DNA of 64,000 bases from Xestospongia bergquistia (taxonomy: Eukaryota; Porifera; Demospongiae; Haplosclerida; Petrosiidae). Each line of letters opens with the position of its first letter. The first letter of the stretch is position 1. This document shows, in pieces, positions 1 through 64,000 of the stretch. Under the pieces are notes generated by a model. The model made no database searches, was not told the DNA's origin, and worked only from the letters and a program-made list of their open reading frames with translations. The stretch spans positions 6,264,501 through 6,328,500 of the forward strand of contig OZ014412.1 of NCBI GenBank assembly GCA_963965975.1, in the 5' to 3' direction. Both the position numbers and the translations under genes were made by a program.

Positions 1-202
1 ATAAGTAGTCAGAGAGAGAGGAGGGGACATCATTTGTCCAAAAACAATATTTTAACCCATTGATCTCTCTATAGCTCCCAGTCACTATTGGCAAGAGTAT
101 TTGAACAATATTTAGAGCTTTTCGTTGATGCTATATTCTATGGACTAATGGTATGTCAGTTGTAGATCCATTCATCCAAGACATTCGTTATTCCCCATCT
201 GT
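1..202. other. AT-rich left edge, no gene seen
   Basis: Short AT-rich sequence before the minisatellite. I see no coding potential, RNA gene or transposon end in it. Confidence 0.5.
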
Positions 203-836
203 TCGGTTTCTCCATTTATTGTTCTATATATCTATCAAATACATACATATGTCCATTTGTTGTTCTATATATCTATCAAATACATACATATGTCCATTTG
301 TTGTTCTATATATCTATCAAATACATACATATGTCCATTTGTTGTTCTATATATCTATCAAATACATACATATGTCCATTTATTGTCCTATATATCTATC
401 AAATACATACATATGTCCATTTGTTGTTCTATATATCTATCAAATACATACATATGTCCATTTGTTGTTCTATATATCTATCAAATACATACATATGTCC
501 ATTTGTTGTTCTATATATCTATCAAATACATACATATGTCCATTTATTGTTCTATATATCTATCAAATACATACATATGTCCATTTGTTGTTCTATATAT
601 CTATCAAATACATACATATATCCATTTGTTGTTCTATATATCTATCAAATACATACATATGTCCATTTGTTGTTCTATATATCTATCAAATACATACATA
701 TGTCCATTTGTTGTTCTATATATCTATCAAATACATACATATATCCATTTGTTGTTCTATATATCTATCAAATACATACATATGTCCATTTGTTGTTCTA
801 TATATCTATCAAATACATACATATGTCCATTTGTTT
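203..836. repeat. 41-bp minisatellite, about 15 copies
   Basis: A 41-bp unit containing CTATATATCTATCAAATAC and ending TATGTCCATTTG repeats from about 221 to 836. Copies differ by single substitutions (TTGTTGTTC/TTATTGTTC, CATATGTCC/CATATATCC). Because 41 is not a multiple of three and the unit has no stop in any plus frame, all three frames stay open and give long artificial reading frames of a 41-residue super-repeat. I do not regard these as protein genes. Confidence 0.95.
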
Positions 837-2192
837 ATCCATTACATAATTAATATCAATGTTATACAATAATTATATAATAATTTCTCATTTAGTAATA
901 GTCCTCAACTTAAGATAACCTCCTCAGAATGTCTTGAAGAGTTCACTAACTCATTAGTAGTGTGGTAATGAAAGGATGAGTAGAGTCCTATAATCTTTTG
1001 TAAGTTAACTAATTAGATTGTTATTGATATTAAAGTGCCGATATTTGTAGGTCATACTTCAATGGAAATTTACTAAATTTAGGGTCCAAGTTTTAAGGTA
1101 TAGGGTCTAGAATGTAGTATTAATTTTACATTGAAGTATTGAAGTATTTGTTACTGTTACACACTCTCTAACTAGTGTGTGATAATATACCTAAGTTTAA
1201 TGTGTTATATAATATGCTTCTCTCTAGAAATTGTTAGTTATAAATATATCTTTTATATAGGTATTTGAACTATTTGTCATCATTACAAAGAACATTGTAA
1301 TTGTATTAATTTTGTAAAATGCTGATATCATTGAACTATTAAAGGTTCAGTCAAAACACTACTAATATTAATGATATTTCATATGACAATTTTATATATA
1401 CATCTTTATTAAGATAACATACAAAAGAGAAAAGTCATAAAACTATGATTTTATTAACCCTCTATCTAAAGACTGAGGTTTAGCTACATTGAATATAAGA
1501 TATTTGACAGCTCATATAATCTTTGTCCTGATCACTAAAGGTTAATAGTAATATTAGGTCCATATGTATAAACTGTCTTCAAGAGAATGTTATTCTTGAT
1601 AACATCTCCTAGTCTGTCCCTTCCTCTTATATGAACAAGTGTCAACACCAGACTAGTCTCCTGTATTTGACCTTGTCAGTACAGTTATACTGCTATTTCA
1701 CTTAATACATTATAATAAGTATTATGTATATACTTTACTATATGTTGTTGTCATTACACATTCAATACAAAGTGTGGTATACACAACTAGTGATATCATC
1801 TCTTGATACCTCTCTAGACTGAGTCTTGTCATCCATTTGTTGTTCATTATATATAACTACAGAGTCTAATCTACTATTACATCAATGTTACTATAAATAG
1901 CAACATGTACCTAGCTTATGTTACTATTTTTAGATTATAGTTCAGGTAGTGTGACAATGTAATTGAGTGTGTGTGGTTGTATCCAGAATCTTCTAAACCA
2001 CATAAAACAGTGCCCCGACAGAAAATATGTCGCTAATGTACATGTAATTGATCACTTAATTGTGTGTCTAAGAATGCAATTAGCTAATACACATATTGAA
2101 TTATATTTACATATATGGCTTTGTGCATATAATAGTGACACAGTGAATAAGCCCAGGGCTACTATCATCAGTCCTCATACTGAAAGTCCATT
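837..2192. other. Intergenic, nothing recognised
   Basis: AT-rich spacer between the minisatellite and the first EF-hand gene. A small open frame at 1963-2232 overlaps the start of that gene in another frame and has no recognisable domain. The promoter of the 2193 gene should lie in the last few hundred bases, but no clear element was found. Confidence 0.4.
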
Positions 2193-2799
2193 ATGGCTCT
2201 TTCTAAAGATGAGATATGGGAGAAGAAAATGAAGATGTTGTTTCGTGTTTTAGATGTAACTGAAGACAACTTTATTTCTCTGGAAGATTTTGATGTCATG
2301 GGGAAACGATTTAAAGAGAATAGCACTTACAAAGAAGGAGACATTGATGACTACAAAGAAAAGTAGAGTTCATAGCAACATAGCAATAAATAGTTGAGTT
2401 GTTACTTTTATTGTCTTTATATATAGGTTTGCTGCAGGTGCCAAGATGATGGGTCTTGAACCAGGAGTGCATTGGTCTTTTGACGAATTCTCTAAAATTC
2501 ACAGAGAAAGTTTACAAAGCCCAGAGTACATGGCTGTTATGCGAGAGCTCTTTAATGCTACTTTTATCATGCTTGATAAAGATCGTAATGGTTTTATTAC
2601 ACCTAATGAATGGGAACATGCTTTTGAGGTGTTTCGTTTCAATGATCCTTCTGAAGCAAAGATGGCGTTTAGTACACTAGATCTGAACAGTGATGGTCAG
2701 ATCAGTTATCAAGAGTTCATGGACTGTGGTTTGGAATTTTTCTGCTCAGAAGATAATAAACATGGAAGTCTTGGAATGCTTGGTCCTCTACCTTCATAA
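2193..2799 (+). CDS. EF-hand calcium-binding protein, sarcoplasmic/photoprotein-like, divergent founder type
   Basis: Two exons, 2193-2362 and 2427-2799, joined by a 64-bp intron (GTAGAG...ATATAG) in phase 2, give 180 residues. Visible EF loops: EF1 at residues 21-32 (D-T-D-F-S, ending in Asp rather than Glu), EF3 at 107-118 (DKDRNGFITPNE, canonical) and EF4 at 142-153 (DLNSDGQISYQE, canonical). EF2 is degenerate. About 180 residues with sites 1, 3 and 4 is the usual plan of invertebrate sarcoplasmic Ca-binding proteins, luciferin-binding proteins and aequorin-type photoproteins. It should be a soluble Ca2+ buffer or sensor. Unlike the tandem family downstream it has no basic presequence (it begins MALSKDEIW), only one intron and a different C-terminus (GMLGPLPS). 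The ATG at 2193 was chosen because the splice and frame then give a full EF1. Confidence 0.85.
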
Positions 2800-3892
2800 A
2801 GTTATTGACAAACATTCTTTCATAAAGTATTGGCATAGTTTTTTTAAAAATGAACAATGTAGTTTCATTTTGTTTGTAAAAGGTATTTTTTAGTTAACAA
2901 TGATTACTTTTCAAACAATGATGCTATCTTCATCTCATACACTAAATGTATGTGTTACATACTTTCTAGCGGTTACAATTCAGGAGAAATTCTATACAAA
3001 ATATATCATTGATATCACATTACTCAGTATACACAGTAATAGTGGTAAGTTAATACATCACTTATTCTCCGCCATACTATGTGTTAATATATAGCTAGTA
3101 TCAGTGAATATATTGTGTGTTTCTATCTACATAGATTGCCTACAATCATTTGAATTGACTCATTAGAAAATATATAACTATCCTAATAACCATCATGGTG
3201 TGTATTGTACATGAAATAAAACTGTGTAAACACAGATAATCCTGATTTTTAATAATATCTATTGTTATTGATGATTAGAGGAAATTTATTGGAATAGTGG
3301 TTTTAATATTGTTGCACTATAGTTAAAAATGATTGATTATTTTATTAAACTGTAAAAATTAATCAGCTATAGCAACCAATTTGTAGATAGATTACTATAA
3401 TTAGAATTTAGTATTCATGTTAATTACTTATTGTACAATTTGTTGGTATGTTGTATTATTACACAACAAAGAATTACACAGTGAGTAATTCAAATGAATT
3501 TTGGATTCCACAGTAATTCATCCATGTAAGCTACAAATTATCATTGATTGTTAAAATAACATTGATGTTTACAATATATAAATCTATCAGTAATGGTACA
3601 CTACATGAAATAAAACAAACTTAACACTACATGAAGTTAGATCTGAACGAGAATGATCATCAAGGTTTGATGTAATGTAATTGTTATGAAGGATTATATA
3701 TGAAAGTAGTGTTGAAATGCTTGGACATGTGACTGTAATATACCTTGGGGCTTCAGTAAACTTAAAATTTTGTGTAAACAGTAGAAAATTAACTACCAAT
3801 CATTTTACTCCTGGTTTGTGACTCATCATATTGGCCACCTAGAATGAAGTCACATACAAAATTGTAAGATCAAATTGTGAAATTCAAAATAA

Positions 3893-3923
<31 letters not shown>

Positions 3924-4794
3924 TGACACAAAGATCCACAAACTAAAAATGATATTAAGACTGTGAGCAGTGAGTATGTTATCATGAACTGTATCCACAA
4001 CACCCACCTATTTTATTAGAGTATATTATTAACTATTCATTTATAACTATTAATAAAGTAATTTTAATACAATAAGTAACTAGAATATTAATTTGGAGGT
4101 TGTAAGCTCAATGTTAGTCATTTCAAATTGATAACTTAGAATGAACTAGTGAGAATATAGTTTAATTTAGAACAAGAGATATAGTGAAATAATTAAGCAG
4201 CCAATCAATACAGATTTAAGTTAAATTTATCATACATAGTGTTATATACAATAGTTAATATGGAACTCACATTTTGTATCCTATATATATACTGAATACA
4301 GTGAGTACTATGTGGACTTCCTTATATTAGATGTTCTATTAAAAGGTCATGAGAGGTGAACTCAATGTAATTAATTCTCTGTTGTCTTTTATATTTATGC
4401 CAAGTTTATGTTGCCATTTATATCAGTGCAGCAAATATAAGGAAAAATGTATAAATTAACATTTCAAAAGATTATATATAAGTAAAAATTATGAAGTAGT
4501 CAGGATCATATATATATATACATACATATCATCTACTGGTATATCATACAACCATTGTGACCTATATATTACTACCCTTTATATTTTGCCAACATCACCA
4601 TCATTTAAGTACTTTCTATTTTCAAATTCTATAGCTTAAAATCACGTAAAAATTATTTAAAAAAATAAAAATAAATAATAAATAAATAAGTTATAAAAAA
4701 TATTTTTTAAATTAGGTTTTGAGAAAAAACAAAACAATATGTGTCTTATGATATTAAATATGGTAGGTGTAGTGAAAAGATAAAGGTTCTCATT
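2800..4794. other. Intergenic spacer with a (TA)n tract
   Basis: About 2 kb of AT-rich DNA without a supported gene. It has a (TA)n run near 3896-3922 and an A-rich stretch near 4650-4710. AATAAA near 3213 is a possible polyadenylation signal for the 2193 gene, but it is distant. Small frames at 2900 and 3587 (minus) have no features of genes. Confidence 0.4.
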
Positions 4795-5075
4795 TTAGAT
4801 GAATGTTCCAAACATTTATTGGTAGTAGAAGCACCAGGAACATTGAGCCAGAATTTTTAGGTGGTTGTCAAGAGCTTTTCCAAGGTTCATTTCCTTTCAT
4901 CATTGGTATCCAATGCATCCAATACTCTTTTTACTTCCTCTGATGTACCAAAGTTGAGGAGTCTCATATAAATGAACCAGTTATCATATGAAATAAAGCT
5001 ATTTTTATTGGTATTATTGAAAAATATTAATAGGCCTTGGAAAGACATCAGCAATGAAGTGATTGTTAGGCCTCA
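4795..5075 (-). pseudogene. EF-hand exon 3 relic, minus strand
   Basis: Read on the minus strand this matches exon 3 of the tandem EF-hand family. The complement contains the start-of-exon sequence near 5070, the EF3 region, then a block like GCATTGGATACCAATGATG (EF4) near 4905-4925, then the FWLN.P segment near 4830-4860. It is interrupted by small indels and stops and has no intact frame. It is one of five minus-strand relics of the family, all more decayed than the plus-strand copies. Confidence 0.75.
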
Positions 5076-5671
5076 TCATAATTTACTCATTAACATTAAC
5101 CTAAGATTGTGAGATATGACTTCATGATATAAATTTATTTGTTAATTATAGACAATGATTCTAAGTAAATATATCCTATTAATGGAATATAATGGACACA
5201 TGATGTACATGTGCATGTACATTTATAAATAGTTAGCGACTTCACTGACTTGAGGAACTAATATGTATACCAGCAATATGTAGAACTATCAGTGACTCAC
5301 TCATCGACTGCATTAGTATAATATGATTAGCCACAGAGAACATTGAATGCAATTTTTGTAATTTGCTTTACTCTATTGTTTTTTGTTACCACATTTATGG
5401 TGCTGTCATTACTTGTCATGTCTTTTACAATGTAATAGTTGGTAAGTGTGATTATTGTAATTTGAATTGTAAGTATCGGTAACCAATAGTACTATACTTT
5501 CACACTGCCATTATTCTCAGCAGTATAGTAGAGCTATTTAATTACATTTATAATTAAATTAATTCTTCTCTTATCGTACATGTGATGCTATAATGCTATT
5601 ATTGTTACTATAAATAGACACAGACTGAAAGCTATTATTAGTTGTTACTATAAATAGACTCATATTAAATA

Positions 5672-5744
<73 letters not shown>

Positions 5745-6395
5745 TTTATTTAGTAATGATGTTAGATTACATGATGAGACATTTTGTAGGCTAATTTAAA
5801 AAAATGAATGAAATTCATTTAAATTTTCTACTACATTGTATTTATATAATTCAACATTCATTCCAAGTCCAATATTTTAGAGCTCACATTTAATAAGAGT
5901 TAACTAGCATCTTCCAGCTTCTTTTAATACATAGTATATGCTAATAATTTTTTTAATAATTAATAATAATTAATAATAGTCTCTAATAGATTAAAACTAT
6001 GATTATGTAATTGACTTATAAAATTTAGTTTAGGTCTATCAGTGGTTAAGAGAATCTATATAATATGTTGTTTATTATAAACAACTCCAGCTGTAATTAA
6101 CCTAATAAAATCATATAACCAATTATACAAATGCACTAAACGAATAATGTTGCAATTCATTTTACGTAAACAATCTTGATGGAGTAAACCTATTCTTCTA
6201 TTGGATAAACATGTTGTCATAAATCATTGTATAGTAATTATTTGTATATTGGTATCCCAAAACCATTGAAGTTGACTCAATCAATATGTATAATTGTAGC
6301 TTCTATTGTAGTACATTTCATCTATATGACAGGACTGATATATTTTATTATCATGTAATCTAGGTGGGCGTATGCATACATATATCTTTCTGGCT
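5076..6395. other. Intergenic spacer with a long (TA)n tract
   Basis: AT-rich, no gene seen. A (TA)n microsatellite of about 80 bp lies at 5663-5742. The stretch around 6240-6395 resembles the 5' flank of the tandem EF-hand genes (TTGTAGTACATTTCATCTATATGAC, then AGGTGGGCGT at 6362), so a gene start probably once stood here. Confidence 0.5.
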
Positions 6396-6480
6396 CAATG
6401 CCCCAGGTGCTGATACTATTGACATCATGTATGGACCTGTTAACTAGAACAGGAATTCTTGAAATCTCCACGATATATGA
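6396..6480 (+). pseudogene. EF-hand exon 3 tail fragment, plus strand
   Basis: Only the last 60 or so coding bases of exon 3 remain (GGCTCAATGCCCCAGGTGCT through ATGTATGGACCTGTTAACTAG). The family's usual 3' flank follows (ACAGGAATTCTTGAAATCTCC and the CCCCC/TTTAAAAAATTA stretch) to about 6700. Everything between the 5' flank at about 6370 and this point is deleted. Confidence 0.8.
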
Positions 6481-7369
6481 CTAGTTTTGTGTGATTCCCC
6501 CTTCTTTAAAAAATTACAATAAACTTATTATAGATGAAATGTCTTACAACAGCTGTCATACAAGTTAATTTGATGAATCATGTACACTCCTTCATTGCAT
6601 ACAGTGTAATGTAATGTATGATAAAAAAATATATCACTGTTATAATAGATTGGTTGTTTTAACCAACTCGTGGTCACTGTGGTTGTGTACATGACTACAA
6701 ATTATATTAAATAGCATTGACAACATAAATTGTTTTGATTAGTAATGTAATTAATATTGACAGTTTATTTACTACAACTTCTCAGACAAAAATGTATGTG
6801 GTATGTAATTACTGTTCTGTTATAAATTCAATAATAACAGCCCTCACACATAAGGCTAGCATCCATGAAAAGACTTTTGTCTAACTAATGAGACATTAAT
6901 AAGAGAATCTTCATACGTCTTACATTTAATTATTTTATTCTCAAATATAAGTTAGTTATGAAAAAAGTACAATGTTTACTAATCCTAGATGTCTTATATA
7001 TAATCTAGACAACTATTATATTGGTTAATCGACCAATCAATTTTTAGTAACTTTCAAATATCATTCATGTATCATGTGAAGTTGATGTAATGTACAATAG
7101 CTATTAATAGCAGACATTCTACTCAAAAAATCAAACATCATGCACTATATTAATTGTGTCAATGAGAGAATATATTGTTACAATAACAAATTTCCCTCAT
7201 GTGTAGTACATGTGTATTATATTTAAAGAGTAACTATGGGTATATATATAAAATGAGTCGATCAATATCTAAATAGAGAGACATTATGATATGTTAGTTT
7301 GATAATTTTAACATCAATAAAAGATATCAACTTTATGATGTCACATTACATTATGAGGGTTCAGATCAA

Positions 7370-7610
7370 ACATTTTATCAGTAGTAGCAACACCAGTACT
7401 ATTGAGAAAGAATCCTCTGGTAATAGGAATGAACTCTTCCAGGCTCAGCTTTAATCACTATTGGTATCCAATGCATTAAACACTTGCTTTATTTCTTCTA
7501 ATATACCAAGTTGACGAGCCTCATATAGATCTCATAGGTGCTGAAACCGTCTTTATTAGAATCAATATAGTTAAATACATTCTCATTAGCGTCATCAGAA
7601 AGTGAAATGA
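7370..7610 (-). pseudogene. EF-hand exon 3 relic, minus strand
   Basis: The minus strand holds a complete but decayed exon 3. Its 5' part (CACTTTCTGATGA equivalent) is near 7595, EF3 near 7540-7560, EF4 near 7450-7475, and the region matching FFLNS...ACTACTGATAA near 7380. The frame is broken by indels. It lies about 400 bp upstream of, and divergent from, the plus-strand copy at 7984. Confidence 0.8.
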
Positions 7611-7699
7611 GGGTTTACAAAATGCATCAATATGTCCTTAAAGTTAATTGAATATTGAAAATGAAGTAAAATTTTTCTTAGATTTTGAAAATGATATAA

Positions 7700-7795
7700 A
7701 TTTTTAAAATAGTATGATCTAGTTGATGAATTTTCTTGGAGCTACTGATGGAAAGGAAATAACGCTTGAAGAATATTTTGAAAATATAAGCCAAC
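7700..7795 (+). pseudogene. EF-hand exon 2 fragment, plus strand
   Basis: The stretch from about 7712 to 7790 resembles exon 2 of the family: TTCTTGGAGCTACTGATGGAAAG, then GAAGAATATTTTGAAAATATA. It has no neighbouring exon 1 or 3. It is a detached fragment just upstream of the 7984 copy. Confidence 0.65.
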
Positions 7796-7895
7796 CCAAT
7801 TGGAGACATGTACGATTCTAAGACACGGCTCGTGATACTCGCGATACTCACCACGCATGCACTTATTAAAATCTATGATCACTAACAAAGTAATA

Positions 7896-7909
7896 TTGCG
7901 CATGCGCAA
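7896..7909. promoter_or_regulatory. NRF-1-type palindrome TTGCGCATGCGCAA
   Basis: A perfect 14-bp palindrome containing GCGCATGCGC, the consensus core for nuclear respiratory factor 1 in animals. It lies 74 bp upstream of the ATG at 7984. The same site stands at about the same distance before the copies at 40609 and 52662. Such a GC-rich word is striking in AT-rich DNA. Use as a promoter element is an inference. Confidence 0.6.
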
Positions 7910-7983
7910 GGATTAGATAAAAAATAAATAATAGATTAAATGAGAAAACTGACTAAATATTATTCTCAGAGCTATTAAATATA

Positions 7984-8716
7984 ATGGCAATGATAAGGAG
8001 GCTACTCTTGACTGCTACTCAATACAAATATCCTCTTCTACGTGCTCCTATTATTATTACTTCTAGGAAGTACTCATTATGATGAAATTTGGGCAAAGAA
8101 GCACAGAAAATTTTTCGAGGAGACTCTTGGTGTTGATTCAACTAAAAACGAAAAGGCGAATCTAAAAAATGCATACAAATATGCAGATTTATTTGCCAAA
8201 GAGAAGACCTTTGATCCCAAGGATGTGGAAGCTTTTAGAGACAGGTAATATTTATCCTATAAATTGTCTGTTGCATGATGTAAATATAAATAGTTTAATC
8301 AAAATCTTAAAGTTTCTTGGATTTACTGATGGAGAAGAATTGTCTTTTGAAGAATACTTTGAAAATGTAAAAACTTCTCTTCAGAATGATAAAGTACATT
8401 ATCAAATATTGAAGTGTTAGTTGTATTTTTTACTTTACAGTCAACACTCATGCCACTTGTTTATAATGTTAATATGGCCGTTTTTAATTGTCTTGATTCT
8501 AATAAAGACAGTTTCGTCACCTATAATGAGTGGCTAATCTACATGAGACTTCTCAACTTTGGCTCAACAGAAGAAATGAGGCAAATATTTGATGCAATAG
8601 ATACCAATGGTGATGGTAAATTAAGCTGGGAAGAGTTTTATCAAGTCAATAGTGATTTCTGGTTAAATAGCCCCAGTGCTGATACTACTGACGCCATGTT
8701 TGGTCGTGTTAATTAA
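7984..8716 (+). pseudogene. EF-hand family copy 1, presequence frameshifted
   Basis: Exons are 7984-8244, 8294-8393 and 8441-8716, with introns of 49 and 47 bp. The presequence (MAMIRRLLLTATQYKYP...) is present. A 5-bp loss relative to the other copies (CTGCA missing after TCATTAT, near 8079) throws exon 1 out of frame and gives an immediate TGA. From 8080 on the second frame encodes a good family body, then exon 2, then an exon 3 with canonical EF4 (DTNGDGKLSWEE), an EF3 with Ser at the Gly position, and the end DAMFGRVN. There is no in-frame ATG for the body before the shift. It is therefore either a pseudogene or a gene using another start. Exon 3 begins STLMPLVYNVNMAV, a variant shared only with the copy at 45962. 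Confidence 0.8.
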
Positions 8717-9282
8717 AAACAGGAACTCTTTAAATCACAATATTTTTGTATGAAATCTCCTTTAGATTTTTAAGCTCCCCCATTTTTAGAAAAAACTATA
8801 ATAAAACTTAATACAGATGAAATGTCTCACAAAAGCAATAGTACAAGTGAAGTTAATGATTTATGTACAATAAATTCCAGTGTAATATAATATTTAATAA
8901 TAAAATTCCATAGTGACAGCCTTTCATACATAGGCCCAGCATCCATGAAATTATTTTGTTCAACTAATGAAGCATTAAACATAATTAACTACACTAATTA
9001 TATGAAAAGAATATGATGTTTACATTTTCTTGGTGTCTTGTATACAACCTAACTAAATGACTATTGTATTGGTTAAATCAACCAAACGAAATAATTTTAG
9101 AGTAACTTTAACTCAAACATTATCTCAAAGACTAACTTTGACTATATATATATGTATATAATTTGAATCAATCAATGTCTGCATTTTACACATTAATAAT
9201 TGATTTTTCAACAATTTTTAAAACGTGAATGAAGATAATAAACTTTATTATGTCACATCACTTCATGAGAGCTCAGATCAAA
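8717..9282. other. 3' flank and spacer
   Basis: Family-type 3' flank (CCCCCATTTTTAGAAAAAAC...AATAAAACTTAATACAGATGAAATGTCTCAC), then AT-rich spacer. No other gene seen. Confidence 0.5.
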
Positions 9283-9835
9283 CATTTTATCAACAGTAAT
9301 AGAACCAATAGTAGTGAAATAAAATCTTCTGATCCATTGATAACAAATGGATCAGTCATTTGATGAACTTCATATAGATCAGCCACTCATTATACAAGAT
9401 GAAAACCTCTTTTGGTACAAAAATCAATACAGTTAAATAAAACCTCATTAACCTTATTAGAAAGGGTTGACTAAATACATCAATATATCATTAAAGTTAA
9501 TTGAGTATTGAATATGCCTCATTGTTCTGAACTTTTTTATACTTTTGAAATATTCTCTCAAATGTCATTTCCTTTTCATCAATTCTTCCATAAAAGTTCA
9601 TCAAATTATATATATATAACTATTTTTCATATCATTTTTAAAAATTAAGAAAATCCTATCTGATTTTAACAACTTTGACTTCATTAGCATCAAGTGTCTT
9701 CTAATTATCAAACCTCTCCATTACTTCATGTTGTCTCTAAGACTCACTTTCTCAATCTCATTAATGCCAAAGCTTTCTTTGAACTATGTCTTCTGTTTCT
9801 GAGCCTATGACTCATTATCAATATTTTCATGTCTT
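9283..9835 (-). pseudogene. EF-hand gene relic, all three exons, minus strand
   Basis: On the minus strand the traces run in gene order: exon 1-like sequence near 9835-9670, exon 2 near 9610-9530 (GAAAAGGAAATGACATTTGAG) and exon 3 near 9475-9283. Multiple indels and stops remove any frame. It points away from the plus-strand copy at 10399, with about 560 bp between the two 5' ends. This is the best evidence for an ancestral divergent gene pair. Confidence 0.65.
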
Positions 9836-10398
9836 GCCTATGTTAGTGAATGTTTATGAAATACAACCCAATGTTTCCTTTCTTTTTCTTATAACACTAG
9901 AATGTTTAACACTACAAAAATCATATATTTCAATGATTTCATCTCTGAAACCAAACAAAAGTTTTATCAACAATCTTTCTATTATAACTGTTTTGATTAG
10001 TAATGTAAATAATATGTAATTGACAGTTTATTTACTTCATCAAACAACTTCTCAAAAGAACATGTATATGGTATGCAGGACTGTCTTGTTATAAAGTCTA
10101 TAATGAGAATCATCACACAGGGCCAACATCAATGAAAACTATTGCATCAAAACTAATAAGACATTAAAATAATTACATGCATATTGCTATTTTGAAAAAA
10201 TTGAGTGTGACTGGATTAATACATATGTATAAATATAATTATAGTTTCTATTGTAGTACATTTCATCTATATGACATGTTATGTACTGACAGGAGACTCT
10301 ATATTGGTATCATGTAGTATAGGTGGGTGTTAAGAGAAACCATTAAAACCTGTTAAGAAAAAAGTGATTAAATATTATTCTCAGGGATACTGAGTATA
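9836..10398. other. 5' flank of EF-hand copy 2
   Basis: Conserved upstream block of the family, without a supported gene. It includes the AATTGACAGTTTATTTACTTC...CAGGGCCAACATCAATGAAAA segment and the AGGTGGGTGT box at 10321-10330. Confidence 0.55.
10321..10330 (+). promoter_or_regulatory. Conserved AGGTGGGTGT box upstream of the family's start codons
   Basis: The word AGGTGGGTGT, within TTTAGGTGGGTGTTAAGAGAAACC in most copies, recurs 59-70 bp before the ATG of the presequence-type copies. It is at 10321, 22417, 24628, 30864, 32044, 36360 (one mismatch), 42833 and 45886. Its complement ACACCCACCT resembles a CACCC/KLF-Sp box. The fixed spacing suggests a promoter element, but the surrounding duplicated flank is conserved too, so function is an inference. 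Confidence 0.4.
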
Positions 10399-10704
10399 AT
10401 GGCAATGATAAAGAGGCTATTCTTGACTACTACTCAATACAAATATCCTCTTCTACATGCTCCTATTATTATTACTTCTAGGAAGTACTCATTATCTACA
10501 GATGAAAGTTTTGAGTTGAACCACAAAAATTTTTCAAAGAGACTCTTGGCGTTGATGCAGATATAAAAAAAGGAAGTCACAAAAATGTACATGAACATAT
10601 AGGTTGGTATGCCAAAGAGAAGACCTTTGATCCCAAGGATGTGGAAGCTTTTAGTAACAGGTAACATTTATCTTATAAATTGACAGTTTTATGATGTAAA
10701 TAGT

Positions 10705-10991
10705 TGTCGGACGCGCTCGATAATTGACCCCGTCTGGGTTAAATAATCTTGATTTTAAAATAATAAGTTAAGTATAATATCCAGACTTCAGACTGACTTG
10801 AAATGAATGTGAATGGGTTTAAATAGTGAACTTAGTGGTCTCATGATTAAAACAATATGATTGGTTAATGTAGCGTGGGAAAATAAAATACAATGAATAT
10901 GATTGGTCCTTTAATACAATGAATCTGATTGGTCCATTATTTATTGATCATAAACATCCTCCATTTGATCCTCTAGCTCACTTTTGTCACA
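10705..10991 (-). repeat. 3' LTR of the retrotransposon
   Basis: The 287-bp terminal repeat at the downstream end of the minus-oriented element, matching 15475-15761. The last 17 codons or so of the polyprotein and its stop (10941) lie inside it, so the coding frame overlaps the LTR. Confidence 0.95.
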
Positions 10992-13900
10992 TTTCCTCCC
11001 ACCTTCTTTTGCACGAAGTGCGGGTTGCTCCAATTCCAATCGGGACAATCCATCAGCATTTGCATTTTCTTGTCCTTTTCTGTGCTCTACTGTAAATTGA
11101 TAGGGCTGAAGCGTCAGGCTCCACCTCATCAGTCTAGAGTTCCCTTCTTTAAACTTCTGTAGCCACTGGAGCGCTCGGTGGTCAGTCTGTATTATAAAAG
11201 GCTTTCCAATCAAATATACTGAAAAGGCTTGTACTCCTAGTTTTATTGCTAGACATTCTTTTTCCACCACAGCATACTTTCGTTCTCTGTCCAGCAGTTT
11301 CTTACTGAAGTAAGCAATAGGATAGTCATTTCCTAATGGGTCTCTCTGACTCAATACCACTCCAATCCCTACATCTGATGCATCTGTCTGCACAAGGAAT
11401 GTTAAATTAGGGTCTGGGTTCCGCATAACAGTTGATGAAGTGAGGGTAGTTTTCAGTTTCTCAAATGCTGTTTCTGCTGCAACACTCCATTCTATAGTCT
11501 CTGGCAATCCTTTCTTTGTAAGGTTAGTTAGTGGCTCAGCTATTTGGGCAAAATCTCTTATGAATCTCCTGTAATAACCAGTCATTCCCAAGAATGCTCG
11601 AACTTCCTTCTTCGTTGTTGGTCTCTTTAATTGTTTTATGGCCATGACCTTGCTCTGTTCAGGTCTAACACCTCCTCGACCAATGCGATGTCCAAGATAA
11701 GTGCATTCTGCTGCTCCAAATTCACACTTCTTTAGTTTCAGAGTTAATCCAGTGTCTTGTAGTCTTTCCAATACTTGCTGTAAGTGAACTAGATGTTCTT
11801 TCCAAGTTGAGCTATGAATTACAATGTCATCTAGGTATACACCAACAAAGTCATTAAGTCCTCTTAAGGTTTGGTCCATCATTCGTTGAAAAGACGCTGG
11901 TGCCCCACTTAGTCCAAAAGGCATCACAGTGAACTGAAATAACCCTAAAGGGCTGCTAAATGCAGTCTTCTCGCAATCCTGTTGGTCCATTGGTATCTGC
12001 CAATACCCTTTCGCTAGATCGAGAGTAGATATATATTTTGCATTCCCTATGGCATCTAACATCTCGTCAATTCTTGGCATGGGGTAGGCATCAAATTTGG
12101 TAATTGCATTCAATTTCCTGTAATCCACACAAATTCTATTACTGCCATCCTTCTTTTTAACCACAACAATTGGTGATGACCATTCACTGCTCGACTCCTC
12201 AATTAATCCATCCTTGAGCATGGTTTGCAGTTCATCACAGAGATCTTTCTTCAGGGCTGGAGGTATCCGATAAGGTCGTTGACGTATTGGGCCACTTCCA
12301 TTCGTCACAATCTTATGCACTGTTCTTTTAGCACGTCCAGGCTTCGGATCAATAACTTGCTTATATTGTTGTAGGAGTTTCTCTAATTCTTGTTTTTCTT
12401 TTCCTGTTAGTTGATCTCCTATTCGTGGCTCCCCTTCTTGCCATTCAGGACTTATCAACTCAGTGCTATCCTCCACAATACTAGTGTAACTTGTTTCTGT
12501 CCTAGGGTACCATTGTTTAAGCAAGTTACAATGGAATACCTTGGTCATGTTACGTTCAGGCATCTCTAACTCATAGTTGACACTTCCAATTCTCTTTTTG
12601 ATCCTGTATGGTCCTTGCCACTGCGCTTTAAACTTCTGTGTGCTATCTGGTAGTAATAGTAGAACTTGATCTCCAGGTATGTAGCTTTTCTCTCGAGCAT
12701 GCTGATCATACCATTGTTTCTGCTTTATTTGAGCCTTCTTCCAATTCTGTTGGGCTATCTCATGGGCTTCTTCCATACGTTGACGGAGTGACAAAACATA
12801 GCTGGTAATGTCGTTTTCTTTTGGTTGTGTTGCAATCCACTGATCCTTCAATATATCCATAGGTCCTTTCACATCTCTTGAATATAATAGTTCAAAGGGA
12901 CTGAATCCTGTGGTTTCCTGAGGAATTTCCCTGTAGGCAAATAGTACCAGGGGTAACATCTTATCCCATTGTCGTCTAGTGGATCTTGAAGTTTTCTTTA
13001 ACATGAGTTTCAGAGTCTGGTTCAGTCTCTCTACTAAACCATCAGTCTGTGGGTGATATGGGCTGGTGGTTATGGCTTTGATTCCCAACATCCGGTACAA
13101 TTCCTTCAGCAGTTCTGAAGTAAAGTTTGTGCCTTGATCTGTCAAAATTTCATTTGGTACTCCCACTCTGGAAAATAAATCCATAAGTTTATCAGCTACA
13201 CTTACAGCTGTAAATCTCCTGAGAGGGTATGCTTCTGGAAATCTTGTAGCATAGTCACTAATAACTAAAATGTACTGGTGTCCACTGGTTGTCTTTGGTA
13301 ATGGTCCTACTATATCCATTGCTATCCGTTCGAAGGGTTTGCCAATGATAGGCATCTTCACCAATGGCACTTTCATAGGTCGCCTAGCCACTTTCTGACA
13401 TTCTGGGCAGGATTGTACATAGGTCTTCACGTCCTTCGTTACTCCTGGCCACCAGAAACTTTTTCTAATTCTCTGAAGAGTTCGTTCAACTCCCATATGT
13501 CCAGCCATTGGCATGTCATGTGCCATTTTGAGAATATCGAACCGGTATTTTGTAGGCAGAACTATTTGAAGTTCCTTTTCATTAGGATTTCGTTTTGACT
13601 TCCACAGTCGACACAACACTCCATTTCTAATATCCACAGCCTGTGAATCCTCTCTTGCCTTCCAAGCTTGGATATCTGGATCCTTTTGCTGTGCCTCAAT
13701 GAGCTGATCTCTTGTGGCATTACATCCATTTCGTCTTTGGCGCTCTCGCCTTTTCTCTGCTCTGGTTTTGTTTATTCGTCCCCGTCCGGGTTCCTGAAAC
13801 AAAGTATCATCAAAATTAAATTCAATGTTCTCACAGATGGAGTTCTGATCCGTCTGATCACAGTCCCCATCAATCTTAGTTTTCTCAGTACTTTGATTTT

Positions 13901-15281
13901 CCTCCAGCACTTCTGTTGACAGTGATTCCAATTCTTCTCCTTCTTCAGAAGCTCTATCACTGCCACAACTGGACTCGAATTCCTTGGTGATCCCACCTTC
14001 CTTCACTCTCGATGACAACAACTCCTGATTTCTCCTAACTTGAGCTCTTGTCACCACAGCTCCAGCAAACTCTCGATTCATCTTTTCCCACATCGCCTTT
14101 CTCACTTGTCGTGGAAAGGTATCTAACAAAGGTATGCCAATTGGTGCATCTCTCCCCAACAGTACATCTTCGGGCACAACTTCTGACACAGCCACTTCCT
14201 GACTGAACTCTTGTTCCCCTTGTAGATGAATCGTCACTTTAGCCTTTGGGTATAAACGGGTAGATCCTCCAGAATCTGTAATTGTCACAGCATCTCCAGT
14301 ATAGTTCTCCTCTGTTACCATCCTTTGATGTATGATAGTGGTAGATGCTCCAGTGTCCAACACTATTCTGTCAGTAGGTATTCCATTCACAATACCTTTC
14401 CTTAACAAATCTCGGTAACTCATCTTTTGTCCAAATGATTTCTTAGGGCAATTCCTGGAAATGTGACCAATCTGACCACATTTGTAGCAAGTTACTTCTC
14501 TTCTTGAGGTGGACCTGGTTTCTGTTCTCCTACTAGGCTGACTGTTCCGTCCTTCCCTGATCTCAGGTCGGGAGGATGTAATAAATTTTCGTTCCATACC
14601 TTCCTCTTTTCGCTTCAGTTGGTATTCTTGAATGCACTGTTTTAGCTCCTCCACGGTATGAGGTCCTCGAGCATCTATTCGTGCTTGAAGGTCCCGGGGC
14701 AGACCAGTTTGTACCTGCTCCATCACTATCTCCCTTCGTACCTGCATTTCCAGTTCCTCCAATCGCTCTTTGTCAGACAAATCTGGGTTTGAAACCGGTA
14801 TCAGCCATCTTTTAACAAGAGCATCCACTCTTGAAACATGTTCAGCAATGTCGTTATCTATCTTGAATCTCATCTGTCGGAGCTTCACTCGACTTGCCTC
14901 TGGGTTGATCTCATAACGTTGGAGAATTGCTTGCTTGAGAATGGCATAAGGTGCTTTCGGTTCTACATCATTGTAAGCTGCTCCTGCTCTCCCAGTGAGC
15001 ACAGGTGCTAATTGTCGGGTCCACTCATCTTCGGGCATGTCATTAAGAATCATATGCCGTTCAAAGAGAGTCAGATAATCTTCAATATCCTCGTTTTCTC
15101 CCATGGTTCTGAACTTGGGAACGTTAGTACTTCTCTGAGTTTGATTCTGTTCCATCATTTGAGCCATCCTAGCCATTACATGTGTCAATTCTTCCATCTC
15201 TGTATTTTTCTTCGTTTTTGTTCTTCTCTTACTAACAGTTTCTTCGCTATCTGATACAGTAGATTGATACCTATAAGCCAT
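10941..15281 (-). CDS. Retrotransposon Gag-Pol polyprotein (Gag-PR-INT-RT-RNase H)
   Basis: 1446 residues in a single frame. Gag: residues 1-260, with a helical region around 60-225 like the Gag segment related to SCAN domains, and a CCHC knuckle at 265-278 (CYKCGQIGHISRNC). Protease: VLDTGAS near 308-313. Integrase: zinc-binding H/C segment about 588-628 ending CPEC, then the core with Asp656, Asp715 and Glu751 (D-x35-E), and a GPY-type motif near 890. Reverse transcriptase: about 1000-1200, with LDLAKGY (1087-1093), PFGL and YLDD (1149-1152). RNase H: TDAS (1299-1302), Glu near 1340, TDHRAL, NADGLSR. All catalytic residues are present. Integrase before RT is the opposite of most Ty3/gypsy elements and matches the Gmr1 type. 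Gag and Pol are fused without a frameshift. The ATG at 15281 starts the long frame about 190 bp after the 5' LTR. Confidence 0.95.
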   Translation of the reverse strand: MAYRYQSTVSDSEETVSKRRTKTKKNTEMEELTHVMARMAQMMEQNQTQRSTNVPKFRTMGENEDIEDYLTLFERHMILNDMPEDEWTRQLAPVLTGRAGAAYNDVEPKAPYAILKQAILQRYEINPEASRVKLRQMRFKIDNDIAEHVSRVDALVKRWLIPVSNPDLSDKERLEELEMQVRREIVMEQVQTGLPRDLQARIDARGPHTVEELKQCIQEYQLKRKEEGMERKFITSSRPEIREGRNSQPSRRTETRSTSRREVTCYKCGQIGHISRNCPKKSFGQKMSYRDLLRKGIVNGIPTDRIVLDTGASTTIIHQRMVTEENYTGDAVTITDSGGSTRLYPKAKVTIHLQGEQEFSQEVAVSEVVPEDVLLGRDAPIGIPLLDTFPRQVRKAMWEKMNREFAGAVVTRAQVRRNQELLSSRVKEGGITKEFESSCGSDRASEEGEELESLSTEVLEENQSTEKTKIDGDCDQTDQNSICENIEFNFDDTLFQEPGRGRINKTRAEKRRERQRRNGCNATRDQLIEAQQKDPDIQAWKAREDSQAVDIRNGVLCRLWKSKRNPNEKELQIVLPTKYRFDILKMAHDMPMAGHMGVERTLQRIRKSFWWPGVTKDVKTYVQSCPECQKVARRPMKVPLVKMPIIGKPFERIAMDIVGPLPKTTSGHQYILVISDYATRFPEAYPLRRFTAVSVADKLMDLFSRVGVPNEILTDQGTNFTSELLKELYRMLGIKAITTSPYHPQTDGLVERLNQTLKLMLKKTSRSTRRQWDKMLPLVLFAYREIPQETTGFSPFELLYSRDVKGPMDILKDQWIATQPKENDITSYVLSLRQRMEEAHEIAQQNWKKAQIKQKQWYDQHAREKSYIPGDQVLLLLPDSTQKFKAQWQGPYRIKKRIGSVNYELEMPERNMTKVFHCNLLKQWYPRTETSYTSIVEDSTELISPEWQEGEPRIGDQLTGKEKQELEKLLQQYKQVIDPKPGRAKRTVHKIVTNGSGPIRQRPYRIPPALKKDLCDELQTMLKDGLIEESSSEWSSPIVVVKKKDGSNRICVDYRKLNAITKFDAYPMPRIDEMLDAIGNAKYISTLDLAKGYWQIPMDQQDCEKTAFSSPLGLFQFTVMPFGLSGAPASFQRMMDQTLRGLNDFVGVYLDDIVIHSSTWKEHLVHLQQVLERLQDTGLTLKLKKCEFGAAECTYLGHRIGRGGVRPEQSKVMAIKQLKRPTTKKEVRAFLGMTGYYRRFIRDFAQIAEPLTNLTKKGLPETIEWSVAAETAFEKLKTTLTSSTVMRNPDPNLTFLVQTDASDVGIGVVLSQRDPLGNDYPIAYFSKKLLDRERKYAVVEKECLAIKLGVQAFSVYLIGKPFIIQTDHRALQWLQKFKEGNSRLMRWSLTLQPYQFTVEHRKGQENANADGLSRLELEQPALRAKEGGRKCDKSELEDQMEDVYDQ
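10992..11010 (-). other. Polypurine tract
   Basis: On the minus strand AAAAGAAGGTGGGAGGAAA directly precedes the 3' LTR and is purine except for one T, as expected for the plus-strand primer of reverse transcription. It lies inside the coding frame, in the codons for AKEGGRK. Confidence 0.75.
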
Positions 15282-15453
15282 TTGAAGTGTCTCTCGAAGG
15301 TTTTGATATTATTGTAGTTCGATGAACGTTGTAATCCAAATTGTACTCGTTCGTTCACGAAGGTTCAGTCTTATTGTAATTCGATGAGCGTCGTAATCCG
15401 AATTCTACTCGTTCGTCCACTGGGCGGTTCTCTTCTGTCTTCCGTTCGAAGTG

Positions 15454-15471
15454 ATCCCACCCCAGCCACCA
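15454..15471 (-). other. Primer-binding site candidate
   Basis: On the minus strand TGGTGGCTGGGGTGGGAT starts 3 nt after the 5' LTR. It begins TGG, complementary to a tRNA CCA end, and its complement looks like a tRNA acceptor and T-stem. I cannot name the tRNA from sequence alone. Confidence 0.7.
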
Positions 15472-15474
15472 AAA

Positions 15475-15761
15475 TGTCGGACGCGCTCGATAATTGACCC
15501 CGTCTGGGTTAAATAATCTTGATTTTAAAATAATAAGTTAAGTATAATATCCAGACTTCAGACTGACTTGAAATGAATGTGAATGGGTTTAAATAGTGAA
15601 CTTAGTGGTCTCATGATTAAAACAATATGATTGGTTAATGTAGCGTGGGAAAATAAAATACAATGAATATGATTGGTCCTTTAATACAATGAATCTGATT
15701 GGTCCATTATTTATTGATCATAAACATCCTCCATTTGATCCTCTAGCTCACTTTTGTCACA
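15475..15761 (-). repeat. 5' LTR of the retrotransposon
   Basis: The 287-bp terminal repeat at the upstream end of the minus-oriented element, reading the same as 10705-10991. The promoter for the element should be here; no TATA box was assigned. Confidence 0.95.
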
Positions 15762-16196
15762 ATAGTTAAATCGAAATCTTGAATAGCTTAATCCAAGGGC
15801 TAAAGTTTCTTTGATTTACTGATAGAGAAGAATTGTCATTTGAAGATTACTTTGAAAATATAAAAAACTTCTCTTCAGAATGATAAAGTACATAATCAAA
15901 TATTGAAGTGTTAGTTGTATTTTTGTTTTTCATCAACAATTGAGTCACTTGCTGATAAGGTTTTTAACTGTCTTGATTCTAATAAAGGCAGTTCCATCTC
16001 CTATGATGAGTGGCAAATCTATATTGTGCTTCTCAATTTTCACTCAATAGAGGCAATGAGGCAAATATTTGATACATTGGATACCAATGGTGATGGTAAA
16101 TTGAACAGAGAAGAGTTTGATCAAGTCAATAGATCTTTCTGGCTCAATACCCCATGTGCTGATACTACTGACATCATGTATGGACCTGTTAACTAG

Positions 16197-17769
16197 AACA
16201 GGAATTCTTGAAATCTCCATTATAATTAGTTTTGTATGCTTCCCCCTTTTCATTAAAAATTATAATAAACTTGTTTTAGAATTAAATCTTCCACAATAGC
16301 TATACACAAGTCATTGATTGTTTTAACAAAACTCGTAGTTACTTTGGTTGCATACATACCTACAAAATACATTGAAAAACGACATATACTTTTTTCATTA
16401 CTGATATAATTACTAAGGAATTACTGCTCATCTTCTTTAACAAATGACTCATCAGAAGTACGAGTATGTTGATATGTGGGCTGTCTTGATATAGTGACAG
16501 CTATCATATATAGACCAAGCATCAATGAAAATATTATGTTTAACTAATGAGACATTAAAAAGAATCTTTATAGCTCTGACATTTACTACATGACTGTCAA
16601 GTTTCAATCTGTATATTAGTTAATGTTATGTTTACTACTTCTAAGTGTCTCATATGCAATCTAAATGACTATTATATTCATTGAATCAACCAATTAATTT
16701 TTTCCAGACTAACTTTAATTTTAAATGTCACACTTGCAAATGTGAAGTTGGTAAATACAATATCTTTGTTCGTATGGACAATAGTTAGCAATAACATCCT
16801 TCACTTCAGAAAAATCAAGCATCAAAAGCTATATTGCATTGTATTAATAAGATAAATTTTCCTTGCATGTAGCACATCATGTTATACTCAAAGAGTGTCT
16901 TGACTATCTATATAATATGAGTCAATCAATATCAGAACAGATGTATAATTAATTGTTAATTGATACTCTAGCATTTTATTTTAGAGCTCACATTCAATAA
17001 GCATCTTCCAAGTTAATTTATTATACACTTGTGCTAATACATTTTGTGCACTGACTTACAATAGCTACAATACAATTCAAGCTAATGAATCATGTACACT
17101 CCTTCATTGCATACAGTGTATTATATTGTATGATAATAAGATATATCACTGTTATAATAGATTGGTTGTTTTAACCAACTCATGCTCACTGTGATTGTGT
17201 ACAAAATACATTGAAAAGTGTTGACAACATAAACTGCTTTGATTAGTAATGCAATTAATATGGAATTGATAATACATTTACTCGGCATCTCAGTCAGGAT
17301 AAGTATGTGGTCTATAGAACTGTTCTTTTATAAATTCAATAATTAGAGGCTTAAAAACACAGGGATACCATCCATGAAAATTCTTTTGTTTAATTTTTTT
17401 GTTTGTGACACTAATGAACACAATCTTTATAACTCTTACATTTAATTAATTTATTGCCACATGTCAGTCATTATATTAGTTATGAAAACAATGTGATGTT
17501 TACTACTTCTAGGTGTCTTATATCCTATCTAAATGACTATTATATTGGTTAAATCAATTTTTCAGAGTAACTATAATTCAAACATAATACACATACAATG
17601 TTAAGTTGTTATAATGTACTAAATATTTAGTAATAGCAGACATTCTCCTCTGAAATATCAAAAATCATATGCTATATTGCATTGTATCAATGAGAGAATG
17701 TACAGTTATGATTATAAATTTCTCTCACATGTAATACATGCATATTATACTCAAGAAGTAACTTTGGCT
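16197..17769. other. 3' flank and spacer of EF-hand copy 2
   Basis: Family 3' flank, then several repeats of the family's intergenic blocks (near 16500, 17050-17290 and 17330-17700). They contain the AATCATGTACACTCCTTCATTG and CAATCTAAATGACTATTATATT words seen throughout the array. No gene. Confidence 0.5.
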
Positions 17770-17936
17770 ATATATATATATATATATATAGAACAGAATT
17801 AAAGGACAAAAGAACAGAGCTCTCGCTGTGTTGCTGTTACTCCGAGTTTCACGCGTTATGCGATCGTCAGACAGCATAACGTCAGACATCGAGCACTCTT
17901 CAACAGACTTAGATACTTCAGTATATTATATATATA
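17770..17936. other. GC-richer island between TA tracts with an 8-bp inverted repeat
   Basis: About 130 bp (17791-17920) of clearly higher GC content lies between (TA)n at 17770-17790 and a short TA run after 17920. It contains CGTTATGC (17854-17861) and its inverse complement GCATAACG (17874-17881), forming a stem with a 12-nt loop. It has no counterpart elsewhere in the window. It may be a short non-autonomous insertion into a TA target; the identity is unknown. Confidence 0.4.
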
Positions 17937-18049
17937 GTAATCAATCAATATACACACATTGATACATATTAATTGATAGTTTGACACTAAAAGGTGAAAA
18001 CTTTATCATGTCGTATTACTGTATGAGAGTTCAGATACATTAGCATGAC

Positions 18050-18440
18050 CCAAACATTTTACCAGTAGTAGCAGCACCAGTAGCATTGAGATAGAATCTT
18101 CTGGTAATAGTAATGAATTCTTCCAGGCTCAGTATTTCATACATTATCATTAGTATCCATTTCATTGATCACTTGCATTATTTCTTCTGATGTACCAAAG
18201 TTGATAAACCTCATGTAGATCAATTCACCACTCAACATATGAGATAAAACCATCTTTATCAGAGTCAATATAGTTAAATAAATCCTCATTAATATCATCA
18301 GAAAGTGAAGTGAAGGTTGATAAATACATCAATATGTTTTTTATATTTTGAAATATTCTTCAAATGTCATTTCCTTGCCATCATCAATGCCAAAGCTTTC
18401 TCTTATCTTTTTGAGCCTATGACTCATTGTCTATAGATAT
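18050..18440 (-). pseudogene. EF-hand gene relic, minus strand
   Basis: The minus strand shows a decayed exon 3 (18330 down to 18055, with EF3 near 18260 and EF4 near 18150), exon 2 traces near 18350-18390 and an exon 1-like trace near 18395-18440. No open frame remains. It shares its organisation with the relic at 9283-9835. Confidence 0.7.
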
Positions 18441-19049
18441 TGAGTACTATTAAGAAGTAAGGACAAATGAAGTACAAATGGTTTATCAGCAGTGTTTCTG
18501 TTAACTGTATTGATTAGTAACAAAATTAATATGGAATTGACAGTTCATTTACTTCATGAAACAACTTATCAGAAAGGATATGTATGTCATATGTAAAATT
18601 GTCCTGTTATAAATTCAATAATAAGAGCCCTCACACACAGAGCCAACATCAATGAAAATTAACTAATGAGTTATTAAAGTAATTACATGTAAATTGGTAT
18701 TTGGAAAACATTGAAGGTGACTCATAAAAGATGTCTCATTGTGGTGATTGTGTATGAAAATGTGTTATAAAGAATTGTGTACAGATATTAAAACTAATCT
18801 GTTTCACATTGTTATTTTATCATTGTAATCATTTATGAATAAAGTTCCTTACAACACTTAAACAATGATGAATTTTCGACCAATATATCACATTCAGTGA
18901 TTTCACGAAATAATTGGTGCCTCATTTCAGTGATTTCATAAAATCACTAGAGTTTTTAGTGAATTTATGAAGTGAAAAAGTGATTTCACAAACTCCCTGA
19001 AAGTTTCAGGGATTTTGCAAAATCCCTGTATACACAATCTTACTGTAAC

Positions 19050-19097
<48 letters not shown>

Positions 19098-19939
19098 CTT
19101 TAATATGGTAGCATAGAATGATTCAAATATATATTTAAATAACAGCATGATAATGAAGGGCTATCAAAATGATATTACCTAATTATTTTAGTGTCTCTGT
19201 TATGAAGTGAAGCTATGGGTTCCAGGTTTTCTATGTTACAATGTAATTGGTTCACGTTTCAGTGATTTTTGATATTCGTGAGTACTTTGTCATTGAAAAT
19301 CATTGGAACCACTGGATATTATCATCTATCAATTATCTATGATCAAAAAATACTAGGATCTACAATGTGGATCTACAATACATTTATTAATACATGTGTA
19401 ATAAATATTATAAAGTAGCCATGTCCATACACAGTTACCCACTTGTCTATGTAATAAGAGTTTATGTCAATCTGATAGAAAGTAGTTCGCAATATCTTCA
19501 TGACTTGTCTAGGTTAGTGAAATTTTATGAAATACAATTCAATATGACCTTTTTTCTTATAACACTAAATAATTAGTGCTTTTTTAAAATTATAATAAAG
19601 TTGTTAGTAATACAGAATTGACATAGTAATTAGTAAAAAGGATGTGGTATGCAATGTAAGTAAGAACAAAAGAAGTACGCACAAGAGGATGTCTTTACTG
19701 AGAAACAGTTATTAGTAATGTCTGTAACATTGCCATTATCTTATCTACTAGTCCTGAGAGGATTAGTAGATTAATTTGATCATGATTGGCTGCAGTGGTC
19801 AAGTTAAATAAATTCAATCATGGCTAATTTACCATAATAATGTAGCATATGTGGTTTACTGTCTCAATATTGATACTATTGACTTCATGACCTCAACAGA
19901 TTACATGAAATCTCAATTAGTTTTATATGTTCTCTCCTT
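18441..19939. other. Spacer with a (TG)n microsatellite
   Basis: Family intergenic blocks (AATTGACAGTTCATTTACTTCATG...GCCAACATCAATGAAAATT). Near 18880-19020 a local cluster of inverted, degenerate TGATTTCA/CAAAATCCCTG words appears. A (TG)n run lies at 19053-19096. No gene seen. Confidence 0.45.
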
Positions 19940-19959
19940 TTTTAAAAGTTAGAATAAAC

Positions 19960-20433
19960 TTGTTACAGATGAGATGTCTCACAATAGCTACAATACAAGT
20001 CAAACTGATGAATCATGTACACTCCTTCATTGGATACAGTGTAATATATTGTATGATAATAAGATATATCACTGTTATAATAGGTTGGTTGTTTAACCAA
20101 CTCATGGTCACTCTAGTTGTATATATGACTGCAAAATACACTGAAAAGTATTAACAACAGGTGATGTTTTGATTAGTAATATGGAATTAACATATTAATT
20201 AGTAAAAAGTACACAGTATAAGTATATAAGTAAGGACCAAAGAAGTACACACAAGAGGATTTTTTTGCTTAGAAACAGTTATTAGTAATGTCCTTAACAT
20301 TGTCATTATCTTATCTAGTAGCCCTGAGAGGAAATCTTAGATTAATTTGATCAAGATTGGCTTCAGTGGTCAAGTTAAATCATGACTAATTAACCATACT
20401 CATATAGCAGATGTGGCTTACTGTCTCAATAGA

Positions 20434-20468
<35 letters not shown>

Positions 20469-20863
20469 CTTAATGGTAGCATAGAATGTTATAAATATAT
20501 CATTAAGGAACATCATGATAAACAAGAGCTATCAAAGTGATATTACATAATTCTTTCAGTGTCTCTATTATGAAATAAAACTATGGGTTGCAGGTTTTTC
20601 ATGTTATAATGTAATCAGTTCAGTATTCCATGATTTGTGATCTCGATGAGTACTTAATCATTGAAACCCATTACAAATAACGGAACCCATCGGAACAACG
20701 GGATATTAGTATCCATTTACATCCACCATTATCTTTGATTTTAAATACCAGAATCTACAATGTTACATGCATACTAAAAATTATAAAACAGCCATACTTA
20801 CACATGGTTGCATGTGTCTACTTTATAAACATTTGTGTCTATGTTATTGCATATATAGTGTGT

Positions 20864-20895
<32 letters not shown>

Positions 20896-21643
20896 GGCTT
20901 TAATGCTAGCTTAGAATGTTTTAAACATATCATGGAAGAACAGCATGATAAAAAAAGATATTTAATAGTTATCCAAGTGATGTTACATAATTCTTCCAAT
21001 GTATCTATTGTAAAATGAAACTATAGGTTCCTTGATAAAAAATACCAGGATCTACCATGTGGTCTCCACAGTTATTATTTCTAATGTAATAAAAGTTATA
21101 AAAAAGTCATGTTCACGCACAGTTACTCACTTGTCTATGTAATAAGAGTTTATGTCCATATGTTATATGGAAAGTGGCTCTCAATATGTTCATGACTTGT
21201 TTAGGTTAGCTATCTTTCTTTTTCTTATAACACATATCCTTCATTGATTTCTCCTTTGGAACCAAACAAAAGGTTTATTAACAATGTTTCTGTTAACTGT
21301 TTGAATAGTAATATAATTAATATGGAATTGACAATTTATTTATTTTGACAAACAACTTCTCAAAAGGACACATATGTGGTATGTAGAATTGTCCTATTAT
21401 AAATTCCACAGTAAAATCAACGCACACAGGGCCAACATCAAGTTTTTGTGTCTAACTAATGAATGACACATTAAACAGAATCTCCATAGCTCTGACATTA
21501 CTACATGACTGTCAAGTGTTAATCAGGTTTAACAGCAGTGTTTCTGTTAACCAGGGTTAATCATATTGTAGTATATTGGGACTTATTATATTGTGTTATG
21601 TATGCATTGTAATTATTGGTAATGATTTGTGACATCATTGAGA

Positions 21644-21674
<31 letters not shown>

Positions 21675-22480
21675 TGTTATCTGCCATTATTGTTCGGAGA
21701 TTTAAGATTTTCAATTCAGTGAAATACCTAAGGTAGTCGTGGTAGACGTACAACTGGTGACGAGGCTGGAATAATGAAATCTATTGAAATCATTGGATAT
21801 TACCATCCATCAATTATCTATGATCAATAAAACTGGGATTTACTATGTGGTTTCTGCAATTATTAATACATGTGTAATAAATATAAAAAGTAGCCATGCC
21901 CACACATAGTTATCCATTTGTCTATGTAATAATAGTTTGTGTCTATTTGGTAGAAAGAGGTTCTTAAGATTTTCATAATTTGTCCAGTGATATTTTATGA
22001 AACACAATCTTACGTTATCTTTCCTTTTTTATAACACTAGAATAATTAGCACTAAAAGGATCATATCCTTCACTAATTTTATCTCTGGAAGATAATGAAT
22101 GGTTTATCAGCAGTGTTTTGTTAACTTTTTTGATAAGAAACATAATTTATATGGAATTGACAATTCATGTATTTAAACAACTTCTCAGAAGGACATGTAT
22201 GTGGACTGTAGGATTGTCCTGTTATAAATTCAATAATAAGAGCCAACATCAATAATAATTATTGTGTCTAACTAATAAGACATTAAAATCATTATGTAGT
22301 ATTTCAAAAATATTGAGGGTGACTCAATTAAAATGTTTAATTCTAGTTTCTATTGTAATATGACATGACATGACATACTATGCATTGACATGTTATGGAT
22401 TGGTATCATGTAGTTTAGGTGGGTGTTAAGAGAAACCATAAACCTGTTAATAAGATAATTGTTATTCTCAGGGCTACTGA
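19960..22480. repeat. Segmental duplication, copy A (partner 28365-30930)
   Basis: About 2.5 kb, from the 3' flank of a lost EF-hand copy through several intergenic blocks to the promoter region of the copy at 22486. It is repeated almost base for base at 28365-30930, including the TA tracts at 20432 and 21652 and the CATA repeats near 20866. Differences are mainly microsatellite length and scattered substitutions. No coding gene inside. Confidence 0.85.
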
Positions 22481-22485
22481 TTAAA

Positions 22486-23216
22486 ATGGCAATGATAAGG
22501 AGGCTACTCTTGACTACTACTCAATACAAATATCCTCTTCTTCGTGCTCCTATTATTATTACTTCAAGGAAGTACTCATTATCTGAAGATAAAAGTTTTG
22601 AGTTGAAGTACAAAAAAATTTTCAAAAACACTCTTGGTGTTGATGCAGATAAAAAAGAAAAAGCAAGTCTGAAAAATGTACATGAACATATAGAGTTGTA
22701 TACCAAAGAGAAGACCTTTGATCCCAAGGATGTGGAGGCTTTTAGAAACAGGTAACATTTATCTTATAAATTCTCAGTTTTATGATGTAAATAGTTTAAT
22801 CAAAGTGTTCAAGTACCTTGGACTTGCTGATGGAAAAGAATTTTCATTTGAAGAATTCTTTGAAAATGTACAAACTTCTCTTCAGAATGATAAAGTACAT
22901 AATCATATATTGAAGTGTTAGTTGTATTTTTATTTTCCAGTCAACAATTGCATCACTTTCTCATGAAGCTGTTATGGGTGTTTTTAATTGTCTTGATTCT
23001 AATAAAGACAGTTTCATTTCCTATGATGAGTGGCTAATCTATATGAGGCTTCTTAATTTTGGCTCAACAGAGGAAATGAGGCAAATGTTTGATGCATTGG
23101 ATACCAATGGTGATGGTAAATTGAGCAGGGAAGAGTTTGGTCAAGTCAATAGATCTTTCTGGCTCAATGCCCCAGGTGCTGATACTACTGACATTATGTA
23201 TGGACCTGTTAACTAG
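22486..23216 (+). CDS. EF-hand protein with mitochondrial-type presequence, intact (copy 3)
   Basis: Exons 22486-22751, 22795-22894 and 22941-23216 (introns 43 and 46 bp, GTAACA..TAG and GTACAT..CAG, phases 2 and 0) give 213 residues. Residues 1-30 (MAMIRRLLLT...TSRKY) are basic and hydroxylated with no acidic residue and end RKY|S, an R-x-Y cleavage pattern, so import into mitochondria is predicted. The body has four EF-hand units: EF1 (GVDADKKEKASL) degenerate, EF2 in exon 2 without a proper loop, EF3 at 141-152 (DSNKDSFISYDE, Ser at the usual Gly) and EF4 at 176-187 (DTNGDGKLSREE, canonical). The C-terminus FWLNAP...MYGPVN resembles the FW...YG end of sarcoplasmic and photoprotein-type EF-hand proteins. 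AATAAA at 23283 is a likely poly(A) signal. Likely role: a Ca2+ buffer or sensor. Confidence 0.88.
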
Positions 23217-24706
23217 AACAGAAATTCTTGAAATTTTCATTATAATTAGTTTTGTATGCTTCCCCCTATTTTTAAAAATTATAATAAAGTTGTTACAAAT
23301 GAGATATCTCACAATCACTACATTACAATTCAAACTGATGTGAATCATGTTTACTCCTTCATTAGATTCAGTGTAATATATTGTATGATAATAAGATATA
23401 TCACTGTTATAATAGATTGGTTGTTTTAACCAACTCATGGTCAATCTGGTTGTGTACATGACTACAAAATACTTTGCAAAGTATTAACAACAGATGATGT
23501 TTTGATTAGTAAAATGGAATTAACATATTAATTACAAAAAAGTACATAATGTAAGTATATAAGTAAGGACAAAATGAGTACACGCAAAAGGATGCCTTTG
23601 CTGAGTAACAGTTATTAGTAATGTCCTTAACACTGCCATTATCTTATCTAGTAGCCCTGAGAAGAATTGTTAGATTACTTTTATCAAGATTGGCTGCAGT
23701 GGTCAAGCTAAATAAACTTATAATCTAATAAACCATATTCATTTAGCATATATGGCTTACTGTCTCAATAATGTGTATACATACATACATACATATATAC
23801 ATACATACATACATACATATATACATACATATATACATATATACATATGGCTTTAATGGTATATAGCATAAAATGTTTTAAACATATTATGAAAGAACAG
23901 CATGATGAACAAGATATTTAATACCTATCCAAGTGATGTTACATAATTCTTCCAATGTGTCTATTAAATATAATATTATATATAATATATTAATGTGTCT
24001 ATTAAATATAACTATGGGTTCCTTGATAAAAAAATACCAGTACCTACCATGTGGTTTTCACAGTTATTATTTCTAATATAATAAATATCATAAAGTAGCC
24101 ATGTTCACACATAGTTATTCACTTGTCTATGTAATAAGAGTTTATGTCAATGTGGTATATAGAAAGTGGCTCTCAATATGTTCATGACTTGTCTAGTTTA
24201 GTGAACATTATGAAATACAACCAATGTTATCTTTCTTTTTCTTAAAACACTAGAATGATTAGCGCTAAGAAGAACATACTCTTCATTGATTTAACATCTG
24301 GAACCAAATGAATGGTTTATCAACAGTGTTTCTGTTAACTATTTTGATTAGTAACATAATTAATATGCAATTGACATGCATGTGTTGTGTGTAGGATTGT
24401 CCTATTATTAATTCCATAATGACAATCAGCACATACAGGACCAACATCAATGAAAATCATTGTGTCTAACTAATGACATTAAAGTAATTACATGTAAATT
24501 TTTATTTGGAAACCATTGATGGTAACTCAATTAATATATATAACTATATTTTCTATTATAATACATTTTATCTATTTGATATGTTATATGTACTGACAGG
24601 AGACTACATTTTGGTATCATGTAGTTTAGGTGGGTGTTGAGAGAAGCCATAAAACCTATTAATGAAAAAACTGATTCAATAATATGCTCAAGGGCTACTG
24701 AGCATA
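23217..24706. repeat. Downstream duplicated block, copy A (partners 32843-33640, 37160-38240)
   Basis: 3' flank of the gene followed by intergenic sequence, repeated after the copies at 32113 and 36429. It has a CATA/TATA microsatellite at 23775-23850 and a short tandem AATGTGTCTATTAAATATAA near 23955-24010. From about 24300 it joins the standard 5' flank of the next copy. No gene inside. Confidence 0.75.
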
Positions 24707-24971
24707 ATGGGAATGATAAGGAGGTTACTCTTAACTGCTACTCAATACAAATATTCTCTTCTATGTAGTCCCATTATTATTACTTCTAGGAAGTACTCAT
24801 TATCTGCAGATAAAAGTTTTGAGTTAAAGCACAAAAATTTTTTCAAAGAGACTCTTGGTGTTGATACAGATAAAAAAGAAAAAGCAAGTTTCAAAAATGT
24901 ATATGAACATATAGAGTTGTATGCCAAAGAGAAGACCTTTGATCCCAAGGATATGAAGCTTACAGAAACAG
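24707..24971 (+). pseudogene. EF-hand copy 4, exon 1 only
   Basis: The presequence (MGMIRRLLLTATQYKYSLLCSP...) and EF1 region are open to about 24940. A lost base in AAGGATGTGGAAGC (here AAGGATATGAAGC) then shifts the frame. After the donor GTAACAT the sequence switches to intergenic DNA, so exons 2 and 3 are gone. Confidence 0.85.
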
Positions 24972-25649
24972 GTAACATCTAAATGACTATTGTATTCATT
25001 GAATCAACCAATTAATTTTTCAAGACTAACTTTAATTTAAACATCATACATATGTGATGTGAATTTAGCAAATACGATATCTTTGTTCATATGTACAATA
25101 GTTAACAATAACAATCAATGTAAGTTATATTGCATTGTATCAATAAGATTTTCTTCGTGTGTAGTACATGCATATTATACTCAAAGAATAACCTTAGCTA
25201 TCTATATAATGTGAGTCCATCAATATCAAAACAGATGTATTACTAATTGATACTTTAGCATATCATTTTAGAGCTCACACTCAATAAACATCTTACAAGT
25301 TCATTTATTACATAATATATGCTAATAAATTTTATAATAATACATCCAAGTTTGACAAATTACCCTAATTTCAACACTTCATTTCAATTTTGTCTGATCA
25401 TGTATTATTATAATTCTCAAGATTAATGTGTGCAGTAATGAGAAAACTGGATCTTATCTACTTAAGAAGTGAGATGCCACTAGAAGATTTATAACTTGCT
25501 CTTTGATTGCTGTCAATGCAGTAGCTACTTAAATAATCTAAGTAATATAACTACTGACAATGCAGTGTACATATAAATTATACTGATATAGGAAGTATAT
25601 TAAGACTATATACATGTATATAACGTCACCACTCCTTCAACTCAGTAAG
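24972..25649. other. Spacer before the RING/B-box gene
   Basis: Family intergenic blocks to about 25330, then unique AT-rich sequence that should contain the promoter of the gene at 25650. An upstream in-frame ATG at 25614 is possible, but the one at 25650 sits in a better context (AAGATGG) and directly precedes the RING domain. Confidence 0.45.
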
Positions 25650-26561
25650 ATGGCTACCCCTTCTGTTGTTCCTGCTAGTAATCTCAAGTGTAGTATTTGT
25701 TTGGACCTCTTTAGTGATCCTCGTGTTCTTCCTTGTCTTCATATATATTGTTTGAAGTGTCTACAAGGACTTGTGAGTAAAGAAAAGAACTATCTCAGTT
25801 GTCCTCAATGTAGAGCTAAACATGAGATACCAAAAGGAGATGTGGCTAATTATCTTTGTGATCTCTCCATTTTACCAGAGTTAGAGGCAGCCAAAGCTAC
25901 TTCAAGGAAAGAAGAGGCAAAGATGTGTGGTTTATATACCTCTGGTGAGGTAGCTGTAGGTTACTGTCAAGACTGTGGTGAGTATTTGTGTAGTTATTGT
26001 CAAGACATGGACAAGAAAGTAAAAACGTTTGCTACTCACAAAATCACTTCAATGGAAGCCTTGTCAACAATTACATATGCTACTAAACAGTCTGCCTCAT
26101 GTCCTTATCACTCAGAGTACAAACTAGAGATCTTTTGTAAGACTTGTGATACACTAGTATGTTCAATGTGTATGTTAGAATCTACTCATAAAAGACATAA
26201 CTATGATTTCTTGAAGAATGTTCACCATGAGTTGACAAAACGAATTAAATCAATGACACAAAGCATCAAGAAAAAGGGAAAAGAATTCAAATCTTGTTTT
26301 GTTTCAGTTGAGAAATTTGAGCAGCGAGTGTGTAGTCAACGTGATAAGCTTGAAGCTGAGATAATTGCAACATGTGATGAATATATACCAAAGATACAAG
26401 CAATGAAGGAGGAGCTTTTGAAACAAGTTGAGTCCAAGTTTACTGAAGACAGCAAGACAATATGGGCAAGTAAAGATCATCTTGAAGTTTTATTATCTCA
26501 AGTTGACTACTACTCAATACAAATACCTTCTTCTTCGTGCTCCTATTATTATTACTTCTAG
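25650..26561 (+). CDS. TRIM-type RING / double B-box / coiled-coil protein, truncated and fused to EF-hand DNA
   Basis: One exon, 303 residues. RING finger with Cys14-x2-Cys17-x11-Cys29-x-His31-x2-Cys34-x2-Cys37-x13-Cys51-x2-Cys54 (C3HC4). A first B-box runs about 93-130 (Cys93, 106, 109, 114, 117, His130) and a second 151-183 (CPYH...CKTC...CSMC...H-x2-H). A charged helical coiled-coil region follows, about 195-285. This is the N-terminal half of a TRIM E3 ubiquitin ligase. Such proteins usually continue into filamin, NHL or B30.2 domains, which are absent. At about 26500 the sequence changes to the presequence region of an EF-hand exon read in another frame, adding a short tail (DYYSIQIPSSSCSYYYYF) before the stop. 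The gene is therefore 3'-truncated by recombination. It might still make a dominant-negative-like RING/B-box protein; that is speculation. Confidence 0.85.
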   Translation: MATPSVVPASNLKCSICLDLFSDPRVLPCLHIYCLKCLQGLVSKEKNYLSCPQCRAKHEIPKGDVANYLCDLSILPELEAAKATSRKEEAKMCGLYTSGEVAVGYCQDCGEYLCSYCQDMDKKVKTFATHKITSMEALSTITYATKQSASCPYHSEYKLEIFCKTCDTLVCSMCMLESTHKRHNYDFLKNVHHELTKRIKSMTQSIKKKGKEFKSCFVSVEKFEQRVCSQRDKLEAEIIATCDEYIPKIQAMKEELLKQVESKFTEDSKTIWASKDHLEVLLSQVDYYSIQIPSSSCSYYYYF

Positions 26562-26743
26562 GAAGTATTCATTATCTGCAGATGAAAGTTGTAAGTTGAA
26601 GCACAAAAAATTTTTCCAAGAGACTCTTAGTGTTGATGCAGATAAAAAAGAAAAGCAAGTCTCAAAAATGTACATGAACATATAGAGTTGTGTGCCAAAG
26701 AGAAGACCTTTGATCCCAAGGATGTGGAAGCTTTTAGAAACAG
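26503..26743 (+). pseudogene. EF-hand copy 5, exon 1 fragment fused to the TRIM-type gene
   Basis: Begins within the presequence (TTGACTACTACTCAATAC) without a start codon and overlaps the end of the RING/B-box frame. One base is lost in GAAAAAGCAAGTC (frameshift). It ends at AAACAG, followed by TTTAAATATATCTTTAATTAACAGG instead of an intron. The same abnormal junction occurs in the copies at 30933 and 35046, so the three share an ancestor. Confidence 0.88.
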
Positions 26744-27566
26744 TTTAAATATATCTTTAATTAACAGGATTATAAACATGAGCTATCAGAGTGATATTAC
26801 ATAATTTTTTCAGTGTCTCTATTATAAAGTAAAGCTATGAGTTCCAGGTATCTGTCTACCAATATAATTTAGTGGACAGTTCCATAATTTTTGATATCCA
26901 TGAGTACTTTATCATTGGAACCCATTAAATAAATAATGAAACCTATTGAAACCATTGGATATTATCATCCATCAATTATCTACGATCAATAAAACTGGGA
27001 TTTACTATGTCCAGCGTTCTATCTAGAATTTATTTTTTGGTGGAGAAGTTGACTTCCAATGCACTTTTAGCTTTATAGAATAACTTGTTGCGAATAACTA
27101 AAGAGAATAAATAATAATTATTAATTACAATTCTATTTTTCTTTTCTTGACTTTTTTGTAATTTTCAATAATTTTATCCAGTGTTTCTATGTTAAATGTT
27201 CAGGTATTTCAATACATATTCTCATTGCATGCTCTAATGTTTCTTTTCCTATCCTGCTTCTATGAATGATTTATCAGCAGTGTTTCTGTTAACTGTTTTG
27301 ATTAGTAATATAATTATTAATTAATATGGAATCGACGGTTTATTTACTTCAATTAACAACTTCTCAGAAGGACATGTATGTAGTATGTAAGATTGTCCTG
27401 TTATACATTCAATAATAAAAGTCCTCACATACAGGGCCAACATCAATGAAAGTTATTGTATATAACTACTAAGACATTAAAGTAAATACATGGTATTTCA
27501 AAAACACTGAGGGTGACAATTAAAATGTTTAATTCTAGTTTCTATTATAATACAACATGACATGCT
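26744..27566. other. Spacer with a hAT-like fragment and family 5' flank
   Basis: Intergenic blocks to about 27000, a segment (27008-27265) shared with 35424-35680 that contains a transposase-like remnant, then family 5' flank from about 27270. Confidence 0.5.
27124..27266 (-). pseudogene. hAT-type transposase C-terminal remnant, decayed copy
   Basis: The minus strand parallels the better frame at 35540-35690 (SR.G.ETLEHAMRICIEIPEHLT), but a base change and a missing base near 27200 give a stop and a frameshift after EHLT. Identification as the C-terminal region of a hAT-like transposase is by resemblance only. Confidence 0.4.
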
Positions 27567-28287
27567 ATGCTAAGGAGGTTACTCTTGACTGCTACTCAAT
27601 ACAAATATCCTCTTCTACGTGCTCCTATTATTATTACTTCTAGGAAGTACTCATCATCTACAGATGAAAGTTTTGAGTTGAAACACAAAAAAAAATTCCA
27701 AAACACTCTTGGTGTTGATGTGGATAAAAAAGAAAAAGCAAGTCTCAAAAATGTATATGAACATTTAGAGTTGTATGCCAAAGAGAAGACCTTTCATCCT
27801 GAGGATGTGGAAGCTTATAGAAACAGGTAACATTTACCCTATTAATTCTCAGTTTTATGATATAAATAGTTTAATCAAAGTGTTAAAGTATCTTGGATTT
27901 GCTGATGGAAAAGAATTGTCATTTGAAGAATACTTTGAAAATGTACAAACTTCTCTTCAGAATGATAAAGTACATAATCATATATTGAAGTGTTAGTTGT
28001 ATTTTGTTTTCCAGTCAACATTTGTGTCGCTTTCTGATGAAGCTGTTATGGGTGTTTTTAATTGTCTTGATTCTAATAAAGACAGTTTCATTTCCTATGA
28101 TGAGTGGCTAATCTATATGAGACTTCTTAATTTTGGGTCAACAGAAGAAATGAGGCAAATGTTTGATACATTGGATACCAATGGTGATGGTAAATTGAGC
28201 AGAGAAGAGTTTGATCAAGTCAATAGATCTTTCTGGCTCAATGCCCCAGGTGCTGATACTACTGACATCATGTATGGGACCTGTTAG
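27567..28287 (+). CDS. EF-hand protein with presequence, altered start and end (copy 6)
   Basis: Exons 27567-27826, 27870-27969 and 28015-28287 (introns 43 and 45 bp) give 210 residues. A deletion of about 140 bp has joined upstream CATGCTATGC to TAAGGAGG, removing the usual MAMI start, the 5' leader and the AGGTGGGTGT box. The join creates a new in-frame ATG (MLRRLLLTATQ...), so the presequence is still encoded. An inserted G near the end (ATGTATGGGACC) changes the last residues from GPVN to GTC. EF3 is DSNKDSFISYDE and EF4 DTNGDGKLSREE. AATAAA lies at 28358. Coding is intact, but whether it is transcribed without the conserved promoter block is open. Confidence 0.72.
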
Positions 28288-28364
28288 CTAGAACAGGGAT
28301 TCTTGAAATTTTCATTATAATTAGTTTTGTATGCTTCCCCCTATTTTTAAAAATTATAATAAAG

Positions 28365-28838
28365 TTGTTACAAATGAGATGTCTCACAATCGCTATAATA
28401 CAAGTCAAGTTGATGAATCATGTACACTCCTTCATTGGATACAGTGTACTATATTGTATGATAATAAGATATATCACTGTTATAATAGGTTGGTTGTTTA
28501 ACCAACTCATGGTCACTCTAGTTGTATATATGACTGCAAAATACACTGAAAAGTGTTAACAACAGGTGATGTTTTGATTAGTAATATGGAATTAACATAT
28601 TAATTAGTAAAAAGTACACAGTATAAGTATATAAGTAAGGACCAAAGAAGTACACACAAGAGGATTTTTTTGCTTAGAAACAGTTATTAGTAATGTCCTT
28701 AACATTGTCATTATCTTATCTAGTAGCCCTGAGAGGAAATCTTAGATTAATTTGATCAAGATTGGCTTCAGTGGTCAAGTTAAATCATGACTAATTAACC
28801 ATACTCATATAGCATATGTGGCTTACTGTCTCAATAGA

Positions 28839-28897
<59 letters not shown>

Positions 28898-30078
28898 CTT
28901 AATGGTAGCATAGAATGTTTTAAATATATCATTAAGGAACATCATGATAAACAAGAGCTATCAAAGTGATATTACATAATTCTTTCAGTGTCTCTATTAT
29001 GAAATAAAACTATGGGTTGCAGGTTTTTCATGTTATAATGTAATTAGTTCAGTATTCCATGATTTGTGATCTCAATGAGTACTTAATCATTGAAACCCAT
29101 TACAAATAACGAAACCCATCGGAACAACGGGATATTAGTATCCATTTACATCCACCATTATCTTTGATTTTAAATACCAGGATCTACAATGTTACATACA
29201 TACTAAAAATTATAAAACAGCCATACTTACACATGGTTGCATGTGTCTACTTTATAAACATTTGTGTCTATGTTATTGCATATATAGTGTGTATACATAC
29301 ATACATACATACATATATATGGCTTTCATGCTAGCATGCATAGAATGTTTTAAACATATCATGGAAGAACAGCATGATAAAAAGATATTTAATAGCTATC
29401 CAAGTGATGTTACATAATTCTTCCAATGTGTCTATTGTAAAATAAAACTATAGGCTCCTTGATAAAAAATACCAGGATCTACCATGTGGTCTCCACAGTT
29501 ATTATTTCTAATGTAATAAAAGTTATAAAAAAGTCATGTTCACGCACAGTTACTCACTTGTCTATGTAATAAGAGTTTATGTCCATATGTTATATGGAAA
29601 GTGGCTCTCAATATGTTCATGACTTGTTTAGGTTAGCTATCTTTCTTTTTCTTATAACACATATCCTTCATTGATTTCTCCTCTGGAACCAAACAAAAGG
29701 TTTATTAACAATGTTTCTGTTAACTGTTTGAATAGTAATATAATTAATATGGAATTGACAGTTTATTTATTTTGACAAACAACTTCTCAAAAGGACACAT
29801 ATGTGGTATGTAGGATTGTCCTATTATAAATTCCACAGTAAAATCAACGCACACAGGGCCAACATCAAGTTTTTGTGTCTAACTAATGAATGACACATTA
29901 AACAGAATCTCCATAGCTCTGACATTACTACATGACTGTCAAGTGTAAATCAGGTTTAACAGCAGTGTTTCTGTTAACCAGGGTTAATCATATTGTAGTA
30001 TATTGGGACTTATTATATTGTGTTATGTATGCATTGTAATTATTGGTAATGATTTGTGACATCATTGAGATATTTTTG

Positions 30079-30109
<31 letters not shown>

Positions 30110-30930
30110 ATCTGCAATTGTTGTTCGGAGATTTAAGATATTCAATTCAGTGAAATACCTAAGGTAGTCATGGTAGACGGAGTTACTACAACTGGCGACG
30201 AGGCTGGAATAATGAAATCTATTGAAACCATTGGATATTACCATCCATCAATTATCTACGATCAATAAAACTGGGATTTACTATGTGGTTTCTGCAATTA
30301 TTAATACATGTGTAATAAATATAAAAAGTAGCCATGCCCACACATAGTTATCCATTTGTCTATGTAATAATAGTTTGTGTCTATTTGGTAGAAAGAGGTT
30401 CTTAAGATTTACATAATTTGTCCAGTGATATTTTATGAAACACAATCTTACGTTATCTTTCCACTAGAATAATTAGCACTAAAAGGATCATATCCTTCAC
30501 TTATTTTATCTCTGGAAGATAATGAATGGTTTGTCAGCAGTGTTTTTGTTAACTTTTTTGATAAGAAACATAATTTATATGGAATTGACAATTCATGTAT
30601 TTAAACAACTTCTGAGAAAGGACATGTATGTGGACTGTAGGATTGTCCTGTTATAAATTCAATAATAAGAGCCATCACACACAGGGCCAACATCAATGAT
30701 AATTATTGTGTCTAACTAATAAGACATTAAAATCATTATGTAGTATTTCAAAAATATTGAGGGTGACTCAATTAAAATGTTTAATTTTAGTTTCTGTTGT
30801 TATACATTTTACCCACATGACATGCTATGCATTGACATGTTATGGATTGGTATCATGTAGTTTAGGTGGGTGTTAAGAGAAACCACAAACCTGCTAATAA
30901 GAGAACTATTATTCTCAGGGCTACTGATTA
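28365..30930. repeat. Segmental duplication, copy B (partner 19960-22480)
   Basis: Near-copy of 19960-22480, including its long (TA)n tract (here 28830-28894), CATA repeats near 29296 and TA tract near 30079. Substitutions are sparse. No gene inside. Confidence 0.85.
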
Positions 30931-30932
30931 AA

Positions 30933-31185
30933 ATGGCAATGATAAGGAGGTTACTCTTAATTACTACTAAATACAAATATCTTCTTCTATTATTACTTGT
31001 AGGAAGTATTCATTATCTACAGATGAAAGTTTTAAGTTGAAGCACAAAAAATTTTTCAAAGAGACTCTTGGTGTTGATGTAGATAAAAAAGAAAAAGCAA
31101 GTCTGAAAAATGTACATGAACATATAGAGTTGTATGCCAAAGAAAAGACCTTTGATCCCAAGGATGTGGAAGCTTTTAGAAACAG
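30933..31185 (+). pseudogene. EF-hand copy 7, exon 1 only, frameshifted
   Basis: ATG at 30933 and MAMIRRLLL are present. About 15 bases of the presequence are missing (CTTCTTCTATTATTACTTGTAGG), with a resulting frameshift, though the EF1 region is open again from about 31037. It ends AAACAG|TTTAAATATATC, the same abnormal end as the copies at 26503 and 35046. Exons 2 and 3 are absent. Confidence 0.85.
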
Positions 31186-32112
31186 TTTAAATATATCTTT
31201 AATTAACAGGATTATAAACATGAGCTATCAAAGTGATATTACATAATTTTTTCAGTGTCTCTATTATAAAGTAAAGCTATGAGTTCCAGGTATCTGTCTT
31301 CCAATATAATTTAGTTGACGGTTCCATAATTTTCGATATCCATGAGTACTTTATCATAGGAACCCATTAAAAAAATAATGAAACCTATTGAAACCATTGG
31401 ATATTAGTATCCATCAATTATCTATGATCAAAAAAAATTGGAATTTACTATGTGGTTTCTGAAATTATTAATACATTTGTAACAAATATAAAAAGTAGAC
31501 ATGCCCACTTCTCTGTGTAATAAGAGTTTGTGTCCATGTGGTAGAAGTGAAGTGGTTCTCAAGTGTTAATAATTTGTCTAGGTTAGTGATATATTATAAA
31601 ATACAACTCAATGTTATTTTTCTTTTTTCATAACACTAGAATGATTAGCACTAAAAGGATCATATCCTTCACTAATTTTTTCTCAGAAACTAAATGAATG
31701 ATTTATCAGCAGTGTTTCTGTTAACTGTTTTGATTAGTAATATAATTATTAATTAATATGGAATCGACAGTTTATTTACTTCAACAAACAACTTCTCAGA
31801 AGGACATGTATGTGGTATGTAGGATTGTCTTGTTATACATTCAACAATAAGAGTCCTCACACACAGGGCCAACATCAATGAAAATTATTGTATATAACTA
31901 CTAAGACATTAAAGTAAATACATGGTATTTCAAAAACACTGAGGGTGACAATTAAAATGTTTAATTCTAGTTTCTATTGTAATACATTTTACCTACATGA
32001 CATGCTATGCATTGGCATGTTATGGATTGGTATCATGTAGTTTAGGTGGGTGTTAAGAGAAACCATAAACCTGTTAATAAGATAATTGTTATTCTCAGGG
32101 CTACTGAGCGAA
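31186..32112. other. Intergenic family blocks and 5' flank
   Basis: Shared intergenic sequence (31186-31700 parallels 26744-27000 and 35159-35410), then the 5' flank with AGGTGGGTGT at 32044. No gene. Confidence 0.5.
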
Positions 32113-32842
32113 ATGGCAATGATGAGGAGGCTATTCTTGACTACTACTCAATACAAATATCCTCTTCTACGTGCTCCTATTATTATTACTTCTAGGAAGT
32201 ACTCATTATCTGCAGATAAAAGTTTTGAGTTGAAGTACAAAAAAATTTTCAAAAACACTTTTGGTGTTGATGCAGATAAAAAAGAAAAAGTAAGTCTCAA
32301 AAATGTATATGAACATTTAGAGTTGTTTACCAAAGAGAAGACCTTTGATCCCAAGGATGTGGAAGTTTTTAGAAACAGGTAACATTTATCTTATGAATTC
32401 TCAGTTTTATGATGTAAATAGTTTAATCAAACTGTTCAAGTACCTTGGACTTGCTAATGGAAAAGAATTGTCATTTGAAGAAATCTTTAAAAATGTACAA
32501 ACTTCTCTTCAGAATGATAAAGTACATAATCATATATTGAAGTGTTAGTTGTATTTTGTTTTCCAGTCAACATTTGTGTTGCTTTCTGATGAAGCTGTTA
32601 TGGGTGTTTTTAATTGTCTCGATTCTAATAAAGACAGTTTCATTTCCTATGATGAGTGGCTAATCTATATGAGACTTCTTAATTTTGGCTCAACAGAGGA
32701 AATAAGGCAAATGTTTGATGCATTGGATACCAACGGTGATGGTAAATTGAGCAGGGAAGAGTTTGGTCAAGTCAATAGATCTTTCTGGTTCAATGCCCCA
32801 GGTGCTGATACTACTGACATTATGTATGGACCTGTTAACTAG
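32113..32842 (+). CDS. EF-hand protein with mitochondrial-type presequence, intact (copy 8)
   Basis: Exons 32113-32378, 32422-32521 and 32567-32842 (introns 43 and 45 bp) give 213 residues. Very close to the copy at 22486: the same presequence pattern (MAMMRRLFLTTTQYKYP..RKYS), degenerate EF1 (GVDADKKEKVSL), exon 2 with a changed loop region (LANGKELSFEEIF), EF3 DSNKDSFISYDE (Ser for Gly) and canonical EF4 DTNGDGKLSREE. The C-terminus is RSFWFNAP...MYGPVN. The AATAAA seen after the 22486 copy is changed to AACAAA here. The close match of both gene and 3' flank to the 22486 copy indicates recent duplication or gene conversion. Confidence 0.87.
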
Positions 32843-33640
32843 AACAGAAATTCTTGAAATTTTCATTATAATTAGTTTTGTATGCTTTCCCCTATTTTTA
32901 AAAATTATAACAAAATTGTTACAGATGAGATATCTCACAATCGTTACAATACAATTCAAACTGATGAATCATGTTCACTCCTTCATTAGATTCAGTGTAA
33001 TATATTGTATGATAATAAGATATATCACTGTTATAATAGATTGGTTGTTTTAACCAACTCATGGTCAATCTGGTTGTGTACATGCCTACAAAATACTTTG
33101 CAAAGTATTAACAACAGATGATGTTTTGATTAGTAAAATAGAATTAACATATTAATTACATAAAAGTACATAATGTAAGTATATAAGTAAGGACAAAATG
33201 AGTACACATAAAAGGATGCCTTTGCTGAGTAACAGTTATTAGTTGGCTGCTGTTGTCAAGCTAAATAAACTTATAATCTAATAAACCATATTCATTTAGC
33301 ATATATGGCTTACTGTCTCAATAATGTGTATACATACATACATACATATATACATATATACATATATACATATGGCTTTAATGGTATATAGCATAAAATG
33401 TTTTAAACATATCATGAAAGAACAGCATGATGAACAAGATATTTAATACCTATCCAAGTGATGTTACATAATTCTTCCAATGTGTCTATTAAATAATATA
33501 TAATATATTAATGTGTCTATTAAATATAACTATGGTTTCCTTAATAAAAAAATACCATCACCTACTATGTGGTTTTCACAGTTAATATAATAAATATCAT
33601 AAAGTAGCCATGTTCACACACGGTTATTCACTTGTCTATG
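32843..33640. repeat. Downstream duplicated block, copy B
   Basis: Repeats 23217-24110 and 37160-38060 with one internal deletion near 33240 and a shorter CATA/TATA tract (33333-33372). No gene. Confidence 0.75.
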
Positions 33641-35045
33641 TACTGTTTGAATAGTAATATAATTAATATGGAATTGACAGTTCATTTGCTTCAACAAACA
33701 ACTCATAAACAACATGTATATGGTATGTAAGATTATCCTGTTATAAATTCCACAATAAGAATCATCACACACAGGGCCAACATCAATGAAAGTTTTTGTG
33801 TCTAACTAATGAATGAGATATTAAGCAGAATCTTAATAGCTCTGACATTACTACATGACTGTCAAATTTAAATCAGGTTTAACAGCAGTGTTTCTGTTAA
33901 CCAGGGTTAATCATAGAAATGTTGGATAATGACATCACTTAACATCATAGTGATGCTATCACAGGAAAAATTATGTCGAGAACCACTAACAAGATATATT
34001 GCCATCATTACATAACTGTAGACAATATAGCAGGGATTGTCTAAACAAGTTTTAGTATTTGTTATAATACATAATGTAATGAAGTAAATAAACTAAGATA
34101 TTATTAATGCCATCTGCTATATCATTAATTATTACCAATTGTATTATGGAAGCCAAGTAGGACAGTCTAAGATCAGCAAATGTTAGTACTGATTCCTAGG
34201 CCTACTCCCTAACTATAGCATTAAAATATATGACCAGATATTTCGTCTGTCCCACTGGGGTGAGACCAAAGGTCAGACTGTCCCACTGACCATATGCTAA
34301 TTGCAATTTAGTCAGGTCTAAATTCATCTGATTTAAGCACAAAAGTAGTTGCTAATATTAGACCTTGTTTAAGTTTGTCCAGTATTTTAGCTGTTGTTCA
34401 TTGGACACAGCTGTCATGAATATAAAGGTTATAATTATACTATTCTTTGTATTAATAGCTTTTCTCTGAGATATGTCCCAGGCTTTTATGCAATTACTCA
34501 TACTATAATAGAAATATTATATGCATTAGTAAGTTAATTGTATGCTAAGTCCTCTCCAAAGATTTTTTCCATCATATGGTCTACTTCATGATTTAATCCT
34601 TTGTAGTAGTCATCGATTGTATTAAATTGACCTTCATTTTTCTCTGTTTCATCATAATTTATCACAATATCACATTTTCATCATCATTGTCATAGCCATT
34701 TGTTTCTTCATCATTCTCTTCTAAGGTAATTTCTTTGGTTTTTTTTTTGTTTTTTTATTAATAAAACACAAAAGACACTGAATAGCAAAGCTAATATAAA
34801 AAGTATCAATAGCAATACTGAATTCGTAATGAGAATAATATAACATAAGAAGTAAAGGATTAATAATAAGTAATGATATATATTGATAGATGAATTAATA
34901 AATAAATATGAACAATATGTATGCTATATTCCTGATTGTTCTAAAATAAATAAGAAATATTTTACTTTAACTGACTTACAGAGTTGAGATCTTTGAATGA
35001 GGTGGGAAGGGAATTCCACAGGGAGACAGCACTGGGAAGGAAGGA
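33641..35045. repeat. Large repeated block R, copy 1
   Basis: Starts with the family intergenic words, then from about 33914 (GAAATGTTGGATAATGACATCAC) continues through TGTCCCACTGGGGTGAGACC (near 34250) and CAATACTGAATTCGTAATGAG (near 34815) to LINE-like DNA at 34860-35040. Related copies: 38495-39540, 49010-49200 and 49553-49990 (partial), 51414-52365, 55523-56560 and 63297-64000. The first bases match the end of the receptor-tail frame at 63085-63324, so the block appears to contain the 3' end and 3' flank of that gene. Confidence 0.75.
34600..34850 (-). pseudogene. Transmembrane segment and acidic tyrosine-containing tail, receptor-like remnant
   Basis: On the minus strand a hydrophobic stretch (LILFILALLFSVFCVLLIKK type) is followed, after an A-rich run that shifts the frame, by KEITLEEN.EETNGYDNDDE. 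Another frame then gives NYDETEKNEGQFNT..DYYKGL. This looks like the end of a single-pass receptor. The A-run length differs among the repeated copies, and in none could I join the segments in one frame, so I treat it as broken. Parallel copies: about 39150-39430, 52060-52345 and 56190-56470. Confidence 0.35.
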
Positions 35046-35158
35046 GTTGATGTGGATAAAAAAGAAAAAGCAAGTCTCAAAAATGTACATGAACTAATAG
35101 AGTTGTATGCCAAAGAAAAGACCTTTGATCCCAAGGATGTGGAAGCTTTTAGAAACAG
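35046..35158 (+). pseudogene. EF-hand copy 9, internal exon 1 fragment joined to a LINE end
   Basis: EF-hand exon 1 sequence starts abruptly at GTTGATGTGGATAAA, directly after LINE 3' sequence (GGGAAGGAAGGA). Short shared bases at the join (GTTGA.G) suggest microhomology. It ends AAACAG|TTTAAATATATC like the copies at 26503 and 30933. Confidence 0.82.
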
Positions 35159-35539
35159 TTTAAATATATCTTTAATTAACAGGATTATAAACATGAGCTA
35201 TCAAAGTGATATTACATAATTTTCTCAGTGTCTCTATTGTAAAGTAAAGCTATGAGTTCCAGGTATCTGTCTTCCAATATAATTTAGTTGACGGTTCCAT
35301 AATTTTTGACATCCATGAGTACTTTATCATTGGAACCCATTAAATAAATAATGGAACCTATTGAAACCATTGGATATTAGCATCCATCAATTATCTACGA
35401 TCAATAAAACTGGGATTTACTATGTCCAGCGTTCTATCTAGAATTTATTTTTGGGTGGAGAAGTTGACTTCCAATGCACTTTTAGCTTTATAGAATAACT
35501 TGTTGCGAATAACTAAAGAGAATATATAATAATTATTAA

Positions 35540-35690
35540 TTACAATGCTATTTTTCTTTTCCTGACTTTTTTGTAATTTTCAATAATTTCTTCCAGTGTT
35601 TCTTCTGTTAAATGTTCAGGTATTTCAATACATATTCTCATTGCATGCTCTAATGTTTCTTCTCCCATCCTGCTTCTCAATCTTTTTTTT
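35540..35690 (-). pseudogene. hAT-type transposase C-terminal fragment
   Basis: The minus strand reads about 50 residues, (K)RLRSRMGEETLEHAMRIC... through IPEHLTEETLEEII to a TAA at 35540-35542. The RSR-G-E-LEHAMRI pattern is typical of the C-terminal dimerisation part of hAT-like transposases and related domesticated genes. Upstream sequence is poly-A-rich and not coding, so only the end survives. Confidence 0.5.
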
Positions 35691-35720
35691 TATTAATTTC
35701 ATGCTACTAAATCACTGTAA

Positions 35721-35745
35721 TTTTTTTTTTTTGGGGGGGGGGGGG
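35721..35745. repeat. Poly-T/poly-G tract
   Basis: Twelve T followed by thirteen G, unusual in this AT-rich window. It could be a site of assembly or sequencing difficulty. Confidence 0.8.
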
Positions 35746-36428
35746 AAGTTACTGAGTTTGGGGGCGAAACTTCCCTCCCACCCCCAGTAGATAAAACCCA
35801 GATGTGGTTTCTGCAATTATTAATACATGTATAATAAATATAAAAAGTAGCCATGCCCACTTGTCTGTGTAATAAGTCTGTGTTGTAGAAAGTGGTTCTC
35901 ATGATGTTAATAATTTGTCTAGGTTAGTGATATATTATGAAATACAACTTAATGTTGTTTTTCTTTTTTTTATAACACTAGAATGATTAGCACTAAAGGA
36001 TGATAGTTTTACCTCAGGAACATAATAAATGTTTTATCAGCAGTATTTCTGTTAACTGTTTTGATTAGTAATATAATTAATATGAAATCAACAGTTTATT
36101 TACTTCAACAAACAACTTCTCAGAAGGACATGTATGTGGTATATGGGATTGTCTTGTTATACATTTAATAATAAGAGTCCTCACACACAGGGCCAACATC
36201 AATGAAAATTATTGTATATAACTACTAAGACATTAAAGTAAATACATGGTATTTCAAAAACACTGAGGGTGACAATTAAAATGTTTAATTCTAGTTTCTA
36301 TTGTAATACAACATGACATGCTATGCATTGACATGTTATGAATTGGTATCATGTAGTTTAGGTGGGTATTAAGAGAAACCATAAACCTGTTAATGAGAAA
36401 ATTGTTATTCTCAGGGCTACTGAGCAAA
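35746..36428. other. 5' flank of EF-hand copy 10
   Basis: Family intergenic and upstream blocks ending with AGGTGGGTAT (36360-36369, one change from the usual box) and TTATTCTCAGGGCTACTGAGC just before the start codon. No gene. Confidence 0.5.
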
Positions 36429-37159
36429 ATGGCAATGATAAGGAGGCTACTCTTGACTACTACTCAATACAAATATCCTCTTCTACGTGCTCCTATTATT
36501 ATTACTTCTAGGAAATACTCATCATCTACAGTTGAAAGTTTTGAGTTGAAGCACAAAAAATTTTTCCAAAACACTTTTGGTGTTGATGTGGATAAAAAAG
36601 AAAAAGCAAGTCTCAAAAGTGTATATGAACATGCAGATTTATATGCCAAAGAGAAGACCTTTCATCCTGAGGATGTGGAAGCTTATAGAAACAGGTAACA
36701 TTTATCTTATAAATTCTCAATTTTATGATGTAAATAGTTTAATCAAAATCTTAAAGTATCTTGGATTTGCTGATGGAGAAGAATTATCATTTGAAGAATA
36801 CTTTGAAAATATACAAACTTCTCTTCAGAATGATAAAGTAGATAATCAAATATTGAAGTGTTAGTTGTATTTTTGTTTTCCAGTCAACACTTGTGTCACT
36901 TGCTGATGAGGCTATTATGGGTGTTTTTAACTGTCTTGATTCTAATAAAGATGGTTTCATCTCCTATGATGAGTGGCTAATCTATATGAGGCTTCTAAAT
37001 TTTGGCTCAACAGAAGAAATGAAGCAAATATTTGATACATTGGATACAAATGATGATGGTAAATTGAGCAGGGAAGAGTTTCATCAAGTCAGTAAATCTT
37101 TCTGGCTCAATGCCCCAGGTGCTGATACTACTGACATCATGTATGGACCTATTGACTAG
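36429..37159 (+). CDS. EF-hand protein with mitochondrial-type presequence, intact, all-canonical EF3/EF4 (copy 10)
   Basis: Exons 36429-36694, 36738-36837 and 36884-37159 (introns 43 and 46 bp) give 213 residues. Presequence MAMIRRLLLTTTQYKYP...RKYS. EF1 is degenerate (GVDVDKKEKASL). Exon 2 encodes LIKILKYLGFADGEELSFEE. EF3 is DSNKDGFISYDE with Gly at position 6, and EF4 DTNDDGKLSREE, so both C-terminal loops should bind Ca2+ well. It ends MYGPID. It groups with the copies at 40609 and 52662 by exon 3 sequence (STLVSLADEAIM, EEMKQIFDTL, FHQVS). It is the closest presequence-bearing relative of the two presequence-less genes. Confidence 0.88.
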
Positions 37160-38240
37160 AACAAGAATTCTTGAAATTTTCATTATAATTAGTTTTGTAT
37201 GCTTCCCCCTTTTTAAAAAATTATAACAAAGTTGTTACAGATGAGATATCTCACAATCGCTACAATACAATTCAAACTGATGAATCATGTTCACTCCTTC
37301 ATTAGATTCAGTGTAATATATTGTACGATAATAAGATATATCACTGTTATAATAGATTGGTTGTTTTAACCAACTCATGGTCAATCTGGTTGTGTACATG
37401 CCTACAAAATACTTTGCAAAGTATTAACAACAGATGATGTTTTGATTAGTAAAATGGAATTAACATATTAATTACAAAAAAGTACATAATGTAAGTATAT
37501 AAGTAAGGACAAAAGGAGTACACGCAAAAGGATGCCTTTGCTGAGTAACAGTTATTAGTAATGTCCTTAACACTGCCATTATCTTATCTAGTAGCCCTGA
37601 GAGGAATTGTTAGATTACTTTTATCAAGATTGGCTGTAGTGGTCAAGCTAAATAAACTTATAATCTAATAAACCATATTCATTTAGCATATATGGCTTAC
37701 TGTCTCAATAATGTGTATACATCCATACATACATACATACATATATACATACATACATACATATATATGGCTTTAATGGTATATAGCATAAAATGTTTTA
37801 AACATATCATGAAAGAACACAGCATGATGAACAAGATATTTAATACCTATCCAAGTGATGTTACATAATTCTTCCAATGTGTCTATTAAATATAATATAA
37901 TATATAATATATTAATGTGTCTATTAAATATAACTATGGGTTCCTTGATAAAAAAATACCATCACCTACTATGTGGTTTTCACAGTTATTATTTCTAATA
38001 TAATAAATATCATAAAGTAGCCATGTTCACACGCAGTTATTCACTGGTCTATGTAATAAGAGTTTATGCCAATATAGAAAGTGGCTCTCAATATGTTCAT
38101 GAATTGTCTAGGTTAGGTATCTTTCTTTTTCTTATAACACTATAATGATTATTGCTAAAGGGTCATATCATTCTCCTCTAGAACCAAACAAATGGTTTAT
38201 CAACAATGTTTCTATTAACTGTTTGAATAGTAATATAATT
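37160..38240. repeat. Downstream duplicated block, copy C
   Basis: Parallels 23217-24250 and 32843-33640, with CATA repeats at 37720-37770 and the AATGTGTCTATTAAATATAA duplication near 37880-37930. No gene. Confidence 0.75.
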
Positions 38241-39540
38241 AATATGGAATTGACAGTTCATTTGCTTCAATGTTAACAAACAACTCATAAACAACATGTA
38301 TGTGGTATGTAAGATTATCCTGTTATAAATTCCACAATAAGAATCATCACACACAGGGTCAACATCAATGAAAGTTTTTGTGTCTAACGAATGAATGAGA
38401 TATTAAGCAGAATCTTAATAGCTCTGACATTACTACATGACTGTCAAATTTAAATCAGGTTTAACAGCAGTGTTTCTGTTAACCAGGGTTAATCATAGAA
38501 ATGTTGGATAATGACATCACTAACATCATAGTGATGCTATCACAGGAAAATTTATGTCAAGAACCACCAACAAGATATATTGCCATCATTACATAACTGC
38601 AAACAATATAGCAGGGATTGTCTAAACAAGTTTTAGCATTTGTTATAATACATAATGTAATGAAGTAAATAAACTAAGATACTATGAATGCCATCTGCTA
38701 TATCATTAATTAATACCAATTGTATGGAAGCCAAGTAGGACAGTCCAAGATCAGCAAATGTTAGTACTGATTCCTAGGCCTACTCCCTAACTATAGCATT
38801 AAAATATATGATCAGATATTTCGTCTGTCCCACTGGGGTGAGACCAAAGGTCAGACTGTCCCACTGACCATATGCTAATTGCAATTTAGTCAGGCCTAAA
38901 TTCATCTGATTTAAGCACAAAAGTAGTTGCTAATATTAGACCTTGTTTAAGTTTGTCCAGTATTTTAGCTGTTGTTCATTGGACACAGCTGTCATGAATA
39001 TAAACGACATAATTATGTCATAAATATAAAGGTCATAATTATACTATTCTTTATATTAATAGCTTTTCTTTGAGATATGTGTCAGGCTTTTATGCAATTA
39101 CTCATACTATAATAGAATTATTGTTTGCATTAGTAAGTTTATTGTATGCTAAGTCCTCTCCAAAGATTTTTTCCATCATATGGTCTATTTCATGTTTTTA
39201 ATCCTTTGTATAGTAGTCATCCATTGTATTAAATTGACCTTCATTTTTCTCTGTTTCATCATAATTTATCACAATATCACATTTTCATCATCATTGTCAT
39301 AGCCATTTGTTTCTTCACTATTCTCTTCTAAGGTAATTTCTTTGTTTTTTTGTTTTTTTTATTATTAAAACACAAAAGAAACTCAATAGCAAAGCTAATA
39401 TAAAAAGTATCAATAACAATACTGAATTCGTAATGAGAATAATATAACATAAGAAGTAAAGGATTAATAATAATTGATGATATTGATAGATGAATTAATA
39501 AATAAATATGAACAATATGTATGTTATATTCCTGATAGTT
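38241..39540. repeat. Large repeated block R, copy 2
   Basis: Second copy of the block described at 33641, from family intergenic sequence through GAAATGTTGGATAATGACATCAC (38498) to the LINE boundary near 39465. It has the minus-strand transmembrane/tail remnant at about 39150-39430 and a small tandem duplication (CATAATTATGTCATAAATATAAAGG, near 39000-39040). No intact gene. Confidence 0.7.
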
Positions 39541-40015
39541 CTAAAATAAATTAAAAATATTTTGCTTCAACTGACTTACAGAGTTGAGATCTTTGAATGA
39601 GGTGGGAAGGAAATTCCACAGGGAGATAACACTGGGAAGGAAGGAGTTGAGGGTAGCAGAAGATCTGAAGAAGGGTGGATTCAGATTTATTGGGTGGGAA
39701 GAGTGTAAATTATAAGAGGACTGATTTTGAAATGAAAAAGAGCCAGCAGGAATGTAGAGATTACTATAAATAAACTTGTATAAAAGGACAAGCTTGGATG
39801 TTGATCTGCTAGAGGATAGAAAAAGAAGATTAAAGAGTTGTAGAAGTAGAGGATAATCAGAGGTCCAATTTTTACTGCAAAGTTTTAGCACGAAGTGTTG
39901 AACTTTTTCAATTTGTTGATGTTAGGAATGGAATATGGATCCCAAACAGAGGAGCTGTACATAAGGTTGGGGAGGATTAACGTCAAATACAATTTGATAA
40001 GAACAGAAAAAGAAG
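39466..40015 (-). mobile_element. 5'-truncated non-LTR retrotransposon (LINE) 3' end
   Basis: The minus frame 39541-39891 encodes the C-terminal end of a LINE-type reverse transcriptase: SKNWTSDYPLLLQLF, NSFLPSVISLWNFLPTSF and LKQNIFNLF, a pattern common at the end of CR1/L2-like ORF2 proteins. A missing C in a TTTTTC run near 39910 shifts the frame relative to the longer copy at 56565-57071. The 5' part of the element is absent. Confidence 0.8.
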
Positions 40016-40210
40016 AGTTATAGTATCTTGACACTTACATCTATACTGACAAGTGATGTCTTTGTATACACAGTTGTTACAATGATAGCTAGGTCCAAAT
40101 TCTTTTCCTGCTTGATGGCAACCACATCTACCTTTACATCTTTTAGCGAGATAGTTTACTTTCATGTTGATGTTAGTGATATCATCATCTGTATCCCATA
40201 ACAGGTACAA
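40016..40210 (-). pseudogene. CXC-type cysteine-rich exon fragment
   Basis: The minus strand encodes LAKRCKGRCGCHQAGKEFGP, then SYHCNNC and CQYRCKC before running into LINE sequence. The C-x3-C-x-C-x2-AG-x3-GP-x3-C-x2-C spacing resembles the tesmin/TSO1-like CXC motif often found in transposon-related proteins. One expected Cys is Phe here (KEF-GP). The reading frame then continues into the LINE and stops. A second copy lies at about 57075-57240. Confidence 0.5.
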
Positions 40211-40374
40211 CTTATTATATACAAGTCGCCATAGTGAATGTCACAAAAGTCATATTTGTTTATCAGTTATATATAGGCTGCGCATCAAAGTCTAGTTCAC
40301 CTAATACTTACTGTACAAATTGTACTGTGGTCATTCTTGCCTCATAGTGGATAGTGATTTGCAATGTCTAAGTA

Positions 40375-40376
<2 letters not shown>

Positions 40377-40426
<50 letters not shown>

Positions 40427-40427
40427 T
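40377..40427. repeat. (TA)n microsatellite
   Basis: TA dinucleotide run interrupted by one TGTA, in the upstream region of the 40609 gene. The same position in the repeated upstream sequence carries a short run at 52466-52476 and a long one at 57415-57471. Confidence 0.9.
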
Positions 40428-40530
40428 CCTCAATAGCTATTGCCCAAGAAAAGGTGGACAACTCTTGCACCCATAACCAGTTAAAAACCAAATTACTAAC
40501 ATATTAATATAATCACGAACGAGGTAATTA

Positions 40531-40544
40531 TTGCGCATGCGCAA
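40531..40544. promoter_or_regulatory. NRF-1-type palindrome TTGCGCATGCGCAA
   Basis: Perfect 14-bp palindrome 64 bp before the ATG at 40609, preceded by CGAACGAGGTAATTA. It is shared with the upstream regions at 7896 and 52586. Only this promoter type is seen before the copies lacking the presequence, and before copy 1. Confidence 0.6.
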
Positions 40545-40608
40545 GGGTTAGATGAGAAATAAAAAGGGGTTAGATGAGAAATCTGACTACTCAGAGCTGC
40601 TGAACATA

Positions 40609-41264
40609 ATGGCAATGATAAGGAAGCTATCTACAGATGAAATTTTCACACTGAAACACAAAAAAATTTTCAAAGAGACTCTTGGTGTTGATATAGATAA
40701 AAAAGAAAAAGCAAGTCTCAAAAGTGTATACAAACATGCAGATTTATATGCCAAAGAGAAGATCTTTGATCCCAAGGATGTGGAAGTTTATAAAAAAAGG
40801 TAACATTTATCCTATAAATTCTCAATTTTATGATGTAAATAGTTTAATCAAAATCTTAAAGTATCTTGGATTTGCTGATGGAGAAGAATTATCATTTGAA
40901 GAATACTTTGAAAATGTACAAACTTCTCTTCAGAATGATAAAGTACATAATCAAATATTAAAGTGTTAGTTGTATTTTTGTCTTCCAGTCAACACTTGTG
41001 TCACTTGCTGATGAGGCTATTATGAGTGTTTTTAACTGTCTTGATTCTAATAAAGATGGTTTCATCTCCTATGATGAGTGGCTAATCTATATGAGGCTTC
41101 TAAACTTTGGCTCAACAGAAGAAATGAAGCAAATATTTGATACATTGGATACAAATGGTGATGGTAAATTGAGGAGGGAAGAGTTTCATAAAGTCAGTAG
41201 ATCTTTCTGGCTCAATGCCCCAGGTGCTGATACTACTGACATCATGTATGGACCTATTGACTAG
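40609..41264 (+). CDS. EF-hand protein without presequence, intact (copy 11)
   Basis: Exons 40609-40799, 40843-40942 and 40989-41264 (introns 43 and 46 bp) give 188 residues. It starts MAMIRKLSTDEIF: the first five residues of the presequence family are kept, but about 25 residues (the basic leader through RKYS) are missing in frame. The protein should therefore stay in the cytosol. EF1 is degenerate (GVDIDKKEKASL), EF3 canonical (DSNKDGFISYDE) and EF4 canonical (DTNGDGKLRREE). It ends MYGPID. Exon 1 ends VYKK instead of AYRN. The upstream region differs from that of the presequence copies and carries the NRF-1-type palindrome. Confidence 0.86.
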
Positions 41265-42294
41265 AACAGGAATTCTTGAAATTTTCATTATAATTAGTTT
41301 TGTATGGTTCCCTCTTTCTTTAAAAAAATTATTGTTACAGATGAGATATCTCACAATTGCTACAATACAATTCAAACTGATGAATCATGTGTCCATATCC
41401 TTCATTGGATACAGTGTAACATATTATATGATATTAAGATGTATCACTGTTAGAAATAGATTGGTTATTTTAACCAACTCATGGTCACTCTTATTGTGTA
41501 CATGCCTACAAATACATTGAAAGTAACATATACTGTTTGATTACTAATATAATTTCTAGGCAATTATATACAGTTCATTCACTTCAATAAATGACTTATA
41601 AGGACGATTGTGTGGTATATAAAACTGTCCTGTTGTATATTTTATTGTAACAGCCCTCATGCATAGGTCCAACATCCACAACAATTATTTTCTTTAACTA
41701 ATGAGCTGTTAAACAGAATCTTCCTAGCTCTGGCAATTAATAAAATGACTGTTAAGTGTCAATCTTTATATTAATTATGAAAACAGTGCGATGTTTACTT
41801 TTCCTACGTGTCTTGTATGCATGCAATCTAAACATTATAAGGATTGGTTGATTTAACTAATGTATGGTTAGAGGTTGGTTGTAGCAAACTTATTTTGATC
41901 AGAAAAGTAAGCATAATACTAATTACTAATACATTACTGATTATATAGGTACAAAAACAATCAATTTCATAGTACATTAGAAAACAAAACAATGTTATGT
42001 TGACTTTTTGTATATGCAAGCTGTATAATCATGTATTAATTAATTAAATCAACCCATCAACTTTTAGAACAAATGACTATTGTATTTGTTAAATCAATCA
42101 ATCAATTATTTCAGAGTGATGTTATTCAAACATTATACTCAAAGAGTAAATTTGGCTATATAAATATAATGTGAGTCAATCAATGTCTGAATAGATACAT
42201 TATTAAATTATAGTTTGACAATTTTAGCATTAATAAAAGTTATACTACATGTGACATTACTGCATGAAGATTCAGATCAGTTAGGATGACAAAA
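41265..42294. other. 3' flank and spacer
   Basis: Family 3' flank, here without AATAAA (TTTAAAAAAATTATTGTTAC), then diverged intergenic blocks. No gene. Confidence 0.5.
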
Positions 42295-42418
42295 AAATTT
42301 TATCAGTAGTAGTAGCACAAGTAGTATTGAGGTAGAATCCTCTGGTAATATGAATGAACTCTTCCTGGCTCACTTTTCCATCACCATTGGTATCCAATGC
42401 ATTAAATACTTGCTTATA
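42295..42418 (-). pseudogene. EF-hand exon 3 end fragment, minus strand
   Basis: The minus strand matches the last third of exon 3: EF4 near 42385-42410 (GCATTGGATACCAATGGTGA), then AAAGTGAGCCAGGAAGAGTT and the segment toward the C-terminus near 42300. It stops abruptly at 42418, where intergenic sequence (TTATAACACTAGAATGATTAG) begins. Confidence 0.75.
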
Positions 42419-42907
42419 ACACTAGAATGATTAGTGCTAAAATGATTATATCCTTCACTGATTTCACCTCTGAAACATAATGAATGGTTTATCAGCAATG
42501 TTTCTGTTAACTCTTTTGATTAGTAACAAAATTAATATGGAATTGACAGTTCATTTATTTCCACAAACAACTTCTCAGAAGGATATGCATGTATGTAGGA
42601 TTTTCCTATTATAAATTCCATAACGAGAGACATCACACATGCAGGGCCAACGTCAATGAAAATTATTCCGTCTAACTATTGAGACATTAAACCAAATCTT
42701 CATAGTTCTGATGTTACTACATGACTGTCAAGTGTCAATCAGTATGTATACTAGTTATGAAAACAATGTGATGTTTACTACTTTTAGGTGATATGTACTG
42801 ACAGGACATTACATTTTAGTATCATGTAATCTAGGTGGGTGTATACATACATGATGAAGCCTGCTAAATGAGAAATCTGACTATTATTCTCAGGGCTACT
42901 GAACATA

Positions 42908-43304
42908 ATGGCAATGATAAGGAAGTTACTCTTGACTGCTACTCAATACAGATATCTCTTCTATGTGCTACTATCATTACTACTTCTAGGAAGTACTCAT
43001 TATTTGCAGATAAAAGTTTTGAGTTGAAGCACAAAAAATTTTTCAAAGAGCTCTTGGTGTTGATGTGGACAAAAAAAGCAAGTCTCAAAAATGTATATGA
43101 TCATATAGAGTTGTATGCCAAAGAGAAGATCTTTGATCCCAAGGATGTGGAAGCTTTTAGAAACAGGTAACATTTATCTTATAAATTGTCAGTTTTATGA
43201 TGTAAATAGTTTAATTAAAGTGTTTGATCAAGTCAATAGACCTTTCTGGCTCAATGCCCCAGGTGACAAATACTACTGACATCACATATGAACCAGTTAA
43301 CTAG
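42908..43304 (+). pseudogene. EF-hand copy 12, internally deleted
   Basis: MAMIRKLLLTATQYRY starts normally. A lost C then shifts the presequence frame, two bases are lost in AAAGAGACTC, and further bases are lost in the GATAAAAAAGAAAAA run. Intron 1 is present. Exon 2 stops after about 14 bases (TTTAATTAAAGTGT) and jumps directly to the end of exon 3 (TTGATCAAGTCAATAGACC), deleting intron 2 and EF3/EF4. The stop TAG is at 43302-43304. Confidence 0.88.
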
Positions 43305-45049
43305 AACAAGAATTCTTAAAATCTCAATAGATTGCATGAATTTTCCATTAGTTTTGTATGCTTCCCCCTTTTTTAAAAAATTAACAATGTTGTTACAGAT
43401 GAGATATCTCACAATCACTACAATACAAGTCAAGTTGATGAATCATATACACTCCTTAATTGGATACAGTGTAATATATTGTATGATAATAAGATGTATC
43501 ACTGTTATAATAGATTTGTTGTTTTGACCAATTTATGGTCACTGTGGTTGTGTACATGACTACAGAATACATTGAAAAGTGTTAACAACAGATGATGTTT
43601 TGATTAGTAATATGAAATTAACATATTAAATAAATTAAATGCATTCCCAATTAACCATACCCATGTAACATATATAGCTTATTGTCTCAATAGTGTATAT
43701 ATATGGATTTAATGGTAACATAGAATGGTTTAAACATATCATTAAAGAACATCATGGTAAACATGAGCTATCAAAGTGATAGTGACATAATTATTTCAGT
43801 GTCTCTATTAAACTATGGTTTCAGGTATCCATGTTCCATTGTAATTGGTTCAGGATTCCATGATTTGTGAAATCAATGAGTACTTCATCATTGGAACCTG
43901 TAACAAATAATGGAACCCATTGGAACTACTGGATATTACCACACCTACACACAGTTACACACATGCCTATGTAATAAGAGTTTATGTCCATGTGGTAGAA
44001 AGTGGTTCTCAATATGTTCATGACTTATCTAGGTTAGCTATCTTTCTTATAAACACTGGAATAATTAGAGTTGAAAGGGTCATACCCTTTACTGATTTTA
44101 CCTCAGGAACTAAATGAATCGTTTATCAACAATGCTTCTGTTAACTGTTTTGATTAATAATATAATTAATGTGGAATTGACAGTTCATTTACTTCAACAA
44201 ACAACTTCTCAGAAAAACATGTATGTGGTATGTAGGATTGTCTTGTTATAAATTCAATAATAAGAATCATCACATATAGGACCAATATCAATGAAAATTA
44301 TTGTGTCTAAATAATGAGAGATTAAAAAAATCTCCATAGACCTAACATTTAACTACATGACTGTCAAGTGCCAATTTATATCTTAGTTATGAAAACAGTG
44401 TGATGTTTACCACTAGGTGTCTTATATGCAATCTAAACGACTATTATATTCATTGAATCAATAAATTAATTTTTTTCCAGACTAAATTTAATTTAAACAT
44501 CATACATATATGATGTGAATTTGACAAATATGATATCTTTGGTCATATGTACCATAGTTAACAATAACAAACATCATAAGCTAGATTACATTGTATCAAT
44601 AAGATTTTCCTCATGTGTAATACATGCAGATTATACTCAAAGAGTAACCTTGACTATATATCTAATGTGAGTCCATCAATATCAAAACAAATGTATTATT
44701 ATTGATACTCTAGTATTTCATTTTAGAGCTCACATTCAATAAACATCTTACAAGTTCATTTATTACATAATATATGCTACTATATTTTATGCACTGAGCT
44801 CATATTCAATAAGAGTTAGTTAACATCTTTTTAAATTTATTTATTGCATAATTTGTGCTAATACATTTTTAATAGTCCCTAGTGAATTTAAACTATAATT
44901 ATGTAATATTGACTTATAAAATTTAGATGTAGGCCTATCAGTGGTTGAGAAAATCAATATAATATGTACCTTATTATAAGCAATTCCAGTTATAATTAAC
45001 CTAATATAATCATATAACCAATATTATAAACACGTTTGAGTAAATTATT
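43305..45049. other. 3' flank and intergenic blocks
   Basis: Family 3' flank and repeated intergenic words, with a further copy of the 5'-type block near 44110-44300. No gene or promoter for a neighbouring copy is visible. Confidence 0.45.
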
Positions 45050-45720
45050 AATCCTATAGCTGCTCACTGAGTGGGCAAGGGTTGCAGGTCTTGGTTTGTC
45101 TGTCTACAAGATGGCAATGCAGTTTGAACTGCTTTAACTTGGCAATGACACTGTCTACAGCTACAAACTTTACAGAGAAACGGCAAAATTAAGTACCAGA
45201 AAGTCCTCTTAGATAAAAGGCTGTAAACAGAAGACAAAGCTTGAAAAGCCAGAAAAACCTTTTAAAAAGCACAGGCAAGACGAAACAAGTGTTTCCTCCA
45301 ATAAAACTACTACAATTACTAAATACAGTTAGGCTACCTACAATTTTAACATGGGAATTTCGTTAAATTTTTTGATTTGAAGTTAAGACAAATTTTACTC
45401 ACCTTAACAGCTTTCTTAGTAAATAGATACATTTAGAAGGAGCTGTTACTGTTTTAAGACTACTGATATAGTAAGTGTTACACAATCTACACTAAGTCTA
45501 CAAAATATGCAAGTTAGTAAAGAAACAGAATCTTTAAAAATTACACTTGCTGTAACTGCCAGATCCATTAAAGTTAAACTAGTACTTGCCACTCCTATAG
45601 TTTTAACACCATTTACCACTTACATCATTTGCATAATGTTAAGTCTTAATACAATTCTGTTGCTATTCTTTTCTAAGAATTTAGTAAGTTACAATGCAAT
45701 GGCAGAATAACAATTGCTAG
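45050..45720. other. Unique stretch unlike the rest of the array
   Basis: Less AT-rich and not repeated elsewhere in the window: CTGCTCACTGAGTGGGCAAG near 45060, purine-rich stretches at 45160-45290, then AT-rich again. Small frames (for example 45507-45710) have no domain or splice support. It may be an insertion, but no terminal repeats were identified. Confidence 0.3.
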
Positions 45721-45961
45721 CTAACTAAGATCACTACAACAATTGCAGTGATAATTCTGCACTTTAGTGCTTTTATTGTGTAGTAATTACATGTACATTG
45801 GTAATTTAAAACTATTTAGAGCGACTCAATTAATATGCATGTTTATATATAGTAATACATTTTGACATGGTATACACTGTAATTTAGGTGGGTGTAGTTT
45901 ATAATAAAGCCTGCTAAATGAGAAAGTTGACTAAATATTTTTCTCAGGGATACTGAGCATA

Positions 45962-46672
45962 ATGGCAATGATAAAGAGGCTACTCTTGACTGCTACTCAA
46001 TACAAATATCCTCTTCTACGTGCTCCTATTATTATTACTTCTAGGAAGTATTCATTATCTGCAGATGAAAGTTTTAAGTTGAAGCACAAAAAATTTTTCA
46101 AAGATGCTCTCGGTGTTGATGTAGATAAAAAAGAAAAAGCAAGTCTCAAAAATGTATATGAACATATAGAGTTGTATGCTAAAGAGAAGACCTTTGATCC
46201 CAAGGATGTGGAAGCTTATAGAAACAGGTAACATTTATCTTATAAATTGTCAGTTTTATGATGTGAATAGCTTAATCCAAGGGTTAAAGTATATTGGATT
46301 TACTGATGAAAAAGAATTGTCATTTGAAGAATACTTGGAAAATATAAAAGATTCTCTTCAAAATAATAAAGTACACAATCATAATTATATTGAAGTGTTA
46401 GTTGTATTTTTGTTTTCTAGTCAACATTTTTGCAACTTGTTTATAATGTTAATCTGGCCATTTTTAACTGTCTTGATTCTAATAAAGACGGTTTCATCTC
46501 CTATGATGAGTGGCTAATCTATATGAGGCTTCTAAATTTTGGCTCAACAGAGGAAATGAGGCAAACGTTTGATGCATTGGATACCAATGGTGATGGTAAA
46601 TTGAGCAGGGAAGAGTTTGATCAAGTGAATAGATCTTTCTGGCTCAATGCCCCTGGTGCTGATACTTACTGA
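45962..46672 (+). CDS. EF-hand protein with presequence, C-terminally truncated (copy 13)
   Basis: Exons 45962-46227, 46271-46370 and 46421-46672 (introns 43 and 50 bp) give 205 residues. Presequence MAMIKRLLLTATQYKYP...RKYS, degenerate EF1, and an exon 2 divergent from the others (LIQGLKYIGFTDEKELSF). Exon 3 starts STFLQLVYNVNLAI like the copy at 7984. EF3 DSNKDGFISYDE and EF4 DTNGDGKLSREE are both canonical. An extra T in GATACTTACTGAC shifts the frame at the end, so the usual ADTTDIMYGPVN becomes ADTY and stop. If the FW...MYG tail contributes to folding, as in related EF-hand proteins, this copy may be impaired. Confidence 0.8.
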
Positions 46673-47671
46673 CATCATGTATGGACCTGTTAACTAGAAC
46701 AGGAACTCTTGAAATCTTTGTTATAATTAGTTTTGTATGCTCCCCCTTTTGCAATAAGGTTGTTACAGATGAGATGTCTCACAATAGCGACCATGCTAGT
46801 CAAGTTGATGAATAATGTACACACCTTCATTGGATACAGTGTAATATATTGTATGATAATAAAATATATCAGTGTTAAAATAGATTGGTTGTTTTAACTA
46901 ACTCATGGCCACTCTAGTTGTATATATGTGTAGACAATACATTAAAAAGTAGCCCTGAGAGGAATTGTTAGATTCATTTTATCATGATTGGCTGCAGTGG
47001 TCAAGTTAAATAATTTACACCCATTTGCTAATTAACCATAATCATGTAACATATATGGCTTGCTGTCTCAATAGTATGTGTGTGTGTGTGATGGCTTTAA
47101 TGGTAGCATGGAATGTTTTAATTATATCATTAAGTAACAGCATGATATACAAGAGTTGTCAAAGTGATATTACATGATTACTTAAGTGTCTCTGTTGTAA
47201 AATAAAACTATGGGTTCCAGGTTTTTGTGTTATAATGTAATCAGTTCAATGTTCTATGATTTGTGATCTTAATCATTGAAACCCATTACAAATAATGGAA
47301 CCCATTGAAACCGCTGGATATTAGTATCCATGTATATCCACCATTATCTTTGATTTAAAATACCATGATCTACCATGTTACATGCATACTAAAAGTTATA
47401 AGACAGCCATATTTGGTTACATGTGTCTACTTAATAAGCATTTGTGTCCATGTGGTAGAAAGTAGTTCTCGATATATATTCATGGCTTGTCTAGATTAGT
47501 GAACTTTATGAAATAAAACCCAATATTTTCTTTCTTTTTCTTATAACACTAAAATCATGCTAAAATGATCATATCTTTTATTGCTTTCACCTCTGGAACC
47601 AAACAAATGGCTTATCAGCAATGTTTCTGTTAAGTGTTTTGATTAGTAATTCAATTAATATTGAAAGAGAT
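46673..47671. other. 3' flank and spacer
   Basis: Family 3' flank, then intergenic blocks including a short TG run near 47073. No gene. Confidence 0.45.
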
Positions 47672-47770
47672 AAATGTTTGATACATTGAATACGAATGGT
47701 GATGGCAAATTGAACAGGAAAGAGTTTGATCAAGTCAATGATACTTGCTGGTTCAATGTCCTAGTATATT
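47672..47770 (+). pseudogene. EF-hand EF4 fragment, plus strand
   Basis: TAAATGTTTGATACATTGAA, then AATGGTGATGGCAAATTGAAC and GTTTGATCAAGTCAATGATA correspond to the EF4 region of exon 3 (D-to-N change at the loop start: NTNGDGKLNRKE). It is followed by a decayed end and the family 3' flank (TTAGTTTTGTATGCTCCCCT). No other exon is present. Confidence 0.8.
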
Positions 47771-47939
47771 GCATGGAATCTCCATTAGTTTTGTATGCTC
47801 CCCTTTAATTTTAAAAAAATTACAATAAAATTGCTAATCATGTGGAATTGACATTGTAATTAGTGAAAAGTTTGTGGTATACATATATAAGTAAGGACAA
47901 ACAAAGTACACACAAGAGGATGTCTTTGCTTAGAAACAG

Positions 47940-48167
47940 TTATTAGTAATATCCTTAACATTGTCATTATCTTGCCCTGAGAGGAATTGTTAGTTTAATT
48001 TGATCATGATTGCCTGCAGTGGTTAAGTTATTAAAAAATCTAATTATATTAGGTTATTAGTAATATCCTTAACATTGTCATTATCTTGCCCTGAGAGGAA
48101 TTGTTAGTTTAATTTGATCATGATTGCCTGCAGTGGTTAAGTTATTAAAAAATCTAATTAATCATAC
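47940..48167. repeat. 114-bp tandem duplication
   Basis: 47940-48053 (TTATTAGTAATATCCTTAAC through AAAAAATCTAATTATATTAGG) is repeated directly at 48054-48167 with almost no change. Confidence 0.85.
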
Positions 48168-48204
48168 TCATGCAGCATATATGTTTTATTGTCTCAATAA
48201 TGTC

Positions 48205-48330
48205 TGTACATACATATATATACACATACATACATATATATATATCCATAGATATATATATATGCATATATACATATATACATACATATAGCATAATTAA
48301 AATTATAATGAATAATGAATAATGAATAAT
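48205..48330. repeat. Mixed CATA/TATA and AATGAATA microsatellites
   Basis: TACATACATATATA-type repeats at 48205-48290, followed by AATGAATAATGAATAATGAATAAT near 48310-48333. Confidence 0.8.
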
Positions 48331-49224
48331 AATAAGGTTATTAATATAATTAACAGCTCACTACAAACATATCATGAAAGAACAGCATGATAAAAAAGAT
48401 ATTTAATAGCTATCCAAGTGATGTTACATAATTCTTCCAATGTGTCTATTGTAAAACAAAACTATAGGTTCCTTGATAAAAAATACCAGGATCTACTGTG
48501 TGGTTTCCACAGTTATTATTTCTAATGTAATAAAAGTTATAAAGTAGTCATGTTCATACACAATTACTCACTTGTCTATGTTATAGGAGTTTATGTCCAT
48601 GTGGTATATAGAAAGTGGCTCTCAATATGTTCATGACTTGTCTAGGTTAGCTATCTTTCTTTTTCTTATAACTCTATAATGATTAGTGCTAAATGGTCAT
48701 ATCCTTCATTGATTTCTACTCTGGAACCAAACAAATGGCTTATCAGCATTGTTTCTGTTAACTGTTTTGAATAGTAATATAATTAATATGGAATTGACAG
48801 TTTATTTACTTCAACATTTAACATCATAAATGACACATGTAAGATTATCCTGTTACAATAAGAATTATCACACACAGGGCCAACATCAATGATTTTGTGC
48901 CTAACTAATGAGACATTAAGCAGAGTTTTCATAGCTCTGACATTACTACATGACTTTCAAGTGTAAATCAGGTTTAACAGCAGTGTTTCTGTTAACCAGG
49001 GTTAATCATAGAAATGTTGGATAATGACATCACTTAACATCATAGTGATGCTTCATAGGACAAATTATGTCAAGAACCACCAACAAGATAGTATTAATAT
49101 ATAGCCATCATTACATAACTGCAGACAAATATAGCGGGGGTTGTCTAAACAAATTTTAGCATTTGTTATAATACGTAATACTATCAAGTAAATAAACTTA
49201 TTTAAGATAAGGATATTATTCTAT

Positions 49225-49378
49225 TAGCTATTACTTCCTGTTATCTACTACATTTAATACACTATTCTATTAACTATTACTTACTGTTATCTACTACATT
49301 TAATACACTATTCTATTAACTATTACTTACTGTTATCTACTACATTTAATACACTATTCTATTAACTATTACATACTG
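49225..49378. repeat. 46-bp minisatellite, about 3 copies
   Basis: The unit CTATTAACTATTACTTACTG plus TTATCTACTACATTTAATACACTATT repeats with a 46-bp period. Much longer arrays of the same unit occur at 50690-51243 and 54985-55350, each time ending at TTACTGTTATAAATTCCACA. Confidence 0.9.
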
Positions 49379-50020
49379 TTATAAATTCCACAATAAGAAT
49401 CATCACACACAGGGCCAACATCAATGAAAGTTTTTGTGTCTAACTAATGAATGAGATATTAAGCAGAATCTTCATAGCTCTGACATTACTACATGACTGT
49501 CAAATTTAAATCAGATTTAACAGCAGTGTTTCTGTTAACCAGGGTTAATTATAGAAATGTTGGATAATGACATCACTAACATCATAGTGATGCTATCACA
49601 GGAAAAATTATGTCAAGATCCACCAACAAGATATATTGCCATCATTACATAACTGTAGACAATATAGCAGGGATTGTCTAAACAAATTTAAGCATTTGTT
49701 ATAATACATAATGTAATGAAGTAAATAAACTAAGATATTATGAATGCCATCTACTATATCATTAATTAATGCCAATTGTATGGAAATCAAGTGGAACAGT
49801 CCAAGATCAGCAAATGTTAGTACTGATTCCTAGGCCTACTCCCTAACTGTAGCATTAAGATATATGACCAGATGTTTCATCTGTCCCACTGGGCTGAGAC
49901 CAAAGGTCAGATTGTCCCAATGACCATATGCTAATTGCAATTTAGTCAGGCCTAAATTCATTTAAGCACAAAAGTAGTTGCTAATATTGGACCTGTCTCA
50001 TATAATTATTCACCATTTAG
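49379..50020. repeat. Large repeated block R, partial copy
   Basis: Block R sequence from CATAAGAATCATCACACACAGG to about 49990 (GCTAATATTGGACC). A shorter partial copy at 48960-49215 stands before the 46-bp repeats. Both are broken off by the minisatellites. Confidence 0.65.
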
Positions 50021-50144
50021 TACATGTATTTGTGGCACAAACAGTATGTTCATACTGACTTAGGAATCTAAGCAATGCGAATAACTTTGTCATATTACGA
50101 GATAAAATATGACACTCCTGTTAAAAAAACTTAATATTTTTATA

Positions 50145-50682
50145 AACTCTTGCTCTATCTTAGATTATAGTTGACATTAAAGTCATTCTCTTGCCCTATC
50201 TTAGATTATAGTTGACATTAAAATCATTCTCTTGCCCTATCTTAGATTATAGTTGACATTAAAGTCATTCTCTTGCCCTATCTTAGATTATAGTTGACAT
50301 TAAAGTCATTCTCTTGCCCTATCTTAGATTATAGTTGACATTAAAGCCATTCCCTTGCTCTATCTTAGATTATAGTTGACATTAAAGTCATTCCCTTGCT
50401 CTATCTTAGATTATAGTTGACATTAAAGTCGTTCCCTTGCTCTACCTTAGATTATAGTTGACATTAAAGTCATTCTCTTGCCCTATCTTAAATTATAGTT
50501 GACATTAAAGCCATTCCCTTGCTCTATCTTAGATTATAGTTGACATTAAAGTCATTCCCTTGCTCTATCTTAGATTATAGTTGACATTAAAGTCGTTCCT
50601 TTGCTCTACCTTAGATTATAGTTGACATTAAAGTCATTCCCTTGCTCTATCTTAAATTATAGTTGATATTAAGTCATTCCAT
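50145..50682. repeat. 41-bp minisatellite, about 13 copies
   Basis: The unit TTAGATTATAGTTGACATTA followed by AAGTCATTCTCTTGCCCTATC repeats with a 41-bp period. Variants (GCCATTCCC, GTCGTTCCC, TTGCTC) recur in a higher-order pattern of several units. It is directly followed by the 46-bp array. Confidence 0.95.
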
Positions 50683-50689
50683 CATTATA

Positions 50690-51243
50690 ATCTACTACAT
50701 TTAATACACTATTCTATTAACTATTACTTACTGTTATCTACTACATTTAATACACTATTCTATTAACTATTACTTACTGTTATCTACTACATTTAATACA
50801 CTATTCTATTAACTATTACTTACTGTTATCTACTACATTTAATACACTATTCTATTAACTATTACTTACTGTTATCTACTACATTTAATACACTATTCTA
50901 TTAACTATTACTTACTGTTATCTACTACATTTAATACACTATTCTATTAACTATTACTTACTGTTATCTACTACATTTAATACACTATTCTATTAACTAT
51001 TACTTACTGTTATCTACTACATTTAATACACTATTCTATTAACTATTACTTACTGTTATCTACAACATTTAATACACTATTCTATTAACTATTACTTACT
51101 GTTATCTACCACATTTAATACACTATTCTATTAACTATTACTTACTGTTATCTACAACATTTAATACACTATTCTATTAACTATTACTTACTGTTATCTA
51201 CCACATTTAATACACTATTCTATTAACTATTACTTACTGTTAT
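50690..51243. repeat. 46-bp minisatellite, about 12 copies
   Basis: The unit ATCTACTACATTTAATACAC followed by TATTCTATTAACTATTACTTACTGTT repeats with a 46-bp period. The last copies alternate ACTACATTT, ACAACATTT and ACCACATTT. It ends at TTATAAATTCCACAATAAGAATC, the entry into block R. Confidence 0.95.
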
Positions 51244-52585
51244 AAATTCCACAATAAGAATCATCACACACAGGGCCAAAATCAATGAAAGTTTTTGTGT
51301 CTAACGAATTAATGAGATATTAAGTAGTATCTTCATAGCTCTGACATTACTACATGACTGTCAAGTTTAAATCAGTTTTAACAGCAGTGTTTCTGTTAAC
51401 CAGGGTTGATTATAGAAATGTTGGATAATGACATCACTAACATCATAGTGATGCTATCACAGGAAAAATCTTGTCAAGAACCAGCAACAAGATAGCATTA
51501 ATATATTGCCATCATTACATAACTGTAGACAATATAGCAGGGATTGTCTAAACAAGTTTTAGTATTTGTTATAATACATAATGTAATGAAGTAAATAAAC
51601 TAAGATATTATGAATGCCATCTGCTATATCATTAATTAATACTAATTGTATGGACGCCAAGTAGGACAGTCTAAGATCAGGAAATGTTAGTACTGATTCC
51701 TAGGACTACTCCCTAACTATAGCATTAAAATATATGACCAGATATTTCGTCTGTTCCACTGGGGTGAGACCAAAGGTCAGACTGTCCCACTGACCATATG
51801 CTAATTGCAATTTAGTCAGGCCTAAATTCATCTGATTTAAGCACAAAAGTAGTTGCTAATATAACACCTTGTTTAAGTTTGTCCAGTATTTTAGCTGTTG
51901 TTCATTGGACACAGCTGTTATGAATATAAAGGTTATAATTATACTATTCTTTATATTAATAGCTTTTCTCTGAGATATGTCCCAGGCTTTTATGCAATTA
52001 CTCATACTATAATAGAAATATTGTATGCATTAGTAAGTTAATTGTATGCTAAGTCCTCTCCAAAGATTTTTTCCATCATATGTTCTACTTCATGTTTTAA
52101 TCCTTTGTAGTAGTCATCCATTGTTTTAAATTGATCTTCATTTTTCTCTGTTTCATCATAATTTATCACAATATCACATTTTCATCATCATTGTCATAGC
52201 CATTTGTTTCTTCACCATTCTCTTCTAAGGTAATTTCTTTGTTTTTTTGTGTTTTTTTTATTATTAAAACACAAAAGACACTCAATAGCAAAGCCAATAT
52301 AAAGAGTATCAATAACAATACTGAATTCGTAATGAGAATAATATAACATAAGAAGTAAAGGATTATAGGCTGTACATCAAAGTCTAGTTCACCTAATACT
52401 GTGCAAATTGTACTGTGGTCATTCTTGCCTCATAGTGGATAGTGATTTGCAATATCTAAGTATGCATATATATATACCTTTCCTCAATAGCTATTGCCCA
52501 AAGAAAGGTGGACAACTCTTGCACCCATAACCAGTTTAAAAACCAAATTACTAACATATTAATATAATCCCGAACGAGATAATTA
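51244..52585. repeat. Large repeated block R, copy without the LINE, leading into the 52662 gene
   Basis: Block R runs to about 52363 (AAGAAGTAAAGGATTA). Where copies 38241 and 55350 continue into LINE and CXC sequence, this copy goes straight to TAGGCTGTACATCAAAGTC and the upstream region of the EF-hand gene. The minus-strand transmembrane/tail remnant is at about 52060-52345. No intact gene. Confidence 0.75.
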
Positions 52586-52599
52586 TTGCGCATGCGCAT
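52586..52599. promoter_or_regulatory. NRF-1-type site TTGCGCATGCGCAT
   Basis: Contains the palindrome core TGCGCATGCGCA, 62 bp before the ATG at 52662, in the same context as at 40531 (CGAACGAG.TAATTA before it). In the truncated third copy the site is mutated to AGCACATGCGCAA (57583-57595). Confidence 0.6.
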
Positions 52600-52661
52600 G
52601 GGTTAGAAGAGAATAAAAAGGGTTAGATGAGAAATCTGACTACTCAGAGCTGCTGAACATA

Positions 52662-53316
52662 ATGGCAATGATAAGGAAGCTATCTACAGATGAAAGTTTC
52701 GCACTGAAACACAAAAGATTTTTCAAAGAGACTCTTGGTGTTGATATAGATAAAAAAGAAAAAGCAAGTCTCAAAAATGTATACAAACATGCAGATTTAT
52801 ATGCCAAAGAGAAGATCTTTGATCCCAAGGATGTGGAAGCTTATAGAAACAGGTACATTTATCCTATAAATTCTCAATTTTATGATGTAAATAGTTTAAT
52901 CAAAATCTTAAAGTATCTTGGATTTGCTGATGGAGAAGAATTATCATTTGAAGAATACTTTGAAAATATACAAACTTCTCTTCAGAATGATAAAGTAGAT
53001 AATCAAATATTGAAGTGTTAGTTGTATTTTTGTTTTCCAGTCAACGCTTGTGTCACTTGCTGATGAGGCTATTATGGGTGTTTTTAACTGTCTTGATTCT
53101 AATAAAGATGGTTTCATCTCCTATGATGAGTGGCTAATCTATATGAGGCTTCTAAATTTTGGCTCAACAGAAGAAATGAAACAAATATTTGATACATTGA
53201 ATACAAATGATGATGGTAAATTGAGCAGGGAAGAGTTTCATCAAGTCAGTAAATCTTTCTGGCTCAATGCCCCAGGTGCTGATACTACTGACATCATGTA
53301 TGGACCTGTTAACTAG
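52662..53316 (+). CDS. EF-hand protein without presequence, intact; intron 1 readable (copy 14)
   Basis: Exons 52662-52852, 52895-52994 and 53041-53316 give 188 residues. It starts MAMIRKLSTDESF, lacking the basic leader. Intron 1 has lost one base (GGTACATTT instead of GGTAACATTT) and is now 42 bp. This removes the usual in-frame TAA and keeps the frame, so unspliced RNA would add 14 residues and stay open through exon 2. EF3 is canonical (DSNKDGFISYDE). EF4 starts with Asn instead of Asp (NTNDDGKLSREE), which should weaken Ca2+ binding. It ends MYGPVN. Closest relatives are the genes at 40609 and 36429. Confidence 0.85.
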
Positions 53317-53697
53317 AACAGGAATTCTTGAAATTTTCATTATAATTAGTTTTGTATGGTTCCCCCTTTTTAAAAAAAAATTATTGTTACAGATGAGATA
53401 TCTCACAATTGCTACAATACAATTCAAACCGATGAATCATGTGTCCATATCCTTCATTGGATACAGTGTAACATATTATATGATATTAAGATGTAGAAAT
53501 GGATGTTAATTTAGGACTATAGTTAAAGATGTTTTTCATCAGTTTGTCATTAATATCTAAAAAATGGTAATCATTACCTGATACTTAACTGTTTCTTCTC
53601 TCAATATAATTATAACCTTTAAATCATTTGTCATATGGTATATAGCAAAGATAAGTGAATGTATAAGATTGTGGAGTTAAAAATGATCATTCACAGA
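53317..53697. other. 3' flank and unique spacer
   Basis: Family 3' flank to about 53490, then unique AT-rich sequence. No gene. Confidence 0.45.
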
Positions 53698-53868
53698 TCA
53701 AATTATTTTTTCAATTATGAAACTGCTAGTAAGAAGATATACATCATTATTTCTCTATACATGTGTTATCAGTCAAGTAGAAATAATTCTACACAATTGG
53801 ACAACTCATATGGAAGTCATATGTACTGGGACAAATGGAAACCATCGCCTCTAAATTCATCCAGTTAG
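53698..53868 (+). CDS. Possible last exon of an unknown gene
   Basis: After a fair acceptor (ATCATTCACAG) the frame runs 56 codons to TAG: SNYFFNYETASKKIYIIISL, then YMCYQSSRNNS and WDKWKPSPLNSSS. It is partly hydrophobic, with a Ser/Asn-rich end. No domain is recognised and no upstream exon was found. It may be a chance frame. Confidence 0.25.
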   Translation, partial: SNYFFNYETASKKIYIIISLYMCYQSSRNNSTQLDNSYGSHMYWDKWKPSPLNSSS

Positions 53869-54318
53869 ATGCTAACTTCATGATCTGATGTACTTGTGTT
53901 ATTTTTTAATATAAAATTAAAATGCATGATGTGTTAATGAAGTAATTGAGTAATAATTTAAAATTTTATGTATAATCTGTAAATTTTCACAATTACAGAA
54001 AATACATGTTAATTAGTATGTACAATTTTGCCGATGAACTGATTATAATACAAAATTACTAACATATAACAAAAACAACTACAATAAACAACTACAATAA
54101 CACAACAAAACAAAACAACAATAACTAACTAAGTGACATTAAAAATTACAACAATAACAATTCCTATTATAATAATTATTATTATAACAGAAAATAAAAC
54201 AATCATAAATAATTGATCTGGTATTAGTAGATGGTTTTGATCGTTGTCATTTTTTGTAAGAATGCTTTCAAAAAAATCAATTCATATTCACTAGTGCAAA
54301 GGCTATTGGTTGCCATGG

Positions 54319-54562
54319 TTACACTGGGGTTTCAGGTTCAGCTTCGACATCAACTTTAATTTCTTGTAGTTCCTCTATACTGCCGAGATCATGATCACTT
54401 TTTCGACTTGAGGGAGAATCTGAGGGTATGCTGGAATAATTATGATTAATAGCAACCCCATGAATGTGGCTCCTGATCTGATGAGATAGATCCAGAACCT
54501 TTTATTGAGCTCTCTTTACTGCCCCATTTCTTTACAGCTGAGGGTGGTCTCTCTGGCCATGT
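54319..54562 (-). pseudogene. Terminal exon of an unknown gene, minus strand, one frameshift
   Basis: A good acceptor on the minus strand (CCTTTTTTTAG at 54563-54573) is followed by an open frame, TWPERPPSAVKKWGSKESS to SSDQEPHSW. A single surplus G in CATGGGGTTGC shifts it, and the next frame continues NHNYSSIPSDSPSSRKSDHD to VDVEAEPETPV and TAA at 54319. The Ser/Pro and acidic composition suggests an unstructured cytoplasmic tail (YSSI is a possible tyrosine motif). Upstream exons are cut off by the repeat block at 54578. Confidence 0.45.
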
Positions 54563-54724
54563 CTAAAAAAAGGTCCATATAGTTATTCACTATTTAGTAC
54601 ATGTATTTATGGCCACTATAGTACTTTCATACTGACTTAGGAATCTAAACAATGTGAATAACTTTGTCATATTACAAGATAAAATATGACACTCCTGTTA
54701 AAAAAAACTCAATATTTTATGAAC

Positions 54725-54975
54725 TCTTGCTGTATCTCAGATTATAGTTGACATTAAAGTCGTTCCCTTGCCCTATCTTAGATTATAGTTGATATTAAAG
54801 TCATTCCCTTGCCCTATCTTAGATTATAGTTGACATTAAAGTCGTTCCCTTGCCCTATCTTAGATTATAGTTGATATTAAAGCCATTCCTTTGCCCTATC
54901 TTAGATTATAGTTGACATTAAAGTCGTTCCCTTGCCCTATCTTAGATTATAGTTGACATTTAAGTCATTCCATCA
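54725..54975. repeat. 41-bp minisatellite, about 6 copies
   Basis: Same unit as at 50145-50682 (TTAGATTATAGTTGACATTA). Copies alternate TTGACATTAAAGTCGTTCCC and TTGATATTAAAG.CATTCC. The preceding 150 bp (from CACTATTTAGTACATGTATT) also match 50011-50145. Confidence 0.92.
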
Positions 54976-54984
54976 TTATAATCT

Positions 54985-55350
54985 ACTACATTTAATACAC
55001 TATTCTATTAACTATTACTTACTGTTATCTACTACATTTAATACACTATTCTATTAACTATTACTTCCTGTTATCTACAACATTTAATGCACCATTCTAT
55101 TAACTATTACTTACTGTTATCTACTACATTTAATACACTATATTCTATTAACTATTACTTACTGTTATCTACTACATTTAATACACTATTCTATTAACTA
55201 TTACTTACTGTTATCTACTACATTTAATACACTATATTCTATTAACTATTACTTACTGTTATCTACTACATTTAATACACTATTCTATTAACTATTACTT
55301 ACTGTTATCTACTACATTTAATACACCATTCTATTAACTATTACTTACTG
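54985..55350. repeat. 46-bp minisatellite, about 8 copies
   Basis: Same unit as at 50690-51243, with two copies lengthened by 2 bp (CACTATATTCTATT). It ends at TTATAAATTCCACAATAAG like the other arrays. Confidence 0.93.
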
Positions 55351-56564
55351 TTATAAATTCCACAATAAGAATCATCACACACAGGGCCAACATCAATGAA
55401 AGTTTTTGTGTCTGACTAATGAATGATATATAAAGCAGAATCTTCATAGCTCTGACATTACTACATGACTGTCAAGTTTAAATCAAGTTTAACAGCAGTG
55501 TTTCTGTTAACCAGGGTTAATCATAGAAATGTTGGATAATGACATCACTAACATCATAGTGATCTTATCACAGGAAAAATTATGTCAAGAACCACCAACA
55601 AGATATATTGCCATCATTACATAACTGCAGACAATATAGCAGGAATTGTCTAAACAAGTTTTAGCATTTGTTATAATACATAATGTAATGAAGTAAATAA
55701 ACTAAGATACTATGAATGCCATCTGCTATATCATTAATTAATACCAATTGTATGGAAGCCAAGTAGGACAGTCTAAGGTCAGCAAATGTTAGTACTAATT
55801 CCTAGGCCTATTCTCAAACTATAGCATTAAAATATATGACCAAATATTTCGTCTGTCCCACTGGGATGAGACCAAAGGTCAGACTGTCCCACTGACCATA
55901 TGCTAATTGCAATTTAGTCAGGCCTAAATTCATCTGATTCAAGCACAAAAGTAGTTGCTAATATTAGACCTTGTTTAAGTTTGTCCAGTAATTTAGCTGT
56001 TGTTCATTGGACACAGCTGTCATGAATATAAACGACATAACTATGTCATAAATATAAAGGTTATAATTATACTATTCTTTATATTAATAGCTTTTCTCTG
56101 AGATATGTCCCAGGCTTTTATGCAATTACTCATACTGTAATAGAAATATTGTATGCGTTAGTAAGTTAATTGTATGCTAAGTCCTCTCCAAAGATTTTGT
56201 CCATCATATGGTCTACTTCATGTTTTAATCCTTTGTAGTATTCATCCATTGTATTAAATTGACCTTCATTTTTCTCTGTTTCATCATAATTTATCACAAT
56301 ATCACATTTTCATCATCATTGTCATAGTCATTTGTTTCTTCACCATTCTCTTCTAAGATAATTTCTTTGTTTTTTTGTTTTTTTTATTATAAAACACAAA
56401 AGACACTCAATAGCAAAGGTAACATAAAGAGTATCAATAACAATACTGAATTCGTAATGAGAATAATATAACATAAGAAGTAAAGGATTAATAATAATTG
56501 ATGATATTGATAGATGAATTAATAAATAAATATGAACAATATGTATGCTATATTCCTGATAGTT
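55351..56564. repeat. Large repeated block R, copy with LINE
   Basis: Parallels 38330-39540 closely, including the CGACATAACTATGTCATAAATATAAAGG duplication near 56030. The minus-strand transmembrane/tail remnant is at about 56190-56470. Confidence 0.75.
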
Positions 56565-57065
56565 CTAAAATAAATTAAAAATATTTTGCTTTAACTGACT
56601 TACAGAGTTGAGATCTTTGAATGAGGTGGGAAGGAAATTCCAACGGGAGATAACACTGGGAAGGAAGGAGTTGAGGGTAGCAGAAGATCTGGAGAAGGGT
56701 GGATTCAGATTTATTGGGTGGAAACCGTGTAAATTATAAGAGGACTGATTTTGAAATGAAGAAGAGCCAGCAGGAATGTAGAGATTACTATAAATAAACT
56801 TGTATAAAAGGACAAGCTTGGATGTTGTGTTCTGTACGTGAGAGGATAGAGAAGGAAGCTTAAAGAGTTTTAGAAGTAGAGGATAATCAGAGGTCCAATT
56901 TTTACTGCAAAGTTTTAGCACGAAGTGTTGAACTTTTTCCAATTTGTTGATGTTAGGAATGGAATATGGATCCCAAACAGAGGAGCTGTACATAAGGATG
57001 GGGAGGATTAATGTCAAATACAATTTGATAAGAACAGAAGAAGAAGAGTTATAATACCTTGACAC
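56490..57065 (-). mobile_element. 5'-truncated LINE 3' end, longer open frame
   Basis: The minus frame 56565-57071 (168 codons) covers the C-terminal part of a LINE reverse transcriptase: LIKLYLTLILPILMYSSSVW, then INKLEKVQHFVLKLCSKNW, and the terminal NSFLPSVISRWNFLPTSF / LKQNIFNLF. The polymerase core with its catalytic residues is missing, so the element is dead. It is the better-preserved twin of 39466-40015. Confidence 0.85.
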
Positions 57066-57074
57066 GTACATCTA

Positions 57075-57245
57075 TACTGACAAGTGATGTCTTTGTATAC
57101 ACAGTTGCTACAATGATAGCTAGGTCCAAATTCTTTTCCTGCTTGATGGCAACCACATCTACCTTTACATCTTTTAGCAAGATCTTTTAGCGGTTACTTT
57201 CATGTTGATGTTAGTGATACCATTATCTGTATCTTATAATAGTTG
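57075..57245 (-). pseudogene. CXC-type cysteine-rich exon fragment, second copy
   Basis: Minus-strand counterpart of 40016-40210: AGKEFGPSYHCSNC-like sequence with a small tandem duplication (GATCTTTTAGC, near 57180) that breaks the frame upstream. It is joined to the LINE at the same point as in the other copy. Confidence 0.5.
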
Positions 57246-57412
57246 TAACTTATTATATACAAGTCGCCATAGTGAATGTCACAAAAGTCATATTTGTTTA
57301 TCAATTATATAAAGGCTGTGCATCAAAGTCTAGTTCACCTAATACTTACTGTGCAAATTGTACTGTGGTCATTCTTGCCTCATAGTGCATAGTGATTTGC
57401 AATATCTAAGTA

Positions 57413-57414
<2 letters not shown>

Positions 57415-57471
<57 letters not shown>
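57415..57471. repeat. (TA)n microsatellite
   Basis: About 28 TA repeats in the upstream region of the EF-hand stub at 57659. Confidence 0.95.
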
Positions 57472-57478
<7 letters not shown>

Positions 57479-57658
57479 CTCAATAGCTATTGCCCAAAGA
57501 AAGGTGGACAACTCTTGCACCCATAACCAGTTAAAAAACCAAATTACTAACATATTAATATAATCCCGAACGAGGTAATTATAGCACATGCGCAAGGGTT
57601 AGATGAGAAATAAAAGGGGTTAGATGAGAAATCTGACTACTCAGAGCTGCTGAACATA

Positions 57659-57685
57659 ATGGCAATGATAAAGAAGCTATCTACA
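57659..57685 (+). pseudogene. EF-hand copy 15, first nine codons only
   Basis: The promoter region, 5' leader and start (MAMIKKLST) of a presequence-less copy are present. At 57685 the sequence changes to unrelated DNA (TTGAACCTTGTAAGAGTGG). Its NRF-1-type site has a mutation (GCACATGCGC). Confidence 0.85.
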
Positions 57686-57800
57686 TTGAACCTTGTAAGA
57701 GTGGACATGGTTAATATAATGTATAATAAAAATATATTATTTAATATTAGTAACTCTTCACTACAATAAAGTACAATTTTTATAATTTCTATTATAGTTA

Positions 57801-58091
57801 ATGAAAGACAATAAACCTCATGTTTATCAGGTAATAAACAAACATGTTACATTACTGAGTTGTTTACTTAACAGTGAGTATACCAGTCAGTATGTTTCTC
57901 TATTAACTGCTGTTATTACTACATTTATTGTCTATCTCATTATGAGAAGGAGGAGCTACAATAAAGACACTCCACTCACTACTACTACCCAATTAGGTCC
58001 GATATATGATGATGTTAAGTTACCAGTGACTTCAGAACAGAAAGAGATCATTGAATTACAAGGAAATACTGCTTATGGATATATTAATTAA
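57801..58091 (+). CDS. Receptor-like transmembrane segment and cytoplasmic tail (terminal exon)
   Basis: The open frame reads 96 codons, but the first part probably contains a 44-bp intron (GTAATAAACAAAC..TTAACAG, 57830-57873), so the real last exon is likely 57874-58091. It encodes YVSLLTAVITTFIVYLIM (membrane span), RRRSYNK (stop-transfer), then a tail with GPIYDDVKL and a terminal NTAYGYIN (YxxI and YxN patterns). Such short tails with paired tyrosines suggest a single-pass signalling or adhesion receptor binding SH2 proteins. No ectodomain exons are found upstream within the window, where duplicated EF-hand DNA intervenes, so it is probably a 3' fragment or the end of a rearranged gene. 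Confidence 0.5.
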   Translation: MKDNKPHVYQVINKHVTLLSCLLNSEYTSQYVSLLTAVITTFIVYLIMRRRSYNKDTPLTTTTQLGPIYDDVKLPVTSEQKEIIELQGNTAYGYIN

Positions 58092-60016
58092 GAACATGTG
58101 CTAACTTTATTATACATAATTATTAAACTCAGTCAAGTTATGTGATGACAGTATGTTTAGTATTAATTAATGTTTAATTACAAAGAGACTCATTTAGAAA
58201 ACAATCACATTGGTGACAAAAATAAATAATAGAGTCAATAATTTATTTGATGTAATTAATTATGTTATTTACATAATATAATAGTTACAACTGATAATTA
58301 ATAGGGTATTCATTCTAAAAATATTTCTAAGATTATAGTAGGAAATTCAAGATGATAACTTGATAAGGCACATTGATTTGATGATAATAAGATCACAAAT
58401 GATTTAAAAATACAACAAAATAACATAACAGTAAACAAATTTAAACAAATGTGTCATCATTTTTTTACAATTTTTGTATTAATTGTTGCAATTTACTTTC
58501 ATCTTTCCAATTATGTACATGTACATGTATATAGCACTCAACAACACCCACACATAGTGTAATTATAACATGTGGTCTGTTCAGTTTACAATAACTATCA
58601 TAACATATGTACTTCATTTCCTTTATAACCAACAAAATATAATATACAGTATATAATAAATGGAAGGAAGCAATTATTCAATTGATAATATAACATTATA
58701 TATGTTTTATTTAGGGATTGCTATATGAAAGTTGTGTGTCACAAATATCCTTACCTTGTATGTTTACTTTTTGGCATTGTCAATTCAACATGTTCATTCA
58801 TTTTTACAAGTATTTTTTCATTACTTAAAAATGTTGACATGAATATCATCCTTTAAGAAATTTAATCCTGATAACCACACATTAATTAAACAATAACAAT
58901 AACATATAATACATTTAAAAAATCCATATCAATATGACATGCTATATAGACCACAAGTTATATTCTATATACTATACTCCAATATAAGTTACTACTTAAA
59001 ACTAGTACTTATATTTTTAATGTTGTAATTGTATCGTTATATAATATAGTAATTAACCCCCAAGGTGACATGTGAGTGAAGGTTACAGTACTTGCTTTGT
59101 TGCATCTAGTAATTGATCGGGGTATTTATTTTTTAAATATTATTGAGACTATAAAAATTAATGAAAAAGAAATATTGATTGTTTTCGTTTGATGATAATG
59201 AGATCATTGACTTAAATAATTATAACAAAGTAAACAGTAAATAATTTTAAGCAAATGGTTGAAGTATATCATTAGATTTTTTATGATTTTTGTAATGAAT
59301 TTGCATTTCAATTAGACCATCTTTCCAAGTATGTACATGTACATGTATATAGTACTTAACAACACCCACCCACACAAAGAGTAATTATAACATGTGGTCT
59401 GTTCAGTTTACATTAACTATCATAACATATGTACTTCATTTCACCAGCAAAATATAATATATAGTATATAAAACAAGGAAAATATACTTGTGAAAACAAA
59501 GTGGCATCTCTACGTCAAAAAATGAAAAAAACATACTAAAGATGTGTAGAGATTTGTTGTAGTAAATCAATTCAATATAACAGTTCATATATATATATAT
59601 ATAAGTAACAGTTGATATCACAATATTATAAATCTCATGTAGTGCTTGTTATAATGAAGTGATGTGTAATAACTTTGTTTGTTTTCATTTGGATATTAAT
59701 TGTCAACACTAAATGTTTTGTTATTTTTTAATTGATTTTTATTTCTTGTTTCAAAGTTTTTTTTAGCAATACAAAAATCATATTAAATACTATCATATTA
59801 TTAGACATCTTACTCACAGTATATAGTGACACAATAGAATATTACCATTTATTAATGACCAAGATTTAATTGTCAAACCATAAAACATTATCTTACCATA
59901 TTGACTTATATAGATATCAATATAGTTATTTTATGTATATAATTAGTAACTTATAGCTTTTATGTTTCATCATCATCAGTATGACAATATCAACATTATA
60001 TGTGATGTTTACATTA
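58092..60016. other. AT-rich spacer with an internal duplication
   Basis: No gene seen. 58500-58680 (ATGTACATGTACATGTATATAG, then CATGTGGTCTGTTCAGTTTAC) is repeated at 59330-59470, and parts recur at 61360-61700, so this region is made of diverged local duplications. Confidence 0.5.
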
Positions 60017-60248
60017 GAAGTGCCTATAGATCTGTCAAAGAAGTGATACATTTCTGTGCATAATTAATGTTTAGGAACTGCCTATAGGTCTGTCAAGGAA
60101 ATGATACATTGCTGTGAATAGTTAATATTTAGGAACTGCCTATAGGTCTGTCAAGGAAGTGATACATTGCTGTGTATAGTTAATGTTTAGGAACTGCCTC
60201 TAGGTCTGTCAAGGAAGTGATACATTGCTATGCATAATTAATGTTTAA
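60017..60248. repeat. 58-bp tandem repeat, 4 copies
   Basis: The unit GAACTGCCTATAGGTCTGTC followed by AAGGAAGTGATACATTGCTGTGTATAGTTAATGTTTAG starts at 60017, 60075, 60133 and 60191. Two degraded units occur at about 61965-62095 in the duplicated downstream region. Confidence 0.93.
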
Positions 60249-60541
60249 GAAGTGTATTTACTCTGGACAATGAGAATGAAATAAGTAAAAAAAATATGTA
60301 TACTTCATCGATTAGTTCTGTAGGCTGCATCTCTTATAATATTACAAAGAACACAGAGAACTATTATTATGATTTGGAAGGTGTATATTATTTATTTAGT
60401 AATATAATTAGTCTACATGTTACTAAATAGACATTACATTAATAATATATAAACTCAACCCACAAAGACACCACCTCCATTAATAAGTCTATTCATTATA
60501 TTACAATATCATAAGTTAATGACCCTATCAATGTAATCAAA

Positions 60542-60589
60542 ATGGATAAGTGTGTTACAACATATTTGATTTCTCTTCTTTTATCATAA
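60542..60589 (+). pseudogene. Signal-peptide-like first exon, interrupted
   Basis: ATG at 60542 reads MDKCVTTYLISLLLS and then TAA. The short Lys-containing start and Leu-rich core look like a signal peptide. A partner at 62399 (MDKCATIYLISLLLF, then TGA) has the same form. Both lie about 50-90 bp before an acceptor (TTCTTATAG). I see no GT donor before either stop, so the exon is either broken or continues differently. Confidence 0.4.
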
Positions 60590-60634
60590 ATGAGTTAATA
60601 TATTTTAACACAATATTTGAAGCTCATTTCTTAT

Positions 60635-60830
60635 AGTGAAAATAGAAGCTTCAGTTATAAGTCTAGACTGTAATCATGGAGTATATCCACAAACACAAGG
60701 AGCACTCACTTGTAAAATAAATGGCATTGAAGAAACTTGGTACTCTCCATCATCTTGCACTGCAACCATAAGTTATGGACAAGTTAGCTATCTTAAAATT
60801 GATAATACTGGATTTACGCTGTTTTTGTGA
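60635..60830 (+). CDS. Cysteine-containing ectodomain exon of a receptor-like gene
   Basis: After the acceptor TCATTTCTTATAG the frame runs to TGA at 60828-60830: KIEASVISLDCNHGVYPQTQ, GALTCKINGIEETWYS, SSCTATISYGQVSYLKIDN and TGFTLFL. Three cysteines and alternating hydrophobic residues suggest a small beta-rich extracellular domain, but I cannot name the family. A truncated twin begins at 62491. Position after a signal-peptide-like exon and before transmembrane exons supports a receptor-like gene, probably decayed. Confidence 0.4.
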
Positions 60831-62398
60831 GCAATAATTCTGGACTAACAACTAATTTAAGTTTTATTGCCACTACTGATAGATAACAGAGTGTATAATT
60901 TTTTTTTGGATTTTACTCCATTACAGTAAGATAATAAGTTCACATCCATTTATTAACTAAAGTATATTTTGTTATATGATAGACATAAAAAAAATTGTGA
61001 ACACAACATGTTGTATTTGTATGACTTAAAGGTATGTGTACTAATTTCATTGTTATACAATATGAACTTCATATGATCTTATTAACAACTGTTATTATTA
61101 TCATTATTATCTAGTTAAAAACACTGTAATATTTTAATATCTTTAATTAATTATTGTTTTTTTTTTTTAAATTGATGCTGACATGAGTATAATCTTTCTT
61201 TTCAGCAAATATAAACTATTTCATAAATAATAACAAAAATCATTAATAATCTTTATAATAATGATACAATAACAGTAAACTATAATTATGTAATTATATT
61301 ACATAAGTAAACAAACAAAGTAAAGATTTGTACAAAACATCAATTCCAAATAAAAATTCCTAATATAAGTAGTAATTATTCAAGTAATAATACATCATAT
61401 AAGCCACATGTAGGAATTGCTATATGGAAGTAGTGTGTCACAAGTATGCTTATCATGTTATGCTTACTTTTTGGCATGGTCAATTCAACAAATTCATTCA
61501 TTTTACAAGTAATTTTCATTACTTAAAAAATGATGTTGACATGAACATCCTTTAAGAAATATAATCCTGATAAATAAATACACTGGCATATAATTAATTA
61601 TGTAATAACAACAACTCATATTATATTAAAATACAAGTCATATAAATATGACATGCTATATATAGACCACATGTTATAAATTCTATGTACTATATTCTAA
61701 TGTTGTCAACACTAAATGCTTTTTTAAAATTGATTTTTATTTCTTGTTTCCAAGTTTTTTTAGTAATACTAAAATCATATTATGTAGTATAAGATATCAT
61801 TAGACATCTTACAGTATATAGTGACACATTGAAAATGATACTATGCATTAATGACCAAGATTTACTTGTCAAGCATTATTTATGTAGAAAAATAATAACT
61901 TACAGCTTTATATGACCATTATCAAGGATGACAACATTAACATTTTTGGTGACATTATTTACATTAGAAGTCCCTATAGGTTCAGCAGGAAGAGACACAT
62001 TGCTGTGTATAGTTAATGTTTAGAAGTGCCTATATTTAATTTCTGGCAAGAAGTGATACATTGCTGTATATAGTTAATAATTAGGTTTAGGAACTGTCTT
62101 CACTCTGTAAAGTGAGAATAAAATAAGTATCATTTACAAAAGCTTTATGTATAGTTGATTAGTACTACAAGCTGTACCACTAATCAGATATAATATATAT
62201 AAAGAATACAGAGAACTACACTATTGTTGAGATTTGGGAGATGTATATTATTTATATAGTAATATAATTAATCTACATGTTATTAAATAGACATTACATT
62301 AATAATATATAAACTCAACCCACAAAGACACCACCTCCATTAATAAGTCTATTTAATATCACAAGTTAATGATCATTTAGTCTACCAATGTAGTCAAA
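60831..62398. other. Duplicated AT-rich region
   Basis: Second, diverged version of 58700-60540, including degraded 58-bp units and the conserved AAACTCAACCCACAAAGACACCACC stretch (60450 and 62310). No gene until the second signal-peptide-like start. Confidence 0.55.
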
Positions 62399-62521
62399 AT
62401 GGATAAATGTGCTACAATATATTTGATTTCTCTTCTCTTATTTTGAGTTAATATATTATAACACAATATTTGTAGTTTATTTCTTATAGTGAACATAGAA
62501 GCTTCAGTTACAAGTCTAGAC
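62399..62521 (+). pseudogene. Second receptor-like 5' end, truncated
   Basis: Signal-peptide-like MDKCATIYLISLLLF (62399-62443) then TGA. An acceptor TTTCTTATAG follows near 62489, then the beginning of the ectodomain exon (EASVTSLD), cut off at 62521 where unrelated sequence starts. Duplicate of 60542-60830. Confidence 0.5.
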
Positions 62522-62563
62522 TGAGTTAATCAATTATTATTAAAATAGCTATTTCTACTTTGA

Positions 62564-63324
62564 TAGTCACTACCACACACCATCATCATCATCTGTTGGA
62601 ATATATTATGTTGTTGGAGTTGTTGGAGTTATTATTGTTTTCATACTAATTGCTGTAGTACTAGTTCTAACTGGTTGTATAATAATTTGAAGACAAAATA
62701 AAAGTCAGACCCTCTAGTAATTTCTTGATGCTTTAAACTCTTAAGATAGATAACAAACCAAGTGGTAGTCCATTAACTATTTCTCTGAGGTAAGCTAATA
62801 AGCCATATATATTAACAGTTCAATGATCATACTTTAGAAGTATCAAAGACAATAACATAAAAGAGGTATAATATTGTTACTTACATGTACAAAGATAAGA
62901 ACAGGATCAAGTTTCAAAATCCTATGCAATACCTACACAATAAATTAAATAAATTATTACATTTATATTAGACTTTGATAGTCACATTCTGAATGAATCA
63001 CAACCTTATTTATTCCATTATAGTTATCTTCAGATCTCACCTATGCTGAAGTAGATAAGAAACCATAACTTTTATCTCTATAATATGATGAAGTACCTCC
63101 TTCCATACCACCTTAATTATGACCAACCACCTCCTATAACTCTGTTCCATATTGGAGGTAAGCCACCTGTATCTCCATATAATGAATCTTTGAAAGCTCA
63201 GTACTCTGGAGTCAAGAGAAACGACATTGGACCTCATGTAAAACCTCATATTAGTACAGCAGCTGGAGGTGATTATTCAATATTAAAGAGAGATATAGAA
63301 ATATTGGATAATGACATCACTTAA
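62564..63324 (+). pseudogene. Transmembrane exon and ITIM-bearing tail of a receptor-like gene
   Basis: A transmembrane exon starts after TACTTTGATAG (near 62563): HYHTPSSSSVGIYYV, then VGVIIVFILIAVVLVLTG. Splicing GGTT|GTATAA to TCTTCAG|ATCTCACC (exon from about 63036) restores the frame and gives LTYAEVDKKP, whose LTYAEV fits the ITIM consensus exactly. A TAA follows at once. Further stretches in the same or another frame (YDEVPPSIPP; and 63085-63324 with PPPITLFHIGGKPPVSPYNE, YSGVKRNDIGPHVKP, DYSILKRD) look like the rest of a tyrosine-rich tail, broken by frameshifts and stops. The 3' end runs into the start of block R. Confidence 0.5.
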
Positions 63325-64000
63325 CATCATAGTGATGCTATCATAGGACAAATTATGTCAAGGACCACCAGCAAGATAGCATTAATATATTGCCATCATT
63401 ACATATATAACTGCAGACAAATATAGTGGGAGTTGTCTAAACAAATTTTAGCATTTGTTATAATACGTAATACTATCAAGTAAATTAACTAAGATATTAT
63501 GAATGCCATCTGCATGCTATATCATTAATTAATACCAATATTGTATGGAAACCAAGTAGGATAGTGCAAGATCAATAGTACTGATTCCTAGGCCTACTCC
63601 CTAACTCTAAATGTAAAGGGTTAAAATATATGACCTGAGTATGTCTGTCCCACTGGGCCGAGACCAAAGGTCAGATTGTCCCACTGACCATATCCTAATT
63701 GCAATTTAAGCACAGAAGTAGCTACTAATAGTGGATATTGTTTACATTTATCCAGTATTTTAGCTGTTGTTTATCAGACACAGCTGAAAGTCATGAATAT
63801 AAAGGCTATAATTATACTATTCTTTAGATTAATAGCTTTTCTCTAAGATATGTCCCAGGCTTTTATGCAATTACTGATACTATAATAGAAATATTGTATG
63901 CATTAGTAAGTTAATTGTATGCTAAGTTCTCTCCAAAGTTTTTTCCATCATATGGTCTACTTCATGTCTTAATCCTTTGTAGTAGTCATCCTCTGTTTCA
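63297..64000. repeat. Large repeated block R, copy at the receptor gene 3' end, cut by the window edge
   Basis: From ATATTGGATAATGACATCAC to the window end this parallels 33914-34640, 38498-39240, 51414-52155 and 55523-56285. Here it is continuous with receptor tail sequence, so this may be the locus from which the other copies were derived. Confidence 0.75.

What the first reader, a model, noticed from the sequence alone, without database searches (positions are those of the whole stretch)
2193..57685. Expansion of an EF-hand family with mitochondrial-type presequences
About 15 plus-strand copies share exon plan, 42-50 bp introns and an N-terminal peptide rich in Arg and Ser/Thr, without acidic residues, ending RKY|S. 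Related sarcoplasmic or photoprotein-type EF-hand proteins are normally cytosolic, so a tandem family apparently targeted to mitochondria is unexpected and may represent an undescribed Ca2+-handling system.
Basis: partly seen in the sequence, partly recalled or inferred. Interest (0 to 1): 0.75.

Follow-up and report, generated by a model that had tools for sequence, protein, structure and literature searches.

The report
Calcium proteins with mitochondrial address tags
A cluster of duplicated animal genes encodes small calcium-binding proteins, of a type normally found in the cell fluid, most of which carry what looks like a removable mitochondrial import tag, while some copies lack it.

Summary
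The peptide is real; the copy number was overstated. Seven three-exon genes in the window read through: 5 tagged (22486, 27567, 32113, 36429, 45962), 2 untagged (40609, 52662); the other copies are broken or partial. A second cluster 5.2 Mb away has 5 more tagged genes, down to about 52% identity. The protein is a sarcoplasmic calcium-binding protein (SCP) relative; the family profile aligns to Nereis SCP from residue 2, so the 30-residue tag is extra. Tags are acid-free with 4-6 basic residues, and 7 of 10 end R-x-Y|S, the documented MPP/Icp55 motif; this genome's HSP60 and ATP synthase beta read RSY|A and RRF|A there. Against: the hydrophobic moment does not exceed shuffles, deep comparisons show no protein-level constraint on the tag, and no predictor, RNA or localisation was available. 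Untagged copies best fit a 25-codon deletion. Not unique: Lingula and unnamed contigs hold SCP relatives with similar extensions. Best reading: mitochondrial matrix calcium buffers or sensors with two working EF-hands, plus cytosolic offshoots. New variant of a known kind.

The parts
22486..23216 (+). Tagged SCP-like gene, 213 aa: exons 22486-22751, 22795-22894, 22941-23216; MAMIRRLLLTTTQYKYPLLRAPIIITSRKY|SLSED...
   Evidence: gene model; whole-genome matches
27567..28287 (+). Tagged gene, 210 aa: exons 27567-27826, 27870-27969, 28015-28287; starts MLRR, C-terminus frameshifted (..MYGTC)
32113..32842 (+). Tagged gene, 213 aa: exons 32113-32378, 32422-32521, 32567-32842
36429..37159 (+). Tagged gene, 213 aa: exons 36429-36694, 36738-36837, 36884-37159; exons 2-3 group with the untagged 52662 and 40609 (gene conversion likely)
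45962..46672 (+). Tagged gene, 205 aa: exons 45962-46227, 46271-46370, 46421-46672; C-terminus cut (..GADTY)
40609..41264 (+). Untagged family member, 188 aa (MAMIRKLSTDE...): exons 40609-40799, 40843-40942, 40989-41264; NRF1-like palindrome at 40533
52662..53316 (+). Untagged family member, 188 aa: exons 52662-52852, 52895-52994, 53041-53316; NRF1-like palindrome at 52588; EF4 position 1 is Asn
22486..22575 (+). Presequence-coding segment (codons 1-30) of the reference copy, cleavage expected after RKY
7984..8716 (+). Copy with all three exons and a tag, but the frame shifts after SRKYSL; NRF1-like palindrome at 7898
10399..10658 (+). Exon-1 fragment with tag, frame broken
15785..16193 (+). 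Damaged exon 2 plus exon 3, no exon 1 found
24707..24958 (+). Exon-1 fragment with tag
26497..26741 (+). Exon-1 fragment with partial tag, frame broken, overlapping the end of the RING/B-box ORF
30933..31183 (+). Exon-1 fragment with tag, frame broken inside the tag
35043..35156 (+). Partial exon-1 fragment
42908..43164 (+). Exon-1 fragment with tag, frame broken inside the tag
2193..2799 (+). Neighbouring SCP-like gene without presequence (exon 1 about 2193-2363, exon 2 from about 2428), a different subfamily with three Pfam EF-hand_1 stretches; its relative sits beside the second cluster

Best explanation
These genes encode SCP-type EF-hand proteins made as precursors with a 30-residue mitochondrial presequence. 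After import through the general presequence route, MPP would cut after R-K and an Icp55-type peptidase would remove Tyr30, leaving a protein of about 183 residues that begins where ordinary SCPs begin. In the matrix its C-terminal EF3-EF4 pair would bind Ca2+ entering through the uniporter, as a soluble buffer or sensor; EF1 and EF2 are degenerate. A 25-codon in-frame deletion most likely produced untagged copies that would stay in the cytosol. Shown: gene structure, tag composition and motif, SCP homology, EF-hand loop residues, a second tagged cluster. Inferred: import, cleavage, matrix location, Ca2+ binding, physiological role, direction of the deletion.
For: Family profile positions 36-211 of 212 align to Nereis SCP residues 2-172 of 174 (E 1.4e-22). 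First acidic residue at 33-37 in 10 of 10 tagged models, at 10 in 3 of 3 untagged. R-x-Y|S in 7 of 10 tagged models; motif R-X-F/Y/L|A/S described in PMC8847149 (passages seen). Own HSP60 reads ..VRSY|AKE and own ATP synthase beta ..QRRF|ASA (cleavage points inferred). The ATG has A at -3 in 11 of 12 cluster-1 loci listed (G in 32113) and G at +4 in 12 of 12; no in-frame Met between Met1-4 and residue 68 in the 10 tagged models. EF3 canonical in 13 of 13, EF4 in 12 of 13. Mature region under purifying selection, cluster 1 against the divergent subgroup: omega 0.21-0.39. MCU family present. With the divergent subgroup taken as outgroup, tagged members lie on both sides of the root.
Against: Hydrophobic moment is not above composition shuffles for 5 of 5 tags tested (131-371 of 1000 as high at 18 residues; own HSP60 41, own ATP synthase beta 216); the N-terminus of the untagged 2193 protein scores as high (0.47, 136 of 1000), so the measure does not discriminate. 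Tag omega is 0.37 within cluster 1 but 0.81-1.06 in the four other comparisons, with unusually low dS: protein-level constraint is not shown. 3 of 10 tagged models have K or Q instead of the -3 Arg. A longer N-terminus is not excluded: unspliced, 36429 and 40609 have an in-frame ATG before the upstream stop; with the likely leader intron removed, 6 of 9 modelled loci do (two of them broken copies), while 42908, 45962 and d11559142 do not. No RNA, proteomics or localisation. The untagged copies are not one clade on either exon tree.
Confidence: 0.6

Rival explanations
1. The N-terminal peptide is not an import signal; the proteins are ordinary cytosolic SCPs with a basic N-terminal tail.
For: Hydrophobic moment not above shuffles; no protein-level constraint in the tag in deep comparisons; untagged copies exist with open frames; SCPs are usually cytosolic (recalled).
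Against: Acid-free basic tag, in 7 of 10 with an MPP/Icp55-type site, directly in front of the SCP domain, kept in two clusters down to about 52% identity, with the same site type in own HSP60 and ATP synthase beta.
Confidence: 0.2
2. The peptide is a secretory or peroxisomal (PTS2-like) signal.
For: Basic start followed by LLL; RLLLTTTQ partly resembles the PTS2 nonamer (pattern recalled).
Against: Best 10-residue hydropathy is only 1.3-1.8 in the 10 tagged models, with no continuous hydrophobic core; position 9 of the PTS2-like stretch is Tyr or Gln, not Leu/Ala/Phe (by eye; consensus recalled).
Confidence: 0.07
3. The array is mostly decaying duplicates; one or two genes matter and the tag is a relic.
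For: Seven of the 14 exon-1 loci in the window are broken or partial; within the five tagged cluster-1 genes omega is 1.2 in exon 2 and 0.76 in residues 31-88; two tagged genes have damaged C-termini.
Against: Three full-length 213-aa tagged genes in the window and five tagged models in cluster 2, one of them (d11596494) without the first ATG; exon 3 omega 0.24-0.40 in all five comparisons; EF3 loop intact in 13 of 13.
Confidence: 0.13

Closest known systems
Sarcoplasmic calcium-binding protein (SCP), Nereis 1q80/2scp
   Same: Whole mature length aligns, best hit by profile and by single sequence, similar C-terminal GP(V/L) tail
   Different: 30-residue N-terminal tag; EF1 and EF2 both degenerate; tandem expansion
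Coelenterazine-binding protein (2hps) and photoproteins (aequorin, obelin, clytin, mitrocomin)
   Same: EF-hand relatives that align over most of the mature length
   Different: Weaker match than SCP; EF1 not canonical here; photoprotein C-terminal Pro (recalled) absent
SCP-like proteins of Lingula anatina (e.g. P0058, P0061, P0017) and unnamed contigs (P0062, P0136, P0137, P0138, P0147)
   Same: SCP domain behind a basic, acid-poor N-terminal extension; P0062 has RLF|STSS
   Different: Extensions are longer (33-95 residues in the 18 counted) and by eye not the same sequence; location unknown
EF-hand regulators of mitochondrial Ca2+ (MICU1-3, ATP-Mg/Pi carriers, EFHD1, Miro)
   Same: EF-hand proteins acting at mitochondria (MICU recalled; ATP-Mg/Pi carrier, EFhd1 and Miro seen only in search listings)
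   Different: Those are membrane, intermembrane-space, cytosol-facing or actin-binding proteins (partly recalled); these would be soluble SCP-type matrix proteins
Ilborin, sponge EF-hand protein (PMC8864356, outline and passages seen)
   Same: Sponge EF-hand family
   Different: About 570-586 aa, TIM barrel plus EF-hand domain, reported cytosolic; domain plan differs

Membership tests
Sarcoplasmic calcium-binding protein | Full-length sequence similarity to a solved SCP | tested here: met
   Profile 36-211/212 to 1q80 2-172/174, E 1.4e-22, best PDB hit
Sarcoplasmic calcium-binding protein | Four EF-hand units with two or three binding Ca2+ (recalled) | tested here: inconclusive
   EF3 canonical 13/13, EF4 12/13, EF1 and EF2 0/13; Pfam finds 3 EF-hand_7 stretches in 22486; binding not measured
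Sarcoplasmic calcium-binding protein | C-terminal G-P-L/V tail, as in Nereis | tested here: inconclusive
   GP(V/I) in cluster 1 members with intact ends and in d11559142/d11566144; FGSS in the divergent subgroup; lost in 27567 and 45962
Sarcoplasmic calcium-binding protein | Cytosolic location | not testable with these tools
   no localisation data
Cleavable mitochondrial presequence | N-terminal, net positive, acid-free segment | tested here: met
   0 D/E in first 30, 4-6 K+R in 10 of 10
Cleavable mitochondrial presequence | Amphipathic helix | tested here: inconclusive
   moment 0.43-0.50 (18 residues) in 5 tags, not above shuffles; untagged 2193 N-terminus 0.47
Cleavable mitochondrial presequence | MPP/Icp55 cleavage motif R-X-F/Y/L|A/S | tested here: met
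   7 of 10 models; the other 3 have K or Q for R and fit only a no-R F/Y|S/A form described for plants
Cleavable mitochondrial presequence | Import and cleavage | not testable with these tools
   needs experiment
Secretory signal peptide | Continuous hydrophobic core | tested here: not met
   max 10-residue hydropathy 1.3-1.8 in 10 tagged models; judged against recalled signal peptides, no predictor run
Ca2+-activated photoprotein | Coelenterazine-binding site and C-terminal Pro (recalled) | not tested
   only ranked lower than SCP by profile

The most novel reading that the evidence does not exclude
Animals have a largely unnoticed class of soluble SCP-type EF-hand proteins imported into the mitochondrial matrix, arising more than once (this genome, Lingula, others), that act as dedicated protein Ca2+ buffers or sensors; in this genome loss of the presequence by deletion sends paralogues back to the cytosol.
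Probability: 0.33. Interest if true: 0.75.

Novelty: new variant of a known kind. Interest (0 to 1): 0.52.

Why it matters
Matrix Ca2+ regulates mitochondrial enzymes, and matrix buffer power is discussed as possibly high and in need of measurement (PMC11550887, passages seen). EF-hand proteins built for the matrix would be a natural protein buffer open to direct test, and close paralogues with and without the tag are a natural experiment in compartment switching.

Tried and rejected
Presequence borrowed from another gene: a 134-base leader-plus-presequence query matched 21 places, 21 of 21 in the two clusters, so no DNA-level donor was found. Coding sequence upstream of the ATG: unspliced frames end in a stop within 24-72 nt in 17 of 17 loci, with an in-frame ATG before it in 36429 and 40609; with the likely leader intron removed all 9 modelled loci also reach a stop, 6 of them with an ATG before it; not shared by all, so not adopted. 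Initiation after the tag: no suitable Met. One origin of the untagged copies: they share the deletion junction and promoter type, but the trees do not group them (2 and 3 changes), probably through gene conversion between 36429 and 52662/40609; one origin is likely, not shown. Promoter palindrome as a mitochondrial marker: TTGCGCATGCGCAA occurs at 28 places in the genome against 0 for the reversed pattern, 3 of the 28 in this cluster, but it precedes untagged copies and 7984, and Nrf-1 motifs are enriched in Amphimedon promoters generally (PMC4773876, passages). Citrate synthase as a third in-species control: N-terminus not resolved. Sponge identity: no tool named the organism. Ilborin considered and set aside. 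No structure prediction was run.

Literature: searches. One search (SCP plus 'mitochondrial targeting') returned 0 papers; the listings of 15, 34 and 72 showed nothing on mitochondrial SCPs (in 72 none of the 12 listed papers, out of 7,106, contains the SCP term). I read passages of PMC8847149, PMC11550887, PMC8864356 and PMC4773876 only. The library lacks most subscription journals.

Full report
Place. The window is C2:6264501-6328500 of an unnamed 146.5-Mb, 21-contig genome. Windows of 4 kb run 27-41% GC.

Gene models. I located exons with tblastn on the window plus flanks and on a second region and modelled splicing. Thirteen three-exon genes result: seven in the window, one just outside (65310), and five on C2 near 11.56-11.60 Mb. 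All use GT-AG introns, phase 2 then phase 0, with exon 2 of exactly 100 nt. Introns are 42-43 and 45-50 bp in cluster 1, and 47-48 and 47-53 bp in cluster 2. Ten of the thirteen carry the N-terminal tag (five in the window, five in cluster 2) and three (40609, 52662, 65310) do not. Of 14 plus-strand exon-1 loci in the window the other seven are broken or partial, so 'about 15 copies' is too many. The gene at 2193 belongs to another subfamily; its relative lies beside the second cluster at C2:11555472-11554881 (minus), 87-88% identical by exon, which suggests that a block holding both gene types was duplicated.

What the protein is. Pfam gives EF-hand pairs. The best solved structure is Nereis sarcoplasmic calcium-binding protein, both for one sequence (E 1.6e-11) and for a family profile (E 1.4e-22; the profile also held one Lingula protein). 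Coelenterazine-binding protein and photoproteins come next. The profile aligns from position 36 to residue 2 of SCP, so the tag is extra to a complete SCP domain. EF3 is canonical in 13 of 13, EF4 in 12 of 13, EF1 and EF2 in none.

The tag. In 10 of 10 tagged models the first 30 residues hold no Asp or Glu and 4-6 Arg+Lys, and the first acidic residue is at 33-37; in the untagged three it is at 10. R-K-Y|S or R-Q-Y|S stands at the expected site in 7 of 10; the divergent cluster-2 subgroup has K-Q-Y|S or Q-Q-Y|S. A review (PMC8847149, passages) gives R-X-F/Y/L|A/S as the combined MPP and Icp55 site, and F/Y|S/A without Arg for some plant proteins. As in-species controls I read HSP60 (MLRSARLYRPVARLLTNNRPPVRSY|AKE) and ATP synthase beta (..YQRRF|ASAPAAK, one intron removed) from the same genome; both carry the motif, with cleavage points inferred. 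A third control, citrate synthase, could not be resolved. The uniporter family MCU is present (one exon match, E 1.5e-33).

Results against targeting. Maximum hydrophobic moments (0.43-0.50 over 18 residues in the five tags tested) are not higher than in shuffles of the same letters (131-371 of 1000 as high). Own ATP synthase beta fails likewise (216 of 1000) and own HSP60 passes (41 of 1000), while the untagged 2193 N-terminus scores 0.47 (136 of 1000), so the measure does not separate tagged from untagged here. Tag omega is 0.37 within cluster 1 and 0.81-1.06 in the four other comparisons. Between cluster 1 and the divergent subgroup the tag has dN 0.29 and dS 0.29, whereas the rest of the protein has dS 0.8-1.9 and omega 0.21-0.39 (ten tagged models). 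Amino-acid constraint is thus not shown in the tag in deep comparisons; instead its synonymous sites are unusually conserved (29-98 of 5000 codon shuffles as extreme in four deep pairs; 1433 and 677 of 5000 in two close pairs).

Start site. The first ATG has A at -3 in 11 of 12 cluster-1 loci listed (G in 32113) and G at +4 in 12 of 12. Reading upstream without splicing, a stop comes within 24-72 nt in 17 of 17 loci; 36429 and 40609 have an in-frame ATG before it. A leader intron (GTGGGTG...CTCAG) is likely in tagged copies. If it is removed, six of nine modelled loci (10399, 22486, 30933, 32113, 36429, d11566144) show an ATG before the next stop and three (42908, 45962, d11559142) do not, so a longer N-terminus is possible for some but is not shared. 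After Met1-4 the next in-frame Met in the tagged models is at residue 68-157.

History. With the divergent subgroup taken as outgroup (my choice of root), tagged members lie on both sides of the root, so the tag is best read as ancestral to the family. The untagged copies are 25 codons shorter in frame, share the junction MAMIRK-L-S, and share a promoter type with (TT)GCGCATGCGC, which 7984 also has. They are not one clade: exons 2-3 of 36429 group with 52662 and 40609, which points to gene conversion. A DNA search with leader plus tag found 21 matches, all in the two clusters.

Elsewhere. A single-sequence search gave four fragments of this kind of locus (P0001-P0004), and the only hit named as an animal protein was a Lingula SCP-like protein. 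Profile searches (the 120 best of 333 and of 259 listed) brought the stored proteins to 233. Of these, 30 cover over three quarters of the SCP domain and have a terminal GP(L/V)-like tail, and 18 of those 30 have an N-terminal extension of 33 residues or more with at most one acidic and at least four basic residues in the first 30; 12 do not. Thirteen of the 18 are Lingula proteins (names) and five come from unnamed contigs. This count is biased, because the query profiles themselves held tagged proteins. By eye the extensions are not the sequence of the tag seen here, so repeated gain is likely but untested.

Verdict. A small SCP-like family with a credible mitochondrial presequence, partly broken up by duplication, with untagged offshoots. 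Matrix import is the best-supported reading (about 0.6); a matrix Ca2+ buffer or sensor role is inference. It is a new variant of the SCP kind.

Noticed in passing
window 22486-22575 and equivalents: Synonymous sites in the presequence codons are unusually conserved across the two clusters (29-98 of 5000 codon shuffles as extreme in four deep pairs, not in two close pairs); nucleotide-level constraint or local gene conversion, unexplained.
   Followed up: partly
window 7898, 40533, 52588; also C2:6329736: NRF1-like palindrome GCGCATGCGC upstream of the untagged copies and of 7984; the 14-mer TTGCGCATGCGCAA occurs at 28 places in the genome, 3 of them here; the 52588 site ends CATGG and is not among them.
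   Followed up: partly
C1:27.75-28.05 Mb (L039-L041): Another EF-hand cluster of single-exon genes. Of four copies read, three start MDTSFT.. and one (27964587, minus) starts with a basic acid-free extension MQRRLLTLVSSSTMLRVLRPPVMIRM before CTSFTD; its presequence-like part aligns by eye with the 5' leader of the others.
   Followed up: partly
C1:25952227-25952394 (-), C1:25959973-25960074 (-), C2:4934598 and C2:4946790 (-): Short fragments resembling this family outside the two clusters (77%, 59%, 58% and 58% identity).
   Followed up: no
window 10944-15308 (-): Open retroelement ORF of 1455 aa with zinc knuckle, protease, reverse transcriptase, RNase H and integrase domains; described only.
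   Followed up: no
window 25587-26558 (+): RING plus B-box ORF (TRIM-like) inside the array, its end overlapped by an exon-1 fragment of the EF-hand family.
   Followed up: no
window 190-846, 49105-51379, 54843-55490: Minisatellite-like arrays: a repeat that gives long open frames at the window start, and 46-bp and 41-bp repeats between EF-hand copies.
   Followed up: no
window 57798-58088 (+): ORF of 97 aa with a hydrophobic segment and a tail with tyrosine motifs (GPIYDDVKL, NTAYGYIN); no Pfam match at 0.001.
   Followed up: no
window 5066-4818, 7614-7368, 18320-18049, 42415-42293 (all -): Decayed minus-strand exon-3 pieces; by eye the last three resemble the divergent cluster-2 subgroup.
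   Followed up: no
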